The notes beneath the pieces are model-generated. The model saw only the letters and a program-made list of their open reading frames with translations. It was not told the origin of the DNA and did not search any database. A DNA stretch of 64,000 nt from positions 248,001-312,000 of the forward strand of contig NZ_JAODTZ010000001.1 of the NCBI RefSeq assembly GCF_025399795.1, written 5' to 3'. Source of the DNA: Streptomyces rhizosphaerihabitans. Its GTDB lineage: Bacteria > Actinomycetota > Actinomycetes > Streptomycetales > Streptomycetaceae. Each line of letters starts with the position of its first letter. Within the stretch, counting starts at the first letter, position 1. This document shows, one piece after another, positions 1 through 64,000 of the stretch. A program made the translations under genes and the position numbers.

Positions 1-738
1 GCGCAGCACCCAGCGCGTTCCCGGCCGGGTGTCGATGTCGATCCACTCCCCTGCGGCGAGACTCGTCTGCAGCTGCAGGTAGCGGCCGGTCTCCACCACC
101 CACACCTTCGGATTGGTGACCGGCCCGTCGATACGCAGCTGCGGCCAGGCGGCCACGTCGCCCCCGTTGGTCACCCAGCCGGGCCGCTCCGACGGATCGG
201 AAACCCCGGTGGTGATCGGGGACTCCACAGGGGCCGTGAACCCCTGTGAGTCGTTGGAGATGTCCAGCGGCAGCACGAGGCCCTGCGCAGTGTCGGCATG
301 CCAGCGCGGATCCGTCGCCGCGAGCTCCAGCGTGAGCGGGATCCACCCGTACAGGGCCTGCGACATCGACACGGCCTCCACACGCCGCCACCTGCCGTAC
401 AGGCGCTTCACGTTCCGGCCAGGCCACTTGGCTCGCAGCACGGCCAGCGCCCCCGCGGTCTTGCGGATGTTGTCGGCTCCGGTGACCTGCTGCAGCTGGG
501 CGAGGAGATCGAGGGCCGCGCCCGGATCGTCGGGAGTGCGGATACCGGCCTCGATCGACACGGTGCGCGTCCCGAACAAATCCAGGCCCGGGAACCCGCC
601 GTCATCGCTGGGGTTGTCGACGTCTGCGGTGCGCCGGTCGGGAGCGCCGAGGCCAGTGACCTCCCCGACCGGCAGCAGCGTGCCCGTTCCGATCACCAGG
701 CCCCCGACATCGAGCTGGTAATCGCCAAGCGCCGTCAC
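1..738 (-). CDS. Distal tail (Dit-like) protein, 3' end cut by window
   Basis: The reading frame starts with GTG at 738, behind a near-perfect AGGAGG ribosome site, and runs open for 246 codons to the window edge. Its start overlaps the stop of the tape-measure gene (GTGA), so the two are translationally coupled. The position directly after the tape measure and the look of the translated product (start VTALGDYQLDV, later WPGRNVKRLYGRW, then a domain ending near GEWIDIDTRPG) fit the siphophage distal tail protein that joins the tail tube to the baseplate. The family assignment rests on synteny and general sequence character. The C-terminus is not visible. Confidence 0.7.
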   Translation of the reverse strand, partial: MTALGDYQLDVGGLVIGTGTLLPVGEVTGLGAPDRRTADVDNPSDDGGFPGLDLFGTRTVSIEAGIRTPDDPGAALDLLAQLQQVTGADNIRKTAGALAVLRAKWPGRNVKRLYGRWRRVEAVSMSQALYGWIPLTLELAATDPRWHADTAQGLVLPLDISNDSQGFTAPVESPITTGVSDPSERPGWVTNGGDVAAWPQLRIDGPVTNPKVWVVETGRYLQLQTSLAAGEWIDIDTRPGTRWVLR

Positions 739-3700
739 AGCTTTCCTCCTCGCTGCGCGGCCCGAAGACGGCGCATCACCTCTGCGCCCATCTCCTGCGC
801 CACTGCGTGGCCGTCCCCGCCGGTGGTGACCGACACCGGCATGTGCCCAATCAGTGGCCTGTCCGTCTCCTTCACCACCACCACCACCTGCACCCCGCCC
901 GAGGGGTGAGCATCCATGCGGGCAGGACCCGTCACGCCCTGCGCGGTGAGCATGTATCCGAAGCGGTGGGCGACGTCCTCGAGAACCTGCTTCGCCGCCG
1001 ACCGCTTGGCCTGCCCGAGCGGGATGTACGCCTCCCCGCCAGTGGACGGCTCCGCGAACCTGACCAGTCCGTTGCTCGTCGCGTACAGGCCGGGCGTCAG
1101 CACGCCACCTGCCGCGTACGAGAGGCCCTTGTTGGCCCGTCCCAGGTCGGCAAGAAGCTGGCCGGCCCGAGAGCCGAGGGCCTTCTGCAACTGGGACTTG
1201 CCCGCGTTGGCGACCTCGATGATGCGGTCCTCGCCGAGCTTGGTGGCGTCAGCGACCTGGTGGATGCCTGTCTTGTTCGTCTTGACCGCGGCAATGATCG
1301 TCAGCAGGTCGGCCAGGTCCTCGTCGGACAGCGTCGCCGACGCCTTCTTCGACGCGTCGTTGGCCTTCTTGGCGTTCTTCTTACTCTTGACGGCCTGCGC
1401 CGCAAGGTCCTGCGCGGCCTGGTCACCCTGTGCGGCCAGCCTGGACGCCAAGTCTCCGTAGCCCTCGGCCGCCAGCGTCGCGAGGTTCTTCTGGAACTCG
1501 GCAGTCTGCTTCGTCGCCCCACCGAGCTGGCTGGTGTAGTCCGACAGGGACGCTTTCGCGGCGTCTGCCAGCTTCTTCAGGTCACCCGCCATGGAATTCA
1601 GGTACTTCGAGCTGCCCGTGGCCATCTTGTGGGTCAGATTGATGCCGTCGGCGCCCATCGCCTCCAAAGCGTCCGCGACGTCCTGACCGGCACGGCGGGC
1701 CACCGTCGCCAGGTCCTTACGCCACCGCTGCGCCTCCCCCACCGACTTGTGCAGGTTCTTCGCGAACTTACCCAGGTCCAGGGCGGTGCCGTTCTTGTTC
1801 ATCGAGTTCGACGCGATCGACGACAGCGAGAACAGTCCGTCCATGCCGCCCGCTGGCGTGTACGACCAGTTCGAGAGGCCGCCCTCGGCGTGGTACTGGA
1901 CGCTCGCCCCGAACCGGTGCGCCACCTCGTCGAGGATCTGCTTGGAGCGGGCCCGCTTGGACGGAGCCAGCGGAATGTATGCCTCGCCCGGGTACGTCTC
2001 CGGCTCGGCCCACACCCGCCACGAACCGGCAGGCGCTATCTCGGCGATGTGGTTCTCCCGGCGCCCGCGGCCGCCGGCATGAAGGCCGCCGTCCGCGTAG
2101 AACGACAGGATGCCGCCGTCTGCCCACTGCGGTTTGTTCGCAACCAGCCCGGTGCCCCCGATCCGGGGGATCACCTGCACTGACACCGGCGCGGGCGGGT
2201 TCACACTGACGCTGATGGTCTTCGTACCGGGGATCTCCCGCACGCTCACGCCGATCGCGTCCAGCTGCGCCTGGACGGCCGCCATGTCCCCTGACAGCAG
2301 GGCAGAGGTCAGGGACGAAGCCGCCTCGGTGCCCTTCGACTTGGACACCTGCGTGATCAGGTCCAGCATCCCCGACCACTCGCCCTTGGCCTTCCCACCC
2401 GCTGTATGGAACGCAGCAACCACGCTCTGCAGGTCCTCGGAGCTGATCGGCGGATCCGCACCCCAGATCGCCCGGATCTGGTCCATCGCGGTGGTCACAT
2501 CACCCGACAGCAGGGCCCGCTGCAGAGCCGTCGCTGCATCCGAGCCCTTCTCCGCGGCGACCCGCGCCAACAGGCCCATGCCGCGCGACAGCTGCGTACG
2601 GGCGGCCGAGCTGCCAGCACGAACGGCGCGGCTCATGTCGCTGACCGCCATCGCCTGCATGACACGGCCGAACTTGCCGGCGTCGTTGGTCTCGGCGGCC
2701 TCCGCGAACTGCTTGGCGATCCTCTTGCCGTAGCGGGCAGCGATCGCGGGCAGCTGCGCCAGACCCGCCCGGAACGCAGGCTGGGCACGGGCCGTCGACT
2801 CGGTGATGACCGACCCCAGCTCGTCGGCAACCTTCGTCTTGCCCTTTCTGAGCTGCTTCACCAGCTCGTCCAGGATCGGCGCCGAGGTCACACCGAGTTT
2901 GGCAAAGTGGTCGGTGAGGTCGCCGTAGCCAGCCATGGCCAGCTGCGACAGGTTGCCCTGGAAGCTGCGCTGCGCCTTCAACTGACTGCGCAGCTCCCGC
3001 AGATAGTCCTCCAAGGTGGCCTTGGCGTTCTTGTTGGACTTGGCCACCTTGTCCTGCGCTGCCTGCCAGGCTTTGGCCGGATCGACGATGGCACCCAGTG
3101 CCTGCGCCATGGCCTTCATTTCGTCGGTGTACTGCGGCAGGCCGTCCTTGCCGGTCGGCACCAGCAGGTCCAGGTTCCACGCCTTGGCCGCGCCGACCTT
3201 CGCCTGCTGCACCTTGGCGTTGACGATCTCCATCGCGGCAGCGAGTTCGGACTCCTTCTTCACCGCCGATGACCAGATGTGGTGCTGCTTGTCGAGGACG
3301 TCCATCGCGGACTGCCCCTCGGCGGTGAGGGTTGAACTGACCTGCCCGGACTGGTCCACCGTGGCGAAGGAGGCGTTGCGCCAGACGTCCTTCTTGAGGT
3401 TGGCGAGCTTCGCTCCGCCAGAGGTGATGGCGTCCAGGGCGGACGCCATGTCGATGCCGACCTTCTTCAGCTTGGCCGCGTCATCGGAGTTGGTCAGCGA
3501 CTCCGTCAGTGCACGTAGTCCCGCGCCCTGGTCTCCTTCCTCTCGTTCGGCGCGCAGAGCCTGCACCAGGTCGTCGGTGGCCGCCTTGGCTTGCTCCTTC
3601 GAAGCCGAGTACGCCGCGTAGGCGAGCACACCCACCGTCAGCAGCGCCGTTAGACCAGAGACCGCTAGGCCCGCACCCTTCAGTACCGCCGGCATGACCG

Positions 3701-5558
3701 AGCCGCCTGCCTGGGCTTCCGCCTGAGCGATCCGGAACGCTTGCCACTGCGCCGTGATCCGCGTGATCGCGGCGAGAGCAAGCGCCCCTGAGGCGGATAT
3801 CACCAGCAGCCCTGCACCGATGGACTTCAGCGGGCCCGGAGCGTCCGCGATCGACCCCGCGAACACCGACAGGGCGTTGCCGACGCTCTGCAAGACCGGC
3901 AACAGGGCCCGCCCCAGGTCGATCCCTAATGCCTTGCTGCGGTTGACGAACATCTCCCACTGGCCGGCGGTGGTGTTCATCTGCATCTGGAACGCCTTGT
4001 GGGCAGCCCCGGCCCGCTCCACCTCGCTGGCGATGCCCTGGTAGGTGTCGGCGTAGTTCTTGCCGTCGTTGGCGGCCAGCGCGAGCATCGCGCGGGAAGC
4101 CCGCACGTCGTGGAACAGGGTGGTGATCTCCTCGGCGGAGCCGTGCGTGGCCTTGGCCAGCTTGTTCACTACGACGTACAGCCCGTCTTGCTGCACCGCT
4201 GATGCAGCCGACTCGTAGCCGAGCTTGCGCATCGTGGCGCTCAGCTCTTGCGTGGGCTGCATCAGCCTGGTCATCAGCATGTTCAGGCCCGTCGCGGACT
4301 CCGCAGCGGGAACACCCGCCAGGGTCACCGCGGCGTATGCGGAGGCCAGGTCGTCGAAGCTGATCCCCGCGGCTGCGGCCATCGGCACGATGTCGCCTAG
4401 GTGCAGGGCCAGCTCCTCGAAGCTGATGACGCCCTTGTTCACCGTCTGGAACATCACGTCCATCACGTCGGACGCCTTGGAAGCGGGCAGGCCGTACGCC
4501 TTGAGCACACCCAGCAGGGCCCGCGAGGCGATCTCCGTCGTCGTCAGGCCCGCGCTGGCACCCTTCGCGGCCACCGCGAGGATCGTCATCGCGTCCGAGC
4601 CGTCGAAGCCGGTCGACACGACCTGGTAGAGGCCCTCGGCGAGCTGGTTCGCGGATTGCGTCACCTCCGTCGACAGGGCAACGATCTTGTCGGTGAACCC
4701 GCCGACCGTGGCCTGGTTGATCTGCCGGGAGATCGTCATGACGTTCGCCATGCGCTTCTCCAGCGCGACCGCACCCACGACGCCGGCGGCGAGGACCGCC
4801 GACAGCACCGCCCCGGTGCGCAGGTAGCCGTCGATACGGGCCTGCGTCGCCACGCGGGTCTCCGCGAGCGCAGCCGCCTGCGCCTGCCGTACGGCGGCGG
4901 CGTTGGCTCCGGCACGCGCCGCCGCGGCGGCCTCCGCCTCATTGCGGGCGGTCAGCGTCTGCGTGGCTCGCGCATCAGCTGTCTGCCGGGCCTGCGTCGC
5001 CCGAGCCGAGACGCCGGCCGCGCGGGCAGCCGCAGCCTGCGCGGCAGCGGCTCGCTCCTCCTGCACCGTCTGCGCCTGCGCGGCGCGTGTCGCCGCCGCC
5101 GCGGCGGCGTTCGAGGTGGCCTGCGCGGCAGCCGCACCCCGGCCCGTCGCCGCCTGCGCGCGGGCCGCCATGGTCTGTGCGAGAGCCTGGGCGCGCAGGG
5201 TGCGCTCCCCAGCCGCGGCCGCCACAGCCCGCTCCCTCTCCGCTTTCGCGGCGAGACTCGCCGACAACGCCTGCGCCCGCCCCGAACGTTCGGCTGCTGC
5301 TGCGGCAGTCCGCTGCGCGGCCGCAGTGCGTTCCAGGGCTGCGGTGACACGGGCCTGACCAAGGACCGCGTCAGCCGACGCAGATGCCTGCAGGCGGGCC
5401 AGCCGCTGCGTGGCTGACCCCGTCTCCAGCAGCGTCCGGTTGACCTGCTGCAGCTGCCCGTCGAACTGGCGCAGCTGCGTCGCGGACTGGCGCAGACCGC
5501 CCGTCAGCCCGCCAGTCTGCGCCTGCAGATTGACGTACAGGTTGTAGCCGGTGCTCAC
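735..5558 (-). CDS. Phage tail tape measure protein
   Basis: At 1607 residues this is the longest phage gene in the window and follows the tail chaperone pair, the standard place for the tape measure. The first 250 residues are Ala/Gln/Arg-rich and predicted to form coiled coil. A conserved tape-measure core follows (about 260-560, including VEKRM-like and GVSFDDLASAYA-type motifs), then hydrophobic segments near 570-680. The C-terminal half contains duplicated modules: GEAYIPL with a following VAHRFG occurs twice (around residues 1210-1245 and 1520-1555), and an EGYGDL/AGYGDL module is also repeated. It sets tail length during assembly and is probably ejected with the DNA. The GTG start at 5558 directly abuts the stop of the GT frame. 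Confidence 0.93.
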   Translation of the reverse strand: MSTGYNLYVNLQAQTGGLTGGLRQSATQLRQFDGQLQQVNRTLLETGSATQRLARLQASASADAVLGQARVTAALERTAAAQRTAAAAAERSGRAQALSASLAAKAERERAVAAAAGERTLRAQALAQTMAARAQAATGRGAAAAQATSNAAAAAATRAAQAQTVQEERAAAAQAAAARAAGVSARATQARQTADARATQTLTARNEAEAAAAARAGANAAAVRQAQAAALAETRVATQARIDGYLRTGAVLSAVLAAGVVGAVALEKRMANVMTISRQINQATVGGFTDKIVALSTEVTQSANQLAEGLYQVVSTGFDGSDAMTILAVAAKGASAGLTTTEIASRALLGVLKAYGLPASKASDVMDVMFQTVNKGVISFEELALHLGDIVPMAAAAGISFDDLASAYAAVTLAGVPAAESATGLNMLMTRLMQPTQELSATMRKLGYESAASAVQQDGLYVVVNKLAKATHGSAEEITTLFHDVRASRAMLALAANDGKNYADTYQGIASEVERAGAAHKAFQMQMNTTAGQWEMFVNRSKALGIDLGRALLPVLQSVGNALSVFAGSIADAPGPLKSIGAGLLVISASGALALAAITRITAQWQAFRIAQAEAQAGGSVMPAVLKGAGLAVSGLTALLTVGVLAYAAYSASKEQAKAATDDLVQALRAEREEGDQGAGLRALTESLTNSDDAAKLKKVGIDMASALDAITSGGAKLANLKKDVWRNASFATVDQSGQVSSTLTAEGQSAMDVLDKQHHIWSSAVKKESELAAAMEIVNAKVQQAKVGAAKAWNLDLLVPTGKDGLPQYTDEMKAMAQALGAIVDPAKAWQAAQDKVAKSNKNAKATLEDYLRELRSQLKAQRSFQGNLSQLAMAGYGDLTDHFAKLGVTSAPILDELVKQLRKGKTKVADELGSVITESTARAQPAFRAGLAQLPAIAARYGKRIAKQFAEAAETNDAGKFGRVMQAMAVSDMSRAVRAGSSAARTQLSRGMGLLARVAAEKGSDAATALQRALLSGDVTTAMDQIRAIWGADPPISSEDLQSVVAAFHTAGGKAKGEWSGMLDLITQVSKSKGTEAASSLTSALLSGDMAAVQAQLDAIGVSVREIPGTKTISVSVNPPAPVSVQVIPRIGGTGLVANKPQWADGGILSFYADGGLHAGGRGRRENHIAEIAPAGSWRVWAEPETYPGEAYIPLAPSKRARSKQILDEVAHRFGASVQYHAEGGLSNWSYTPAGGMDGLFSLSSIASNSMNKNGTALDLGKFAKNLHKSVGEAQRWRKDLATVARRAGQDVADALEAMGADGINLTHKMATGSSKYLNSMAGDLKKLADAAKASLSDYTSQLGGATKQTAEFQKNLATLAAEGYGDLASRLAAQGDQAAQDLAAQAVKSKKNAKKANDASKKASATLSDEDLADLLTIIAAVKTNKTGIHQVADATKLGEDRIIEVANAGKSQLQKALGSRAGQLLADLGRANKGLSYAAGGVLTPGLYATSNGLVRFAEPSTGGEAYIPLGQAKRSAAKQVLEDVAHRFGYMLTAQGVTGPARMDAHPSGGVQVVVVVKETDRPLIGHMPVSVTTGGDGHAVAQEMGAEVMRRLRAAQRGGKL

Positions 5559-6493
5559 CTACCGCTCCCGCCTGGGCTTGAGCCCGATCTTGACCCCGCG
5601 CCCGTCCGGACCGTCCGGTACCTGCTCCCGCTCCATGGCCAGCAGCTCGCATCCCGGACAGGTACGGCTGTCAGTGACGTACGCGAACCGGTGACCGCCC
5701 AGCTCCGGCTGCCACTCATCCGCCCTGGTGCCGCACCCGGTGCACGTCGCCCGCGTGTACGCCAGCCACGCCAGCGCCTTCGCCCGGTCCAGCGCCGTCC
5801 ACCGCCCGTCACCGGCCCCCATGAACTGGCTGTGCGGCATTCCATAGGTGTGGCATAGCTCTAGCTCTGCCCGGAACGACGGATCGGAGATCAGCCTTTT
5901 CCCAGGTCCGCGCGGAGCGTCTGGTTGATAAGGAGGGCTGCGGTGAACAGAGCTTTGGCCTCGGCATCCGCCCATGTGTCCAGCAACTCCTGGGCGTCGG
6001 CGATGCTCATGCCATCCACCACTTCGCCGGCGTCGTCGCGTTCGACGTGGCAGGCGGAGATGAGGGCTGCCGGGAACGTCTCGACGTTGTACTCCATACC
6101 CTGGTCGGCCTGCGCCTCGCTCGGCGCGTGCTCGCGCAGCAGCTGCTCCCACACCGGCCGGGGCAGCGCCCGGAATGTCAGAGCCAGCGTCACTGCTGCA
6201 AGCGCCTCCTGAGACCCGTTCAGGGCCGCATCAGCGGCCAGGACATGCGGGTTGGACGCAACCCAGGCGTCTCGCTGGTCCTCACGGATGCCCTGGTCGG
6301 CGCACTCTGCCAGCGCCGTGGCCCGGGCCTTCGCCAGTGCCAGCGCCGCATCGGTGACAGCCGTCTTGGCGTCTTCGTCATCACAGATCGACAGGGTCCG
6401 CTCGGGCAGCTTCCGGGCCCGCAGCCGGTTCATCTTCGCGGCCCAGTGCGCGTCCCTCGCAACAGCAGCGGCCGGCAGTTCGACAGTGGTCAT
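5559..6493 (-). CDS. Tail assembly chaperone GT, product of -1 ribosomal frameshift
   Basis: The T frame, open from about 6152 to the TAG at 5559-5561, has no ribosome site of its own. It overlaps the end of the G gene in the -1 frame. A canonical slippery heptamer at 5897-5903 lets ribosomes pass from G into T, giving a fusion of about 310 residues. The T part contains C-x2-C pairs (CTGCG and CPGCE around the middle), probably a zinc-binding site. In lambda and most siphophages the GT fusion bridges the tape measure and tail tube subunits. Placement immediately before the tape measure matches that role. Confidence 0.85.
5891..6493 (-). CDS. Tail assembly chaperone G
   Basis: This 200-residue acidic helical protein lies between the tail tube gene and the tape measure, where the tail assembly chaperone G is found. 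The ATG at 6493 follows a GGGGGAT purine stretch. The zero-frame product ends LGKG-stop just after the slippery site. G coats the tape measure while the tail tube polymerises and is absent from mature virions. The G:GT ratio is set by the frameshift. No enzymatic motif is visible, and sequence alone would not identify it; position, size and the slippery site do. Confidence 0.85.
   Translation of the reverse strand: MTTVELPAAAVARDAHWAAKMNRLRARKLPERTLSICDDEDAKTAVTDAALALAKARATALAECADQGIREDQRDAWVASNPHVLAADAALNGSQEALAAVTLALTFRALPRPVWEQLLREHAPSEAQADQGMEYNVETFPAALISACHVERDDAGEVVDGMSIADAQELLDTWADAEAKALFTAALLINQTLRADLGKG
5897..5903 (-). other. Programmed -1 frameshift slippery site
   Basis: Read on the minus strand the heptamer is G-GGA-AAA, a textbook X-XXY-YYZ slippery sequence. 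It lies two codons before the G stop codon. In the shifted frame the reading continues as KRLISDPSFR into the T frame, which stays open to 5559. Conservation of such signals between the chaperone and the tape-measure gene is established for tailed phages. Confidence 0.88.
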
Positions 6494-6507
6494 GCGACAT
6501 CCCCCAG

Positions 6508-6999
6508 TCAGTTGGCAGCCGGCACGGCGGCGTCGAGCTTCGGCGTACCAGAGATGGCGAAGGTGACGGTGAACTTCGCCGGGTCCGAGCCCGCCGAGTA
6601 GGCGGGAGCGCGACCCGCGACGCGCACCGGGAAGACGTCCATGGACTTACTCGACGGAATATCGCCCTTGCGCAGGAGGACGACGAAACCCACGGCGCCC
6701 TTCGACAGAAGGGTCTCGATGGTCTCCGCCGTCTGGTCCTCGTAGAAGGTCAGGCTGGAGGCGTCGGCCTTGTCCTCACCCGGGATCGACGTCGTCAGAG
6801 TCGACCCCATGTCGGGAGTGTCGACCGGGGAGTTGGCCAGCGACCAGCCCGCAATGTCGGAGACCGCGCCGGACAGGTCAGTGGCGTTGCTTGCCGTCAA
6901 CTCGGGACGAATCGGCACGTTGCCCGCGTCGGCGATCATCTTCAGGAAGTAGATCTTCGTGACGCCACGGCGCATGAACCGCTGCTGGGTGGTACCCAA
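6508..6999 (-). CDS. Major tail tube protein
   Basis: This 163-residue protein precedes the tail chaperones, the standard position for the tail tube subunit. The sequence has alternating polar and hydrophobic stretches (KFTVTFAISGTPKLD at the end) typical of the beta-barrel tube fold. It would polymerise around the tape measure to form the non-contractile tail. The start used is TTG at 6999; an internal ATG at 6975 is possible, and neither has a strong ribosome site. A 143-base stretch upstream, to 7142, contains no evident gene. Confidence 0.82.
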   Translation of the reverse strand: MGTTQQRFMRRGVTKIYFLKMIADAGNVPIRPELTASNATDLSGAVSDIAGWSLANSPVDTPDMGSTLTTSIPGEDKADASSLTFYEDQTAETIETLLSKGAVGFVVLLRKGDIPSSKSMDVFPVRVAGRAPAYSAGSDPAKFTVTFAISGTPKLDAAVPAAN

Positions 7000-7142
7000 G
7001 GGGGTTTCTCACTCTCCGGGGACCCCGGCCCCAGATACGCGGAGGCCCGTCCCCAACAGGTCGCAAATGCGAGCCAGGGGGTCAGCCCGTGCCATGTGGC
7101 CGGACGTCCGCGAGTGGGCCTCCGCGGTGAGGTGCGCTGCGA

Positions 7143-7586
7143 TCAGCTGTTCGGCGTCGAGACCGTCAGCACGAATCGCTGCACGTAAGTGTAGGTGGAG
7201 CTAACGACACTGGTCCCGTCCTCACGGTCCAGCTCCCGGCCGATCACCGTCGCACCCACGACGCTGATCGAGTTGGCGTACTGTCCGCTGCCCGGCACCC
7301 GCGCCAAGAACGCCTGACGCACCTTGTCAGCGTGCAGTGACGCCTGCTCGGCGGTGGTGCCCACCGAGGACACCTGCAGCAACACGCGGGCATCCGCATC
7401 AGTGTCACCGAACGCCGGCCCGATACCAGAGGTCTGTCCCAGCTCGTACAGCACGCTGTACGGGATGGTGTTCCCCGTCGGCAGCGACGTCGACGTGGGC
7501 GCGGTCCCATACCCACAGGAACGGGCGGTGGCCGTCTGCAGCATCGCCTGTACAGCAAGCGTCACTTGGCGCCCCGACACACTCAT
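7143..7586 (-). CDS. Tail terminator / minor tail protein
   Basis: A 147-residue protein beginning MSVSGRQVTLAVQAML, placed between the HK97 gp10-like gene and the tail tube gene. Its size, position and mixed alpha/beta character fit the tail terminator (lambda gpU type) that caps tube polymerisation and joins tail to head. There is no catalytic motif. The alternative is a generic head-tail joining protein; synteny is the main evidence. Confidence 0.68.
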   Translation of the reverse strand: MSVSGRQVTLAVQAMLQTATARSCGYGTAPTSTSLPTGNTIPYSVLYELGQTSGIGPAFGDTDADARVLLQVSSVGTTAEQASLHADKVRQAFLARVPGSGQYANSISVVGATVIGRELDREDGTSVVSSTYTYVQRFVLTVSTPNS

Positions 7587-7659
7587 CTACTCGTCCTCCT
7601 CCCCGCCTGCCACCCTGGAAGCGGTGACGAGCAACGCCTCATGCGCGTCCGCTGCAAGC

Positions 7660-8088
7660 TCACGTCCATCTCCCGTCGGCGACCTGCCCCAGCGCATCAA
7701 TGAAGAGGGGACGCACCGTTTCCACAGCCGGGCCGACGTGAGGATAGGGAGGCTGGTCATAGATGCGACCCAGACTGTCCGGGCCGATATACCCGTACTC
7801 CAAGCGCCGCGCCTGCGGCTTGTTCGTGCCCACGACCCCTGTCACCACGTCGCCGCCCACGAACACCTCGTGCGCCCAAGACCGCCGATAGTCACCCGTG
7901 ATCACGTTCGGGCCGGGCCTGCCGCTCGCGTTCGCTTTGATCCGGGTCTCCAGCAGCATCGCGTAATGACGCACCACCGACACCGTCTGTGGCAGCACCA
8001 GTTCGGCACGACCCTGCAGAGCGGCGGCGACCTGAGCGGCGTTGCTGTAGGCGCCCGCACGGGAAGGCCGGTTACCGGGGGACGACAT
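7660..8088 (-). CDS. HK97 gp10-like head-tail joining protein
   Basis: A 142-residue protein with a central stretch around VVRHYAMLLETRIKANASGRPGP followed by a GDYRRSW segment, the pattern of HK97 gp10-family head-tail proteins. It overlaps the end of the upstream gene by 17 bases, so both are translated from one message. Gp10-type proteins form part of the stopper complex between portal and tail. A 73-base gap separates it from the tail terminator gene. Confidence 0.72.
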   Translation of the reverse strand: MSSPGNRPSRAGAYSNAAQVAAALQGRAELVLPQTVSVVRHYAMLLETRIKANASGRPGPNVITGDYRRSWAHEVFVGGDVVTGVVGTNKPQARRLEYGYIGPDSLGRIYDQPPYPHVGPAVETVRPLFIDALGQVADGRWT

Positions 8089-8470
8089 CGGTCACCTCCT
8101 GCGACTGCCACCCGCCAAGCGCCCACTCCGAAAGAAGCCGCAGCATGGACCGGGTCAGCTCGTTGGGGCCGCCGTCCATCAGGTCGTGCCGGGCCAGCGC
8201 ATGCCGCTCCAGCTCGCCCGCATCGATCGCGGAGAGGAACGCCGCGGCGGCCGGGCCCGGGTCCGGGGGCACCCCGACGACGACGTGGGCCAGGCCCTCG
8301 AAGTCGTCCTTGGTCTTTGGGGAAAGGAACAGCACCAGTTCCGCCGGCTGCCCGGCGTGCTGGCGAAGCGAGTAGCCGGAAATGTGCTTGGAGATGTCGC
8401 GTCCGTCGAGAGCCAACGAACTGGCGGCCTGGTTGGCTGTGATCCGCACCTCACGCAGCTGATCATCCAT
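8072..8470 (-). CDS. Phage head-tail region protein of unknown function
   Basis: The reading frame is open from 8527, but the ATG at 8470 (MDDQLREVRITANQ) is the more typical start and gives 132 residues. It has a two-part layout: an N-terminal beta-rich part ending near the PAELVLFLSPKTK motif, and a helical acidic C-terminus. Its 3' end overlaps the gp10-like gene. It is expected to act in head completion because of its place in the operon. I do not recognise the family. Confidence 0.62.
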   Translation of the reverse strand: MDDQLREVRITANQAASSLALDGRDISKHISGYSLRQHAGQPAELVLFLSPKTKDDFEGLAHVVVGVPPDPGPAAAAFLSAIDAGELERHALARHDLMDGGPNELTRSMLRLLSEWALGGWQSQEVTDVVPR

Positions 8471-8575
8471 GTCGATCAGCCTACGGACCGGCGCGGACAG
8501 CCCCAGTCGCCGCAGATCGGCGGCCAACAGCGCCCCATCCCACTACGATGCGGGCACACCGAACCGCAGGGGGCA

Positions 8576-8947
8576 ATGGTGGGGTTCATGGCTGAACGTC
8601 GCAGAAGCAGATCTCACGACCGCTTGGCGGCCACGTGGGTCACGTGCGCGGAGGGGGTGGCCAAGCCCGTGCCCAAACGACTCAGTACAGCCTGCGGATT
8701 CTTCGAGCAAACCCAGGTGATCATCACCCACGAACTGCTCACCGAGATGTACGTGCCTGACACGGCCGCTCAGGCCGACCGGCTGCGCACGCTCCTTACC
8801 GCAGCCGCTGAAGCGACCCAGTTCGCACCGCGGGACTGGACTCCCTTCCTCGCTCCCGAAGAGGCCGGATCCTCGGCATACCTGAAGATTGTCGGCCGCG
8901 AGATCCGGGGAGCGAGCTACATCTTCGTTGCCCACATGGATCACTAG
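8576..8947 (+). CDS. Opposite-strand small protein (moron-like), function unknown
   Basis: A 123-residue plus-strand gene embedded in the minus-strand late operon. The ATG at 8576 follows a GCAGGGGG ribosome site. A TACGAT -10-like box lies at 8544-8549, so it probably has its own promoter. Codon use is typical for the host. The N-terminus is very basic (MAERRRSRSHDR); the middle (VIITHELLTEMYV, LLTAAAEATQFAPRDW) is helical. The isolated, reversed placement is that of a phage moron gene. No known domain is recognised. Confidence 0.6.
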   Translation: MVGFMAERRRSRSHDRLAATWVTCAEGVAKPVPKRLSTACGFFEQTQVIITHELLTEMYVPDTAAQADRLRTLLTAAAEATQFAPRDWTPFLAPEEAGSSAYLKIVGREIRGASYIFVAHMDH

Positions 8948-8990
8948 GGTGTTTCTTTGGATCTTCGTTCCGAGAGTTCGGGGCGCGCGA

Positions 8991-8996
8991 TACAGT
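8991..8996 (+). promoter_or_regulatory. Probable leaderless -10 box for the 9004 gene
   Basis: TACAGT lies seven bases before GTG at 9004, the spacing expected if transcription starts on the start codon. A weak TTCCGA -35-like element sits 17 bases upstream at 8968-8973. Leaderless genes with this layout are common in Streptomyces. Confidence 0.45.
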
Positions 8997-9003
8997 GCGC
9001 GCC

Positions 9004-9300
9004 GTGAACATACCCGGCTGGTCCGTCTGGATCGTTCTCGGTCTGGCAGCCTTGCTGCAGGCCCTCGGCCTCGTTCCCGTCATTCGCCGACTGCGCGGAT
9101 CCGACTCCGCGATGCGTTTCAAGGCGCGCCTTGACCTGCTGGACGTCATCGGCTCCCTGCTGCTCTTCGGCGGCCTGCTGCTGGGTCTCGTAGTGGCGGA
9201 ATCCTGGTTCTGGCTCACCTTCGCTGGCTTCGCGCTCATGACCGCCGTCTACGTCGTCAAGGGTGCCTACTGGCTCCGCGCCCGCCGCCCCACGGCCTGA
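9004..9300 (+). CDS. Small integral membrane protein (about three transmembrane segments)
   Basis: Either GTG at 8995 or GTG at 9004 could start it. The second is favoured because a -10-like TACAGT ends at 8996, making the transcript leaderless. The 98-residue product has hydrophobic segments at about residues 6-26 (WIVLGLAALLQALGLVPV), 45-65 and 70-85, with a basic C-terminus (RARRPTA). It is reversed relative to the phage operon and paired with the preceding plus-strand gene, so it is probably cargo. A superinfection-exclusion role is conceivable but unsupported. Confidence 0.6.
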   Translation: MNIPGWSVWIVLGLAALLQALGLVPVIRRLRGSDSAMRFKARLDLLDVIGSLLLFGGLLLGLVVAESWFWLTFAGFALMTAVYVVKGAYWLRARRPTA

Positions 9301-9366
9301 TCCAAACGACAGGCCCAAGTCCTGCCAGCCCCACCTCCTGGACGCAGAGCCGCGAGGTCGACGCGG

Positions 9367-9786
9367 TCAGATCGCAGACGAGGCGAAGGTGATCCGCTCG
9401 GTGAGCCGGGTGGTGCGGCAGATTTCCACCGTGGACGCTTCGGTAGCGTCCTCGGCCAGCCAGATGCGGCCCGTCCGGCCGTCCGCACCCTCGGTGATTA
9501 CCTCTACTAAGTCACCAGGCATGGCGACCGGCGCCGCTGTCGGCGTCACCAGCCGGTACCAGGCCGCGCCCTCCGACAGCCAGTCGAAGCCGAGGATTTG
9601 AGCGACCACGATCTGCCCGTGCGAGGACAGCACCGCGCCCGCACCCTCGTACACGACGCTCGTCGGGGTCTCCCCAGGCTCCCCCGTCGCGGGATCCAAG
9701 ACGGGCTGACCGGCTGTACGGGAGATCCGCACCGTGTCGGTCAGCAGCGCCTCAAGGTCGTTGCGGGCCTGCGCAATATCCACCAC
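9367..9786 (-). CDS. Head-tail connector-type protein (DUF6093-like), copy 2
   Basis: This 139-residue protein is a clear paralogue of the gene just upstream (9790-10230). Both share the order VDTV/TDTVRI, a DPATG/NPDTG-GxYEPG segment, Y(E/Q)GxGAV, a YRLVTP/YRLLTP motif and a closing R-TTWLDE-type segment. Such proteins sit between capsid and tail genes in actinophages. It likely forms part of the connector or stopper. The stop lies 67 bases from the plus-strand membrane protein gene, showing that the reversed gene pair was inserted between connector genes. Confidence 0.68.
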   Translation of the reverse strand: MVDIAQARNDLEALLTDTVRISRTAGQPVLDPATGEPGETPTSVVYEGAGAVLSSHGQIVVAQILGFDWLSEGAAWYRLVTPTAAPVAMPGDLVEVITEGADGRTGRIWLAEDATEASTVEICRTTRLTERITFASSAI

Positions 9787-9789
9787 TGC

Positions 9790-10230
9790 TCATGCTCCCG
9801 TCGTCTGCGTGGACTCGTCCAGCCACGTCGTACGGACGACCGCGAGGGAGTTCGCGTCGGAGATGTCCAGGACCCGCCATGTCCGGTTGAGCAAGCCAGG
9901 GTCCTGCGTGGCGACGGTGACCCGTACATGGTCGTCCCGTGAGCCGAGCGGCGCGCCCAGCGGGGTCAGCAGCCGGTAGCGGTTGCGGGTGTCGTCGGCG
10001 TAAGCCTGCCCTTCCAGGGACAGGACCAGGCCGGGCCCGCCTTGGGAGAAGACCGCCCCGGTGCCCTGGTAAAGGACTAGGTCCGGGCCGGGCTCGTAAA
10101 CGCCAGTGTCCGGGTTCAGGATTTGCGGTCCCGGGCGGAAGATCTCGACAGTGTCCACAAGGATGCGCGTCTCGACGATGGTGGCGACGGCCGCAAGCGT
10201 AAGCCCCTCGGAGGGCGGCGGAGTGCTCAT
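9790..10230 (-). CDS. Head-tail connector-type protein (DUF6093-like), copy 1
   Basis: A 146-residue protein paralogous to the following gene, separated from it by only three bases. The start MSTPPPSEGLTLAAV and the conserved YQGTGAVFSQGG and YRLLTPLGAPLG segments are visible. It is the first structural gene after the large cargo block on this side. The other side of the cargo is the MuF-like minor head gene at 25417. The family assignment is from recall of the general pattern, not from a search. Confidence 0.68.
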   Translation of the reverse strand: MSTPPPSEGLTLAAVATIVETRILVDTVEIFRPGPQILNPDTGVYEPGPDLVLYQGTGAVFSQGGPGLVLSLEGQAYADDTRNRYRLLTPLGAPLGSRDDHVRVTVATQDPGLLNRTWRVLDISDANSLAVVRTTWLDESTQTTGA

Positions 10231-10342
10231 ACCTCGAGCCTAGAGAGGGTCGCGGACAGCCCCCGTTATGACAGGTTCGGTGCTGGAATCCAGACGCGGG
10301 CAGGCAAGCCGGGGCCGTTTCCTGTTGGGACCGTAATCGAGA

Positions 10343-11443
10343 TCATTCGCTCACGTTCTGCCGGATCGTGTGGTCACTGATGCGCAGTGCCTTTGCGAGT
10401 TGGCCGTGCAACTCGCTGGGGAGCGAGCCAGCTTCGAGTGCACAGGCGTGGAGGAGACCACGGCAATCCTGCGCTTCTCGGTCTGTGGCGAGGGCGATGA
10501 ACACGGGGTGCGCCAGGGCCTCTCGGGCGGCGTAGCCATCGGTTGCCTTGACCGCCCGGCGATGCAGCTCCGCGACCAACAGGCGCCCGGTCGGGTCCTC
10601 GGGCGAGGCAACCACGTCCAGCATTGTCAGTCCTAGCCGCATATTAAAGACGGTCATGTCGTCCCCATCCGGACGTTCAAGGTAGGTGGTCACCAGGTTC
10701 TGCAGGGGGCGCCGCCACTCCAGACCAGCAGTCCGGCGGCACAGGACAGTCAGGCAGTCCGTGACGGCGCATTCCCACGGTTCCCCGGACTCCGTGGTGG
10801 TCAACAGGTTGTTGGCGCCGAGGGTGTTCCCCGTGGCGAGGGCGGCAAGGACGGCGACCTGCCGGCCGTCGAACATGCGCTGCCCGACACCGCGGTGTGC
10901 CTCGACATGAGCAAGGGCGTCGGCCCAGCGGCCTGCGGTCGTAAGGGCTCGCGTCCCGTCCGCGAGGAGGACCCGCCACAGCCAAGCGCGAACCTTTCGA
11001 CGGTCCTCGGCAATCGCAGTGATGTCGACAGGTACGGCAATGTCCTCGACCTGGGTTGGGGTGCCGGTGCTGACAGCGTCGAACAGTGCGAGGAGGCTTT
11101 GGTGGCCGGCTGCGTGCTGCCCGGCACGGATTTGGAGGCGCGCGAGGTTGACGACGGGTTCGAGAGCCCGGATAGCGGTCCTGCCGGGCAACGGGACGGC
11201 GTGCAGGTAAGCGGCAGCGTGCTGGTGGCACATCGTGCGGGCAGTGTTCGGGGCACCGATGTCGGAGGCGATCAGTGCGGCCTGGTTGTAGACCGTGGAG
11301 GCCACGCTCGCATCGTCCAGTTTCGCCGCGGTGCTGGCGAGTTCGGCCAGTGCATGCACGCGTTGGACCAGAGGGAGGCAGGCAGGGCGGGGACGGGCGA
11401 CGAGGGGGAAGCGTTGGGCTACGGCGTCAGGGAGTTTCCACAC
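10343..11443 (-). CDS. Helical-repeat protein at the end of the lanthipeptide operon, function unknown
   Basis: The GTG at 11443 starts a 366-residue product that overlaps the upstream gene by 17 bases, so it is co-translated with the lanthipeptide enzymes. The sequence is almost entirely helical with TPR-like pairs (LVQRVHALAELASTAAK, AGRWADALAHVEAHRG, GRQVAVLAALATGN). It resembles C-terminal sensor parts of Streptomyces regulators but has no DNA-binding domain. A role in scaffolding or regulation is possible; none is demonstrated. It stops 112 bases before the first phage connector gene. Confidence 0.65.
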   Translation of the reverse strand: MWKLPDAVAQRFPLVARPRPACLPLVQRVHALAELASTAAKLDDASVASTVYNQAALIASDIGAPNTARTMCHQHAAAYLHAVPLPGRTAIRALEPVVNLARLQIRAGQHAAGHQSLLALFDAVSTGTPTQVEDIAVPVDITAIAEDRRKVRAWLWRVLLADGTRALTTAGRWADALAHVEAHRGVGQRMFDGRQVAVLAALATGNTLGANNLLTTTESGEPWECAVTDCLTVLCRRTAGLEWRRPLQNLVTTYLERPDGDDMTVFNMRLGLTMLDVVASPEDPTGRLLVAELHRRAVKATDGYAAREALAHPVFIALATDREAQDCRGLLHACALEAGSLPSELHGQLAKALRISDHTIRQNVSE

Positions 11444-12257
11444 GGTCCGCGGTACTCCTCTCCGTGGCGGGGTCAGGACCGAAGATGACGGTCTTGGCGG
11501 CAACCACGAGGGCGGCCTGTGTGGGGTAGGGCAGGCCGATCCGGTTCCAGGCGAAAAGCACATGGTGGGCCAGGACGTCACGCAGGCCGCGGTGAAGCTG
11601 TCCGGAATCGGTGAGACGGGCCAGTTCCTGTCCAGCATCGGTGTAGGCGCGGGCCCATCCGGCGACGTGGGCCAGTGGTCCGCCCGTGCACATCAGGTCT
11701 TCCCCGTTGACGGAGATCAGTCGATGCACGGCGGCGGGGAGTCGATCTCGGCTGTCCCGCTCGGTGCCGGGGGGTAGCGGACGATGGGCGCCGACGCGTG
11801 CCCAGACGTCGCCCTGCTCGTACCAGTCCAGTCCGGCGGACCGCATCAGGAGGCTGCACAGCATGAGGGACGTCTCGCGCCGGTGTTTGCCGGCGTTGCC
11901 TGGGAGGTGATCAATCAGGCTGCGACTGTCACGGTGGAAAAGGCGGTGCGCGGATGCCATGGCTTCGACGCCGCCGAAGGCGTGCACCTCGGGTTCGTAG
12001 ATGATCTCCGTCCACCCTTTGATGTACCCGTCGGCGATCAGCGCGTCCAGACCCTGGCCGATGCGGTCGTGCGCGCCGGCGGCAGGCAGGTAGCGCACGC
12101 GCCAGCACGGGCGTTTGCGGACCAGGAACCAGGCGGTGAGCGCGCCTTCGTCCTCTGCGGTGCGCAGAAGGGGGGCGAGTTGAGCCAGAGCGACTGACTC
12201 GGCGCGTTCCCAGTCCGGGAACACGACATTGGTCTGGCACCAGGTGGGCGAGTTCAT
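11427..12257 (-). CDS. Thiopeptide-type (SpaB_C-like) stand-alone elimination-domain protein
   Basis: This 276-residue protein starts with ATG at 12257 and begins MNSPTWCQTNVVFPDW. It carries the W-x-x-x-x-V-x-F...A..L.PLL pattern, WFLVRKRPCWRVRY and FGG-MASAHRLFHRDS, typical of the LanB C-terminal elimination domain family (thiopeptide-type bacteriocin biosynthesis protein). In class I lanthipeptide synthesis this fold removes glutamate from glutamylated Ser/Thr to give dehydroamino acids. The full-length LanB in this locus already has such a domain, so this copy is either a second eliminase or a partner subunit. It lies 20 bases after LanC. Confidence 0.85.
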   Translation of the reverse strand: MNSPTWCQTNVVFPDWERAESVALAQLAPLLRTAEDEGALTAWFLVRKRPCWRVRYLPAAGAHDRIGQGLDALIADGYIKGWTEIIYEPEVHAFGGVEAMASAHRLFHRDSRSLIDHLPGNAGKHRRETSLMLCSLLMRSAGLDWYEQGDVWARVGAHRPLPPGTERDSRDRLPAAVHRLISVNGEDLMCTGGPLAHVAGWARAYTDAGQELARLTDSGQLHRGLRDVLAHHVLFAWNRIGLPYPTQAALVVAAKTVIFGPDPATERSTADRVETP

Positions 12258-12276
12258 GAGGCGGTCTCCGTGATGT

Positions 12277-13521
12277 TCACGCCAGGGCGAGGAAGGTGTC
12301 CCAGTGCGGTGCGGGCGCGCCGCCCGTGCTGAGGGTGTGCAGGGCGAGGGCGGCTCCGGCTGCTCCATCGAGGAGTTCCGGGTCGTAGTTGTCTTGGTGG
12401 AGCGCGGCGATCAGGCGGCTGGTCAGGCGCGGAAGCTCCGCGGCGATTTCGGCGTTGCCCGTCTCGGTGGCCATCCGCCATGCGGCGTGCAGCAGTCCAG
12501 CCATGCCGTGGCACAGCCCGATCTCGGGGAGCTTGCCCAGTTGGAGCGGGTCGCGCAGGGTCGCGAGGATGGCGTTCTCGGCTGCCCGTACCCGTGCCGG
12601 GTCGCGGAGGGCGAGTCCAGCCAGCTGCTGGGCGCGGGCGGTGCCACTGACTCCGTAACACCAGGAGGGCCGGGGGCGGAGGTCGGGATGGACGTGCCCG
12701 TCGGCCGCCTGCTGTAGCGAGATCAGGCCCGGCCACCAGGGGGCGCTCACGTCGCCTTGGCGCCATCGGTCGGTCCAGGCACAGATCCGTTCAATCGCGT
12801 CGACCATGCCAGGCACGGCCAGGTCGCGCAGCAGAGCCAGGGACAGCACGGACAGGGCGGATCCGATGCCGTGGGCGAGCCCGAAGTTCCCGTGGCCATG
12901 GGGATAGTCGGCGTGAGGTGCGCCGGTGGGTGCGACGTTCATCCACCACGGCGGCAGCCCGGCCCGATCGGGCATGAGCTCTGTCAGGCGCGCCAGGTAG
13001 GACAGGACGTCACGGGTGATCTCGCGGTCGGGATCACGGCTCAGGTGATAGGCGCCCAGCCCGGACAGGCCCTGGATCAAGTCGAACTCTTGCATGGGAG
13101 GCCGCTCGGCGCGGTCGATGCGCAGGTGGGCCTCGGCCAGGCGGGCCCGGGTGACGGTGAGGGTCGCCTTGTCCAAGCGTTCCAGGACACGCCGGTAGCG
13201 GCTCGACGCGCTCGCCGCGCGGTGTGTGATGTACGCGAGGGCTGGAGCGCCGAAGTACAGGTTCGCGTTGGCCGCTGCGCTCACTTCGCCGTGTACGGCC
13301 GTGGCCAGCCAGGTGTGCGCGGTGTCCCAGTCGCCGCGGCCGGTACGGGCGCGCTCTATGTGCAGCAGGGCAATGCCCGAGGCTCCTCCGGCGAGAGACT
13401 GCGGCCACGAGCGACCGCCATCCGGCCGGCCACCGGGCCACACCGTGCGCGGTGTGGCCAGCGCGTCGGCCAGTTGGTCGGCGGTCGACAGGGCAGCTGG
13501 GGCGGGGGCTGTCGTGGTCAC
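12277..13521 (-). CDS. Lanthionine synthetase C-family cyclase
   Basis: GTG at 13521 overlaps the LanB stop (GTGA) and follows an AAGGAGG ribosome site, giving 414 residues, the usual LanC length. All zinc ligands are present: C288 in SWCYG and C337-H338 in GLCHG. The other hallmark, H217 in GLAHGIG, is also present. The enzyme catalyses addition of cysteine thiols to dehydroalanine or dehydrobutyrine to form lanthionine rings. It acts in the cytoplasm with LanB on the FxLD precursor. Nothing looks degraded. A longer frame running into the LanB region is only overlapping open frame. Confidence 0.95.
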   Translation of the reverse strand: MTTTAPAPAALSTADQLADALATPRTVWPGGRPDGGRSWPQSLAGGASGIALLHIERARTGRGDWDTAHTWLATAVHGEVSAAANANLYFGAPALAYITHRAASASSRYRRVLERLDKATLTVTRARLAEAHLRIDRAERPPMQEFDLIQGLSGLGAYHLSRDPDREITRDVLSYLARLTELMPDRAGLPPWWMNVAPTGAPHADYPHGHGNFGLAHGIGSALSVLSLALLRDLAVPGMVDAIERICAWTDRWRQGDVSAPWWPGLISLQQAADGHVHPDLRPRPSWCYGVSGTARAQQLAGLALRDPARVRAAENAILATLRDPLQLGKLPEIGLCHGMAGLLHAAWRMATETGNAEIAAELPRLTSRLIAALHQDNYDPELLDGAAGAALALHTLSTGGAPAPHWDTFLALA

Positions 13522-16439
13522 CGTGACCTCCTTGCTCGTGCCGTCCAGCTCAGGGCGGCGGCCCTGGCCAGGTGCAGGTGCGCACGTTCTTGGGGTAGCC
13601 CCGGCCCGCACATCCGGACGTGATGGAGGTGCAGCAGGTCCGGCAGCACGTCGTGGGGCTGTGTGGTCGCGTCCTTGAGCGCGCGGCGGTAGGCGGCCAG
13701 TGCCACGCGGCGTACGGACCAGGCCGTGGTGACGCGCACGTCCAGGCCCGCAGGGTCGGCGTTCACCAGGTCGGCGTTCACCAAGTCGACGGACTGGCGG
13801 TAGACGGCGCGGGGCGGAGCGGCCTGGCCGGTGCGGGTGTGCTCGATGAGCCAGTGCATCGCCGCGGTGGCGTCGCCGAGCAGGCCAGTCACGATGTCCA
13901 CCATGCTCGCGGCGGTCATCGCGCGGGCATCCGGTGCGTTCTTCCCGGCCTGGGCGGCGAGTTGGGCTACGGCGGCCTCGGAGTCTGCGGCGAAGTACTG
14001 CTCGACCGCGTCGATCGCAGCGGGGCCGCCGAACCGCGCGGTCTCTGGGTGGTAGGTCTCCACGCTGGCATGCGTGATCAGGCCGCTGCGCCGGAGATGC
14101 CGGGTCCACTCGCCGATCTGCTCGACGGCGGAACCGAGCGTGCCGGGCGCGCAGGACAGACGGAGGCGGAGGTGGTCGCCGGGGTCTTGGTAGCGGACGA
14201 ACCACCATTGGGGGTCGCCCAGTTCCTCCAGCAGGGTCGGCAGATGCCGGGTCAGGAGCGGGTTCTGCCGGTCTCGGTGTCCGTGGAGCTGGAGGTAGAT
14301 GCGGTTGCTGCAGCCTGGCAGGTGGCCGTGCTCGCGGCTGACGACGTGGCCCGACGCCCGGACTGGAGCGATGGCCTGGTCTGCGGCAGCCAAGGGGATG
14401 ACGACTTCGTGGGCGCGTCCGCTGGTCCAGCCCAGGTCCTGCGATTGCGGTGCGGGGTGCAGCGTCACCTTGCCGTCGCGGTCCAGGTGGGTGCGCAGCA
14501 GGGCCCGGTGTGAGGGCTCCGCCAGGTCCAAGGCCATGCACTGATCGGCCTCGCTCAGGTATACCCGCTCGGGCAAATGCACGTCGCGCCGCCATTGGGT
14601 CAGGGCCTCGTCCCATTGTGGCCACGGTGTCGAGGCACCGGGGATGTCGTCGCTGGTGAGGAGCCAGCGGGCCGGGGACAGGAGCGTGCGTCCGTAGCGC
14701 AGCGCGGGCAGGAACGGCAGGCTGGAGGCGGCGGTACCCCACATGAATCCGGTGCACGGGATGGCCAGCGCGACGGGTGCCTCGGCCAGAAACCGGGCCA
14801 GCGGATGGGTGTGATACCCCAGGTCTACGGCGTTCAGCAGCAGCGTGTGCACCGGCCGCCGGCGGGAGAGCGAGACGAGGTGCAGCCGTTCGGCGTCGGC
14901 GGTCACGGCCAGATCCGTCAGGGGAATGAGGCTGGTGTCCGAGCCCTGGTAGTCGCCGAGCGAGATCAACAGCTCGGTCACCTGCGGGGCACGCGCGACA
15001 TTCTCAGCGGGTGCGGACAGTGGGGTCGAGCTGATCTGCGCGAGGAGGGCGCCTTGGTGCACCGCCGGCAGCCCGGCGTACACGTTGGCCATACGGCGGC
15101 GGACCTCGTCCTCCAGAATGGTCAGGAAGCGGCCGGTGGTCGCTCCGGCCGAGCGGGCCACGCCGACGACGTGCAAGGTGAACTCGCCCTGCTGCAGGGC
15201 CGCAAGGCTCGCGGCATCGATGCGGACGGTCATCTCGGTGCTCGGCTGGACACAGTGGCCAGGATCTGTGGTGGCCAGCTCCTCCAGCGCGGCATCGTCG
15301 AGCTCGACTTCAATGCGGCGCTGCATACCGGCTCGGTGGGCGAGCTTGATGAGTCGGCTGTCCCGGTCGGGCAGCGGGGAGGGCGGCGACGTGGTGGTGG
15401 ACCCGAGGTAGCTGGATGGGTACCCGAGCGCGTCAACGGCGTCCACAACGGGGACGACCGCCGTTGGCCCGTACCGCTCAAGGAACCGGCTGTGCCACTC
15501 GGGCCATCCGGCCAACGCAGACCTGGGCGCGAGACGCGTGAGTGCCTTGGCTGCCGCTGCCGCCTCCTGGGCCACGCTCTCCGGGACGACCAGGTCCCAG
15601 TCCACCCGCAGATCGAACGAGGGTTGGGGCGCCTCGCGTAACTCCGCCGTCTCAGCGGGCGCGAGATACCGCGTGTGCTTGAGGAGCGGGGCAAGCGGGT
15701 CGGCGACCGTCATCGCCTGGCGAAGGCTGGTGATCAGGAGTCGTTGCCTGACCAGACCTGCGAGCAGCTTCTCAATCGCACTGATCGGAGCGGTCGGGAA
15801 GCCGGCGGAGAGTTTTGCTGCGAGGTCGCTCCACAGGATCGGAGTCCGCGCGCCGTCCAGGGCTTCGCGGACCGGCCCTGTCACACGTATCTGCACGTGC
15901 TCCGAAGCGCCGTCGCGCGTGCCACGAGGGCGGTGCTCGATCACCATGTAGCCGTCGCGCTCGGCGACGAGGCTGGACGCGAGCAGCATCAAGCAGGGCT
16001 GCAGTCCGCGGTTTTCCTCGAACCGATCGATGAGTGCCGTGGTCCATGCAGCGTCGGGTCTGGCGAATGCCCGGTGCCCGGTGCCCATGCGCAGCGCGGG
16101 GGCAGCGCCTATTCGTGCGGCCGCGACCCCAGCGAACAGACCGAACGGGGTGGCGCGCGTGCGGGCCCTCAGCAGGTAGCGCAGCACGGAGAGCACCGTA
16201 CGGCGTACTGCGGTGTCCGGCAGCGGCTGACCGGCACAGACCCGGTCCACCCGACTGGCGAGGTCCGGGCTCGCGGCTTTGACGGCGGTCGCGAAGTCGG
16301 CTGCCTGCCACGCCTGTTGCAGCCAGGCCCGCCACGACGCGGCGTTCGCGGACGGGCCGGTCAAATCCGGCCAAGCCACCGGACGGTCGGAGCTCAACGC
16401 AGCCGCTCGGATCACTGCTGCATCAACGTAGCGATACAC
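13518..16439 (-). CDS. Class I lanthipeptide dehydratase (LanB) with fused elimination domain
   Basis: The GTG at 16439 lies behind AGGAGG and encodes 973 residues, a full-length LanB. The conserved glutamylation-domain motif RTRATPFGLFAGV is at about residues 93-105. The C-terminal elimination domain starts near WWFVRYQDPGDHLRLRL (around residue 700). It uses glutamyl-tRNA to glutamylate precursor Ser/Thr and then eliminates glutamate. An in-frame tandem duplication gives DLVNADLVNAD near residue 895, a minor recent change. The gene is separated from the precursor by a 19-bp perfect hairpin. The stop overlaps the LanC start. Confidence 0.95.
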   Translation of the reverse strand: MYRYVDAAVIRAAALSSDRPVAWPDLTGPSANAASWRAWLQQAWQAADFATAVKAASPDLASRVDRVCAGQPLPDTAVRRTVLSVLRYLLRARTRATPFGLFAGVAAARIGAAPALRMGTGHRAFARPDAAWTTALIDRFEENRGLQPCLMLLASSLVAERDGYMVIEHRPRGTRDGASEHVQIRVTGPVREALDGARTPILWSDLAAKLSAGFPTAPISAIEKLLAGLVRQRLLITSLRQAMTVADPLAPLLKHTRYLAPAETAELREAPQPSFDLRVDWDLVVPESVAQEAAAAAKALTRLAPRSALAGWPEWHSRFLERYGPTAVVPVVDAVDALGYPSSYLGSTTTSPPSPLPDRDSRLIKLAHRAGMQRRIEVELDDAALEELATTDPGHCVQPSTEMTVRIDAASLAALQQGEFTLHVVGVARSAGATTGRFLTILEDEVRRRMANVYAGLPAVHQGALLAQISSTPLSAPAENVARAPQVTELLISLGDYQGSDTSLIPLTDLAVTADAERLHLVSLSRRRPVHTLLLNAVDLGYHTHPLARFLAEAPVALAIPCTGFMWGTAASSLPFLPALRYGRTLLSPARWLLTSDDIPGASTPWPQWDEALTQWRRDVHLPERVYLSEADQCMALDLAEPSHRALLRTHLDRDGKVTLHPAPQSQDLGWTSGRAHEVVIPLAAADQAIAPVRASGHVVSREHGHLPGCSNRIYLQLHGHRDRQNPLLTRHLPTLLEELGDPQWWFVRYQDPGDHLRLRLSCAPGTLGSAVEQIGEWTRHLRRSGLITHASVETYHPETARFGGPAAIDAVEQYFAADSEAAVAQLAAQAGKNAPDARAMTAASMVDIVTGLLGDATAAMHWLIEHTRTGQAAPPRAVYRQSVDLVNADLVNADPAGLDVRVTTAWSVRRVALAAYRRALKDATTQPHDVLPDLLHLHHVRMCGPGLPQERAHLHLARAAALSWTARARRSR

Positions 16440-16457
16440 ACACCCTCCTGTGGCCTG

Positions 16458-16504
16458 CGCGGTGCCCGGCCGCGCCCATGGATCAGGCGCGGCCGGGCAC
16501 CGCG
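16458..16504 (-). terminator. Attenuator-type hairpin between precursor and LanB
   Basis: A perfect 19-bp GC-rich stem (16458-16476 with 16486-16504) and a 9-base loop begin 20 bases after the precursor stop codon. There is no long U tract. Placement between the precursor and LanB fits partial termination or 3'-end protection, which would raise precursor mRNA above enzyme mRNA, as known for other lanthipeptide operons. Confidence 0.75.
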
Positions 16505-16524
16505 ATAAACGCGGTCTGGTGCTG

Positions 16525-16707
16525 CTACGGGCAGCTCGTGCACGCAGTCGCGCACGTCGAGTTGCAGCCGTCGTTCGTCAGACGGATGAGGTGGTCCGCG
16601 GCGGGGCCGCCTTCGACGATCGTGATGTCCAGCTCGAAGTCGTCCGGTCCGGACGTCTCCTGTCCGGCGACCGGCTGAAGAATCGGACGGTCCATCTGAA
16701 CGGTCAT
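16525..16707 (-). CDS. FxLD family lanthipeptide precursor
   Basis: ATG at 16707 follows AAGGAGG with 5-base spacing and encodes 60 residues. The leader contains the family-defining FELD motif at residues 24-27 (FELDITIVEGG). The core is Cys/Ser/Thr-rich after about residue 43 (LTNDGCNSTCATACTSCP), with cysteines at 48, 52, 56 and 59 and Ser/Thr at 44, 50, 51, 54, 57 and 58. LanB and LanC would dehydrate and cyclise these. Asp46-Gly47 is the natural candidate substrate for the PIMT-like methyltransferase. The exact leader cleavage point is not visible. Confidence 0.93.
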   Translation of the reverse strand: MTVQMDRPILQPVAGQETSGPDDFELDITIVEGGPAADHLIRLTNDGCNSTCATACTSCP

Positions 16708-16741
16708 ACATGCCTCCTTGGCAGTGAGTGATGGTGCAAGG

Positions 16742-16765
16742 CCGGGGCCCGGGAGCGGGCCCCGG
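16742..16765 (-). terminator. Hairpin between FxLD methyltransferase and precursor
   Basis: A perfect 10-bp stem (16742-16751 with 16756-16765) and a GGAG-type tetraloop start 4 bases after the methyltransferase stop. It could terminate or process the upstream message, so the precursor may be expressed at its own level. The precursor ribosome site lies outside the stem. Confidence 0.6.
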
Positions 16766-16769
16766 AGTC

Positions 16770-17975
16770 TTAGTGCCAGGACGCCGCGACGGTGCCGTGC
16801 CGCTTCAGCACGGTGTCCTGGGGCAGAGGGGACGGGGCAGGACCCGGCACGTACCGGATCGTCGCCGCTCCCCGGCGGCGGTAGTCCTGGGCCCATCGCC
16901 GCAGCAGGGCCAGGTACTGGTCCGCGAGAACTTCGGCCTGCGGACCGTGAGCGACCACACCGCTCTCGAAGCCGCCGGTTTCCCCGTTCTCGCGGCGGGT
17001 GCGGTACGCGATGCTGTCCTCGCTGACCAGCGCCGGCACACCGAGCACGGCTGCTGCTTCCACGAGCCCGCTCTCGACGACGGCCTTGGACGCGTGCAAG
17101 CGGGCCGGGCTCGGCAGACGGAGCGTGAGATACAGCTCCAGCTCGTCAGGCAGGTCATAGGCCGCCCCCGACCAGGACTCCAGCCGGGGAGTGTCCAGGG
17201 CGTGATTCAACGCCTCTGCGTTCAGGTGCACCCGCGCGTCGTCCGTCTGCAAGGCGACGCCATCGCGCAGCAGCGCCTTGCGCTCCTTGGCAGCTCCCTC
17301 GCCCTGCATGGGCACGAAACGCGCCATCCGGTAGGAGCGGCTGACCAGGCCATCGCCGTCACGGTCGAAGGCGATCGAACGGGTCGTACCGCGCACGGTC
17401 AGCGGGACGACGAGCCTGCCCTTCTCAGCAAGCTCACTGATCCACGACGGAGGGATGTCCCACGCGGCCGCGGTAACGATGATCCGGTCGTACGGCGCCT
17501 CATCGGGAACACCGGCCTCGCCGTCGGCGAGCACCGTCTTCACCTGGCCGTACCCGGCATCGTCCAGGCACAGACGGGCGCGGTCGACGACGTCACGGTC
17601 GATGTCGACCGTGGTGACCGTCCCGTCGCTGCCCACGAGTTCCTGGATGAGCGCGGCGTTGTAGCCGTTCGAGCCGATCTCCAGGACCTTCATGCCCGGC
17701 TCGATGTCGGCCTGCTCCAGCATCACCGCCTGGAGGTGGGCGGCGGACATGACGCTGGTGTCCAGGCCGTGCTCGTCCTTCTTGACCGGCACGGTGCTGT
17801 GCAGGTCGTACGCGAGTTCCAGGGGCGCGTCCGGCGCGAACCGGTGCCGGGGCACCGCGGCAAAAGCAGCGGCGACAGACTCGGACAGAATCGCGTCCTG
17901 GTCACAGAGCGCGCGGACCATGGCCGCGCGCAGCACGCCGGGATCACGAACAGTCGAGCCCTCAATAGCAGTCAT
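16770..17975 (-). CDS. FxLD-system protein-L-isoaspartate-type methyltransferase
   Basis: A 401-residue protein. The N-terminal half is a PIMT fold with the SAM motif VLEIGSNGYNAAL at residues 97-109, preceded by the DLHSTVPVKKDEHG substrate-loop region. The C-terminal 180 residues are an extension typical of the lanthipeptide-associated family (methyltransferase, FxLD system). Relatives methylate a core Asp, which collapses to succinimide and can reopen as isoaspartate. The precursor's Asp46-Gly47 fits this chemistry. It is the first gene of the lanthipeptide operon and lies 142 bases downstream of the coupled small ORF. Confidence 0.92.
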   Translation of the reverse strand: MTAIEGSTVRDPGVLRAAMVRALCDQDAILSESVAAAFAAVPRHRFAPDAPLELAYDLHSTVPVKKDEHGLDTSVMSAAHLQAVMLEQADIEPGMKVLEIGSNGYNAALIQELVGSDGTVTTVDIDRDVVDRARLCLDDAGYGQVKTVLADGEAGVPDEAPYDRIIVTAAAWDIPPSWISELAEKGRLVVPLTVRGTTRSIAFDRDGDGLVSRSYRMARFVPMQGEGAAKERKALLRDGVALQTDDARVHLNAEALNHALDTPRLESWSGAAYDLPDELELYLTLRLPSPARLHASKAVVESGLVEAAAVLGVPALVSEDSIAYRTRRENGETGGFESGVVAHGPQAEVLADQYLALLRRWAQDYRRRGAATIRYVPGPAPSPLPQDTVLKRHGTVAASWH

Positions 17976-18078
17976 CCGATTACCTGTTTCTGTGGGGAGG
18001 GTGCTTGCTCTAGCCAGGCCGGGCTGCTGGCAAGCGAGGACGCTAGCCAGCGCACCGTCTCTGGGTTGTGGTCACGCG

Positions 18079-18099
18079 CCGAAGGAAGGGTGCCTTCGG
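18079..18099 (-). terminator. Hairpin after the glutamine synthetase transcription unit
   Basis: A 7-bp perfect stem (18079-18085 with 18093-18099) and 7-base loop lie 19 bases beyond the stop of the 78-residue gene, between it and the methyltransferase. No U tract follows. It may be a weak terminator, with the methyltransferase promoter downstream in 17976-18078. Confidence 0.45.
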
Positions 18100-18117
18100 A
18101 GTTCGGCCGAAAAGCAC

Positions 18118-18354
18118 TCAAAACCGAAAGCCGGGGCCTGCCGATCCTCCAGCCGCGAAGGGGGCGAAGTCGTCGACGTCGTAAGCAGCGAGCTGCGCCC
18201 ACGGGCTCGTGCCCGCGCCAAAGCGGGCGGCTTGCTGCGTCAGATCGAACAGCAGGGCCAGCACGGCCGCCTCGATACGGTCCATGCGGCTGGAGCCCCT
18301 GAGACTGACGGGCTCGCTCTGGACCGGGGCGATGGGCGAGCGGACATCAGTCAC
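18118..18354 (-). CDS. 78-residue protein translationally coupled to glutamine synthetase, function unknown
   Basis: GTG at 18354 overlaps the glutamine synthetase stop (GTGACTGA), and the frame keeps host-like codon use to its TGA at 18118. The product is helical in the middle (RIEAAVLALLFDLTQQAARFG) and ends in a Gly/Phe/Ala-rich tail (FAPFAAGGSAGPGFRF). It has no Cys, so a lanthionine-bearing peptide is excluded. It could be a small partner of the ligase or an unrelated coupled protein. An internal ATG at 18285 would give 55 residues. I do not recognise a family. Confidence 0.6.
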   Translation of the reverse strand: MTDVRSPIAPVQSEPVSLRGSSRMDRIEAAVLALLFDLTQQAARFGAGTSPWAQLAAYDVDDFAPFAAGGSAGPGFRF

Positions 18355-19735
18355 GCAGGAACCCCCGCTCCAGTTCAACGTCACCGACCTGTCCGCGGTG
18401 TGCGTAGACCTCTGCTCTTGCGGCGTGTGCGTAGTGCCGCACCACGGCGCCACCGAACGCTTCCTGCGCGAGCGAGCTCGCGTCAAAGTCCGCCAGGGCT
18501 TCGGCGAGGGTGCCCGGCACGGGAAGCGCATCGGAATCCTCGTAGGGCTCGCCCTCGGACGGTGGCGGGGGCTTGAGATGGTTGGTGAGCCCGTGGTGGA
18601 TGGCCGCCAGCGAGGCCGAGAGCGCGAGATACGGGTTGGCGTTGGCCGGCGGAAGACGGATCTCCAGGTGGGTGCCCTCACCGTGGCCGGTGACGCGGAC
18701 GGCGCATCCGCGGTTGTCGTGGCCCCAGGAGAATCGGGTGGGGGCGAAGGAATGCGGAAGGTAGCGGTTGTAGGAGTTGACCGTGGGCGCGTACAGCGGG
18801 CCCAGGTGCGGCATTGCGGTGACGAGTCCGGCGATGGCCTGCTTCATCGTCTCCGGCAGGTCCTGGCCGGACTGGCAGGCGAAGGCGTTGCGGTCGTCGA
18901 ACCAGAGGGACAGATGGATATGCAGTCCGCTGCCCACGCCGGTCTCGGGGACTGCCATGAAGGTGGGTGTCATGCGGTGCTGCTCGGCGAGGTGCTTCAC
19001 GATGTGCTTGTAGGCGGTGTACGCGTCGCAGGCCCGCAGGGCTTCCCCGTACGGGAACGTGACCTCGATCTGGCCTCGGGCACCCTCCGTCTTGACGGCC
19101 TCGACCGGGGTACCGGCGGTGCTCAGCGCGTCTTCGAGGTCGAGGAAGAACTGCATCAGCTCCGGCGGGTGGTCCAGGGAGTAGTCCCCGTTGTGCAGCC
19201 CTACGGGCGTCAGCCCCCGGTAGCCCGCCGCCTGCGCGCGCCGCTGGCCGCCCCGGTAGAGCACGAACTCGCTCTCAAGGCCCACCCGTACGTTCATTCC
19301 CAGCTTCGCGATGCGGGCGAGCTGGGTGCGCAGCATGCGGCGGGGCGCGACGTCGACGAACGTGCCGTCGGCGTGGGCGGCGTCGGCGTGGATGAGGACG
19401 GTGCCGGGGTAGGGCAGGCGCCGGATGGTGTCCATGTTGGGCAGGACCCGGATGTCGCCGTATCCGTCTTCCCAGTCGGTCAGTTCGAAGCCCGTCAGGG
19501 GGTTCATGTCGACGTCGGTGGCCAGGACGTACGCGCACATCTCCTGGGATTCCATCGTCTCCAGGAATCGGGCCGCCCTCAGGCGCTTGCCCTTCAGTCT
19601 GCCCATCATGTCCGGGACGGCGAGCAGCACCGTGGTGATGTCCTCGCGGCTCACAGCGTCCCGGAGGTCGGCGGGAGAGAGGATCCCGGAGCGTGCGGTC
19701 TGCGGGACAGGGTGCTGGACGGTCGGGTCGGGCAT
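18347..19735 (-). CDS. Glutamine synthetase-family gamma-glutamyl ligase
   Basis: ATG at 19735 overlaps the permease stop by one base (TGATG), giving 462 residues, the length of GSI-type enzymes. The N-terminal VPDMMGRLKGKRL and DVDMNPLTG segments, GLESEF, GSGLHIHLSLW, NSYNRYLP and HLEIRLPPANANPYLAL are all present, so metal and substrate residues look intact. The VPDMxGRLxGKR signature is that of the GlnA3/GlnA4-like group, which ligates glutamate to polyamines, ethanolamine or other amines rather than making glutamine. The next-door permease supports use of an amine or amino acid. The substrate is not predictable from sequence. Confidence 0.88.
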   Translation of the reverse strand: MPDPTVQHPVPQTARSGILSPADLRDAVSREDITTVLLAVPDMMGRLKGKRLRAARFLETMESQEMCAYVLATDVDMNPLTGFELTDWEDGYGDIRVLPNMDTIRRLPYPGTVLIHADAAHADGTFVDVAPRRMLRTQLARIAKLGMNVRVGLESEFVLYRGGQRRAQAAGYRGLTPVGLHNGDYSLDHPPELMQFFLDLEDALSTAGTPVEAVKTEGARGQIEVTFPYGEALRACDAYTAYKHIVKHLAEQHRMTPTFMAVPETGVGSGLHIHLSLWFDDRNAFACQSGQDLPETMKQAIAGLVTAMPHLGPLYAPTVNSYNRYLPHSFAPTRFSWGHDNRGCAVRVTGHGEGTHLEIRLPPANANPYLALSASLAAIHHGLTNHLKPPPPSEGEPYEDSDALPVPGTLAEALADFDASSLAQEAFGGAVVRHYAHAARAEVYAHRGQVGDVELERGFLRD

Positions 19736-21252
19736 CACACCACGTCCTGAGACAGGACGGTCTGCTGGCCGGTGCTTCGGGAGGCGGGGAGGCGGTAGTT
19801 ATGACGGCCACGGGTGAGCCACATCAGCCAGGCCAGGCCCAGGACGACCAGCAGCGTGATTCCGGCGTAGTTCATCGACTGAACGGTGAGCGGCGAGGTC
19901 TGGGGAAGGCAGAAGACGACGGTGATGAACGCCGCGTACGTCACGGCGATCCAGCCGATCGGCCGTCGCCACCTGCCCAGGGTCCACGGGCCGGGCTGGT
20001 AGCGGTTTCCGGCGCGCAGCGCGAGGAAGACGGGGACGGCGTAGGCGGGCGTCATCCCGACCGCGTTGATCGCGGTGACCGCGCCGTATGCGGCGGGCGA
20101 GTACAGGGCCGGAAGGGCCAGGAGGAATGCCACGCCGACGGCCAGCCACACACCGTTGACCGGGGTCTGCGTCCGGCTGCTGACCTGCCGCCAGGTCGCG
20201 GAGAACGGCAGTGCCCCGTCGCGGGAGAACGCGTAGACCATGCGGGCGGTCGCGGCGACCTCCGCGTTGCCGCAGAAGAGCATCGCGACGATGACGACGA
20301 GCAGCAGGAGTTTGGCTCCCGGAATGCCGAGGACGTCGATGAAGATCTGCGCGGGCGGCACCCCGGTCGCGCTGTTCTGGGTTCCCTTGTAGTCCTGGAT
20401 GGAGAACAGGAGTCCGGCCAGCAGGACGAATCCGGCGATCCAGGAGACGTAGATGGAGCGGATGATGCCCCGGGGCGCGGCGTACTGCGCCTGCCGGGTC
20501 TCCTCGGACAGGTGCGAGGAGGCGTCGTAGCCGCAGAAGGTGTACCCGGCCAGCAGGGAGCCGACGAGGCACACCAGTAGCGGGCTGGAGATCCCGGTGT
20601 CGTTGTTGAAGTGGGTGAAGACCCACTCGGGCGACTGATGCGCGGCCGGGGCCAGGAACAACGCGCCGACGATCAGCGTGACGCCGCCCATCTGCCACCA
20701 CACCGAGATGGAGTTGAGCACGTTGACCACGCGGACCCCGAGCGCGTTCAGGCCGCCGTGGAGCAGCAGGATCACCGCGAAGATGATCATCTTGGTGCTG
20801 TCGGTCGGCTCCACGCCCCATTGCAGGCTGGCGAACGCCGCGGTGAACGTGGCGGCTCCGTAGTCGATCCCGGCTATCGCTCCGAGCAGGCCCATCAGGT
20901 TGAGCCAGCCCGTGAACCAGCCCGCGAGGGGCCCGCCCAGCCGGTCGGCCATGAAGTACAGGCCGCCGGAGGTGGGATAGGCGGAGGTGACGTCGGCCAG
21001 GGACAGACCTAAGAGCAGCACCATCGCGCCGACCGCGACCCAGCTCCACAGCATGACCGCGGGGCCGCCGGCTCCCAGGCCGAAGCCGAACAGGCTCATG
21101 CATCCGGCCAGCACGCAGATGACAGAGAAGGAAATGGCGAAGTTGCCGAACGTGCTCATTCTGCGGGCGAGTTCTTGCGGGTAGCCGTGCTGGGCCAGGA
21201 CTGCATCGTCGTCGAGCACGCGGTGGCGGTGGGACGCTGTTCTCGGGGACAT
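19735..21252 (-). CDS. APC-superfamily amino acid permease
   Basis: The ATG at 21252 (MSPRTASHRHRVLDDD) follows GAGGA and gives 505 residues. About 12 hydrophobic segments are visible from FGNFAISFSVICVLAG to the C-terminal YAGITLLVVLGLAWLMWL. The SLADVTSAYPTSGGLYFM motif in helix 2 is characteristic of the GABA/choline permease-type APC branch. It would import an amino acid or amine across the cytoplasmic membrane for the coupled gamma-glutamyl ligase. It is not a peptide exporter, so it does not explain lanthipeptide export. Confidence 0.9.
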   Translation of the reverse strand: MSPRTASHRHRVLDDDAVLAQHGYPQELARRMSTFGNFAISFSVICVLAGCMSLFGFGLGAGGPAVMLWSWVAVGAMVLLLGLSLADVTSAYPTSGGLYFMADRLGGPLAGWFTGWLNLMGLLGAIAGIDYGAATFTAAFASLQWGVEPTDSTKMIIFAVILLLHGGLNALGVRVVNVLNSISVWWQMGGVTLIVGALFLAPAAHQSPEWVFTHFNNDTGISSPLLVCLVGSLLAGYTFCGYDASSHLSEETRQAQYAAPRGIIRSIYVSWIAGFVLLAGLLFSIQDYKGTQNSATGVPPAQIFIDVLGIPGAKLLLLVVIVAMLFCGNAEVAATARMVYAFSRDGALPFSATWRQVSSRTQTPVNGVWLAVGVAFLLALPALYSPAAYGAVTAINAVGMTPAYAVPVFLALRAGNRYQPGPWTLGRWRRPIGWIAVTYAAFITVVFCLPQTSPLTVQSMNYAGITLLVVLGLAWLMWLTRGRHNYRLPASRSTGQQTVLSQDVV

Positions 21253-21332
21253 CGAAGGAATCCTCGTGATCGTTGGGGGAAGGTTCGGGGCGGCGCCGAA
21301 GCGGTCACCGTGTGGCGGGGGTGCCCGGCTGT

Positions 21333-22334
21333 TCATCTGCGGTAGGCCTGTTTCAGGGCGTAGTCGCGGGCGTTGGTGAACTCGTGCTCCCACCAGCGCC
21401 GCCCCTCGCTCAGCTGGGCCCACGGCGCCGAGGTGGCGTAGGGGCCGATCGCGTTGAACACGGGGCCAGCCCCTGGCTTCCCGCTGGCGGTCAGCACGTA
21501 GGCCAGGTAGTTGAGGTCGAGTGCGGAGCAGGACTCGGGGACGGCATCAGTGTCGGGGACGGCGTGCTCGAACCAGCCCTCCAGCGCGCGGTCCGCGTAG
21601 TAGCGGACCTGGTCACTGGTCCAGAACCCGAGCGGCCGGACCATCCCACCCTGGCCAAGCTGCTGCCGGTAGGACTCGACGAACGCGTACAACGGCAGGA
21701 CCAGCAGAGCGGAACCCTCGTGCGACTTCAGCGCCGTCCACCGCGCGAAGTCCAAAGCACCCTGCCCGCGGGCCTGGAAGCACTGGAGCATGCGGTGGTA
21801 GCCCTCGCGATTGTCGGGATCGCGGTGGACGACCTCCCACAGCAGCGGCCACGGTCCCGGCGGCAGCAGGGCATCCGGCGAGTCGCCCCAGTGCTCGGGG
21901 CGATGCATGTATCTGCGGTCGACGTCCAGTTGAGCCAGAGCCAGACGGCACACCCACGGCACGGGGTCGTTCGGCAGAGTCTGAGCGGCGTTTCGGCATG
22001 CCCGGCGGGCGTCGCCGATGCTCTGCAGCAAGACCCTCGCCGTCACCTCGGCGCGGCTTGCGTTGAGGGCGCGCTGCGTCTGCACCCGGGCCCACATCAT
22101 CAGTGCATCCGAGTTGTCCGGCTCTTCCTTCCACCAGGCTGTGACCGCGTCGCTGTTCGCGGCGCCGACGGCCAGGATCTGGCTGCGGGAAGTACGCAGG
22201 GCCCGGTCGGCGCCCGTGGCCCAGAGCAGGTCCCGCATCGAGCGCCACCGGCCGAGCTGCAGGTCCTCCAGGGCGGTGCGCAGCCCGTAGTCGCGACCCG
22301 CAGGCTGGACGATCAGAGACATGTCACTGGACAT
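21333..22334 (-). CDS. Conserved-type hypothetical protein, TPR-like
   Basis: A 333-residue, Trp- and Arg-rich soluble protein upstream of the permease on the same strand, with an 80-base gap. The sequence suggests helical repeats (ALEDLQLGRWRSMRDLLW, NSDALMMWARVQTQRALN, NREGYHRMLQCF). No catalytic motif, signal peptide or membrane segment is seen. The putative start is the ATG at 22334 or the next Met codon. It may share a promoter with the permease and ligase. Function unknown. Confidence 0.65.
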   Translation of the reverse strand: MSSDMSLIVQPAGRDYGLRTALEDLQLGRWRSMRDLLWATGADRALRTSRSQILAVGAANSDAVTAWWKEEPDNSDALMMWARVQTQRALNASRAEVTARVLLQSIGDARRACRNAAQTLPNDPVPWVCRLALAQLDVDRRYMHRPEHWGDSPDALLPPGPWPLLWEVVHRDPDNREGYHRMLQCFQARGQGALDFARWTALKSHEGSALLVLPLYAFVESYRQQLGQGGMVRPLGFWTSDQVRYYADRALEGWFEHAVPDTDAVPESCSALDLNYLAYVLTASGKPGAGPVFNAIGPYATSAPWAQLSEGRRWWEHEFTNARDYALKQAYRR

Positions 22335-22503
22335 CGGTGTGCCCCTGCATCAGATGGGGGGCTTCAGGCAGGAGAGATGCCCGGCTTGGCATACATAACG
22401 GGGCCATGGGACGGAGTCCTCGAAGTGGGGAAGGAGCCGCCGGGCGACAGTTGCTTTCCGGTCCTGGGGGAGCCAGGGTGACTGACTGTTGCCCGACGGC
22501 CGA

Positions 22504-23055
22504 TCAGGGGGTCTGGCGTACAACAGGGAAGTTGAAACCAGTCGCGTTCAGGGGCTTGATCAGCGCCTGAACGATCTTTCCGGCCTCTGTTGGGGCGAAG
22601 GCGAGCTCGGCGCCGAGTTCACGCGCGATCCACAGGCCCCGTGGCTTCTCGCCCTCGACCGGCTTCCACGTCACGACGTCGCTGAAGTCAGGAAAGTCGC
22701 GACGGAAGTCCTGCACTTGAATGACGAGTTCACCCGTAGGCAGGAGCATCCACTGCATGGAGATCTGGGCGTACTCGGGGACACGCGAGTGTGCCACCGC
22801 ATTGGCCATCAGCACGCCCCCGATACGTGCCGCATCTTCGATATCCACGCAGGTGTTCGCCAGCGTGAGGTACATGCGGGTGTAACTGCGCGCGTTCGCG
22901 ACCACGTGACGGTTAGCTCGGATTTGTGCGTGACGCGTCCACGTCGGCTCGTCACGTATGAGACCTGGGATGCCAACGGCGCCTTGCCGGTGGCTGCCCA
23001 GCACAGAGTGCGGTTTCGGGAAGAGCCTGAAGAGTGGCTCGTCGGACGAAGTCAT
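22504..23055 (-). CDS. Degenerate anti-sigma-factor-type ATPase (HATPase-like)
   Basis: This 183-residue protein follows the general order of RsbW-like ATPases: an N-box-like segment (GGVLMANAVAHS), a G1-like LVIQVQDF and a G2-like KPRGLWIARELGA. The usual catalytic SEL of the N box is replaced by GVL and GRGL by PRGL, so ATP binding is doubtful. It lies 9 bases after the intact ATPase gene on the same strand, suggesting a paired regulator or an adaptor. The assignment rests on motif order. Confidence 0.55.
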   Translation of the reverse strand: MTSSDEPLFRLFPKPHSVLGSHRQGAVGIPGLIRDEPTWTRHAQIRANRHVVANARSYTRMYLTLANTCVDIEDAARIGGVLMANAVAHSRVPEYAQISMQWMLLPTGELVIQVQDFRRDFPDFSDVVTWKPVEGEKPRGLWIARELGAELAFAPTEAGKIVQALIKPLNATGFNFPVVRQTP

Positions 23056-23064
23056 CGTTCCTTC

Positions 23065-23529
23065 TCAACAGGGGATGGAGCACCAGGTGGTGGCGCCGGC
23101 ATCACTGACACCCCACGTTCCGTGGCGCGCATCCACGAGAGATGCGACAAGGGAGAGGCCGCGTCCCGTTTCGGCGTCGCCGTCGACGGAGTGGATCTCC
23201 GCGCTCCCCGGCATCCCGTCACGAACGGAGATGCGGAGAGAGCCGTCTCGGACAGTCATCGCAAAGGTGATCTGTGTTCCGCCACTGTGCAGGAGCGCGT
23301 TGGTGAACAGCTCTGAGACGATGACCGCCACGTCGTCCGACATCCTCTGAAGGCCGCAGTACTTCAAGCGCGCCCTGGCCAATCGCCGCATTGTGCCGAC
23401 CCGACTGGCGTCCTCGCGACACAAGCTCTCACTGCCGCTGCGTCGCGCGATCGCGACACAGGTGGTCATCGAATCCTCCTCGCGGACGGAGGTCGCGAGA
23501 GGCGGCTGTACCGCTGCCGTCATCATCAC
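23065..23529 (-). CDS. Anti-sigma-factor-type serine kinase / HATPase
   Basis: A 154-residue product with an intact N box (VIVSELFTNALLHSG), G1 (LRISVRDG) and G2 (ETGRGLSLVASLV), the core of the RsbW/SpoIIAB-type ATPases numerous in Streptomyces. These bind and inactivate sigma factors or phosphorylate anti-anti-sigma factors. GTG/ATG codons at 23529, 23526 and 23523 all fit as starts after an AGGGG site. It is divergent from the XRE regulator across 182 bases, a frequent Streptomyces pairing. It probably regulates nearby genes, but the target is unknown. Confidence 0.82.
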   Translation of the reverse strand: MMMTAAVQPPLATSVREEDSMTTCVAIARRSGSESLCREDASRVGTMRRLARARLKYCGLQRMSDDVAVIVSELFTNALLHSGGTQITFAMTVRDGSLRISVRDGMPGSAEIHSVDGDAETGRGLSLVASLVDARHGTWGVSDAGATTWCSIPC

Positions 23530-23629
23530 GCACCCCTGAGGGCAGGACCCTCTGAGACGAGGGCGTTACCTGTCGTGGTCATGGACACACCGTTTCGCGA
23601 GTCCGAGGCCGCTGCCAGGGGAATTCAGA

Positions 23630-23667
23630 GGGGGAAAAAGTCTGTCAAGGGGGAAACAGACGGGGGA
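23630..23667. promoter_or_regulatory. Repeated GGGGGAAA motif in the divergent regulatory region
   Basis: GGGGGAAA occurs at 23630-23637 and 23649-23656, and a shortened GGGGGA at 23662. The first two are spaced 19 bases start to start. They lie between the divergently transcribed ATPase and XRE genes, the natural place for an operator bound by the XRE protein. Binding is inferred only from position and repetition. Confidence 0.4.
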
Positions 23668-23711
23668 GTTGAAGCCATGATTGGCATCCACTCAAAGACG
23701 AGGTCACACTC

Positions 23712-24962
23712 ATGGCAACAGACGAGTTCGCCTTCGCCGAGCTGCTTCTTCAGCTTCGCAAGAAGGCCGGGCGAACACAGGAAGAGCAGGCAGCCGCGAT
23801 CAACACGGTCTCGGGTCGGGACACGATGACCCGACGTGAGATCAATCGCTACGAGCAGGCCAAGAACATCCCAACGAACCACACGGTTGCGCACATCGCG
23901 GTGGCCTGCGGCTTATCCCCTGAACATCTGCAGCGGGAGGCGGCTGCCGCCCGCGCCTGGCGCAGGAAGAGCGCCCGCCGCGCAGGGGAGGACCAGGACG
24001 ACGTGAAACGCCGGACGCTGCTCGAAGGTGCCGTCGTCGGCGCAGCAGCCGCTGCCGAGCCGTGGGAACGCCTCACCCATGCCCTCAAGAAGGGGATGAG
24101 GGTCGACTCCGCCGCGGCCGCCACCCTCGTTGATCGCGCGAGTGCTCTTCACGTGAGCGAGGGGCACCAAACCGCGCTCGAACTGCAGGGTGAGGTCGAG
24201 GGCCACCTCGATGCGATCACTGCCGCGCTACCAAGGGCGGGTGAATACGAACGGACCATGACGATCGCCGGCGGAGAGACGGCCGCTTTGGCGGGATGGG
24301 TTGCGTGGGACTTGGGGGACCATCGGCGGGCTCACGCCTACTACAAGGTCACCATGGAATGCGCAGAAGCCGCCGGGCACCCGCCATTGCGCGCCCTGGC
24401 CTTGGCTTACGCCAGCTACGGAGCAGCAACCCCGGGAAGGGCTGCTGAACTGTTGGCACAAGCCGCGAAGGATGTACGCGGACCCGGCAACGCCGCCGCC
24501 TCTGCCTGGGTCTACGGCAGGCTCGCGGAAGAAGCTGCGAGTGTCGGCGATGACACGAATGCCCTCCGGGCCCTGGAGCGCGCTCGCTTCGCTTACGACT
24601 TCGCCGATCACACCGCCGAGCAGGCATGGGTGCGTTTCGTGACGCCCTACCGAATGGACTCCCTGGCGCTGTCGGTATACGGGCAACTCGGGAGACATGA
24701 ACTGGCCGAGACCGCAGACCATGCGGTGGATCGGCTGGGCAGGGACCTACCGGAATCGGGGGTTGTAGTACTGGGCGACCTGGCTTCGGCGCTGTTGCGC
24801 GGCGGAGACCTCGACCAAGGCGTTTATGTGTCACGCCAGTTCGCTGCGGCTGTTGAGGCCCGTCCCAACACCATGGGAAGAGCGCGCGCCGCAGCCATTG
24901 CCTCTCAGCTTCCGACCACGGAGCGCGAACTCACCCACCACCTTCAACTGTTCGCTGCTTGA
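23712..24962 (+). CDS. XRE-family regulator with TPR-like C-terminal domain
   Basis: A 416-residue protein. The N-terminal helix-turn-helix is at about residues 8-75 (FAELLLQLRKKAGRTQEEQAAAI, REINRYEQ, HIAVACGLSPEHL). A short basic linker and a hydrophobic EGAVVGAAAAAE segment follow, then a TPR-like sensor region. This architecture is common in Streptomyces regulators next to anti-sigma-type ATPases. ATG at 23712 has a GAGG site. Codon 68 is a TTA leucine codon (23913-23915), so translation may depend on the bldA tRNA. It likely controls neighbouring cargo genes. Confidence 0.85.
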   Translation: MATDEFAFAELLLQLRKKAGRTQEEQAAAINTVSGRDTMTRREINRYEQAKNIPTNHTVAHIAVACGLSPEHLQREAAAARAWRRKSARRAGEDQDDVKRRTLLEGAVVGAAAAAEPWERLTHALKKGMRVDSAAAATLVDRASALHVSEGHQTALELQGEVEGHLDAITAALPRAGEYERTMTIAGGETAALAGWVAWDLGDHRRAHAYYKVTMECAEAAGHPPLRALALAYASYGAATPGRAAELLAQAAKDVRGPGNAAASAWVYGRLAEEAASVGDDTNALRALERARFAYDFADHTAEQAWVRFVTPYRMDSLALSVYGQLGRHELAETADHAVDRLGRDLPESGVVVLGDLASALLRGGDLDQGVYVSRQFAAAVEARPNTMGRARAAAIASQLPTTERELTHHLQLFAA

Positions 24963-24966
24963 TGCG

Positions 24967-25302
24967 TCACCCAGCAGTCTCTGGCGCGGACTCTTCGGCA
25001 ACCCACGCCAGGTACGCCTCGGACCCTCCAGTCACCAGCAGCGTGATCCACTCAGGAACCTCGTAGCTGTGCTCCTTGGACACCCAAGCTTGAAGCTCCG
25101 GAAGCCGCGCCGTGGTCGTCTTGTACGAGATCCGCCACTCTTGGGCGGTCTCGATGGCATTCTTCCATCGGTACACCGCGGTGAACGCGGGGTCGATGTG
25201 GGCACAGGCGGCCAACCGATTCTCGACCGCGCCACGAGCGAGGTTCTTCGCCTTCTCCTCGTCGTCGATGGTCGTCTGCGCAATCACGATTTCGCTGGCC
25301 AT
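24967..25302 (-). CDS. cutA: Divalent-cation tolerance protein CutA
   Basis: A 111-residue protein matching CutA1 in length and motif order: an N-terminal IVIAQTTIDDEEKAKNLARG strand-helix, RLAACAHIDP, YRWKNAIETAQEWR, KTTTARLPELQAWV, HSYEVPEWITL and a terminal YLAWV. CutA forms cytoplasmic trimers and is tied to copper tolerance and other, unsettled roles. It is convergent with the XRE gene, with only 4 bases between stops. It is the last cargo gene before the phage minor head gene. Nothing links it functionally to the lanthipeptide locus. Confidence 0.88.
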   Translation of the reverse strand: MASEIVIAQTTIDDEEKAKNLARGAVENRLAACAHIDPAFTAVYRWKNAIETAQEWRISYKTTTARLPELQAWVSKEHSYEVPEWITLLVTGGSEAYLAWVAEESAPETAG

Positions 25303-25416
25303 GCAACTACCCTCCCAGGTCGATGTATCCGACGGTACCTAGCAGTCTTCGAGTTCTCGAAACGCGCTGCTCGCACTCCTTGTTCCTGATTGCCGACGGG
25401 CCGTCGCCAAGACTGA

Positions 25417-26235
25417 TCAGAGTTGGGTGGTGATGTCGGGGCGCGGCCCGAATGCCCGCAGGCAGCGAGGGTGAGAGATCGGCCAGGCCGCCGCCTCCTC
25501 CACTGTGCGCAGAGTGCCGGTGGCCTTGTCGGGATCCTTGTGGCTGGTCCAGCCGCACCCGGCACCGTCGAACACCTCCATCCACTGCACGCCCGCCTCA
25601 CGGGCTCGGTTCAGGGTGCCGGCGTTGTAAGCCACCGCGCTCTTGGTGAGCGTCGCTGACTCCGCCCACGCCTGCACCGGGTATCGGGCACCGTTGCGGT
25701 AGATGACGTACTGGAGTTGGTGCTCGGTGGCGAGTCGATCGGCGAGCGCCTTCGCGGCCTGCATCGCCGTGGTGTTCCCCGCCGCGAGCAGCGGCACCTC
25801 TCGCCGCGCGGCGTCCCGTACGGCGCGGTAGAACGCACCCGCCATCCGCTGCTCCTCCTGGGAGCGGCGTAGGACGTCGGCGTAGGAGTCGGCGGCCAGC
25901 GACTGCAAGGCATCGGTGTGGATCAGCGTCCATGTGAACCGTCCGCCAAGCGATTCGGCGGCATGCTGCGCGCCCTGCTCATACAGGTGCGGCAGCTGCC
26001 GGGCGACGAATGCTCGGGCCTCCGCGTCCACGCGCTGCCGGAAGTCGACGATCGCGGCCTGGAACTGGGCGAGCCGGTCGGCGACCATCCAGGAGCGGTC
26101 ACCGTCACCGATCGCTGCCAGCACTGCGGTCTGCTGGGCGGCCAGGCGCTGCCAGGCATCGTCCAGCACTGCGGCGACCCGCGCCGCTACCGTGGCCGCG
26201 TCGCCGGGCGTCAGCGGCGGGAACTCGTACGCCAC
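25417..26235 (-). CDS. MuF-like phage minor head protein
   Basis: GTG at 26235 overlaps the stop of the upstream connector gene by one base. The 272-residue product ends in the MuF-type module: FDGAGCGWTSHKDPDKATGT, then EEAAAWPISHPRCLRAFGPRPD, which includes the conserved P-x-SHP-x-C element. The N-terminal half is helical. MuF-domain proteins are injected or structural minor head components in tailed phages. The next structural genes in transcription order, the connectors at 9367-10230, are 15 kb away, separated by the lanthipeptide cargo. Confidence 0.82.
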   Translation of the reverse strand: MAYEFPPLTPGDAATVAARVAAVLDDAWQRLAAQQTAVLAAIGDGDRSWMVADRLAQFQAAIVDFRQRVDAEARAFVARQLPHLYEQGAQHAAESLGGRFTWTLIHTDALQSLAADSYADVLRRSQEEQRMAGAFYRAVRDAARREVPLLAAGNTTAMQAAKALADRLATEHQLQYVIYRNGARYPVQAWAESATLTKSAVAYNAGTLNRAREAGVQWMEVFDGAGCGWTSHKDPDKATGTLRTVEEAAAWPISHPRCLRAFGPRPDITTQL

Positions 26236-26555
26236 TACCGCCGCCAGTGATGGGCGCGCTGCAACGGGGCGATGACGAGAGCGTCCCCGCCCGCTGCCTC
26301 ATCCGGCGCGGCCGCGGCCTCGACGAAGGCGATCTGCCGCTCCAGGCCGGTGAGGTTGTTGCTCTGGTCCATCGTGACGACACCGTTGACGGTCAGCTGG
26401 AGGGGGTCTGCCAACAGCTTCGCCCGCCGCTCCGACAGCACTTCCAGGGCAACGGCGCGGGCCGTGCCGAGCCGTGCGTAGCGGGTCTGCAGGTCGGCGG
26501 TGTTGGTGGCCGGGCCGAGCTGCGCCAAGAGCCAGGCGAGGACTGCGGGGTCCAC
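26235..26555 (-). CDS. Small phage connector-region protein
   Basis: The start chosen is GTG at 26555 (VDPAVLAWLLAQLGPATNTADL), behind GGAAGGGAC. It gives 106 residues, while the frame extends open upstream through a Pro-rich antisense region. The product is helical with LQTRYARLGTARAVALEVLSERRAKLLADPLQLT. Size and position between the major capsid and MuF-like genes suggest a head-completion or adaptor protein. I do not assign a named family. Confidence 0.62.
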   Translation of the reverse strand: MDPAVLAWLLAQLGPATNTADLQTRYARLGTARAVALEVLSERRAKLLADPLQLTVNGVVTMDQSNNLTGLERQIAFVEAAAAPDEAAGGDALVIAPLQRAHHWRR

Positions 26556-26634
26556 GGGGGGTGTCCCTTCCGGGTGTGCGGCGCGGCCCGGCGCCCCCCG
26601 TGTGCTGTGGGGTGCCGGACCGGGCCTGGCTGGG

Positions 26635-26928
26635 TTACTCGCCGGCTTGCTTGCGGGTCCGGGCTCGGGCTGGCTTCGCTTGCTCCGCCTCCGGCTCGGG
26701 CTCCGGGTCGGGGTTGGGCTCGGGATGTGGGTTGGGGCCGGAGTCGGGATCGGGGTTGCTGGCGGGCGTGTCACCGTCCCCGCCGTCCTCTTCGTCCGGC
26801 TCCCACGCCCCTGGGTTGGTGATGGCCTCGGCCAGGTCCTCGTCCGGCTCGTCACCGGGCTGCAGGATCAGCCACTCGTTCGTCTTCGGGTGCCGTACGT
26901 GCACCGCTGCTGCCAGTCGACGCGCCAT
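26635..26928 (-). CDS. Small acidic-tailed phage head-region protein
   Basis: A 97-residue protein starting MARRLAAAVHVRHPKTNEWLILQPGDEPDEDL, with an N-terminal ordered part and a low-complexity tail of Pro/Glu/Asp repeats (PDPEPEPEAEQ) ending in basic RARTRKQ. It directly follows the major capsid gene, with one base between stop and start. Similar small proteins with Pro/Glu tails are common downstream of capsid genes in Streptomyces phages. The function is unknown. Confidence 0.68.
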   Translation of the reverse strand: MARRLAAAVHVRHPKTNEWLILQPGDEPDEDLAEAITNPGAWEPDEEDGGDGDTPASNPDPDSGPNPHPEPNPDPEPEPEAEQAKPARARTRKQAGE

Positions 26929-26929
26929 G

Positions 26930-27979
26930 TCACAGCACCTTCGCAGTGATGTGGCAGTCCGGCGAGTACAGCACTGGCATCGCTACCGCGGCGCCCTTGG
27001 TCCAGATCTGCACCGGGTCGTCCTTGCCGCCACGGGTGACGATCAGACCGGGCGCGTCCTCGCGAGTGATCTGCGGGTTGGAGCCCCGCGACAGCACCAG
27101 CGACTCAGCCGTGGTGCCGTACAGGGTCTGCCCCCACTTCGACCGGTCCGGCGGAAGCATCACCCACCGGTCGTCGGGCAGGCACTTCGTGGAGACGCCG
27201 TCCACGCGGACCTGCGCCCGGTAGAGGGTGATCGGCGGCAGCCCGTAGTTGTCACGGACCACGTTGATCTGCTGCGGCGTCAGCGACGCGGTCGGCGTCG
27301 TCGACGGGTTCACGCTCCCGTAGTAGGCGGCCCTGTAAGCGTTGTTGCCCGCCAGGTAGGAGAAGACGCGCCGCGAGGTGATGACCATCTCGGGCTGGGG
27401 CGCGCTGATGCCGTCGAGGTAGGAGATCCAGCCCAGCTCGTCCGCGATCGCATCCGCGGTCGGGTCGGACCAGAGCTTCGGCGCCGTCGGCATGTTCGCG
27501 GCCGGGACAGCGAAGTCGACGTCGAGGGTGAGCCCGTTCTCCGCCGACAGGCTGAACTTGCCGTCGGTGAGGACATCGCCGGCGGCCAGCTCCAGACGTG
27601 AGTTGACGGCCTCGACGTGCCGCTCCACATCGTCGTACAGCAGCTGCTCCAGGCGGGACGCGTCCTGGCCACGGGATGCCTCCTGCAGCAGCAGCTCGAC
27701 CTCGCCGACCATGAGTTTCTGGCCCAGGGCAGGCAGCATGCCCTGGGTGGATGTCTGCCACGCCTGCCGGTCCGCGAACGGCACGCTGGCGTCGAACGAC
27801 CGGTACTTCGCGGCGTTGACGTAGCGGCCAGTGTTCTTGATCCGCCACATGACGTCCTGGATGGACACCTTCGCGAACACGGTCTGCGTGAGCAGGAAGT
27901 CGGCGGGGGTCGGGATGTAGCGGGCGAACGTGGTCAGGTCCGCCGTGTTGATGTCTCTGATGAGGTCCTGAACTGTCAT
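26930..27979 (-). CDS. Major capsid protein (gpE-like)
   Basis: At 349 residues, this has the length and layout of lambda gpE-type HK97-fold major capsid proteins. There is an N-terminal PTPADFLLTQTVFAKV segment, a central helical EVELLLQEASRGQDASRLEQLLYDDVERHVEAVN part and a late IWTKGAAVAMPVLYSPDCHITA segment. It follows the decoration gene by 13 bases and the scaffold gene. It forms the capsid lattice. The reading frame is complete and shows no decay. Confidence 0.9.
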   Translation of the reverse strand: MTVQDLIRDINTADLTTFARYIPTPADFLLTQTVFAKVSIQDVMWRIKNTGRYVNAAKYRSFDASVPFADRQAWQTSTQGMLPALGQKLMVGEVELLLQEASRGQDASRLEQLLYDDVERHVEAVNSRLELAAGDVLTDGKFSLSAENGLTLDVDFAVPAANMPTAPKLWSDPTADAIADELGWISYLDGISAPQPEMVITSRRVFSYLAGNNAYRAAYYGSVNPSTTPTASLTPQQINVVRDNYGLPPITLYRAQVRVDGVSTKCLPDDRWVMLPPDRSKWGQTLYGTTAESLVLSRGSNPQITREDAPGLIVTRGGKDDPVQIWTKGAAVAMPVLYSPDCHITAKVL

Positions 27980-27992
27980 CGACAGGGCTCCC

Positions 27993-28403
27993 TTACACGA
28001 ATCGGATCTGGCAGGTGGCGGACGGAGCCACGGCGGCGACAGCGATCGGCAGCTTCGCGGTCTTCACCGAGCCGTGCCACAGCAGCGCCGCCGGGACCTT
28101 CGTCTGCGCCGGCGCGAACAGCACCTCGGCGAAGACGAACCCGGCGAGGATCTGGCGGCCGTCGGTGGCGCCCGTGTTGTAGAGCCCGTACAGGCCAGAA
28201 GCGGTGATCTTGCCGACGGGGACGCCGGACAGGAACCGGCTGTAGGGGATGGTCGTGTCTGTGGATGGCACGTAGTGGGTGCCGGACACGAACGTGGACA
28301 TGTCGAGGGTCATCGAGTCGACTTCGCCGGTGCCGTGGAGGCTGGCAAGCCAGGAACGGTCGGCTGTCAGGTTCTGGGTGAAAGTGACCGGCTGAACGGT
28401 CAT
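27993..28403 (-). CDS. Head decoration protein (gpD-like)
   Basis: A 136-residue, beta-rich protein starting MTVQPVTFTQNLTADRSWLASLHGTGEV, between scaffold and major capsid genes. Gene order and size match lambda gpD-type decoration proteins that stabilise the expanded capsid. It contains the typical GxxxAGFVFAEV-like core (ILAGFVFAEVLF) and a final CQIRFV strand. The assignment depends mostly on synteny. Confidence 0.78.
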   Translation of the reverse strand: MTVQPVTFTQNLTADRSWLASLHGTGEVDSMTLDMSTFVSGTHYVPSTDTTIPYSRFLSGVPVGKITASGLYGLYNTGATDGRQILAGFVFAEVLFAPAQTKVPAALLWHGSVKTAKLPIAVAAVAPSATCQIRFV

Positions 28404-28520
28404 GGGTCCTCCCGTGGACGCGACGAACGGGTCATCGTCCGCTCACCGGCTGGTGGCGTCGTCCACGAGAGGAAGGGGGCGTGGTCCCCGCAGGTCCGGC
28501 CTTAACTCGCCGGTGGGAAG

Positions 28521-29219
28521 TCAGCTGCCCGTCGCGAAGCCGCGCTGGCGGGCCATGTCGGCCCCGTGCTGGCCAGGCTTGGGCATAGTGCCACCGCGCG
28601 GCGGCGGGCCGCCCGCAGGGGAGCCTCCAGGTGCGGCAGGCGCCGCCGGGGTGGTGGTGGCGAACAGCTCGGGCCTGCGCGCCTTCAGGGCTTCAGCAGC
28701 TTCGGCGATGGTGTCCTCGCTGGCGTCGTCCTCGACGACCAGGAGCCGTTCGGCGTCCTTCAGGTCGTCGCCGGTCGCACCGAACGCCACCAGGGCGGAG
28801 CGGCGTACCGCGGCGCGTTCGCGGACAACGGCCTGTGCCTCGCGTGCGGCAGCTGCGGCGGAGGCTTCAGCGGCGGCCTGCTCACGGCGCTCAATCTCGG
28901 AGAGCTGCGCAGCTTGCGCGTCGCGCTGCTGCTGCACGAACGCGGTCAGATCATCGGTCTTGGCAAACCCCAACTGCTCGACAAGCCTGCGGATCGCGGT
29001 GCGTTCGCCTTGCTGCTTCTCGCGGGCCAGGAGCCGGTTCAGCGCGTCCTGGTCGACCGGCGGCCCGGCCGTCGGCGGCGCGGCCGGATCGGTGCTCGGA
29101 GCGGGCGGCAGCAGCTGGTTGGACGGGTCAGTGGGGTCCGCGCCCGCGATCGGGTAGATGGGGCGGCCGTCACGCCGGTAGCCGACGGGCGTACGGGGGT
29201 CGGGCAGCAGCCTGTCCAT
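28521..29219 (-). CDS. Capsid scaffold protein
   Basis: A 232-residue highly charged protein. The N-terminus is Pro-rich; residues 65-160 are a long Glu/Arg/Ala coiled coil (REKQQGERTAIRRLVEQLG, ERREQAAAEASAAAAAREAQ). The C-terminus is Gly/Pro-rich and ends ARQRGFATGS. It precedes decoration and capsid genes. Scaffold proteins of this form guide procapsid assembly and are then removed. A start at 29219 (ATG) is taken. No protease domain is seen in it or nearby. Confidence 0.82.
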   Translation of the reverse strand: MDRLLPDPRTPVGYRRDGRPIYPIAGADPTDPSNQLLPPAPSTDPAAPPTAGPPVDQDALNRLLAREKQQGERTAIRRLVEQLGFAKTDDLTAFVQQQRDAQAAQLSEIERREQAAAEASAAAAAREAQAVVRERAAVRRSALVAFGATGDDLKDAERLLVVEDDASEDTIAEAAEALKARRPELFATTTPAAPAAPGGSPAGGPPPRGGTMPKPGQHGADMARQRGFATGS

Positions 29220-29376
29220 GCGGGATCCAGTCCTCCAGCAGCAGCGCCCCCGCGCCGTCGATCAGTGTAGCCACAGCCCTAGACACGGCAACGGACACGC
29301 AGCAGGCCCCGCGGCGCCACAACTCCCCTCCCTCGCCGGCCTAACGCTACGCGCGGCATGCCCCCTGGAGGCTCCC

Positions 29377-29544
29377 GTGCACACCACCGTTTTCCTGCTG
29401 CGGAGCGCGCGGGGCCTTGGGACCGGTCTGGTGATCATGTGGGAACTGAACCGCCAGGCTTCGGGACCGGGCTGGAGGAAGCCACGGGTCTTCACTGCTG
29501 CGGCGGCTGGGCTACTTGCTGCGCTGCTGACCGCCTACGCCTAG
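29377..29544 (+). CDS. Possible 55-residue single-pass membrane protein
   Basis: GTG at 29377 follows GGAGG with 5-base spacing. The product starts VHTTVFLLRSARGLGTGL and ends in a hydrophobic stretch (VFTAAAAGLLAALLTAYA). It stands alone on the plus strand between the scaffold gene and the tRNA-like gene. The strong ribosome site and membrane segment argue for a real gene, but its shortness leaves doubt. The rest of 29220-29630 shows no other gene. Confidence 0.4.
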   Translation: MHTTVFLLRSARGLGTGLVIMWELNRQASGPGWRKPRVFTAAAAGLLAALLTAYA

Positions 29545-29630
29545 AGATCGCCAGTCGACGTGCCCCTCCCGTGCCCGTTCGGTCGGGAAACAGTGGGGAG
29601 TTACGAGCGCCGGCGGATACCGGGCATGAG

Positions 29631-29667
29631 AACGGACCCTGACCGATTTACCTGGTCAGGGTCCGTT
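29631..29667 (-). terminator. Terminator downstream of the tRNA-like gene
   Basis: A perfect 14-bp inverted repeat (29631-29644 with 29654-29667) has AAC/GTT ends and lies 6 bases beyond the 3' end of the tRNA-like gene on the minus strand. It separates that gene from the scaffold side. Confidence 0.7.
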
Positions 29668-29672
29668 TCTGC

Positions 29673-29765
29673 TGGCGGTGGGTGTGGGATTTGAACCCAC
29701 GGTGACTCGCGCCACGACGGTTTCCAAGACTCTGTGCCGCTTGACCAACCCATTGAGACTCCACC
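29673..29765 (-). tRNA. tRNA-Ser-like gene (anticodon GGA?), possibly degenerate
   Basis: The T arm (GTGGG-TTCAAAT-CCCAC), an encoded CCA end and an extra variable arm (GTGGC-GCGA-GTCAC) make a class II tRNA, as for serine or leucine. TTGGAAA in the anticodon position reads as GGA, serine. Five acceptor pairs form, but the last two mismatch, and I cannot fold a proper anticodon stem. It may be a diverged phage tRNA or a tRNA pseudogene. Confidence 0.5.
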
Positions 29766-29778
29766 GACCGCGTGGGCC

Positions 29779-30105
29779 TCAACCGCTGGCGGCCATCGCA
29801 CCGAGGATGAAGCCGAGCACCATGCCTGCAACTGAGAGGCTCATAGCCAGGGTGGCGTGCGACTCCTTCCGCTTCATCGCGAGGGCTGACAGCACGATCG
29901 CGAGAGGCCCAAGAACGATGGGGAAGAAAAGCAGAGATACCGCCGCGCAAGCAAAGGCGCCCCAGACGAAGCTCGCCAACCTACCTCCACCTGGCTCACC
30001 GTAGGTGGTGCCGCACTCCGGGCAAAAGCTCTTGACCGTCTGCGTGACGGTTCCACAAGCGGAGCAGAGCTTGGTCGGGGACTGTGCAAACGGTGCCGTG
30101 CTCAT
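29779..30105 (-). CDS. Zinc-ribbon membrane protein (DUF4190-like)
   Basis: A 108-residue protein with an N-terminal zinc ribbon (CSAC at residues 14-17 and CPEC at 28-31), a short linker and two hydrophobic segments (FACAAVSLLFFPIVLGPLAI and LAMSLSVAGMVLGFILGAM) enclosing the polar KRKESH loop. This is the usual architecture of DUF4190 proteins in actinobacteria. Its ATG overlaps the upstream gene's stop (ATGA), so the two are co-translated. Function unknown; membrane location is likely. Confidence 0.72.
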   Translation of the reverse strand: MSTAPFAQSPTKLCSACGTVTQTVKSFCPECGTTYGEPGGGRLASFVWGAFACAAVSLLFFPIVLGPLAIVLSALAMKRKESHATLAMSLSVAGMVLGFILGAMAASG

Positions 30106-30416
30106 TCGAAGTTGGCCTTCGCGGTCGCGAGGATCTTCTTGTTCGGGCTGGCAAACAAGGCATAGATGTTGTCGACTGCCGCAGTCGAGCGGAGTGTCAG
30201 CTGACTGTGACCTGAGTGCGCACTCGGCACCACGGTGACCGTAAGCTCACCATGAGTCGGGAATTTCCTGTATTTGCCAGTCACTTGACCCAGGACGGTG
30301 CTCGTCTGCACGTTCTTGAAGCCAGCGGTTATGAGGCCCTTGGCGCAGCGGGTGAGCCAGTCGTCACGCTCTCCAGCGACGACCAGGGTTTCCTCCACGC
30401 TCTTGCGGATTGCCAC
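30102..30416 (-). CDS. Unrecognised 104-residue protein paired with the DUF4190-like gene
   Basis: GTG at 30416 follows an AGGAG site with 5-base spacing and gives VAIRKSVEETLVVAGERDDWL as the start. The frame runs open further upstream but without a good start. The product ends FASPNKKILATAKANFE and alternates beta and helical parts (GELTVTVVPSAHSG, QLTLRSTAAVDNIYALF). No signal peptide or membrane segment is seen. Overlap with the zinc-ribbon membrane gene suggests joint function. Confidence 0.62.
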   Translation of the reverse strand: MAIRKSVEETLVVAGERDDWLTRCAKGLITAGFKNVQTSTVLGQVTGKYRKFPTHGELTVTVVPSAHSGHSQLTLRSTAAVDNIYALFASPNKKILATAKANFE

Positions 30417-30869
30417 TTGACTCCTCGATACCCAATCACCCATGGAAAGTATGGAGAGTGTGACGATTGTGGAGCTTCCATGGAAGTGGCGTTGCTCTAT
30501 CGTGATCTTGAGTAGTGCGACGCGAGACCGCTCTGTGCGAGCTCTGGGTTCGTGGCAGTACAGCACGGAAGTACAGCAACGACGGCGACCGATCACGGCC
30601 GACATGGCCCATCAGTGCTCTTGAGACAACCCGTATGACCTTTAATGTCTGATCTTGTTTGAGCTATGGATCAGAAGGCGTCGTGCCCGTCGTTCGTATA
30701 GTGGCGCGCTCCACCTTGACGCCCTGAACCACGCCCGCTCCACGGTGTGTGGGTCGACGGCAGACGGGATGGGAGCGGGGGTGGGTGGTGGCCGACCTCA
30801 CGTCTGCCCTCCTCCAACTCGCCTGCACATCATCTGCTTGAAACGACTGCGATCCTCATTCTGAAATGA
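30417..30869. other. Non-coding stretch holding the first copy of a 27-base direct repeat
   Basis: No convincing gene is seen. The stretch would contain the promoter of the 30102-30416 unit. At 30556-30582 it holds a repeat with internal GTACAGCA duplications that recurs 4 kb away. Confidence 0.5.
30556..30582 (+). repeat. Direct repeat, copy A
   Basis: This 27-base segment contains AGTACAGCA twice and matches 34585-34611 at 24 of 27 positions. The two copies bracket the SpoIIE-family gene and the DUF1269-like gene. They may be recombination borders or operators. Confidence 0.6.
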
Positions 30870-33398
30870 TCAGCTATGCCCGGTGGGGCATTCTTGTTCG
30901 GTCCAGATGGTTTTGCCGCTGTCGCTGAAGCGGACGCCCCAGTTCTGTGCGAGCTCGGCGCAGATGAAAAGGCCGCGGCCACCCTCGTCGCTGGTCTGGG
31001 CATGGCGAAGGTGTGGTGAGACGGGGCTGGAGTCGCTGACCTCGAAAGTGAGCGTACGGCCGCCGTTGATCAGGCGGAGGATGATGGGCGGGGTGCCGTA
31101 GCGGACGGCGTTGGTGGCCAGTTCACTGACGATGAGCTCCGTGGTGAGCAAGAGTTCGTCGAGGTTCCATTCGGTCAGCTGACGCCGCGTGCGGGCTCGG
31201 GCGGTTGCGACGGCCGAGGGATCTACCGGCAGGTCCCAAGTAGCCACGAGGCTGGGTCGGAGTGTCTGGGTCCGCACGAGGAGCAGCACCGCGTCGGCGC
31301 CGAGGGAGGAGGCTGGGACGGTGCGCACGACCTCGTCGCGCAGGTCGATGAGGGGGCGTGTGCTTGGGGAGAGGGTCTGCCGCAGACGGTCCCGGGCAGC
31401 CTTCTTTCCTACCTCGCTCGTCGGAAGAAGCGTGTTGGTGTAGAGAGCGATGATGCCCCCCTCGGGGAGGCCCAGACGGGTACTGGCGAACGTGCCTTCG
31501 CCGCCACCCAGTGGGGGAGCGAGGGGAACGTCGGCCGTCTCCACGGTCCCGTCGGGGTAGGCGAGTACCGGTTGCGGACCACCGGCGAGGGCGATCGTGC
31601 AGCTCAGGGTCAGAGGATCGTAGATCCCGTAGAGGCAGTCGGCGGTCAATGCCTGGCTCCGCAGCGGGTCGCTGGTCGGCAGGCCGACGCGTTCGGCGGC
31701 AAGTCGGGTCACGGTCCCGTTGAGGCGGGCCAGCAGTTCGTCAGGTTCCAGGTCGAGTGATGCCAGCGTGTGGATGGCGGTGCGCAGCTGACCCATCGCC
31801 ATGGCGGCGTGGATGCCGGTGCCGGAGACACGGCCGACGGTGAGGGCGATGCGCGCGCCGGACAGCGGAAAGACGTCGAACCAGCCGCCGCCGGCATCGG
31901 CGGAGTGGTGGAAATGTGCGCTCTCCACGGCTGCCTGCGGCACCGGGAGCTGGGCCAGGAGGCGGCGCTGGAGCGTGAGAGCGATGGTGTGTTCTCGGGC
32001 GTAGCGGCGCGCGTTGTCGATGTGCAGCGAGGTTCGCGCGGCGACGTCCAGCGCGAGGTCGAGGTCCTCGTCCACGAACGGGTCGCGGTCAGGACAACGG
32101 TAGAGGCTCAGTATTCCCAGTACGCCGTTCCTCAGCGTCATCGGGGTGACGATGGCAGAGTGCGGGCCCGACGGGCGTGGAGCGCGAGATTCCGGTGGTC
32201 GGTGGTCGGTGGTTTCGTCCGACTGGTACGTGATCAGGTGGGGTTGTGCGTCGGTCAGGGCCTGGAGCCACGCTGCAGGAAATCTGAACGGGCCCGTGCC
32301 GATGCCCAGTGAGTCCCCTTGACGGTCCGTCGAGGCGAAGGACATCCGCCGCAGGGGTATGTCGGGTTCGACGGGCGCCGACGGCGGGTCTTCCCCTCGG
32401 AGTACGGGATCGAACAGGTCTACCTCTGCGGCGTCGGCGAAGGCGGGCACGAGGACGTCGACGAGTTCGCCGCAGGTGGTGTCCAGTTCGAGCGTTTGCC
32501 CCATCCGTTCCCGCACCTCGTTGAGGACGCGGGCCCGGGCGAGGGCCCGCTCGCGGACGGTGACGTCCACCGCCGCCGTGGATACGCCCAGCACCCGGCC
32601 GTCGGCGTCCTGCAGCCGGAACACGGACGCGGAGTACACATGCTCGTGAGCCGGGTCGTTGGGCGGGCGACCGCGTACGAGCCTGTCCAGCGCGGGTCGG
32701 CCGGTGGCGAGCACGTCGTGCATCATCGCCACAACCTCTTCGAGGTCGGACGGCTGGATCACGTCGAAAAGGTGGCGGCCGAGCAGGTCTGCGGGCTCGA
32801 ATGTGCTCATCCCAGTGGCAGCCGTTGTGTTCACCCGCAGAATGCGCAGATCGGGATCCAGTACCTGTATCCCGATGGGCGACTGGGTGAACAGCGCCTT
32901 AAGCAGTGCCTGATCCCGCGAGGTCTCGCCCTCGTCCTCCGGGGGGAGCAGGTAGACGCCCCAGCCCGAGCGGCCATCGCGCAACGCCACGGGCCTCACC
33001 ACGAGCCCGGGGACCGCCGCCGGCGTGTTCGAACGGTCGTCCGACCCGGCATCGACCCGAGCCCATGCCGCGGACAACAGCTCCACGACGGGAACGCCTA
33101 CGGCAAGGCCCGTGTCACGCTCGAACACGGACCTGGCCTCCTGGCTCCACCCGACGATGAACCCCGCTGCGTCGATGACGAGCAGTGCGCCATCCCGTGC
33201 CATGGCCACCTTCCATGCGTCGCCTGCGTCGCGGGCAGATCGGCTCTGCGGCCGGGCGTCCCCGTTCGGTCGGGTCCCTTCCAGAGTGCCCCCCGTTGAA
33301 GGGCGCTGCACGTTGACTGGGTCCGAGCAGAATCGCAGTTCGCGCCAGTCCCACGCGCTGAATGCGGCTTCACCGAGTTCTGCAAGACCTTCGGGCAA
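30870..33398 (-). CDS. PAS-GAF-SpoIIE-HATPase regulator with degenerate phosphatase domain
   Basis: An 842-residue multidomain protein: PAS-like regions at about 60-150 and 165-285, GAF at 295-465, SpoIIE/PP2C at 490-708 and an RsbW-type ATPase at 720-838. The ATPase keeps SELATNA (758-764) and GGRGL (806-810). In the PP2C domain the metal-binding aspartates look replaced: GGGWFD at 503-508 in place of GGDWYD, GRVSG in place of GDVxG, and YTNTL in place of YTDGL. It is probably a sensor that binds or phosphorylates anti-sigma antagonists without dephosphorylating them. It is cytoplasmic, with no membrane segment. Start codon choice is uncertain. Confidence 0.82.
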   Translation of the reverse strand: MPEGLAELGEAAFSAWDWRELRFCSDPVNVQRPSTGGTLEGTRPNGDARPQSRSARDAGDAWKVAMARDGALLVIDAAGFIVGWSQEARSVFERDTGLAVGVPVVELLSAAWARVDAGSDDRSNTPAAVPGLVVRPVALRDGRSGWGVYLLPPEDEGETSRDQALLKALFTQSPIGIQVLDPDLRILRVNTTAATGMSTFEPADLLGRHLFDVIQPSDLEEVVAMMHDVLATGRPALDRLVRGRPPNDPAHEHVYSASVFRLQDADGRVLGVSTAAVDVTVRERALARARVLNEVRERMGQTLELDTTCGELVDVLVPAFADAAEVDLFDPVLRGEDPPSAPVEPDIPLRRMSFASTDRQGDSLGIGTGPFRFPAAWLQALTDAQPHLITYQSDETTDHRPPESRAPRPSGPHSAIVTPMTLRNGVLGILSLYRCPDRDPFVDEDLDLALDVAARTSLHIDNARRYAREHTIALTLQRRLLAQLPVPQAAVESAHFHHSADAGGGWFDVFPLSGARIALTVGRVSGTGIHAAMAMGQLRTAIHTLASLDLEPDELLARLNGTVTRLAAERVGLPTSDPLRSQALTADCLYGIYDPLTLSCTIALAGGPQPVLAYPDGTVETADVPLAPPLGGGEGTFASTRLGLPEGGIIALYTNTLLPTSEVGKKAARDRLRQTLSPSTRPLIDLRDEVVRTVPASSLGADAVLLLVRTQTLRPSLVATWDLPVDPSAVATARARTRRQLTEWNLDELLLTTELIVSELATNAVRYGTPPIILRLINGGRTLTFEVSDSSPVSPHLRHAQTSDEGGRGLFICAELAQNWGVRFSDSGKTIWTEQECPTGHS

Positions 33399-33911
33399 GC
33401 GATGGAAATCAGTGCAGAGCTACCGCCAGCCGCGGGGACGCCCTCTGGTGACGCGGCAGGCTAGGCAGACAAAAACTGGACGAGGCTTCAGGAACTCCCC
33501 CAGGGGGTGCCAGCGCATGCCGCAGTCGTGCCGCATTGTGCGGTCAGCCGCGGCTCGCCGCAGTCGAGATGCGCCGATGAGCTGGGCTGGCGTCACAGCG
33601 GAAGTGACCTGCTTGTCCACGCTCCCGATCACGACCGCCCTTACAAGGCGGCGATCTCTGAACGCCTCCACCGGGTCCGCGACTGACGCGACGAACCGAC
33701 GGGCGCACGTCCAAGGCTGCTTTTCACCTGCACCTGCGCTCGAATCACGGTCGAAATGCGAAAAACCGTTCGTTAATATTGGTGCACCCTACCGCTGCAC
33801 CACCGACCGATACGTGTTGATATGGAGCGGTAGGCGCCCGCCCCTAAGCAGGCATGGACATGCCCGGTAGTCAGGTCTTGATTCGGTCACTCATCCGCGG
33901 AGGATACGCAC
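33399..33911. other. 513-base intergenic stretch without a convincing gene
   Basis: A minus-strand frame at 33420-33671 could encode 83 residues ending in HDCGMRWHPLGEF and CLACRVTRGRP. It has no clear ribosome site and is probably chance or a gene remnant. The AT-rich part around 33760-33830 may hold the promoter of the 33912 gene. Confidence 0.4.
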
Positions 33912-34484
33912 ATGACCTCCGACCCCGACCCGGTCGCGGAATCCGGGCAGGAAGCGGTGGTCATCGCCAGCTTCGATGGACACCGTGACGCCGAACGCAT
34001 GCTGGCATCGCTCGGCCGGGATTTCCGCAGGAAGGCCCGAAAGGGCGGAACGACTGCTGTCGTCATCAGAGGCAACACCGACGGGTCGCTGAAGCTGACA
34101 CAGTCCCGCGTGATGACAGCCAACGACCTTACCTACACCCTGATGTCTGTCTCACTCGCATGGACCGTCGGACTCATGGGACTCCGGTCGATGTTCAAAG
34201 GGGCCAAGGACGAGGCCCACGCCGCGCACGTGCGTCAAGGACACCTGCGGGCTGATGCACACCAAGCACACGAGATCCTCGCCGAGGCGGGCCAAGACGC
34301 GGCAATCACGCTGGTCCGTTGCAAGGACCGAGACACGCGGCAAATGGTCGTCGCGGCCACCGCGGACCGTGCAAGACGAAGCTGGGACGGCTCGCTCACA
34401 GATCTCCTCGCCGCACTCGATCCCGGAAGCACCCATGACTGGGTACGCGCCGCCCTCGGAGAGCCCAACAGCACGAACCGCTAA
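33912..34484 (+). CDS. DUF1269-like stress-type protein
   Basis: ATG at 33912 follows CGGAGGA. The 190-residue product begins with a strand-helix unit (VVIASFDGHRDAERMLASLGRDF) and a beta hairpin with TTAVVIRGNTDGSLKLTQSR, the pattern of DUF1269-family proteins. A weakly hydrophobic middle (LMSVSLAWTVGLMGLRSMF) follows, then a second alpha/beta half ending in ALDPGSTHDWVRAALG. It lies between the two direct-repeat copies. Function is unknown; relatives are often stress-associated. Confidence 0.62.
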   Translation: MTSDPDPVAESGQEAVVIASFDGHRDAERMLASLGRDFRRKARKGGTTAVVIRGNTDGSLKLTQSRVMTANDLTYTLMSVSLAWTVGLMGLRSMFKGAKDEAHAAHVRQGHLRADAHQAHEILAEAGQDAAITLVRCKDRDTRQMVVAATADRARRSWDGSLTDLLAALDPGSTHDWVRAALGEPNSTNR

Positions 34485-34806
34485 GCCATCCCGCAACGAT
34501 CTTCAGGGCTGATTAGGATGTGCTCGGTTGCCGAGCGAGCCCGTCACGTCGGCGCACCCCATGATCTGCGGCCCCGAAAACTGCGGCTGTACAGCAGTGA
34601 AGTACAGCAACCGGCACGATCCCAGTCGCCCGTCACGGACTCACAGTGACTGACCGATCAGCCCAGCAGATCTCAGCAACCGTCCCGCCCATAGTTCACA
34701 TCGAGAGGGTCCCGGACTTCGCAGCTTGTCAACCGCGGCCCACTGGCTTGGCTGAGCCATTGAAGCTCCGCCGGCCTCTCGACGACGGGTCCAGGCGTTG
34801 AATTGG
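34485..34806. other. Non-coding stretch with the second direct-repeat copy
   Basis: No gene is apparent. The stretch contains the palindrome GCTGTACAGC within the repeat copy at 34585-34611, and the 3' region of the lipoprotein gene. Confidence 0.5.
34585..34611 (+). repeat. Direct repeat, copy B
   Basis: It matches copy A (30556-30582) at 24 of 27 positions and includes GAAGTACAGCAAC exactly. A TCACGG motif also follows both copies at a short distance. The first half forms the palindrome GCTGTACAGC, absent in copy A. Confidence 0.6.
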
Positions 34807-35484
34807 CTACTTTCTGACTGTGTCAGTGGATGTCCACGCCACAGGGAGCATTCCTTGACGAATGTACAGCGCCCGACTGACCTCCTTGCCGTGCGGCACA
34901 GCGAAAATGATGTTTCCGGTGCGGCACGCCCCCGCTGGGAGATCCTCATCATCCGTTGGGTAAAGAGGGTGCGGGAAGCCAGGTAGGTCGTCTTCGAGCG
35001 GGCTGACAAGAGTCTCGTCAGAGAGTTCCAGTACCCAAGGCCATACTGAAATGCTGGTGGAGTCCTCTTCACCAGCATCCACTGTTCCACCGTCGTAGCA
35101 GATCTTGACCTTGAGCGCCGACCACGAGTAGCGACCCTTGAGGTAGTCGTGCACGGCTTCTGGGGCGCCATCGTCCGAGGTGACGTCGCTCTCGTAACTG
35201 AGCACCGTCATGCTGCCGCTTTCGAGCGCGTACGTGGAGTCAATCTTTGAGTCGTGCTCAAAAGCGTAAGGCTTCATGAATTTGAGGGACGCCGCCAGTC
35301 GGAGGGTGCCTGCTGCGGCGCTGGGGGGCGCGCTCAGTTCCTTCGTAGTGCGCGCGTCCTCCGTGGTATGCGCGTTGGCGCTCGTCGAGGGGACGGTTTC
35401 TGCTCCTGTGGAGTCGACTGTGCCGCCACAGCCCACCGTCACCAGGACTCCTGCTGTCGCCACTATGCGCGCAACCCTAGACAT
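34807..35484 (-). CDS. Secreted lipoprotein, function unknown
   Basis: ATG at 35484 is preceded by AGGGGTGG and encodes MSRVARIVATAGVLVTVGCGG, a lipoprotein signal peptide with a TVGC lipobox, so the mature protein would be anchored on the outer face of the membrane. The 225-residue product has a Ser/Thr/Ala-rich linker, then an acidic folded domain with LRLAASLKFMKPYAFEHD and WPWVLELSDETLVSPL. No family is recognised. A start further upstream (ATG at 35502) is possible but less well placed. Confidence 0.68.
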   Translation of the reverse strand: MSRVARIVATAGVLVTVGCGGTVDSTGAETVPSTSANAHTTEDARTTKELSAPPSAAAGTLRLAASLKFMKPYAFEHDSKIDSTYALESGSMTVLSYESDVTSDDGAPEAVHDYLKGRYSWSALKVKICYDGGTVDAGEEDSTSISVWPWVLELSDETLVSPLEDDLPGFPHPLYPTDDEDLPAGACRTGNIIFAVPHGKEVSRALYIRQGMLPVAWTSTDTVRK

Positions 35485-35776
35485 GCCCACCCCTGATTTC
35501 ATTTGCACTGCCCAATAATAATCAAAGAGGCGGCACCGCATAGGGGAGTCGCATCTTTCTGGTGACGCGGCCAATAAGCCCATCGATCGGCACTCCTGAG
35601 GCACCGTTCATTAGCAATGTCTGCATACCCGCAGGTGTCGGATTATTGCAGGCTCACAAACGGAGTGAGTCGTAAGACCGTCGCGCGGGCATCAGTATCT
35701 AACGCTAAATGAGATGACAAGCAGGCAGACTCCCGACTGAAAGAAGCCTGCCCGCCGCACCTTCATAGCTGCAGTC

Positions 35777-36049
35777 CTAGTTCACATCCTGTCGGAGCAC
35801 GTTTCCGAACTCGTCAAGAGTGAGAATCAGCCGCTTGGGCTTTGCTACGAAGTACATGACAGCCCAGACAATAGCCCAGAAGCCGCATGTAATAAGCGAC
35901 AGGATCAGGTGGAGAACGTGGTTAGTGCCGCTACCTTTGACCAATACGGCCTGAGAGTCCGTCTGAGACTCGATCCGGTACCCAGCAGCCACCTCACCAC
36001 CTATGGCATTCGCGAGATTCCGGCGACCATTCACGTCTTCGTTGCTCAT
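35777..36049 (-). CDS. Small membrane protein, 90 residues
   Basis: ATG at 36049 follows AAGGAAA with suitable spacing. The product begins MSNEDVNGRRNLANAIGGEV. It has a hydrophobic hairpin at about residues 47-70 (LILSLITCGFWAIVWAVMYFVA) and ends in an acidic LTLDEFGNVLRQDVN. Base composition is lower in G+C than its neighbours, suggesting a different origin. Function unknown. The 292-base gap toward the lipoprotein gene shows no gene. Confidence 0.65.
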   Translation of the reverse strand: MSNEDVNGRRNLANAIGGEVAAGYRIESQTDSQAVLVKGSGTNHVLHLILSLITCGFWAIVWAVMYFVAKPKRLILTLDEFGNVLRQDVN

Positions 36050-36725
36050 TGCATTTCCTTTTCTTGCCCAGTTGACGCAGGGAGAAGCTATCCGGCATGA
36101 ATGTCTGCACGTAACTCTTTAAAATGTTACGCAAGCCACCCGTTGATGAGTACGGAAAGTTCGAGAAGCCTTCCGTACTTTCCGAGCCGGAAATCTTCAA
36201 TACCCCTTCAGTCTTATGCGGAATAGTGTTTTCAGGTACGTCAATAGCCGGTCCGCCGGCATGTTCGGCGACCGGAAACGGGAGCAGGCTGGTCTCTTCG
36301 TTTCGCTCAGGCGCCAGGACGGCGATGTCGTAACAAGGTGCCTTTACTGAGAGGGGTAAGCCCTTCGGGACGTGCGGTGACGCGGCGCTGGCCAGTTGGC
36401 GCGAGGCGCGCGGTCGGTTGTCATGCACTCCCCCGAGCGGTGATCGCAAAGGGAAATTACATGAACGTTCATTGGTGATTTCGTGAAGACGTCGAAGCCT
36501 TCGAAGCATCTTCGCAGGTCAGGAGTGGTCTAGCTCTCCTAAGGAAGTTTCATCTGTCCCGAAGTGGTGGGCCAGTGTCCCCTGAGGTCAAGCGTGGATG
36601 CCGGACCTGAACCTCTGCTATCGGCTGAGCCTGTCGAGTGATCCCGGCATCTATCTGGCGGTGCGCGTCTGGCCTCGGGTGTCCGGGGGCTTAGCTGGCG
36701 GGAACAGCACTTCGGAGCGTGTCCC
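36050..36725. other. 676-base intergenic stretch with an inverted repeat
   Basis: No coding frame is convincing. At 36150-36157 and 36171-36178 GTACGGAA pairs with TTCCGTAC around a 13-base spacer. The region is relatively A+T-rich near 36110-36240 and separates two divergently read genes, so it probably contains promoters. Confidence 0.45.
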
Positions 36726-37736
36726 ATGGAACCTCTCATCCGCAGCGCCGCACTGACCGGATTCCCGGAGCTGTGCCACACCCTGGGGCTAGATCCCCAT
36801 GCGCTGCTGCGTCACGCGGGATTGAACGCGCATGTCCTCGCCGACCAGGATCGTTGGATTCCGGCCTTGGCAGTGGCACACGTCCTCGAACTGTCCGCAG
36901 ACGCCTGCGGACGCGAGGATTTCGGCCTGCGGCTCGCCGAGCTGCGCCGACTATCGAACCTGGGCCCGGTTAGTCTCCTCGTCCGCGAAGAGCCCAACAT
37001 CCGCGGCGTGCTCCAAGTTCTGATCAGGTACGAGCGGATGTATAACGAGGCCCTACGTGCCAGCTTGCACGAGGCCGACACCATCGCGACACTCCACATC
37101 GCCCTGGAACTCCCCGGAGCCCGGCGGATCCGCCAAGCTGTGGAGCTCGTGGTCGGTGCGTATCACCAGGTCCTGTCCGAATTCCTCGGCCACCGGCTGC
37201 GACGCCAGGTCTGCTTCACCCATGCAGCTCCCGCGAATCTGGAAACTCACCACCGTGTGCTGGGAACAGACTTGGCCTTCAGGACGGGCTTCAACGGCAT
37301 CGTGCTGGCCGCCAGAACGCTTGAGGCAACCAACACGGAAGCTGACCCGATCCTCCGCAGATATGCCCAGCAGTACGTCGAGTCTCTGGCTCACACGTCT
37401 GACCCCTCAGACACGGAGCGGGTACGCAAGATTATCGAAGTCCTGCTGCCCACTGGCCGGTGCACGGCGAACGAGGTAGCACGCAGCATGGGCATCGATC
37501 GCCGCACGGTGCAACGGCGGCTTGCCCAATCCGGTGAGACGTTCTCATCACTTCGCAATGCCACCCGCCACGACTTGGCCCAGCGATTCGTGGCAAACGA
37601 CCGACGTCCCCTCACGGAAGTTGCGCAGCTCCTGGGCTTTACCTCACCAGGCGCCTTCTCACGCTGGTTTCGAGACCAGTTCGGGATCAGCCCAAGCCAG
37701 TGGCGCGGTGTGGGCCAAGGCCCCTCGGCCTCGTGA
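36726..37736 (+). CDS. AraC-family transcriptional regulator
   Basis: A 336-residue protein of the OruR/ArgR-like AraC branch. The N-terminal ligand-binding domain starts MEPLIRSAALTGFPELCHTLGLDP. The C-terminal double helix-turn-helix covers about residues 240-330 (TANEVARSMGIDRRTVQRRLAQSG, LTEVAQLLGFTSPGAFSRWFRDQFG, SPSQWR). All hallmark positions look intact. It is on the plus strand, next to the portal gene, which reads the other way. Its targets are unknown and could be cargo genes at 29-36 kb. Confidence 0.9.
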   Translation: MEPLIRSAALTGFPELCHTLGLDPHALLRHAGLNAHVLADQDRWIPALAVAHVLELSADACGREDFGLRLAELRRLSNLGPVSLLVREEPNIRGVLQVLIRYERMYNEALRASLHEADTIATLHIALELPGARRIRQAVELVVGAYHQVLSEFLGHRLRRQVCFTHAAPANLETHHRVLGTDLAFRTGFNGIVLAARTLEATNTEADPILRRYAQQYVESLAHTSDPSDTERVRKIIEVLLPTGRCTANEVARSMGIDRRTVQRRLAQSGETFSSLRNATRHDLAQRFVANDRRPLTEVAQLLGFTSPGAFSRWFRDQFGISPSQWRGVGQGPSAS

Positions 37737-37855
37737 CCCTCGTTGCTGGTGTCGTGTATCTCGCCCGGCCCGACTATAAGGATGTCGCCGACGCACAGCG
37801 GCCTCCACGGCGGCCAGCGTCACCCTCGCAACGTACGCGAGGCTGACGTGGGTGG

Positions 37856-39709
37856 TCACGTCGCGGGCGGGGTGAACAGCGGCACACTCTGCGCGGGTTC
37901 TGCTGGCGCAACGAGCGGCACTGTGGGTATCGAATCGGCCTCAGGCAGGCCCAAATATTTGCGTACAGCCCCGTTGTCGCCGGTCGCATCAGCGAGGCGG
38001 GCGGCCTGGTCGAAGGCCCGCTGCTGGATGCGTTCGATCTCCTCGGCGACGTCCTCGATCGGGTACCCCGCTTCCTGCAGCATCCGCACGCCAGTCTCCA
38101 GGGAGAACACTCCCCCCTCGTAGCCTGCGGTGACGTCGTTGAGGACGGTGGTGCGGTCGGTGGGGGTGTGCGCACCCCACACCAGGCGTGCGGGCAGCGA
38201 CTCACCGGCGGGCCACACCTGGCCGGCCTGGTGCAGGCGCTGCACCATGCGCAGCAGCAGTTGGTACTTGTGGTTGCGGGCCAGGCGCATCGCGCTGACG
38301 AGGGAGTCGAGCGGGCCCAATGCCAGCTGCAGCGCGTACCCCGACGGCACCTTGGCCACGTCGAGGGTGCCGAGCCCGGCCGTGGTCAGGCGGGTGTTCG
38401 AGGCGAGCCGGTCCAGCAGGTGGTCGATGCGCTGACGCAGTTCGGCGAGCTGCGCCGAGGTGTCGAGGGTATCCATGCGTCCGGAGTCGGACAGCTGCCA
38501 CACAGTCCCTGCCTCCACCCGCACCGGCAGAGGCTGCCCGGTGGAACGGTCGATAGGCAACCGCGCCCCGGCGAGCGCGACGATCGGGGTACCAGTGGTG
38601 GCGGAGGCGGAGGCGCTGTCGGTGTCAGTCGCGGCCAGCTCGTCCAGCAGCTGTAGCACCGTCGCCAGCGTCGACTTGCCCCAGTGCTCGCCGACGTCGG
38701 GGATCGTGTTCGGGAGGTGCACCACCGGAATGAAGTCGTGCATCAGGTCGAGCCGGTTAAGGACCTGGCCGTCGGAGCGCACCCGGTACGCGGCCTTGTC
38801 CGAGGGCAGAGAGAACACGTCGTGGGCGCCGCCCAAGTCCTCCAGCAGCCATTCGGCGTCGGTGAGGTAGCACGTCGTCGACGACGGCTTGCCCGGCGCC
38901 CACGGGTAGATGCGGGTCACGGTGCCGGTGAGCGGGTCGAGGGTGTCTCCGACGGTTAGCACCGGGTCGCCGTCGGCGCTGGCCACCTGCTCACGCACCG
39001 CTCGCCCGTCGTCGGTGCGTCCGGGCGCGGTGGCGGGACCGATCGGGCCGAGCTCATAGGTGATGCGCCGCACCCGCGCTTTCAGGCCGCGCACCGGGTC
39101 GGCGGCCAACTCCCACGCGAAGTGCACCCGCTGCGGGTACTCCTGGGCGTCCTGCTCTCCCTCGGACCACTCCGGGAAGTAGAACCCAGGGTCGTAGGTC
39201 CGCAGCAGCGCCCGCTGCTTGGCCGGTTCCCACGCCAGCGTGTACACGCCGTCGCCGCAGCGCACTGTGCCCCGCTCTGCCTGCTGGATACGCAGCGGCA
39301 GCAGCTCCTTGTCTGCCCAGGTACGCAGCTTCTCCTGCAGGTCGGCGGCAGCCCGGTCTTGCGGAGTCGGCTCGCCCTGCTCGGCGTGTTCCGCGCCGGG
39401 CACCACGATGGTCTGCTTCGCGCCCAGCAGGTAGCCGAGGGTGGTGTCGATCAGCTTGGACGGGTCGCCCAACTCGCGGCGCTCCACGCCGTGGTGATCG
39501 CCGGTGACGGCGGCGAGCTGGCCAGCCTGGTTGGAGTCGTAGGCGGCAAGGAACTTGTAGGCGGCCAGCCGGCGCAGGTCCGCAGCGGGCACCCACGAGT
39601 TGTTCAGCTCGGGAAACGCGTGGTTCCCCGTCCGGTTCGGATCGGACATGACCTGCTTGTAGTTGAGCCACGACCAGGCGTCGATCAACAGTTCGCGCGG
39701 GTGCCTCAC
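37856..39709 (-). CDS. Phage portal protein
   Basis: GTG at 39709 lies behind GGAGGGG and gives 617 residues, typical of a portal subunit. The helical clip and stem region, the MHDFIPVVHLPN segment and GEHWGKSTLATVLQLLDELAATDTDSASAS, then RQRIDHLLDRLASNTRLTTAGLG, match siphophage portals. Twelve copies form the DNA-entry ring at one capsid vertex. It lies between the terminase genes and the scaffold gene, but is separated from both by cargo. Nothing suggests truncation. Confidence 0.9.
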   Translation of the reverse strand: MRHPRELLIDAWSWLNYKQVMSDPNRTGNHAFPELNNSWVPAADLRRLAAYKFLAAYDSNQAGQLAAVTGDHHGVERRELGDPSKLIDTTLGYLLGAKQTIVVPGAEHAEQGEPTPQDRAAADLQEKLRTWADKELLPLRIQQAERGTVRCGDGVYTLAWEPAKQRALLRTYDPGFYFPEWSEGEQDAQEYPQRVHFAWELAADPVRGLKARVRRITYELGPIGPATAPGRTDDGRAVREQVASADGDPVLTVGDTLDPLTGTVTRIYPWAPGKPSSTTCYLTDAEWLLEDLGGAHDVFSLPSDKAAYRVRSDGQVLNRLDLMHDFIPVVHLPNTIPDVGEHWGKSTLATVLQLLDELAATDTDSASASATTGTPIVALAGARLPIDRSTGQPLPVRVEAGTVWQLSDSGRMDTLDTSAQLAELRQRIDHLLDRLASNTRLTTAGLGTLDVAKVPSGYALQLALGPLDSLVSAMRLARNHKYQLLLRMVQRLHQAGQVWPAGESLPARLVWGAHTPTDRTTVLNDVTAGYEGGVFSLETGVRMLQEAGYPIEDVAEEIERIQQRAFDQAARLADATGDNGAVRKYLGLPEADSIPTVPLVAPAEPAQSVPLFTPPAT

Positions 39710-39861
39710 GGCTGCCCCTCCAGGCGTGCAAGGCCCCGCGCCCGCGCCACCCAGAATACGCGTGCGCCATTGCGGTTGCTGGTACCGCAGCGCCCGGAAA
39801 CGGTGGGAGAGTACAGCCCCAACACACTTTCTTCACAGGGACCTCGCGAGGAGATCGCTCG

Positions 39862-40887
39862 ATGAGAACAGGCGTCGTCGCCGTGGCCGTGGCCAGCTGT
39901 GCCACGCTCCTCTCGGCCTGCGGATCGGCACCCGCACCTGCTGCCGCGCCGGGCGCCGGTCCGCTCTCTTCGCCGACGTCACACGCGCCCGGTACCGCGG
40001 CTACGGACCTGGCCTCTTGCACGATCTATCTGTACGGGCACGCTGCCCGCGCCGAGATCAGTGGCGGTGGGAGTTCCAATCCAGCCGGTGAGTGCCGCAG
40101 CCTCGCGGCATCGCTGTCTCAGGGCGGCGACTTCTGGACGACGCAGACGGTCTCCGTCAAGGGAGCACTGCCCGTGGTGTGCGCCACGCAGAAAAACGGC
40201 CTCGTGGTGGTGGTCCGGGATAGCAACGCCCAGATATTCGGACAGAGCGTGTGCAGTGAACTGCTGCAAGACGGATGGGTGGAAGACTCCCTGGTCGAGC
40301 GGAGCGCACAGCAACTGGATCAGCAGGCGGCACAGGCCAGCGCCCAGGCCACCGCGCGAGCAGCGGACCAGAGCACCGCCAAGAAGGCGCTCGCCGGCCT
40401 GCAGAGCTCCAACCGGGCCTTCACCAATGCCAAGTCGGTCCGTGGCGACCTCACAACGGCCCTCAAAGACCTGGCCCAGTTGCGTAAAGACGCCAAGGGC
40501 GGCAACGGGGACGACTGCTACAACGTGGAGGCCGTAGTCGGCTACGACGCGGAAGCCGTTGTCGGCTACGACGTCACGAGCACAGCCAGCTACGACGTTG
40601 ACCAAGAGCAGCAGAGCATCAAGGACCTCCGCTCCAACATCACCGACCTGAAGGACGCCCAAGCGGCCCTCACTGCTGACGGGCTACCCACGCTTCCCGG
40701 AGCCAGCGCCGCCATCACAACAGCTGAGGCTTACATCACCACGGCGATCGCCACAACGAACAAGGCAATCGATGACCTCAACGCCACTATGAAGACCGCA
40801 TACAGCATCGCCAACACGCTCGGCACAGGCAGCTGCGCAAACAGCGGCCCCGGCGAGGCGCCAGAGGGCCTGTCGCACATCTCGTGA
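39862..40887 (+). CDS. Secreted lipoprotein with coiled-coil region
   Basis: ATG at 39862 follows GAGGAG. The signal peptide MRTGVVAVAVASCATLLSACG has a clear lipobox (LSAC). The 341-residue product continues with an Ala/Pro-rich linker, a domain with the CTIYLYGHAARAEI and VCATQKNGLVVVVRDS motifs, and a long Ala/Gln/Lys coiled coil from about residue 150. A short imperfect duplication gives EAVVGYDAEAVVGYDV near residue 225. It is on the strand opposite to the phage genes, so it is cargo that may alter the host surface. Confidence 0.75.
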   Translation: MRTGVVAVAVASCATLLSACGSAPAPAAAPGAGPLSSPTSHAPGTAATDLASCTIYLYGHAARAEISGGGSSNPAGECRSLAASLSQGGDFWTTQTVSVKGALPVVCATQKNGLVVVVRDSNAQIFGQSVCSELLQDGWVEDSLVERSAQQLDQQAAQASAQATARAADQSTAKKALAGLQSSNRAFTNAKSVRGDLTTALKDLAQLRKDAKGGNGDDCYNVEAVVGYDAEAVVGYDVTSTASYDVDQEQQSIKDLRSNITDLKDAQAALTADGLPTLPGASAAITTAEAYITTAIATTNKAIDDLNATMKTAYSIANTLGTGSCANSGPGEAPEGLSHIS

Positions 40888-40901
40888 AGTGCGGCCGCAG
40901 C

Positions 40902-41219
40902 CTAGTGAGAGGCGTTGACGCAGCCGATCATCCACATCGTTCGCCGTAGCTCGTGCTGTTCCACGTCGAGGAGGTTTTCCCACGCGGCCTGGCACTGCAC
41001 CTCGTCTGGCGTCTTGCCCACAGCTAGGATGTTCGCCCGCTCGTCGCGCCCCGCCTTCAGCGAGGAGTCCAGCCGGGCCTGCGCGGAGGCCTTGATCTGC
41101 TCCGAGGTGGGTTCTGCAGGTGCCTTGTTCGAGGCAGGCCACAGCAGGATTGCGCTGGCAACGACGGCCCCGCATACGAGTGTTGCGGTGGCGACTTTCC
41201 CCTGGTCGACATGGGCCAA
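40902..41219 (-). CDS. Small protein with one transmembrane segment
   Basis: The frame opens with TTG at 41219 (AHVDQGKVATATLVCGAVVASAILLWPASN) and gives 105 residues. A signal-anchor-like hydrophobic stretch is followed by a soluble helical part (SEQIKASAQARLDSSLKAGRDERAN) and a WMIGCVNASH end. No strong ribosome site precedes it, so the start is uncertain. It stops 15 bases from the convergent lipoprotein gene. Function unknown. Confidence 0.5.
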   Translation of the reverse strand: MAHVDQGKVATATLVCGAVVASAILLWPASNKAPAEPTSEQIKASAQARLDSSLKAGRDERANILAVGKTPDEVQCQAAWENLLDVEQHELRRTMWMIGCVNASH

Positions 41220-41277
41220 GAGGGTAACAGCCGTGCCTTCTAGGGCCGTTGGCCTTTATGGGGCCGTTTCCGGGGGG

Positions 41278-42831
41278 TTATCGGCGTCCGCCGAGGCGGT
41301 CGTCGTGGATGTGCCCGGCGACGGCAGCGAGCTGGTCGGGGTCGGCGAGTTCGGTCAGTCCGTGCACGGCGGCGTCCATCCGGTCGGGGGAGTCCATGCC
41401 GACGACCCAGGTGACCATCTGGTCCTCCAGGGCGACGTGGGCGCCGACGTGGTGGATGAGGCCCTGCTCGTACAGCTGGGCGATGGGTTCGGCGCGCAGG
41501 CGTTTGCCGACCTTGGCCGTGACTTCGAGGACGCGGGGCATGAGAGCGCCGCTGGTGGTGCCTTCTCGGCGTAGCTGCTCCCACGCCTGAGAGAGAACTT
41601 GTCTGGCCATGTCTCCGCCGTAGTTGGACTCGACGACGATCGCGTCGGCCTTGAGGGCGAGGGCGAGATGGCAGGCTGCGCGGCCCCAGTCGTTGGCGCC
41701 CATGCTGCCGGAGCGATCTTCGAGCACGTACAGGTGGCCGTCGTAGCCGCGGGCGGCGCCGATGATGCCCGTCTCGTCGCCGATGGCCGACTCGCCGCCG
41801 GCGGGGTCGACGGCGACGATGACGCGGGCCATGTCCAGCCCGCCGAACTCGACAGTGGTGAGGCGGTGGTTGGTGATCCAGGCCCGCTGCCACACGCCGC
41901 CCTCCGGCGGGCGGGGCTTTTGCTGGTAGAGCGCGGCCCACACGCGTTCGCCCACGCGGCGGCGGGTGGTGGCGTGGTGTTCGGCGTCGAAGCGTTCGGG
42001 CCACAGCGGCTCGCCGGGCCTGCGGCCGAGTGGGTCGGTGTCGCTGTCGGCGAGGGCGGGCAGGTCGATGATCTTCCACTCGTTGGCCTGCGCGTCGGCG
42101 AGGATGCGCCCGGCGAGGTCGTCTTCGTTCCACCGGGTCTGGATGACGCAGATCGCCCCGTCGGGTTCGAGACGGGTCTGCAGGACTGACTGCCACCACT
42201 CCCACGTCTTGCGGCGCATGCTGGGCGAGTCGGCGGAGGCCATGTCCTGCACGGGGTCGTCGACGAGGGCGATGGTGGCGCCCTTGCCGGTGAGGCTGCC
42301 GCCGATGCCCGCTGCGACGAGGCCGCCCTGGTGGCCAGCGATGTCGAAGCGCATCGCCGCGCGGCTGGAAGGGTTGAGGTGGATGCCGAGTTCGTCGCCC
42401 CACGTTTCGATGGCGTCGCGAATCCAGCGGGAGTGTTCCTCGGCGAGGTCACCGGAGTAGGAGGCGATCATGATGCGCCGGTCGGGGTGCTGGCGCAGGT
42501 ACCACAGGGGTGCCCAGCGGGAGGCCCGGCGGGACTTGCCGTGACGGGGCGGCATCGTGATCATCACGCGGTCGGCACGGCCCTCGGCCATGTCGATCCA
42601 CGCCTGGTCGATCAGATGGAGGTGGCGGGCCTGCATCTCGCGGCGTTCGGTGAGGACCGCAGCCATCGCGCCCGGGGAGGCGTCCATGGCTATGTGGCGT
42701 TCGATGCGGGCCAGTTGGGTGCGCAGTTCGGGGGATGCCTTCGTGGCCATGGCGCGGCGTACTGCGGGCGGCTTGGTGCGGTAGACGGCCAGCAGCTGGG
42801 CTTCGCGTTCTCTGCTACTCGTCGGAGCCAT
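41278..42831 (-). CDS. Phage terminase large subunit
   Basis: A 517-residue protein with the ATPase Walker A-like PPRHGKS and the Walker B-like IALVDDP, a coupling motif region (VIQTRWNEDDLAG), and the nuclease part with IVAVDPAGGESAIGDETG and DAIVVESNYGGD. It packages DNA into the procapsid with the portal. Its start overlaps the end of the small subunit gene by 17 bases. The subunit is complete. The terminase group of this type cannot be refined further from sequence alone. Confidence 0.94.
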   Translation of the reverse strand: MAPTSSREREAQLLAVYRTKPPAVRRAMATKASPELRTQLARIERHIAMDASPGAMAAVLTERREMQARHLHLIDQAWIDMAEGRADRVMITMPPRHGKSRRASRWAPLWYLRQHPDRRIMIASYSGDLAEEHSRWIRDAIETWGDELGIHLNPSSRAAMRFDIAGHQGGLVAAGIGGSLTGKGATIALVDDPVQDMASADSPSMRRKTWEWWQSVLQTRLEPDGAICVIQTRWNEDDLAGRILADAQANEWKIIDLPALADSDTDPLGRRPGEPLWPERFDAEHHATTRRRVGERVWAALYQQKPRPPEGGVWQRAWITNHRLTTVEFGGLDMARVIVAVDPAGGESAIGDETGIIGAARGYDGHLYVLEDRSGSMGANDWGRAACHLALALKADAIVVESNYGGDMARQVLSQAWEQLRREGTTSGALMPRVLEVTAKVGKRLRAEPIAQLYEQGLIHHVGAHVALEDQMVTWVVGMDSPDRMDAAVHGLTELADPDQLAAVAGHIHDDRLGGRR

Positions 42832-43408
42832 GGGCGGCCTCCTCGCTGATACCGATGAGGGCTTCGAGTTCGTCGAGCGCGACGGTGGTCAGCTCGCCGT
42901 CTGCCGTCTCCGGGGTGAGGACCTTGGAGGGGGCTTCCTTGTCGAGGCGGTTGAGGCGGGCGCGACGTTCGAGGATGCGCAGCGCGCGGTCGATGGCATT
43001 GAGGTTGCCGTCCTTGACGGCCTGCCGGTAAGCGACGAAGAACAGGCGGTCCAAGCGCAGGTTGTCGACCGCTCGCAGCTCCTCGACCTTCGCCTCCAGG
43101 TCGGTGCTGCGCTCGTGCAGGGCCAGGCGCACGTCCTTGCACGCGGCATGGATGAGCTGCTTGTCGTCTGGGGGGTCCTGGCCCTTGGTGTACCGCTCGA
43201 TGCCGTAGCCCTGCGGGTAGGCGATGCGGTCGGAGTTGACGGCGGGGTCGGCGGCGAGTTTGCGGCCTACGGTGAGCCAGTCCACGCCGGCCAGGTGCAG
43301 GTCGATGGCGTCGGCTCGCCGCCGTGCGATGGCGGCGCGCGCGGCCTTGTCGGGGCGTCCCACCGGCAGGATTCCTCTCGCTGCTGCGCGCCCCCACGCC
43401 GAGAACAT
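42815..43408 (-). CDS. Phage terminase small subunit
   Basis: Upstream of and overlapping the large terminase gene. The open frame gives 197 residues from ATG 43408. A GTG at 43363, behind GAGAGGAAT, may be the true start and would begin VGRPDKAARAAIARRRAD. The N-terminus resembles a DNA-binding helix-turn-helix (DLHLAGVDWLTVGRKLA). The middle is helical (AKVEELRAVDNLRLDRLFFVAYRQA), and the C-terminus is acidic, as in small terminase subunits that recognise phage DNA. Confidence 0.8.
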   Translation of the reverse strand: MFSAWGRAAARGILPVGRPDKAARAAIARRRADAIDLHLAGVDWLTVGRKLAADPAVNSDRIAYPQGYGIERYTKGQDPPDDKQLIHAACKDVRLALHERSTDLEAKVEELRAVDNLRLDRLFFVAYRQAVKDGNLNAIDRALRILERRARLNRLDKEAPSKVLTPETADGELTTVALDELEALIGISEEAAHGSDE

Positions 43409-43456
43409 GATCGCACCACGGCCCGGCGACCTGCCCTGGCCGCCGGGCCGCCTGTC

Positions 43457-43975
43457 CTACAGGAAGGTGAGTTGCTCGGGAGCGTCAGGATCGGTGGGCG
43501 GTTGCCAGTTGGGGGGCGGTGTGTCGGGTGCGTTCCGGTTGGTTCGCAGCCACCACGCGAACTGCCAGTTGCGGCAGGTGCGGTACTTCCATTGGGTCCG
43601 GCGGGTGGCGGTGGCGGGTATCGAGTGCTCGCCCCATCCGGTGATGGGACGAGCGTTTTCGAGGGTCACCTGCAGGCCCCTCACCATGGCGGGGCCTTCC
43701 CACCGGTGGCCTTCGGCGTACTCGAAGGCCAGATGAGCGTTGTGCGACCAGTCCCAGGGGTGAGGCAAGGCACACAGGTACCAGGCCAGCGGCGGGTTTT
43801 CCGCCGACAGGGTGACGTCTTGGCGGGGCGCCCTCGGATTGAGGGGGTGACGGTCAGACCAGCCGAACGTTTCCAGACAGTGGCGGTCGAGGTTCACGTT
43901 GCGAACCCCGGCCAGCCACATGATCAGGTACGGTTCGGCGGCGCCGATACCGACCTTTGCGGGCGGCTGTGACAT
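43457..43975 (-). CDS. Trp-rich phage protein, function unknown
   Basis: ATG at 43975 follows AAGGGG. The 172-residue protein is strikingly rich in Trp, His and Pro: WLAGVRNVNLDRHCLE, LCALPHPWDWSHNAHLAFEY, WKYRTCRNWQFAWWLR. It lies between the ParB-methyltransferase fusion and terminase genes on the same strand. The globular soluble look suggests nucleic-acid or nucleotide handling, but no family can be named. Confidence 0.6.
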   Translation of the reverse strand: MSQPPAKVGIGAAEPYLIMWLAGVRNVNLDRHCLETFGWSDRHPLNPRAPRQDVTLSAENPPLAWYLCALPHPWDWSHNAHLAFEYAEGHRWEGPAMVRGLQVTLENARPITGWGEHSIPATATRRTQWKYRTCRNWQFAWWLRTNRNAPDTPPPNWQPPTDPDAPEQLTFL

Positions 43976-44007
43976 GCGCGCATTTCCCCTTCTAATTAGG
44001 GCCCAGA

Positions 44008-45486
44008 TTAAGGCCCGGCAACATTCCTTTCTTTAACCAATTTTATCAAAATTTCCACGAGTCGCTTATGGCGCCCATGCCGGAAGTCGTTGGGGTAAGG
44101 CATATTGAATTCCTCGTCGAGGGCTTTCTCGTAATCGAGGTCGGAAAGCGGCAGGGGGGATTTGCACACGGCCCTGAGCGTGGCGTTGGAGCGGCCGGCG
44201 ACCGTCACCTGTCCGAAGTACGCCCCCAGCAGCTCGGTCAGTGACTCGGGGGTGTGGTAGCGGATCCGCATCCACTTGCCCTGCATGAACCGCATGTCGA
44301 CGTTCTCGGAGTCCAGGAACGACAGTCGAGTGGAGTCGTTGGCGCTGGTGCTGTGCTGTTTGGCCTCGAACGCCTGCTCCACCAGCAGGTTGCGAGTGCC
44401 GATGCACACCGTGCCGTCCCCGGCGCACAGCGCGTTGACGGCCGTCAGCACCCAGTGCTGGTAGTCCAGCGACGTGGTGGCGTTGATGACGGAGTCGAGG
44501 ACCACCATCTCGTACAGGCCGTGCTCGGCCAGCCGCTTCTCGATCGTGCGGATCATCGAGACGACGCCTTTGACGTCCACGGCGTACTTGCCGGGGGTCG
44601 TGCGGTACGGCTCGTAGTCGTCGATGTTGTAGCCCTCGGGGCGCAGCTTCTTGGCGTAGTCGCCGTGCCCGGCGCCGAAGTCCACCACTCGCGTCTCGGG
44701 GCGCTCGCGCAACCGGGGCAGAGCCAGCTTCTCCCACACCTCCGACTTGTAGGCCAGCTTCCCCTTCTTGCGCAGCGAGGTGTACTGGCGCAGCCGCTTG
44801 GGCTGCACGATGTGCTGGTTGTAGACGGGCGCCTGCTCCTCCAGACCGGACCAGTCGTACACGCCGTACTCGCCTGTGAGGTCAGCGACCAGCTGTGCCG
44901 CGTCCAGGGACGGGCAGGTCCAGGCGAGGACGTCGAAGTGGTTCGCGGCGGCGACCACCGCGTACTCGGCGTTCAGCGCGATCTGGCCCTGGTCGTCGAT
45001 GACGACGCTGCCCCACGCGCCGTGGCCGCCGGTCATGTGGGAAATGGCCTGCTGGAACGGCTTGTTGCGGGAGACGGCCACATCAATGCTCCGCCACGGG
45101 ATCCACGACCACTGGCCGATGGGGCCGGGCTGTGCGTACACGACGCTCGCCTCGGTCTCGACGCGGTTGTGCAGGAGGTTGAACTGGATCTCGTCGGTCA
45201 GGCGCACGACCTGGCCGAGCATCACTGCCGGAGTGTGCGTCATCCCCAGCGCGGTCATGGCCTTGGTTCTCTGGTGGCCTGCGACCAAGGTTCCGTTGGC
45301 GTTGAGAATGACCGGCTTGACGACGCCGTGACGGGCGATGGACGCCTGCAGCCGCTCGAAAGCCTCCTCTGACAGATGCCGCGGGTTGTACTCGGCGGGG
45401 CGCAGGTCTTTCAGCGGGTACGCCTCGTAGAAGGTGGTGGTGGGGCCGCTGCTGTTGGGGGTGCTGATACCGGGCTCGCTTCTCAT
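44008..45486 (-). CDS. ParB-like nuclease domain fused to class I methyltransferase domain
   Basis: ATG at 45486 overlaps the stop of the other ParB-type gene (ATGA). The 492-residue protein has an N-terminal ParB/Srx fold at about 20-110 (LKDLRPAEYNPRHLSEEAFERL, KPVILNANGTLVAGHQRTKAM, where GHQR is the ParB active motif). A C-terminal SAM-binding fold follows from about 240 (TRVVDFGAGHGDYAKKL). It is probably a phage DNA-related methyltransferase or regulator. The last 30 codons are unusually A+T-rich with rare ATA, TTG and AAA codons, suggesting import. Confidence 0.82.
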   Translation of the reverse strand: MRSEPGISTPNSSGPTTTFYEAYPLKDLRPAEYNPRHLSEEAFERLQASIARHGVVKPVILNANGTLVAGHQRTKAMTALGMTHTPAVMLGQVVRLTDEIQFNLLHNRVETEASVVYAQPGPIGQWSWIPWRSIDVAVSRNKPFQQAISHMTGGHGAWGSVVIDDQGQIALNAEYAVVAAANHFDVLAWTCPSLDAAQLVADLTGEYGVYDWSGLEEQAPVYNQHIVQPKRLRQYTSLRKKGKLAYKSEVWEKLALPRLRERPETRVVDFGAGHGDYAKKLRPEGYNIDDYEPYRTTPGKYAVDVKGVVSMIRTIEKRLAEHGLYEMVVLDSVINATTSLDYQHWVLTAVNALCAGDGTVCIGTRNLLVEQAFEAKQHSTSANDSTRLSFLDSENVDMRFMQGKWMRIRYHTPESLTELLGAYFGQVTVAGRSNATLRAVCKSPLPLSDLDYEKALDEEFNMPYPNDFRHGRHKRLVEILIKLVKERNVAGP

Positions 45487-46211
45487 TCGCCCTCCTCCTC
45501 GTCGGCGAGCTCGGCCTGGCCGGCGCCGGGGGTGTCCTCGCTACTGCCGGGCACCTCGGCGGTCTCGGCGTGGGCCTCCTGCAGCAGGTGCCAGCCGAAG
45601 CCGAGGTCCGTGCGGGACTCGGAGAGGTACCGCTCGTAGATGGCATTCAGGGTCTCCACCTCGGCTGCGGTGATCTGCACGCGGGTGGTGGACCACTGCA
45701 GGTATCCCCACTGCAGGTACTCCAGCTTGGCCATGGCCCCGGTGCCTTGCCCGTCGGAGGGCAGGTCGATCGTGTCGGGCAGGGCCCGGCTGTCGAGGAG
45801 CTTGTCCAGGGCGGTCTGGTCATAGCCGGTGCCGTCCAGGTCTGGCAGGTCCTCCAGGATGTCGGCCAGCAGCTCGCTGTCGTACCCGGCAAGGTCGGAG
45901 GTGCGGTTGTCGACGACGACGATGCGGGCCGCGTCCTCGTCTGAGACGTCGACCCACGTCGCGGCGATCTGTTCCCAGCCGAGCTGCTTGGCAGCGGCCC
46001 AGGTGTGGTTACCGGCCAGGATCTCGTTCGGGCGGCCGGTGTGGGTGCCGCGGTTGACGACGATGGCCTTGTACTGGCCGTTGACGCGCAGCGATTCAGC
46101 GATGGCGTCGACGTCGCCGGTACGCGGGTTGCGGTAGTAGCCGGTCAGGTCGCCGATCGGCACCGCCAGAGGCAGTAGCGACTCGGGGATGCGGGCGGGC
46201 GCAGCACTCAC
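45483..46211 (-). CDS. ParB-like nuclease domain protein
   Basis: The start taken is GTG at 46211 (VSAAPARIPESLLPLAVPIGDL); the frame extends upstream without a good start. The 242-residue product is a ParB N-terminal domain with YYRNPRTGDVDAIAESLRVNGQYKAIVVN, NEILAGNHTWAAAKQLG and VVDNRTSDLAGY, followed by an acidic tail. GNHTW replaces the usual G-E/H-R-R, which may alter activity. It is coupled to the ParB-methyltransferase fusion gene. Confidence 0.78.
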   Translation of the reverse strand: MSAAPARIPESLLPLAVPIGDLTGYYRNPRTGDVDAIAESLRVNGQYKAIVVNRGTHTGRPNEILAGNHTWAAAKQLGWEQIAATWVDVSDEDAARIVVVDNRTSDLAGYDSELLADILEDLPDLDGTGYDQTALDKLLDSRALPDTIDLPSDGQGTGAMAKLEYLQWGYLQWSTTRVQITAAEVETLNAIYERYLSESRTDLGFGWHLLQEAHAETAEVPGSSEDTPGAGQAELADEEEGE

Positions 46212-46332
46212 AGCAGGAGCCCTTCGTGTAGGAGCGTGCCCCCGCGCCCTACGCCCGCCCACATTAGAGGATCACGCGCTCGGCAGCTCCAACTGCGCCT
46301 GTTCTCGGCGTCGGTGGCCGGCGTTGGCCGCA

Positions 46333-46761
46333 TCAGGTGCTGGTGTCGTCGGACAGGCCCAGCACTGCCGTGTGGGTGCGGATGCGCAGGTACTTCTGGT
46401 CGGTGGTGTGCCCGTCGAAGCGGGCACGAGCGTCACCGACGGGAACCCGTCTGACGTGATCGAACAGAGAGAGGTCTGCGGGCGGGATGGGCCAGGTGAA
46501 CTGCCAGCCCCCGGCGCGCAGGAACAGCCGACGCCAGCCGACGCCGGCGTCGGGCGCGGCCGCCAGCACGCTGGGGTGGAAGGCTGCGAGCCACGCGGCC
46601 AGGTGGTTACGCTCCCGCAGAACGCTGCCGAGGGCCGCTTCGTGCTCCTCGGCCAGGCGCCGCATCATCGACTCTGCCAAGCCGAGGACCTCGCGGGGCT
46701 GGACGGGCCTGCCCCTGGCATCCATGTCGGCTCGCCGTTCATCGAGGGGGGAGTCGCTCAT
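46333..46761 (-). CDS. Phage hypothetical protein, 142 residues
   Basis: ATG at 46761 overlaps the previous gene's stop (ATGA). The product starts MSDSPLDERRADMDARGRPVQPREVLGLAESMMRRLAEEHEAALGSVL, so it is largely helical and charged. A C-terminal part has WQFTWPIPPADLSLFDHVRRV. It belongs to the run of small co-translated genes upstream of the ParB genes. No family recognised. Confidence 0.6.
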   Translation of the reverse strand: MSDSPLDERRADMDARGRPVQPREVLGLAESMMRRLAEEHEAALGSVLRERNHLAAWLAAFHPSVLAAAPDAGVGWRRLFLRAGGWQFTWPIPPADLSLFDHVRRVPVGDARARFDGHTTDQKYLRIRTHTAVLGLSDDTST

Positions 46762-47099
46762 GGGGTGTTCCTGTCGTCTGCGGGAAGAGCTGCGGAGGCG
46801 AGGCGCAAGCTGTGCGGGGCGGAGGTGGGCTGCCCGAAGCGATTGACACACGGGGCGTGGGCGGGGGCCTGGCAGGTGGGGCAGTACACGTCGAGGGCGG
46901 GGCGGGAACCGGCTGCGAGCAGGCGGGTGAGCCGGGTGATCTGGGCGGCCTGCCCGGCCTGGCTGGAGATCAGGTGCTCTACGCCGGCGCGGAGCCGTGC
47001 TGCCTCGGCCGGGCTGAGGGGCCGACGTTCGGTGTGGCCGATGAGGTACCGCATCTGCTCCACGACGGGCCGGTCCCCGTTGGGGCGGGCCCGGCTCAC
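46758..47099 (-). CDS. Small zinc-finger-like phage protein
   Basis: GTG at 47099 overlaps the preceding stop (GTGA); the 113-residue product starts VSRARPNGDRPVVEQ. A helical region (AEAARLRAGVEHLISSQAGQAAQITRLTRL) precedes CPTCQAPAHAPC, a compact Cys/His metal-binding motif typical of small actinobacterial and actinophage proteins. It could bind nucleic acid. Both ends overlap neighbours by four bases, so the three genes are co-translated. Confidence 0.66.
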   Translation of the reverse strand: MSRARPNGDRPVVEQMRYLIGHTERRPLSPAEAARLRAGVEHLISSQAGQAAQITRLTRLLAAGSRPALDVYCPTCQAPAHAPCVNRFGQPTSAPHSLRLASAALPADDRNTP

Positions 47100-47506
47100 C
47101 GGTCGCGCGCTTTGTCTGCTTCGGTCCAGCGTCGCAGCAGTGAGCGGCGTTGGCCGCGCGTGAGCTGCACGGCCCGCGTGTAGACGGACACGACGCGGGC
47201 CTCGGGCACGCACCAGGTGGGGAAGCTGTCCTCTGTGGATGTCTCCAACTCACCGACCGGTTCAACGGTGTAGAGGTCGCCGTACCAGTAGCGGGAGGCG
47301 TAGAAGCGCGCATAGTCGCGGTCGCTGGTGATGTAGACCCGGTCAGGGCGTCCGGTCGCCGGATCGACGGCTTTGCCGCCGACCATGGCGGTCAGACCCT
47401 GGGCGCGGGCCTCGCAGACCTTGCAGCCGTCGATGACGTGCGGGGGGCTGGGGGTGATGAGGTCCCCGGGGTTGAGCCCGGGGACACCACCGTGGAAGTA
47501 GCGCAA
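47096..47506 (-). CDS. Phage hypothetical protein, 136 residues
   Basis: The TTG at 47506 follows GGCGAGGGG, only 10 bases after the previous stop. The frame is open much further but overlaps another gene there. The product LRYFHGGVPGLNPGDLITPSPPHVIDGC, with KVCEARAQ, DRVYITSDRDYARFYASRYWYGDLYTVEPVG, has the look of a NAD-binding or ADP-ribosyl-transferase-like fold (R-x-FHG, YITS-x-ARFYAS, LYTVEP), as in actinophage and Streptomyces proteins of this shape. The enzymatic suggestion is weak. Confidence 0.55.
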   Translation of the reverse strand: MRYFHGGVPGLNPGDLITPSPPHVIDGCKVCEARAQGLTAMVGGKAVDPATGRPDRVYITSDRDYARFYASRYWYGDLYTVEPVGELETSTEDSFPTWCVPEARVVSVYTRAVQLTRGQRRSLLRRWTEADKARDR

Positions 47507-47516
47507 TGCCCCTCGC

Positions 47517-47864
47517 CTAACGGTCGTTGCAGCCGCAGATGCCCTGCGGTGTGCACCAGCCTGAGCAGGAATTGCACCAGATCCAGCCGGGGACTGGCGG
47601 GGTGCGCTCTGGTGCGGGCAGGTCGGCGGGAGACCGGCTGTTGCCCTCGGCGACGGCGTCTTTGAGCTTGGCGTAGTGCTCGGCCGCGTCGGGGTCGGGG
47701 CTGGACTGGTATGCGGGCGCCACCTGGGGTCTCCGGGCAGGGTCAGGGGGGCCGGGTTGATTGCGTTCGGCCATGACCTTTCCCAGCGGCCCATAGCGTT
47801 CCCTCATGAGCTGTTCGAACAGTTCTGGGTCGGCGGCATGGTCGGAGCGGTAGGTCGCGGTCAC
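47517..47864 (-). CDS. Small phage protein with C-terminal Cys cluster
   Basis: GTG at 47864 follows GGAGAAG and gives 115 residues, starting VTATYRSDHAADPELFEQLMRERYG. The C-terminus is WCNSCSGWCTPQGICGCNDR with six cysteines, a likely zinc-binding knot. The middle is helical (YAKLKDAVAEGNSRSP). The family is unknown; such Cys-tailed proteins are frequent in phage early operons. Confidence 0.6.
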   Translation of the reverse strand: MTATYRSDHAADPELFEQLMRERYGPLGKVMAERNQPGPPDPARRPQVAPAYQSSPDPDAAEHYAKLKDAVAEGNSRSPADLPAPERTPPVPGWIWCNSCSGWCTPQGICGCNDR

Positions 47865-48124
47865 GAGGCTTCTCCTGGGTACGCGGGGACCCGCCCTGCC
47901 TGGTGGCGCGGGCGGGTCCATTCGCGGGCGCGTGGGGCGGCGTCCCCGTGTGGCGCCGCGTGGGCGGCGCCAGTGCCTGACGGGTAGGGCGCGGGGGGGT
48001 TGCCACCCGCCAGACACCGTTGGGGGATGCCGCATGCCACGGCAGTGCTGACAGGCCGGTTCCGCGGCTGCAGCCGTTCCCGTTCAGCGAGCAGAACGTA
48101 CCACGATGGAGTGTTGTGGCACAT

Positions 48125-48496
48125 CTATGAGAGACAGTTTCGGCAGGTGACTTTGCGGTCGCCGCCATGCTCCAGCTGGTCAGCTACTGGAGCCGGGTAC
48201 TCGGCGCACTTCGTGGTGAAGTGGTTTCGATCCTCGGCATACCGGGCCGCATGGACGGTTCCGCCGGGTTCAACTACGCGCCGCGGGTACTCGGCAAGGA
48301 CGTCCGCGCCGGCTGAGGGGGTGGCGGATTGTTCCGCCCACAGGACGGCGCCGAAACCGTAGCCGTCCAACGTGTCTGTGCCGCAGACGTCGGGTTCCTC
48401 AACGAGGAACAGCGCGTCCTGGTTGGTCTTGGGGAGGACGCCGAAGTCTTGGGGCGCCATGCGCTGCCAGTGGGGGCGGCCGTGGGTGTCGCTCAC
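48125..48496 (-). CDS. Phage hypothetical protein, 123 residues
   Basis: GTG at 48496 (VSDTHGRPHWQRMAPQDFG) is preceded by AAGGGA; the frame begins at 48523. The product is acidic and contains FLVEEPDVCGTDTLDGYGFG, then AEYPRRVVEPGGTVHAARYAEDRNHF, and ends with RKVTCRNCLS, a Cys pair. It follows the ParB-like partition gene. No function is assigned. Confidence 0.58.
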   Translation of the reverse strand: MSDTHGRPHWQRMAPQDFGVLPKTNQDALFLVEEPDVCGTDTLDGYGFGAVLWAEQSATPSAGADVLAEYPRRVVEPGGTVHAARYAEDRNHFTTKCAEYPAPVADQLEHGGDRKVTCRNCLS

Positions 48497-48561
48497 AGGG
48501 TTTCCCTTCGGTGGTTGGGACAAGGCCCGGCCCGCCCCGGGGCGGGGCGGGCCGGTTCACG

Positions 48562-49740
48562 TCAGACAGCAGCGGTGGCGGCGCGCTTGGCCGGGACCTT
48601 GCGCCTGGCCGGGGCCTTCGGCTTGGGCGCGACGAGCTCGGCCTCGGGCTCGGCGGGGGCCTGCGGCACGACGGGCTCGGTGACGGCCTCGGCCGGGGTC
48701 TCGGTGACGGGCTCGATGGCGGGCTCGATGGCGGGCTCGATGGCGGGCTCGATGGCGGGCTCGGCCGGGGCCTGCGGCCTGGCCTGGGCGACGAGGCTTT
48801 CGTGTTCGGCGGCGGGGTTCAGGCGGGCGATCTCACGGGCCTCAGCATGCGCCTTGGCCTGCCGCATGTTGAACCGCGCCTTGGCGACCGCGTCAGCAAC
48901 ACGGTCCATCTGGTCCAGGCGCTTGCCCACCTCGCCCTCCAGGGCCAGGGCCAGCTTCATCGGGTCCGCCTTGGCCAACTCGTCCAGCAGGCCCAGCACC
49001 TGCTCGATCCGGTCAATGCTCGAGCGGGTCTTGGTGCGGTCGCGCTGCCGCTCCTCGCGCTCCTCGGTGGTCATCTCCTCCACGATCATGGCGACGACCT
49101 GGCCCTGCTGCTGCTTGAGCGCGTACGCGAAGTGCACCAGCTCGTTGTCGCCGGCGAAGGCGCCCTTGGCCCACTTCTTCATGACCGCGGCCTGGTTGCC
49201 GGGCGTCAGCGCCGCGATCTGCACGGCGGCCTGGGTGCCGATCACGCCGGAGTTGACGTGCTGCTGCACCTCCTCGGTCAAGTTCAGCAGCGCCAGGCGG
49301 AGCATCACATACTGCGGGGACTTGCCGAACTCCTTGGCGACGTCCTTGGGTTCGGCGCCGTCCTGCTCATCGAGGATCCGGCGAAACGCCTTGGCCTCCT
49401 CCATCGGCGTCATGTCGGCACGGTTGACGTTCTCGGCGACCGCCCGCTTGAAACGCTCCAGGACGCTCAGGTCGTCTTTGGTGACGATGCACTTGATCTC
49501 GGTCAGCTCGGCGAGCTGGTGGGCGCGCCAACGGCGCTCGCCCGCGACGATCTCGTAGGCGTGGACTTCACCGTCCGCTGAGGCCTCGGCGGGCTGCATG
49601 GGGCGAACCTCGATGGGCTGCATGAGACCGAACCGCTTGATGGAGTCGGCGAGTTCCTGCAGGGCGCCCGGTTCGAAGAACTCGCGCGGCTGTCGCTCGT
49701 TGCGGTGGATCTGGTCAATGGGGAGGGTCGCGATCGTCAT
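48562..49740 (-). CDS. ParB/Spo0J-type protein with Pro/Glu-rich tail
   Basis: The ATG at 49740 (MTIATLPIDQIHRNERQPREFFE) gives 392 residues. The ParB N-terminal domain has ALQELADSIKRFGLMQPIEVRP and VAGERRWRAHQLAEL. A central helix-turn-helix contains FGKSPQYVMLRLALL. A helical region and a tail of exact EPAI repeats follow, ending in a basic RRKVPAKRAA stretch. In phages such proteins can act in partition, DNA modification or regulation. It heads the small-gene operon upstream of terminase. Confidence 0.85.
   Translation of the reverse strand: MTIATLPIDQIHRNERQPREFFEPGALQELADSIKRFGLMQPIEVRPMQPAEASADGEVHAYEIVAGERRWRAHQLAELTEIKCIVTKDDLSVLERFKRAVAENVNRADMTPMEEAKAFRRILDEQDGAEPKDVAKEFGKSPQYVMLRLALLNLTEEVQQHVNSGVIGTQAAVQIAALTPGNQAAVMKKWAKGAFAGDNELVHFAYALKQQQGQVVAMIVEEMTTEEREERQRDRTKTRSSIDRIEQVLGLLDELAKADPMKLALALEGEVGKRLDQMDRVADAVAKARFNMRQAKAHAEAREIARLNPAAEHESLVAQARPQAPAEPAIEPAIEPAIEPAIEPVTETPAEAVTEPVVPQAPAEPEAELVAPKPKAPARRKVPAKRAATAAV
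48709..48756. repeat. Four exact 12-base tandem repeats in the ParB-like gene
   Basis: The unit GGGCTCGATGGC occurs four times without mismatch and encodes the EPAI repeat in frame on the minus strand. Exact identity suggests recent slippage expansion, so copy number may vary among strains. Confidence 0.9.
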
Positions 49741-49856
49741 GGCTCGCTCCAAGAGGCCGTGGTCGGGGGGCTGTTCCCTCCCCCCGTCCTCTTATTCTAG
49801 ACGCAATGCCGGTCTAAGGCCAGATTTTCTGGGGCAATTTTCGCAGGTCAGGGCAT

Positions 49857-49894
49857 ACATAGGGGCGGGCACCGAGAGATGCCCGCCCCTATGT
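49857..49894 (-). terminator. Strong hairpin after the 81-residue gene
   Basis: A perfect 15-bp inverted repeat (49857-49871 with 49880-49894) with an 8-base loop lies 15 bases past the stop of the 49909-50154 gene and before the ParB-like gene. It should end transcription from the right or insulate the ParB operon. Confidence 0.75.
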
Positions 49895-49908
49895 ACATGT
49901 GAGGTCGT

Positions 49909-50154
49909 TCAGCAAGCCCGCCCTAGCGTCGCCGCGGCGCCATCCGGCTGCGAACCCCCCTCATTCACGACGTCTCGTAGATCCTCATCGACCACCACGG
50001 CCAGCGCACGCAAGGCCGCCTCCGCCTCCTCGGCACCTAGAACAGGGCGCCTGGACAACTCGGCCTCCAACATGCGACTTCGAATGCGCGCCGGATCAAT
50101 CGCCACCGGCCTATCCCTCCCCCTGGCGGGCGCCCCGCCGTCGAGCACGGTCAC
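49909..50154 (-). CDS. Small acidic protein, function unknown
   Basis: GTG at 50154 (VTVLDGGAPARGRDRPVAIDPARIRS) gives 81 residues. A helical acidic region (AEEAEAALRALAVVVDEDLRDVVNEG) dominates. The frame is open upstream without a good start. A strong hairpin follows its stop. Position near the prophage end suggests an early or regulatory gene. No family recognised. Confidence 0.5.
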   Translation of the reverse strand: MTVLDGGAPARGRDRPVAIDPARIRSRMLEAELSRRPVLGAEEAEAALRALAVVVDEDLRDVVNEGGSQPDGAAATLGRAC

Positions 50155-50213
50155 GTTCGGCCATCCACAGGTAGCCCCGGGCGCCCGGCCTACCTCCGGG
50201 CACCCCCGGCGGA

Positions 50214-50405
50214 CTACCAGGTGGTGTCGTCGACTCGCTCGACCCCACTGCTCGCACCGCCGGCGTCGTCGGCGGGAACCACCCAAGTGGTGTCCCCGGC
50301 CTCGACTCTGCCTGATGTCATATGCCGTGGGCCTATCCCGACGAAGGCGGCCAAAGCGGCGAGCACGACAGCCGAAGCAATCCGGACAGCACGATTAATA
50401 AACAC
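50214..50405 (-). CDS. Small secreted or anchored peptide, 63 residues
   Basis: MFINRAVRIASAVVLAALAAFVGIGP is a signal peptide or membrane anchor, followed by a short hydrophilic part that begins and ends in the same DTTW motif (EAGDTTWVVP and RVDDTTW). ATG at 50405 has a weak GGGGA site. The length and signal suggest a small extracellular peptide. It lies divergently from the LuxR-type regulator across about 175 bases, which may form a regulated pair. Confidence 0.6.
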   Translation of the reverse strand: MFINRAVRIASAVVLAALAAFVGIGPRHMTSGRVEAGDTTWVVPADDAGGASSGVERVDDTTW

Positions 50406-50581
50406 AAGTTCCCCTGATATCTACGCATGATGGCGACAGACAGGCGCGGAGTGGCGGCAACAACCAGCCCCTACCGATAACTTGCATGCCCCGTTACCCA
50501 ACACCTTGTAATGGAACCGGGTGAAGATCAACCCGAAGCGTTACCGTACTTTCACGAGACCCACAATTCAGGGGATGTTAG

Positions 50582-51550
50582 GTGCCACAAGTACCCGACC
50601 TGCCGGATCTGTCCGATCAGACCACCCACGTCTACCAGCAGATACTGGAGGGAAATTGCGTCCCAGCCGAGACCCCCGGACTCGCTGAACTTCTAACCAC
50701 TGGACTCGTTGTCGCCAGCCCCCACGGCAACAACACCTACACCGCCATTGACCCCCGATATCCGACCGGGGAGATGATTCGGCAACTCAACTCCCTCGTG
50801 GAGCAGCTGAGCGCCTTCACGGGTGCGCTGCCGGAATTCCTGACAACCGTGCACGACCAATACATGTCGACGAGGCCGCCGCACGAGTCGGTCCAGCGCC
50901 TGCGCGGCCGCCAGTTAGTCAATGAGCACATCTCCCGCGAGCACACCAACGCCCGCACCGAGATCATCTCCGCGCAGCCCGGCAACCGCACTCCCAAGGA
51001 CCTGGCGTTCTCCTACGAACGTGACCGCGGTGCTCTGCAGCAGGGACTGTCCATGCGGACGCTGTACCACAGCTCGGTGCGCCGCGTCGCCACGGTCGGA
51101 GAGTGGGCGAATGCCATGACCACCGCCGGCGGGGAGATCCGCACCTTCAACGGCCGCTTCCCTCGCGCCATCATCTTTGACCGCCGCGTGGCCTTCATAC
51201 CCGTACACACCGTCCCCGAGACGCCCCCTCACGATGCGGTCATGATTTCCGACCCCCTGGTGGTCGCGTATGCCGTCGCGATATTCGACCTGTTCTGGGA
51301 GCGTGCCGACTCGTGGTTCGGCTCCAGCCACGGTGATGACAAAGACTCTGCCACCTCAGCCACCCAGCGGGCGATCCTGCGAGAGCTGTGTCTGGGACGC
51401 ACACAGTCGCAAGCCGCGAAGAACCTCGGGATCGGCCCCGCCTGGATCAACGAGCAACTGGGACAGCTCCGTAAGAAGCTCGGCGCGCGAACCCTCAACG
51501 AGGTCATCTACTGGTGGGCGACTTCGCCCGACCACAACCTGCAGGACTGA
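50582..51550 (+). CDS. LuxR-type helix-turn-helix regulator
   Basis: GTG at 50582 encodes 322 residues. The C-terminal LuxR-type module is at about 260-310 (TQRAILRELCLGRTQSQAAKNLGIGPAWINEQLGQLRKKLGARTLNE). The N-terminal domain starts VPQVPDLPDLSDQTTHVYQQILEG and contains FNGRFPRAIIFDRRVAFIP, resembling helical LuxR-family regulators of unknown ligand. Codon 112 is TTA, at 50915-50917, so expression may require the bldA leucyl-tRNA. It may govern prophage early genes or the small secreted peptide. Confidence 0.82.
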   Translation: MPQVPDLPDLSDQTTHVYQQILEGNCVPAETPGLAELLTTGLVVASPHGNNTYTAIDPRYPTGEMIRQLNSLVEQLSAFTGALPEFLTTVHDQYMSTRPPHESVQRLRGRQLVNEHISREHTNARTEIISAQPGNRTPKDLAFSYERDRGALQQGLSMRTLYHSSVRRVATVGEWANAMTTAGGEIRTFNGRFPRAIIFDRRVAFIPVHTVPETPPHDAVMISDPLVVAYAVAIFDLFWERADSWFGSSHGDDKDSATSATQRAILRELCLGRTQSQAAKNLGIGPAWINEQLGQLRKKLGARTLNEVIYWWATSPDHNLQD

Positions 51551-51569
51551 CGCACCGGGCGCACTCTGG

Positions 51570-52544
51570 CTATGCAGCGCCAGGGGTGCGCCAGGTCAGC
51601 GTGACCCGGTGGGCCACATCGCGCACCCCGCGCGCCCGCGCGGCTCGAACCTGGATCTTGCCCACCAGCAGCACCACCAAGGCCCGTTTCGAGCGGTGCG
51701 GTGCGTGTTTCCACCAGCGCGCCAGGTCCTCGACGCCGCCCAGTGGCACCTCCACCACCTGCTCCAGGAACCGCAGCCGCGCCCGGTTCTCCTTCAAGCT
51801 CTGCCCGATGGCCCGGTCTGTGGCAACAAACGTGCTTCGCGCCAACTCGCCCTTGGCATAAGGCTCAGCAAGCTCAGTCCGCGACTTCTCCAGTTCGGCG
51901 ATCCGCGTGCACACCTGGTCGGCGTCAACGCTCATACTCGCGCGGGCCGCCTCCAGCGCGACGATGGCGCCCGGGCGGAGCAGCTCACCCAGAACATGCT
52001 CGGCCACAAAATCTTCGAGCAGCGACGCGTTGATGCGGACCTTGCCGCAGCCGCCGCGACCCTCGAAGTTGGTCTGGCAGCGGTAGGACGGCGTCCCAGC
52101 GCCGGTACGGGCGCCCGCCATGCGCTGCCCGCACAGTTCGCACTCAACCAGCCCGCCCGCCAGCAGGTACTCATAGTCAGGTGCACGATCCTGATCACTT
52201 CGCACGCTGCCCGGCCGGCCGGGACGCTGCTGCAGCCACCGGAACTCATCCGGTGTAATCAGCGCCTCCCGGCCCGTCTCGCGTAGCTCATTGGTCTCGG
52301 GGTCCCGCTCCAGTCCGGCGATCGCCGGATTGTCCAGCAGGCGGCCGAGCGTCATGGAAGTCCACTCGCCACCCATGGTGCCCCGATGGCCCTCGGCCGT
52401 CATCCAGGCCGCAACCTCAGCCTGTGACTGTCCGGCCCGGATACGGCCGACGGCCTCACGTACAACTTGCCGCTCCTCCGCGCGAACCCGCGTCAGAGCC
52501 TGGTTGTCGAAGCCGTAAAAACGCGGCATGCCACCGTTCCCCAC
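51570..52544 (-). CDS. Serine recombinase C-terminal half lacking the catalytic domain
   Basis: A 324-residue product that begins directly at the recombinase domain (MPRFYGFDNQALTRVRAEERQVVREAVGRI), then GEWTSMTLGRLLDNPAIAG, a zinc ribbon (CELCGQRMAG and CGKVRINASLLED) and a coiled coil. The N-terminal resolvase catalytic domain with its active serine is absent. The start is GTG at 52544, immediately after the TGA of the upstream gene and in the same frame. It may be a truncated remnant or a DNA-binding accessory protein. Confidence 0.8.
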   Translation of the reverse strand: MGNGGMPRFYGFDNQALTRVRAEERQVVREAVGRIRAGQSQAEVAAWMTAEGHRGTMGGEWTSMTLGRLLDNPAIAGLERDPETNELRETGREALITPDEFRWLQQRPGRPGSVRSDQDRAPDYEYLLAGGLVECELCGQRMAGARTGAGTPSYRCQTNFEGRGGCGKVRINASLLEDFVAEHVLGELLRPGAIVALEAARASMSVDADQVCTRIAELEKSRTELAEPYAKGELARSTFVATDRAIGQSLKENRARLRFLEQVVEVPLGGVEDLARWWKHAPHRSKRALVVLLVGKIQVRAARARGVRDVAHRVTLTWRTPGAA

Positions 52545-52805
52545 TCATCCAGCCGCCCGCCCAGGTCCCTGACGCAGAGAAGCGATCCCGAGCGCCTCCC
52601 ACAGGGCAGCCGTCGGTATACGGATCGTGCTCCCCATCGTCAGCGTCCGCACAGGGAACTGACCAGCCTTGATCAGGTCGTACGCCTTGTTGTGTCCGAT
52701 GCCCAGTGCGCGTGCTGCGGTCACCACGTTGACCGTCGCGGGCAGTGCCAGAACCTCATCCAGGCTCATTCCGCGCTGATCGGTGACCGGAGTGCTCGTC
52801 GTCAT
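52545..52805 (-). CDS. MerR/excisionase-type helix-turn-helix protein
   Basis: ATG at 52805 starts an 86-residue protein with the excisionase-like pattern VVTAARALGIGHNKAYDLIKAGQFPVRTLTMGSTIRIPTAALWEALG. Such proteins bend attachment DNA and steer tyrosine integrases toward excision. The gene is divergent from the integrase across about 130 bases. It ends with a TGA directly followed in frame by the truncated recombinase start, so readthrough would give a fusion. Confidence 0.8.
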   Translation of the reverse strand: MTTSTPVTDQRGMSLDEVLALPATVNVVTAARALGIGHNKAYDLIKAGQFPVRTLTMGSTIRIPTAALWEALGIASLRQGPGRAAG

Positions 52806-52934
52806 CTCGTTGTCGCGATCTCCCCCGCGCCAACATGTGCCACACCATACACGCGAGGCCTCAGTATCAGGGAGCGCATCCAAGCAACGCTAGGGAAGAA
52901 TGTGCGCCCACAGTGATAACCCGGGGGTGGGGAA

Positions 52935-54569
52935 ATGTTCGAAGACAAGACGTTCAAAAGGTGCGCCTGTAAGGGGCCGTTAGTGGGCGAGGACGGCAAA
53001 CCGGTCCTGGACGACAACGGCCAGCAGAAGATCGGCTATCTGGAGCGCGCCTGCACCCGGCTCAAGGAGCGCGTCCACGGCTCGTGGTACTACCAGATCG
53101 AACTGGAGCGCGGCGGAGACGGCAAACGCAAGCGAGCCCGCGAGGGCGGCTTCGCCACCCAGGCCGAGGCCGCGGCCACCGCCACCGAAGTATGGCGGGC
53201 CTCCAAGGCCGGGGTGAACGTCCTATCGGACGAGACGGTCGCCGAGTTCCTGGCCCGCTGGCTCAAGAAGAAGAAGACCGAGCTGAAGCGGACCACCGCC
53301 CACGAGTACAAACGAGACATCGAGCTGTACCTGGTGCCGCACCTCGGGACGCTGAAGATGCGCGACCTTCGCGCCCGTCACGCCCAGGGCCTGTTCGACT
53401 GGATCGTCTCCGACAACGAGCGCCGGCTGGAGCACCGAGTCAAGGTCGACGAACTCAAAGCCCGCGCCGAGGCAAGGTCCGGAGCCTGGCGTGCGGCCCC
53501 CACCGGCACGAAAGCAGAGAAGGCGGAGCGGGCCCGCCTGCGGGAGTTGTGGACGACGACCCGCGCCGACTACCTGGCCGGCCGCAAGGACCTGCAGCGG
53601 ACCACCGGCCCGGCGACCATGGTCAGCATCAAGGCCACCCTGTCCTCGGCGCTCAGCGACGCGGTGAAGGAGGAACTGATCGCCAAGAACTACGCGGCGC
53701 TCCTGACCCTCCCCAAGGTGACCAAGCCTCGCGCGCTCGCCTGGACCGCCCCGCGCGTCGCCCGCTGGCAGCGCACCGGGGACAAGCCGTCCCCGGTCAT
53801 GGTGTGGACGCTGCAGCAGACCGCCCAGTTCCTGGACTTCATCGTCGACGACCGCCACTTCCCCGCCTGGCACCTGGTCCTCTTCCACGGCCTGCGCCGT
53901 GGCGAACTGGCCGCGCTCGCCTGGCACGAGGTGGACCTGGCCGAAGAGGTCATCCACATCAGCGAGCAACTGGTGTCGATCTCATACGAAGTCCACGAGG
54001 ACGACCCGAAGGCCGACAGCGTCCGCGACATCAAGCTCAACCGGGACTCGGCGATGCTGCTGCAGGCGTGGCGTAAGAAGCAGACCGCCGAGCGCCGGAA
54101 GTGGGCCGAGGCCGGCGCGCCCGCCAAGTTCGGGAACCGAGTCTTCACCAAGGAGGACGGCGTCGCGTACCACCCGCAGTTCTTCACCGACCGCTGGGAC
54201 CGGCTCGTGGAACTGTCCGGACTGCCGCCGATACGCCTCCACGACGGCCGCCACGAGGCCGCGAGCCTGGCACTCGCGGCCGGCGTCGCCCCGAAGGCCG
54301 TGCAGGCGATGCTCGGGCACTCATCCATGCGGATGACGACCGACACCTACCAGACAGTGCTGCCCGAGATGCACGCCGCGACTGCCTCGGCGTCCCTAGA
54401 CCTCATCACCGCCTACCGGAAGGCGGAGGAGGAGGCGAAGGCGACGCTCGGACACGCCCCGGCGGAGACGACCGCCGACGCCTACCAGACGGCGCTGCCC
54501 GAGCAGGTGGAGAAACAGGCCGTGAAGAAGGCGCTGCGGGCGAGGAGGCAGCGCAGGCGCGTGGCCTGA
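52935..54569 (+). CDS. Tyrosine-family site-specific integrase
   Basis: A 544-residue phage integrase with an N-terminal arm-binding part, a SAM-like core-binding domain (EFLARWLKKKKTELKRTTAHEYKRDIELYL) and a catalytic domain carrying R321 (HGLRRGEL), H436/R439 (HDGRH), H462 (LGHSS) and nucleophile Y472. After this a second copy of LGHxxxETTxDxYQTxLPE occurs, with H507 and Y517, an unusual C-terminal duplication. Codon 16 is TTA, at 52980-52982. It directs recombination at the adjacent tRNA-Thr gene. The divergent excisionase supports its function. Confidence 0.95.
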   Translation: MFEDKTFKRCACKGPLVGEDGKPVLDDNGQQKIGYLERACTRLKERVHGSWYYQIELERGGDGKRKRAREGGFATQAEAAATATEVWRASKAGVNVLSDETVAEFLARWLKKKKTELKRTTAHEYKRDIELYLVPHLGTLKMRDLRARHAQGLFDWIVSDNERRLEHRVKVDELKARAEARSGAWRAAPTGTKAEKAERARLRELWTTTRADYLAGRKDLQRTTGPATMVSIKATLSSALSDAVKEELIAKNYAALLTLPKVTKPRALAWTAPRVARWQRTGDKPSPVMVWTLQQTAQFLDFIVDDRHFPAWHLVLFHGLRRGELAALAWHEVDLAEEVIHISEQLVSISYEVHEDDPKADSVRDIKLNRDSAMLLQAWRKKQTAERRKWAEAGAPAKFGNRVFTKEDGVAYHPQFFTDRWDRLVELSGLPPIRLHDGRHEAASLALAAGVAPKAVQAMLGHSSMRMTTDTYQTVLPEMHAATASASLDLITAYRKAEEEAKATLGHAPAETTADAYQTALPEQVEKQAVKKALRARRQRRRVA

Positions 54570-54682
54570 CAGACCGTCGGGCCCCACCTCGACCCCGGGC
54601 GGGCCCCATCTGGGCCCCATTCAGCCCTCGTACACGCCTCACGGAGCAGTGGTTTGGACCACAGGTGAGCCAAGGAAAAGCA

Positions 54683-54719
54683 AAAACCCCAGGTCAGAGC
54701 CTGACTGACCTGGGGTTTT
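54683..54719. terminator. Bidirectional terminator between integrase and tRNA-Thr
   Basis: A perfect 15-bp stem (54683-54697 with 54705-54719), flanked by A and T runs, forms a strong intrinsic terminator in both directions. It can end both the integrase message and the tRNA transcript. It lies within the prophage just before the presumed attachment core. Confidence 0.85.
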
Positions 54720-54723
54720 CTTG

Positions 54724-54760
54724 AGCCCCCTGTCGGATTCGAACCGACGACCTACGCATT
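54724..54760. other. Predicted prophage attachment core (attR-type), in tRNA-Thr 3' half
   Basis: Tyrosine integrases that sit directly beside a tRNA 3' end typically use the T arm or anticodon loop as the core. The integrase ends 154 bases away, and no sequence repeat can be checked because the other prophage end is outside the window. The core limits are therefore only approximate. Confidence 0.55.
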
Positions 54761-54797
54761 ACAAGTGCGTTGCTCTGGCCATCTGAGCTAAGGAGGC
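54724..54797 (-). tRNA. tRNA-Thr (anticodon UGU)
   Basis: A 74-base tRNA with a complete cloverleaf. The acceptor GCCTCCT pairs with AGGGGGC, the D arm is TAGCTCAGATGGCCAGAGC, the anticodon stem ACGCA/TGCGT encloses CTTGTAA, and the T arm GTCGG-TTCGAAT-CCGAC is intact. CCA is not encoded, as usual for Streptomyces. The 3' end faces the integrase, so the prophage probably restored the tRNA on integration. Confidence 0.97.
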
Positions 54798-54923
54798 CCG
54801 ACCGCGCGCGGGGCGTGCGTGCACGTGCAGTGTACCCACGTCACAGCGGGGCCCTGTCGAGAGTTTCCGCGAACTTCACCGGTGCCCGGGTACTGACAGA
54901 ACACATGAACGCCAGGTAGCGTC

Positions 54924-54975
54924 CTGACCCGGTTCACTCATGTGGACTACACCACTATGGGCGTTTCCATAGTGG
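54924..54975 (+). promoter_or_regulatory. msiK promoter and overlapping inverted-repeat operator
   Basis: CTGACC at 54924-54929 and TACACC at 54948-54953, 18 bases apart, fit a promoter. A perfect 9-bp inverted repeat, CCACTATGG (54952-54960) with CCATAGTGG (54967-54975), overlaps the expected transcription start, as an operator would. A sugar-responsive repressor is possible; no known consensus is asserted. Confidence 0.45.
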
Positions 54976-55035
54976 ATCACCACCTTTACAACGGATCGTC
55001 CGGCACGTTCCTGCCGGTGAAGGGGGCCCATCACC

Positions 55036-56172
<1,137 letters not shown>

Positions 56173-56232
56173 CGTCCGCGTCAGCCCGGCGAAAGCGCAC
56201 ACCCCGTAAGGGTTGAATTCACCGAAGTCGAC

Positions 56233-56268
56233 GAAGAGGGCCCCGCAGCAGGCTGCGGGGCCCTCTTC
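56233..56268. terminator. Terminator after msiK
   Basis: A perfect 16-bp GC-rich stem (56233-56248 with 56253-56268) and tetraloop CAGG lie 61 bases past the msiK stop. It functions in either direction and separates msiK from the next gene. Confidence 0.88.
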
Positions 56269-56406
56269 GCTGTCGACAAATACCCCGGCAGACCGGGCAT
56301 TTCGATATGCGTGCGTCAACCCAGTACCCAGAAAACACCACTTCCCCATCCCTCGAACCGGTGACTAAATGTCGCCAAATCATCACCCCGCGCTACCCTC
56401 ACTCGC

Positions 56407-56856
56407 GTGAAGCACTCCACCACTAACCAACGGACCCGGCGTGGCCGTGGCCCCGCCCGCCGGATCGGCCGCACCCTCGCCCTCGTTCTGCCTGTCGTCC
56501 TGGTGCTCTCCGGGACTCTCGCGGTCACCCGAGTCAACTGGTCGGGGAATTCCTCGAGCTCGGTGCTCACCGCGTCCTCCGAAGACGTCTCGGCACGAGC
56601 CGTCTCCCGTGCCCCGCAGGACGTCCTGCGCGACAAGCTGCTCCTGGAACTCCAGGAGAAGAACCCGGGCGTGGCTCTCACCCACCTCCAGGAGGCGGTG
56701 AACGGCCGTCCGACGCTCGCGAAGCACTGCGCCTCCATCGCCCGCGCCCTGGGCCGCGCCGCGGTCCGTGCGTACGGGCCGACGCGCGCCCAGTCCTTCG
56801 CCCGGCCCGTCTGCGACACAGCGTTCGCCTCGGGGGTCGCGGCCACCCATTTCTGA
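56407..56856 (+). CDS. Small membrane-anchored or secreted protein, unknown function
   Basis: GTG at 56407 encodes 149 residues. A basic N-terminus (TTNQRTRRGRGPARRIGRT) is followed by a hydrophobic segment (LALVLPVVLVLSGTLAV), which is a signal peptide or anchor. The rest is a Ser/Ala-rich linker and a helical part (PQDVLRDKLLLELQEKNPGVALTHLQEAV) with two Cys (KHC, PVC) that may pair outside the membrane. No family recognised. Confidence 0.65.
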   Translation: MKHSTTNQRTRRGRGPARRIGRTLALVLPVVLVLSGTLAVTRVNWSGNSSSSVLTASSEDVSARAVSRAPQDVLRDKLLLELQEKNPGVALTHLQEAVNGRPTLAKHCASIARALGRAAVRAYGPTRAQSFARPVCDTAFASGVAATHF

Positions 56857-57063
56857 GGTCACCGCCCCGTCCCCGGCGCGGCTCCCCTCGGAGACCGAAG
56901 CTCCCTCCGAGGGGCACAACCCTTCACGGCCGCCGCCCGCGGCACCACGTGCCACCCGGTCCACAGCGCCGCGAATCAGCCGATTCCGGGCAGCCCGGTA
57001 ACAGCTGATTAAGGAACGGTTGCCGCAGGAAGCCGCGTGCGGGGCGCCACGTACAGTTCGGGC

Positions 57064-57795
57064 ATGACCGATCCGAACGCCGCGTCGCGCCCCGTTCAAG
57101 CCGTTGTCCTGGCCGGCGGCCAGGGTTCCCGGCTGCGTCCCTACACCGACGACCGGCCCAAGCCGATGGTCGAGATCCCCGGCACCGGGACACCGATCAT
57201 CGGCCACCAGCTGACCTGGCTCGCCGAGGAGGGCGTGACCGACGTCGTCGTCTCCTGCGGTCACCTCGCCGACGTCCTGCAGAAGTGGCTGGACTCGGCC
57301 GACCTTCCGCTCAACGTCACGACCGTCGTCGAGACGGAGCCCCTCGGCCGCGGCGGCGGCCTCAAGTACGCCGCGGCACACCTCCCGCACCCCGACCTGC
57401 CCTGGTACGCGACGAACGGTGACATCTGGACCCGTTTCTCGCTGCGCGACATGGCGGACTTCCACGCCGAGCGCGACGCGGTCGCGACCCTCGCGCTGGC
57501 CCGCCCCCGCATCCCGTGGGGTGCCGTCAAGACGGACGGCTTCGGTCACATCACGGACTTCATCGAGGCCCCGCCCTCCACGTTCGAGATCAACGCGGGC
57601 GTCTACGTCTTCTCCCCCGAGTTCACCGACATGCTCCCCGAGCGCGGCGACCACGAGCGCACCACCTTCCCCCGCCTGGCCCGCGAACGCCGGCTGTCCG
57701 GCTTCCCGATCCCGCAGGGTGCCTACTGGCGCGCCATCGACACCGCCAAGGACCTCACGGAGGCGGCGAAGGAGCTCGCGGCCCTGGGTCGTTAG
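57064..57795 (+). CDS. Sugar-phosphate nucleotidyltransferase family protein
   Basis: ATG at 57064 gives 243 residues. The nucleotide-binding signature VVLAGGQGSRLRPYTDDRPKPMVEI is at the start, followed by VVVSCGHLADVL, GDIW (metal-binding Asp) and EINAGVYVFSPEF. This is the NTP_transferase fold that makes NDP-sugars from sugar-1-phosphates. A TACAGT -10 box ends six bases before the ATG, so the message is probably leaderless. It stands between two terminators as a single-gene unit. Substrate unknown. Confidence 0.85.
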   Translation: MTDPNAASRPVQAVVLAGGQGSRLRPYTDDRPKPMVEIPGTGTPIIGHQLTWLAEEGVTDVVVSCGHLADVLQKWLDSADLPLNVTTVVETEPLGRGGGLKYAAAHLPHPDLPWYATNGDIWTRFSLRDMADFHAERDAVATLALARPRIPWGAVKTDGFGHITDFIEAPPSTFEINAGVYVFSPEFTDMLPERGDHERTTFPRLARERRLSGFPIPQGAYWRAIDTAKDLTEAAKELAALGR

Positions 57796-57994
57796 AGACG
57801 CCCTCCCGGCCCTACGAGAGCCGTCCGGGCGCGGCGACGTGACCACGTACGCAAAGCGACGGCGCGACGGACAAGGCTGCGCACGCGAGCCACGGACAGG
57901 GCTGCGCACACAACGCCACAGCACGGCGGACAGAGCTGCGCCCACACCCCCACGGCGGCTTCCGCCACCGCCTCCGAGCTGCTCACGCGCAAGG

Positions 57995-58038
57995 CGACGA
58001 CAGGGCCCCGCACGCTTGCGTGCGGGGCCCTGTCGTCG
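57995..58038. terminator. Bidirectional terminator between convergent genes
   Basis: A perfect 20-bp stem (57995-58014 with 58019-58038) and CTTG loop lie between the convergent nucleotidyltransferase and DoxX-type genes. It is one of the strongest hairpins in the window. The preceding 57796-57994 stretch shows no gene. Confidence 0.92.
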
Positions 58039-58057
58039 TTGCGGTGGGGCGAGGGCG

Positions 58058-59770
58058 TCAGCCCAGCAGGCCGCCCACCAGACCCGGCTGGCCGGTGGAC
58101 GAACTCCCGCCGCCGGTGGAGGTGCCGTTCGCGGAGCCCGTACCGCCGGTGCCGCCGCTGCCCCCGCTGCTGCCGCCGGTCGAGGTACCACCGCTGCCGG
58201 TGGGGCCCGCGCTGGTGCTCGGGGCCTGGTCGACCGGCGAGGACTGCTGGGGCGGGGCCTGGCCGCTGCCCTGGGTCTGGCTGGGCTGCCCGCCGCCGGC
58301 CCGGCCGGTCTCCTGGGTCGCGCCCGGCGTACCGGCCGCATGCGACGGGGGCGCGGAGCTGCTCCGGCTGGGCGCCACGGAGGCCGACGGGGTGGCCTTC
58401 TGGTGCCGCTTGCCGGGCGTCTCGGGGAGCGGGGAGCCGGGCAGTTCGTTGCGCGGGGCCTCGCCGGGTCCGGGGACGACGATCCGGCCGGAGTCTCGGA
58501 CGGCGCCGCCGAGGAGCGAACCGATGAGCAGGGTCAGTCCGACGACGATGGCCGTGAGGAGCGCGCCGCGGCGCAGCACCCGTGCGCGCAGGTCCCAGAT
58601 GTCGGCGCGCGGCCCGAGCGTCCGCCAGGCCTCACTGGCCAGCCGCCCGTCGGCGGAGTAGACCGGGGCGCCCGCGATGATCAGCGGGGACCAGGCTGCG
58701 AGGTAGATGATGTCGGGCGCGTCGTACGCGGGCACGGTCTTCCAGCTGACCGTGACGATGAGCGCCGCCGACAGCATCGCGCCGACGATCGCGGCCACCC
58801 GCTGCCACAACCCGAGGACGGTCAGGACGCCGACGATCACCTGGAAGAAGGCGATGACGAGCCCGGAGCCGACGGGATGCTGGAGCGCGAACTGCCGCAG
58901 CGGCTCCGCGACTTCCCACGGGTGCAGGGTGTTGAGCCACTTCGTCATGGAGCCGCGCTTGCCGCCGTCGAAGTAGACGGGGTCGCAGAGCTTGCCCATG
59001 CCGGCGTAGACGGAGATGAATCCGAGGAAGACACGCAGCGGGAGCAGCACGACGCCGAGGTTCATCCGGCGGCCCGGGTGATAGGCGTGCCGGACCGGGT
59101 CGGAGCTGCGCCGCCTGACGGGGGCGTCGCCCGCCGTCTCGTCGTAGCCGTCGCCCTCGTAGCCGTCGTCCCCGAAGTCGGCGTCCGCGTAGGCCTGTTC
59201 GCCGTAGGCCCGTTCGTCGTAGGCGCTGCCCACGCTGCGCATCCGCGGCAGCAGCCGCTGCTCTTCGCCGACGGGAGTGCGCGGGCTGCCGACCAGGGGC
59301 GTCTCGACCGTGTCGACGGTCAGATCGCCTGCGTAGCCGGGCTGTTCGCCGATGCGCGGGATGACCTGGGTCGAACCGGCGTCGGCCTTCGGCCCGTTGG
59401 AGCCGTGGGTCAGGCCCGCGCTTCGTACGGCCTGGAGCAGGCGGTGGGCGCCGGTGTCGTCCGGTGCGGACTTCCCGCTCCAGACGACGGGCGCACGGCG
59501 GCGGGCCCCGTCGGCCGGAGCGGCTCTGCCCGCCCGGCCCGGCGCGACACCGGGGTTCCGCGCGGCGTCGCCGGGAGAGCCCAAGTGCCGTGCGAAGCGC
59601 GGGGACTGGCCTCGCGAGGCGCCCGCCAGCTGGACGCGGAAGCTCGCATGATTGACGATGACCTGCGCCGGATCGCTCGGCACCTTCACCATGCTCAGCG
59701 CGGGAACGTCGTCGAATCCCGACGAGCGGTCCCCCGTGGGTGTGCGGGGTGTTCTGGTGTCCACACTCAT
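58058..59770 (-). CDS. DoxX-family membrane protein with long disordered ends
   Basis: A 570-residue protein. The first 230 residues are hydrophilic and Arg/Asp/Gly-rich. The DoxX-like core with about four membrane segments follows (LLPLRVFLGFISVYAGMGKLCDP, LVIAFFQVIVGVLTVLGLW, IVGAMLSAALIVTVSWKTVPAYD, ALLTAIVVGLTLLIGSLLGG). The C-terminus is a long Ser/Thr/Gly/Pro-rich tail ending GLVGGLLG. DoxX proteins are linked to thiol or oxidative-stress complexes in actinobacteria. It is convergent with the nucleotidyltransferase gene. Confidence 0.82.
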   Translation of the reverse strand: MSVDTRTPRTPTGDRSSGFDDVPALSMVKVPSDPAQVIVNHASFRVQLAGASRGQSPRFARHLGSPGDAARNPGVAPGRAGRAAPADGARRRAPVVWSGKSAPDDTGAHRLLQAVRSAGLTHGSNGPKADAGSTQVIPRIGEQPGYAGDLTVDTVETPLVGSPRTPVGEEQRLLPRMRSVGSAYDERAYGEQAYADADFGDDGYEGDGYDETAGDAPVRRRSSDPVRHAYHPGRRMNLGVVLLPLRVFLGFISVYAGMGKLCDPVYFDGGKRGSMTKWLNTLHPWEVAEPLRQFALQHPVGSGLVIAFFQVIVGVLTVLGLWQRVAAIVGAMLSAALIVTVSWKTVPAYDAPDIIYLAAWSPLIIAGAPVYSADGRLASEAWRTLGPRADIWDLRARVLRRGALLTAIVVGLTLLIGSLLGGAVRDSGRIVVPGPGEAPRNELPGSPLPETPGKRHQKATPSASVAPSRSSSAPPSHAAGTPGATQETGRAGGGQPSQTQGSGQAPPQQSSPVDQAPSTSAGPTGSGGTSTGGSSGGSGGTGGTGSANGTSTGGGSSSTGQPGLVGGLLG

Positions 59771-59887
59771 CTAACCGAGTGACGTGTGGTTAGGACACTG
59801 CTTTGACCACGCCGAACTGTCCGGACCGCGTCAAGATCGTTCAGAACATCCCGATTGTCCCACGAGGGTGACCGCCTGGACGTTTGT

Positions 59888-60832
59888 TCAGGCGCGTCGG
59901 CGTGCCGCCTCGTACAGCACAACTCCCGCCGCGACACCGGCGTTCAGCGACTCCGCGCCACCGGGCATCGGAATCCGCACCCGGAAGTCGCAGGTCTCGC
60001 CGACCAGTCGGGACAGACCCTTGCCCTCACTGCCGACGACGATGACGACGGGGCCGCCCAGCGCCTCCAGGTCACCGACCTCGACCTCGCCGTCCGCGGC
60101 GAGTCCGACGACCACGAGACCGGCCTTCTTGTACGACTCCAGGGCGCGCGTCAGGTTGGCGGCGCGCGCGACGGGCGTACGGGCGGCGGCACCGGCCGAC
60201 GTCTTCCAGGCACCGGCGGTCATGCCGGCCGCACGGCGCTCGGGCACGACCACGCCGTGGCCGCCGAAGGCGGAGGCGGAACGGACGACCGCACCGAGGT
60301 TGCGGGGGTCGGTCACACCGTCGAGGGCGACGATCAGCGGGTCCTGGCCCTCGTCGTACGCGGCGGCGGCGAGGTCCTCGGGGTGCGCGTACTCGTACGG
60401 CGGGACCTGAAGGACGAGACCCTGGTGGTTGAGCCCGTTGGTCATGCGGTCCAGCTCGGGGCGCGGGGCCTCCATCAGGTGGATGCCGCCGCGCTCGGCG
60501 ACGAGCTGGAGCGCCTCGCGGACCCGCTCGTCGTTGTCGATGAACTGCTGCACGTAGAGCATCGTGGCCGGGACGCCCTCGCGCAGCGCCTCGACGACGG
60601 AGTTGCGCCCGACCACCATCTCGGACGTGCCCTTGCCGCCGCGGCCCTTGGGGTGGGCGGGGCGGCGGACGATCTGCTTCGCCTTGGCGCCCGCGATGCG
60701 GTTCTTCTTGTGACCCTTGCGCATCTCGGCGGGCGGGGTCGGACCCTTGCCTTCCAGGCCCCGGCGCCGCTGGCCGCCACTGCCGACCTGCGCGCCCTTC
60801 TTGCCGGACATGCGGCGGTTGTTAGCAGCCAT
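59888..60832 (-). CDS. rlmB: 23S rRNA 2'-O-ribose methyltransferase of the SpoU/TrmH family (RlmB-like)
   Basis: A 314-residue SpoU-family enzyme. A basic, Gly/Lys/Arg-rich N-terminal extension of about 60 residues precedes [17 protein letters not shown] (substrate-binding domain). The knotted SAM domain has its three motifs: [29 protein letters not shown] and [22 protein letters not shown]. It methylates 23S rRNA, by analogy guanosine 2251. It follows cysS in the same direction, separated by a terminator-like hairpin, a conserved arrangement in Streptomyces. Confidence 0.92.
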
Positions 60833-60876
60833 GACCTACCTGTCTGTGTGAGACGTGCGTGTGTACGTATATGAAG

Positions 60877-60904
60877 TGTGCCGCCCGGAGGTCCGGGCGG
60901 CACA
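60877..60904 (-). terminator. Hairpin between cysS and rlmB
   Basis: A perfect 12-bp stem (60877-60888 with 60893-60904) and an AGGT loop lie 48 bases past the cysS stop. It could partly terminate transcription and set the rlmB level. Confidence 0.75.
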
Positions 60905-60951
60905 ATCGATCAAGGCCGACGGGGGTCGGCCGGGGCCGCCGGAGCGGGTGC

Positions 60952-62352
<1,401 letters not shown>

Positions 62353-62554
62353 CACTCCAGGGTAGTGGGCCCCGGGTAGTGCCCCGCGACCCTTCCCTCG
62401 CAAGGCCACGTATTCGTGACATACGGGGGACCGCCCGTCCGGTTCACCCCGCCCGCCCCGTCCGGCCCAAGAGGACAAGCCTTTCGGGTGAACACCGGGC
62501 GGGCCGGGGAACATCGGGGAATTCAGGGAGCGGGGACGACGGGGACCCGATGGC

Positions 62555-62608
62555 TCCGGAGGGTCCGGAGGGTCCGGAGGGTCCGGAGGGTCCGGAGGGT
62601 CCGGAGGG
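62555..62608. repeat. Six exact 9-base tandem repeats between cysS and ispF
   Basis: TCCGGAGGG occurs six times head to tail, and a diverged copy lies about 20 bases further right. The array is non-coding, within the 62353-62693 gap downstream of ispF. Perfect units imply recent expansion. Confidence 0.92.
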
Positions 62609-62693
62609 TCGTCCAGGGGTCCCTACGATCCGGAGGGTCCGAGGGGCGGACCCGGGAGTCCGCCCCGGTCTCGGACCTGCCTCGCGGCGGATC

Positions 62694-63236
62694 TCAGCCC
62701 GCCCGGACGACCAGTGCCGTGGCGACCGCCATCAGTCCCTCGTCCCGGCCCGGGAATCCGAGCCCGTCCGTCGTGGCGCCCGACACCGACACCGGTGCCC
62801 CCACCGCGTCCGAAAGGATCTTCTGGGCCTCGTCCCGCCGCTTGCCGATCTTCGGGCGGGGCCCGACGACCTGGACCGCGACGTTGCCGACGACGAAGCC
62901 TGCCTCGCGGACGATCCGCGCCGCCTCCGTCAGCAGCACGACCCCCGACGCCCCGGACCACTCCGGGCGCCCGGTGCCGAAGTGGGCCCCGAGATCACCG
63001 AGGCCCGCCGCCGAGAAGAGCGCGTTGCACGCGGCGTGCGCGACGACGTCCGCGTCGGAGTGCCCGGCGAGTCCGGGCCCCTCCCCCTCCCATTTCAGGC
63101 CGGCACACCACAGTTCCCGCCCTTCCTCGAAGGCGTGGATGTCGGTGCCGATCCCGACGAGCGGGAGTACGGGAGCCGGACCGCTCCGGGCCGCGGCATC
63201 CTGTCCGGCCGTCCGCTCCGGCGTCTCAGAACCCAT
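62694..63236 (-). CDS. ispF: 2-C-methyl-D-erythritol 2,4-cyclodiphosphate synthase
   Basis: A 180-residue protein of the MEP isoprenoid pathway. It has [10 protein letters not shown] at the start of the domain and [11 protein letters not shown] (metal ligands), then [33 protein letters not shown] and [16 protein letters not shown]. It forms homotrimers in the cytoplasm and cyclises the CDP-methylerythritol phosphate intermediate. The first 20 residues are an extra hydrophilic extension. It overlaps ispD by 11 bases, so the two are co-translated. Confidence 0.96.
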
Positions 63237-63978
63237 CGTTCAGCCTCCGCCGTGCGAGGACCGCCTCCGCCAGCACCAGGTCCAGCGGGCGCGTCACCTT
63301 GAACGCCTCCTCGTGGCCGGGCACGACCACGACCCGCACGCCCAACTGCTCGACCATGCTCGCGTCGTCGGTCACGTTGTCGGTGACGGTCTCGTGGGCC
63401 CGCACGAGCGTCTCGCGGTCGAAGCCCTGGGGCGTCTGCACGGCACGCAGCCGCGCCCGCTCGGGGGTGGCCACGACCGGCTCGGGCTCCCCGGCGACGG
63501 CCGCGGGCTCGACCTCCTTGACGGTGTCGGCGAGCGGCAGCGCCGGTACGACGGCGGGAGCGCCGTCCCGTACGGCCTCGATGACGGCGTCCACGGTGTC
63601 GACGGGGACGAGCGGCCGGGCCGCGTCGTGAACGAGGACGATGTCGATGCCGGGCGGCAGCGCGTCGAGCCCGTACTTCACGGACTCCTGGCGGCTGTCA
63701 CCGCCAGGGACGACCAGGAAGTCGGTGCGGTCGGGCAGCGCGTGCGCGTCGAGCAGCGTCTTCACCTCGGCCGTGCCGTCCGGCGGGGCGACGACGACGA
63801 CCAGGGACACGGCGCGGGACGCGGCCATCGCGCGGACCGCGTGGATGAGCATGGGCGTGCCGTTCAGCGCGCGGAGCGCCTTGGGGGCGCCCGGACCGAG
63901 GCGCACACCTCGTCCGGCGGCCGGAATCACGGCAGCGGTGCGGGCTTCCGGCGGCGAAGGGAGCGAAACGTCAGACAT
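63226..63978 (-). CDS. ispD: 2-C-methyl-D-erythritol 4-phosphate cytidylyltransferase
   Basis: A 250-residue protein with the CTP-binding motif [59 protein letters not shown] and [11 protein letters not shown]. All match IspD, the third enzyme of the MEP isoprenoid pathway, which makes CDP-methylerythritol. It overlaps ispF, whose product acts two steps later. The gene begins 22 bases from the window end, so its promoter and upstream neighbours are unseen. Confidence 0.96.
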
Positions 63979-64000
63979 CGGTTCCTGTCAGGTTTGTGTG

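Follow-up and report, generated by a model that had tools for sequence, protein, structure and literature searches.

An FxLD lanthipeptide operon in a probable cargo bay separating head from tail genes in a Streptomyces prophage lineage

Introduction

How does a biosynthetic operon come to lie in the middle of the virion genes of a tailed prophage? The question is raised by a stretch of 64,000 nucleotides of the Streptomyces rhizosphaerihabitans genome (contig NZ_JAODTZ010000001.1, positions 248,001 to 312,000), hereafter the window, in which an earlier note placed a complete-looking FxLD class I lanthipeptide enzyme set with regulators, ligase and permease between a MuF-like minor head gene and head-tail connector genes. 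The muF/DUF6093 junction is here considered probably to be the cargo bay, an accessory or "moron" hotspot, of a temperate-phage lineage, and the FxLD operon with its regulators to be its present load. The DNA shows that this bay recurs and changes its contents while the head and tail blocks retain their order and spacing, that the loads start where muF ends on its 3' side, and that the first gene on the tail side has a promoter-like motif ahead of it. A recurrent, promoter-bounded bay was not found described in the literature; lanthipeptides in Streptomyces prophages have already been reported in one sentence. In that survey, antiSMASH predicted clusters in 13 of 2112 actinobacterial prophages, including several class I lanthipeptides in Streptomyces (PMC10023795); the available portion of the paper gives no location, recurrence at one junction or promoter analysis, and its prophages may overlap with the present lineage.

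The lanthipeptide cluster and accompanying cargo genes

The FxLD class I cluster spans positions 10343-17975, and the genes for ligase, permease and regulators extend the cargo to 25302; all cargo genes lie on the minus strand except one. The enzyme set described in the earlier note was confirmed, and its gene content was corrected at two positions. The precursor is the 60-residue product of 16525-16707 (TIGR04363, 4.7e-17; 61.7 bits versus a cut-off of 30); its leader contains F-E-L-D, and four Cys residues lie near the C terminus. The gene at 10343-11638 is an FxLD-cluster gene of no assigned function, which shows 53-62% identity to seven homologues, phage-borne and from other FxLD clusters, and comes after FxLD clusters beyond these phages as well; its product gave no match in Pfam, NCBIfam or PDB sequences. 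The other members are a thiopeptide-type/SpaB C-terminal protein (11427-12368; PF14028, TIGR03891), a LanC-like cyclase (12277-13530, putative start at about 13521; PF05147, 3.2e-36), a LanB dehydratase (13518-16439; PF04738, 1.1e-171, and PF14028) and the PCMT-like FxLD-system O-methyltransferase (16770-17975; TIGR04364, 2.5e-160; 533.9 bits versus a cut-off of 320).

Toward muF follow a glutamine-synthetase-type ligase (18347-19738; PF00120, 1.3e-84), an amino-acid permease (19735-21423; PF13520, 2.1e-60), a protein without known function (21333-22334) that is common to six of the 12 bounded cargoes and gave no match in a PDB sequence search, a small protein of no family (22504-23055), an anti-sigma-type HATPase regulator (23065-23529; PF13581, 2.3e-9), the divergent XRE-type (HTH_31) regulator on the plus strand (23712-24962; PF13560, 3.8e-8), and a CutA1-like protein (24967-25302; PF03091, 1.5e-32), the last cargo gene ahead of muF.

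The prophage frame

On the head side, all on the minus strand, the cargo is bordered by the MuF-like minor head gene (25417-26235; phrog_37388, 4.4e-128; phrog_4611 minor head, 1.6e-14), which Pfam Phage_min_cap2 matches solely below the family cut-off and for which a PDB sequence search gave no match. Beyond it lie the genes for major capsid protein of family E (26930-27979; PF03864), head decoration (27993-28403; phrog_3583), scaffold (28521-29219; phrog_2303), portal (37856-39709; phrog_64, 6.2e-19) and terminase large subunit (41278-42831; phrog_38, 5e-107). The tail side, on the same strand, begins with two DUF6093 genes, gene a (9790-10230; PF19586, 1.3e-23) being the first past the bay and gene b following at 9367-9786 (PF19586, 6.1e-17); their designation as putative head-tail connectors is taken from position and synteny and not from a named family. 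The tape-measure gene (735-5558; PF10145) and other tail and endolysin genes are present downstream of the bay.

A tyrosine integrase gene (52935-54569, plus strand; PF00589, 7.2e-17) is accompanied by an att repeat lying in the 3' part of a tRNA-Thr gene (54723-54766). Second copies were found on the same contig at distances of 86.5 kb (43 bp) and 103.8 kb (44 bp), and the prophage is taken as the 86.5 kb between the 43-bp tRNA-Thr repeats. Terminase, portal, capsid, tail and lysis genes together with the integrase and att repeats identify a temperate tailed phage. Among six elements searched, att repeats were found in four (86.5, 90.6, 93.3 and 100.3 kb; element size 86-100 kb), at two kinds of tRNA gene, and none for those of genomes G217 and G258.

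The flanking phage genes, as claimed in the earlier note, appear intact: they align to relatives over near-full length (terminase 1-517 of 517, capsid 1-349 of 349, tape measure 1-1607 of 1607), and seven of them show dN/dS of 0.06-0.33, indicating purifying selection. The 27 phage frames are also free of stop codons, which is largely true by construction, the frames having been chosen as open reading frames. A search of 50,697 phage records yielded no isolate belonging to this clade; the nearest isolated phage is Streptomyces phage ZL12 (37% identity in muF, 57.5% in TerL). ZL12 has the head and tail gene order of the window prophage and a similar genome size, but differs in having no cargo at the muF/DUF6093 junction, a single DUF6093 gene, placed after the g8072 homologue, and no promoter-like motif ahead of it. 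Synteny with ZL12 and relatives, the att repeats and the selection pattern, together with single-contig assemblies (see below), all place the cargo among structural genes that belong to a single prophage.

Recurrence of the bay

Recurrence was examined in a close-clade set of 44 elements sharing a close MuF, the window included, after exclusion of muF matches that covered 85% or less of the query or were below 60% identical, and dereplication at 98% DNA identity to a single member per group. Cargo intervals were taken from tblastn with the window proteins, because the gene caller misses low-GC genes. At least 2 kb of sequence downstream of muF was available in 36 of the 44 groups, and in none of these 36 were tail-side genes located within 2 kb. 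Both sides of the bay were in hand for 13 elements, window included, of which 12 showed gaps of 7.6-31.6 kb and one, L143, the smallest of 2.9 kb; the other 23 yield a lower bound only. In contrast, among more distant loci the gap was 0.03-1.44 kb in all 14 for which both flanks were located, a set that was not dereplicated and in which L161 and L162 look alike. The earlier note called the placement of the cargo unusual; within this phage lineage, however, all elements open to judgement carry a large cargo at this junction, which is thus the rule there. The lineage was found in Streptomyces and also in Kitasatospora and Actinacidiphila.

The spacing from scaffold to muF is constant (2.9-3.2 kb). 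DNA homology between the window and L142, G278a, L094, L095 and L097 stops at 25414-25435, while the muF stop codon is at 25417-25419; L142 is 93.6% identical to the window in the terminase stretch. The flanking genes are fixed and the content between them variable, as in a hotspot.

Contents and turnover of the bay

FxLD genes occur in at least 10 of the 44 close-clade groups, and the bays contain, in addition to several FxLD types, Lamassu, Shedu, and sugar and metabolic operons. By eye, the bays hold at least four FxLD core types, and the broken prophage L119 adds a fifth. The MuF tree, a quick tree in which 17 of 43 inner branches are open, shows at least seven changes between FxLD and other loads over its 18 labelled rows.

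Known defence systems are among the loads, but only two bounded cargoes out of 12 contain one: the G258 bay has Lamassu LmuB and the G217 bay has Shedu. PADLOC was applied to 69 hand-picked proteins, mostly from genes without obvious metabolic family, out of 182 called ORFs of the 12 bounded cargoes; LmuA and LmuC matches were also present among the 69, neither being assigned by PADLOC to a locus. The raw count was 37 families from the 69 cargo proteins versus 12 from 69 control proteins. The controls were drawn from 70 chromosomal ORFs called next to the prophages, and the set is in part redundant, since some neighbourhoods occur more than once. The control families are read as mostly housekeeping look-alikes plus one weak SduA, and as the chromosomal control also yields 12 families, defence enrichment by match counts was dropped as a statistic. 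The viperin matches from the bays of G217 and G275 (PADLOC, 1.3e-12 and 2.1e-14) were rejected, because radical-SAM genes elsewhere in these genomes score equally well or better.

Spread by phage transfer, suggested in the earlier note, is consistent with the recurrence of the loads, their scattering on the MuF tree, and a module (L107/L122) that is 95.2% identical over 6.2 kb between a prophage and a stretch of an S. fildesensis contig without other phage genes.

FxLD clusters are also common outside these phages. The FxLD methyltransferase scored above cut-off in 126 of 295 Streptomyces genomes, and among 20 sampled copies outside these phages, the full G239-type gene set was found in 18 (57-78% identity) and muF or other phage structural genes in none (14-20 kb examined), so that the role of the peptide need not be phage-related. 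For one of the 20 copies, L182, the context is a short contig from G278, a genome whose prophage is divided between contigs.

Promoter-like motifs and a second insert

A promoter-like motif, CTGTC-N12-TAGGCTCGA, is located directly 5' of the DUF6093 start codon (10234-10259, minus strand). Its -10-like element, TAVVCTSR, is present at this position in 11 of 12 cargo-bearing elements versus none of eight outgroup loci (L143 counted among these). The same element precedes the scaffold gene in 34 of 36 elements (TACACTGATC at 29260-29269 in the window, minus strand) and the portal gene in 23 of 31, and was found 0-1 times each ahead of nine other genes. A leaderless transcript from the motif at 10234-10259 would start at the DUF6093 ATG.

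A terminator 3' of muF was sought by folding the 70 nt after the stop codon in 38 elements, and none was supported: hairpins were no stronger than those of shuffled sequence (mean z of -0.09; 2 of 38 below -2). Insulation by a muF terminator is thus not supported, and read-through from muF into the cargo may occur.

Overlooked in the earlier note was a second variable insert of 8.6 kb in the scaffold-portal gap (29277-37855), including genes for a SpoIIE-type phosphatase, an AraC-type regulator and others. The first gene after this insert, too, has the motif in front of it, namely the scaffold gene.

A possible mechanism and its relation to known systems

The tail block would be transcribed separately, and with transcription of its own in this way the junction would tolerate inserts. 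Recombination within the adjacent head block may exchange one load for another and leave behind remnants of the muF 3' end, and the load may be expressed in the lysogen from the cargo's own regulators. The FxLD peptide, whose gene has no recognisable exporter or protease gene beside it, would act inside the lysogen, with competing phages as the most likely target. An anti-phage role is perhaps indicated, solely by class resemblance: intracellular anti-phage action is reported for class I actinobacterial lanthipeptides, and those of Shomar et al. are likewise LanB/LanC class I, but their clusters lie in defence islands whereas the window cluster is prophage-borne (PMC12360287, PMC12715929, PMC12926258, as far as the available parts describe).

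As in the hotspots of P2-like phages and P4-like satellites, conserved phage genes flank a load that varies and turns over rapidly, with defence systems among its contents. According to the available part of that study (PMC9122126), however, the P2/P4 hotspots are about 1-5 kb, compared with 7.6-31.6 kb here (2.9 kb in L143), the P2 hotspot lies between a replication gene and portal instead of between head and tail blocks, and the present bay holds whole biosynthetic operons. The bay is read as unusually large for an accessory hotspot, and as unusual in its site between head and tail.

It is also conceivable, more tentatively, that the lineage evolved a separate tail promoter and thereby promoter-bounded bays in its virion operon, that it shuttles natural-product and defence operons, which are swapped via the head block and left in the host upon phage decay, and that part of the Streptomyces RiPP repertoire is phage-delivered.

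Alternative explanations

The same bay might carry a lanthipeptide that is secreted as a bacteriocin or signal and helps the lysogen against competing bacteria. Sublancin of SP-beta is a model for a secreted bacteriocin of benefit to a lysogen, lanthipeptides are classically antibacterial, and the diversity of FxLD core types is expected of weapons; phage-borne biosynthetic clusters have reportedly been interpreted as interbacterial weapons (Dragos 2021). Among the window cargo proteins scanned, however, none was recognised as an exporter, leader protease or obvious immunity factor; only the amino-acid permease turned up, and this role is considered rather unlikely.

A defective phage, the junction of which gathers inserts neutrally during decay, is improbable. 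Inserts between terminase, portal and scaffold, the clearly broken relatives L117, L119 and L121, and the lack of an isolated phage of the clade are in its favour, but full-length genes under purifying selection, constant block spacing, conserved promoter-like motifs and the presence of att repeats in tRNA genes of two kinds argue against decay.

The probability is also low that the cargo is an integrative island targeting the muF 3' end and restoring muF. Second, truncated muF 3' copies do occur in or beside the cargoes of G225, L094, L107 and L111, and others without phage structural genes nearby in L049, L120, L122-L127 and L082-L085. The search of the window cargo, however, gave only chance-level matches to muF, no recombinase was recognised among the cargo proteins scanned (the window cargo, and by Pfam 30 of 170 called ORFs of the 11 other bounded cargoes), and the remnants vary in length, that of L094 including the end of the gene preceding muF. 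The variable remnants and the L094 extension fit head-block recombination better.

The earlier note had proposed expression during lytic development, and a peptide made in late lytic growth might help the phage itself in lysis, as a virion part or by killing upon release. The cargo operon is co-oriented with the late genes, and no terminator was detected after muF; FxLD genes, however, were not found in eight of the 12 bounded cargoes (7.6-31.6 kb), and the divergent regulator of the cargo and the separate promoter-like motif of the tail block leave lytic expression unsupported and this explanation very improbable.

An assembly chimera, or flanks from different phages, could be suspected of a draft genome of 244 contigs, but is refuted by the identical layout in the single-contig genomes G225, G227 and G252 and the two-contig genomes G217 and G258, and by the proximity of both flanks in ZL12.

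Implications and further occurrences

A swappable cargo bay at the muF/DUF6093 junction, if correct, would show concretely how Streptomyces natural-product operons can pass from one strain to another and why inserts of up to about 30 kb are tolerated inside virion genes, and would make the muF-to-DUF6093 interval an address for seeking unknown defence systems and RiPPs. It also poses a puzzle: inhibition of late-gene transcription in phages is reported for anti-phage lanthipeptides (PMC12360287, in its available part), yet such a cluster may ride in the late region of a phage.

MuF is also found on plasmids: 15 of 41 matching plasmid records were listed, in which plasmids of 86-94 kb carry distant MuF, and one plasmid record at 60-80% MuF identity is counted among the matches.

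Window prophage and its cargo

The window element, in a 10.2-Mb draft genome of 244 contigs, is an integrated prophage; the window corresponds to positions 248001-312000 of contig C1. Its tyrosine integrase gene (52935-54569) adjoins a tRNA-Thr gene, within which the segment 54723-54766 has two perfect repeats, one of 43 bases at a distance of 86.5 kb and one of 44 bases at 103.8 kb. These two copies of the att repeat are located on contig C1 at 216228 and 198935 (window -31772 and -49065), pointing to a probable second element, of 17 kb, arranged in tandem with the prophage and behind it.

A total of 15.2 kb of non-phage genes separate the minor-head gene muF (25417-26235, minus strand) from the DUF6093 genes (9367-10230, minus strand). 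This cargo divides the genes for terminase, portal, scaffold, decoration and capsid from those for the tape measure, minor tail and endolysin. The phage genes align with those of relatives over almost full length, and dN/dS was 0.06-0.33 for seven of them (each against up to five near relatives). The earlier note had placed a complete-looking FxLD class I lanthipeptide enzyme set between the minor-head gene and the head-tail connector genes of a prophage, and the set was confirmed as complete: an unknown protein, a SpaB-C-type protein, LanC, LanB, a precursor of 60 aa and the FxLD methyltransferase are all present. The cargo also includes a glutamine-synthetase-type ligase, an amino-acid permease, two unknown proteins and, toward muF, an HATPase, a divergent XRE regulator and CutA. 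Of the cargo proteins scanned, none was recognisable as an exporter or peptidase.

Att repeats were identified at tRNA-Met in three of five relatives searched, giving element sizes of 93.3 kb (genome G261), 90.6 kb (G225) and 100.3 kb (G252), but none in G217 and G258. In G261 the tRNA-Met 3' end is present in five copies. The nearest isolated phage, ZL12, shares the gene order of the window prophage, and its MuF, two small genes and DUF6093 are adjacent. Plasmids with a distant MuF also exist (41; the 15 listed are 86-94 kb).

The muF/DUF6093 junction as an accessory hotspot

Close MuF (67-100% identity, full or near-full length) was found in 13 of the 295 genus genomes, own genome counted. 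Named genomes and viral contigs were also scanned, and the resulting 58 full-length muF sequences formed 44 groups at 98% DNA identity, of which eight had less than 2 kb of sequence after muF and 36 could be judged. Tail-side genes were within 2 kb of muF in none of these 36. Both sides of the junction were known for 13 groups, 12 with a distance of 7.6-31.6 kb and one (locus L143) with 2.9 kb; for the other 23 the distance is a lower bound. L143 is the first row to branch off inside the close clade on a quick MuF tree, and as in the outgroups g8072 precedes its DUF6093. In more distant relatives the distance was 0.03-1.44 kb in all 14 loci with a second side found. This distance count did not find the second side in the distant loci L156, L160 and L163, the nearest tail-side match in L156 being g5559, 3.5 kb off; the sequence of L148 stops 30 bases after muF. 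An assembly artefact was ruled out, because the layout recurs in one-contig (G225, G227 and G252) and two-contig genomes (G217 and G258). The best-supported claim is a structural one, namely an accessory hotspot that is unusual in size and place.

Within the close clade the scaffold-to-muF block is constant at 2.9-3.2 kb, while the portal-scaffold distance ranges over 0.17-16.4 kb and the terminase-portal distance over 0.1-15.1 kb, so the borders between blocks hold additional bays, most of them smaller. The window itself carries a second large insert at the scaffold-portal junction (29277-37855), including a SpoIIE-type PAS/GAF phosphatase (30870-33398) and an AraC-type regulator (36726-37736).

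Contents of the bay and possible function

Window DNA matches that of L142, a related locus, at 93.6% in the terminase stretch and 86.6% across scaffold-muF, and the match ends at 25414, next to the stop codon of muF (25417-25419). Matches to four other relatives (G278a, L094, L095 and L097) end at 25426-25435. Sequence continues past the match end for only 3.9 kb in L142 and 0.9 kb in G278a; matches to L128 and L131 end there since the sequences themselves end.

FxLD enzymes, in two gene orders, are present in four of the 12 bounded large cargoes (window, G011, G252 and G239) and also in the bays of loci L105, L107, L116, L132, L134 and L157. Inspection by eye sorts the bay precursors into four or more core types, and the broken prophage L119 has another, fifth type. 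Other bays carry a Lamassu LmuB gene (G258); a Shedu protein, an extra DNA polymerase III alpha and a class II tRNA synthetase (G217); glycosyltransferases, TauD, PIG-L and a tRNA synthetase (G227); or acyl-CoA dehydrogenase, aldolase and EPSP-synthase-family genes (G261). On the quick MuF tree, at least seven changes between FxLD and other contents were counted among 18 labelled rows. The G261 bay also includes a four-gene run (L047:7590-10580), with HATPase and ATP_bind_1 as the genes matched, which resembles a Streptomyces conservon. The extra DNA polymerase III alpha and class II aminoacyl-tRNA synthetases are located at L043:14739-18284, L058:3604-4842 (G217 bay) and L059:13456-15087 (G227 bay). 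Duplicated housekeeping targets of this kind are typical of the self-resistance genes of antibiotic clusters.

For the window lanthipeptide we place first a putative intracellular anti-phage role, because class I actinobacterial lanthipeptides of this kind have been described, no exporter was recognised, and known defence systems are present in two of the 12 bounded cargoes. The original paper is reportedly that of Shomar and colleagues. Such peptides are described in passages of PMC12360287, PMC12715929 and PMC12926258. Close behind this anti-phage reading stands a bacteriocin; BGCs in phages have reportedly been interpreted as weapons between bacteria (Dragos 2021). As to prior print, no description of the muF/DUF6093 bay was found in the titles and abstract starts searched, a scope outside which most subscription papers and all preprints fall. 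One sentence of PMC10023795 records class I lanthipeptides in Streptomyces prophages, and a part of PMC9122126 describes P2/P4 hotspots.

Probable source and movement of the cargo

FxLD clusters are ordinary residents of Streptomyces genomes, 126 of the 295 passing the FxLD methyltransferase cut-off. Twenty copies outside muF elements were taken from the ~440-456-bit part of the methyltransferase listing, a score range shared by G239-type phage copies (G239 being one FxLD enzyme set). All 20 match G239-type enzymes, 18 with the full set at 57-78%, L175 with a single gene at 80% and L182 at 32-44% only. L182 lies on one of the short contigs of G278, a genome in which the prophage is itself spread over more than one contig. 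Within the 14-20 kb examined for each, muF or phage structural genes were found in none of the 20, and a weak integrase-like match (27-34%) near five. It is therefore likely that these phages took up such clusters on more than one occasion.

Truncated muF 3' copies are located within or beside several cargoes, and also in other loci without nearby phage structural genes. In the clearest case, a 6.2-kb stretch is 95.2% identical between the L107 prophage and S. fildesensis (L122). In L107 it starts in a second, partial muF copy, takes in the regulator and the methyltransferase, and reaches the FxLD precursor, while in L122 a search of the surrounding 10 kb with the query set found neither phage structural genes nor an integrase gene. 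Because the muF remnant of L094 includes the end of the preceding gene, recombination through the head block is favoured over an integrase acting at muF. In L036/L074 (G278:C151) the terminase 3' end is duplicated about 6 kb on (219 bp, 90.9%), resembling the muF remnants, and the terminase-portal junction may therefore gain inserts likewise. A tandem repeat of ~135-bp units, common to G278:C151 downstream of muF and L037 (G278:C59), is possibly the cause of the G278 contig break.

Promoter-like motifs at the variable junctions

At each of the three variable junctions, the gene that comes first on the far side has a -10-like motif before it. TAVVCTSR was found upstream of DUF6093 in 11 of 12 elements, of scaffold in 34/36 and of portal in 23/31 (one case inside the portal gene), whereas it was virtually absent before terminase (0/21), decoration (0/39), capsid (0/39), g26235 (0/5), muF (1/42), g8072 (1/11), g7660 (0/11), g6508 (0/10) and g5891 (0/9); these rows are related and hence not independent, yet within an element the genes differ sharply in this respect. 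The window portal has a variant outside this pattern. Among the outgroups the strict motif precedes portal in ZL12 and scaffold in L053; a few others have look-alikes. It precedes DUF6093 in none of eight, L143 among them. We infer that the tail block acquired a separate late promoter, with spacing suited to a leaderless transcript, and that this gain freed the muF/DUF6093 junction for inserts. A terminator after muF matching the tail promoter was looked for and not found. Before scaffold and portal of close-clade elements, the motif is followed by a conserved G+C-rich leader (GGCGCGGGGGCGC-like), partly common to ZL12, which could be an mRNA leader or a regulator site.
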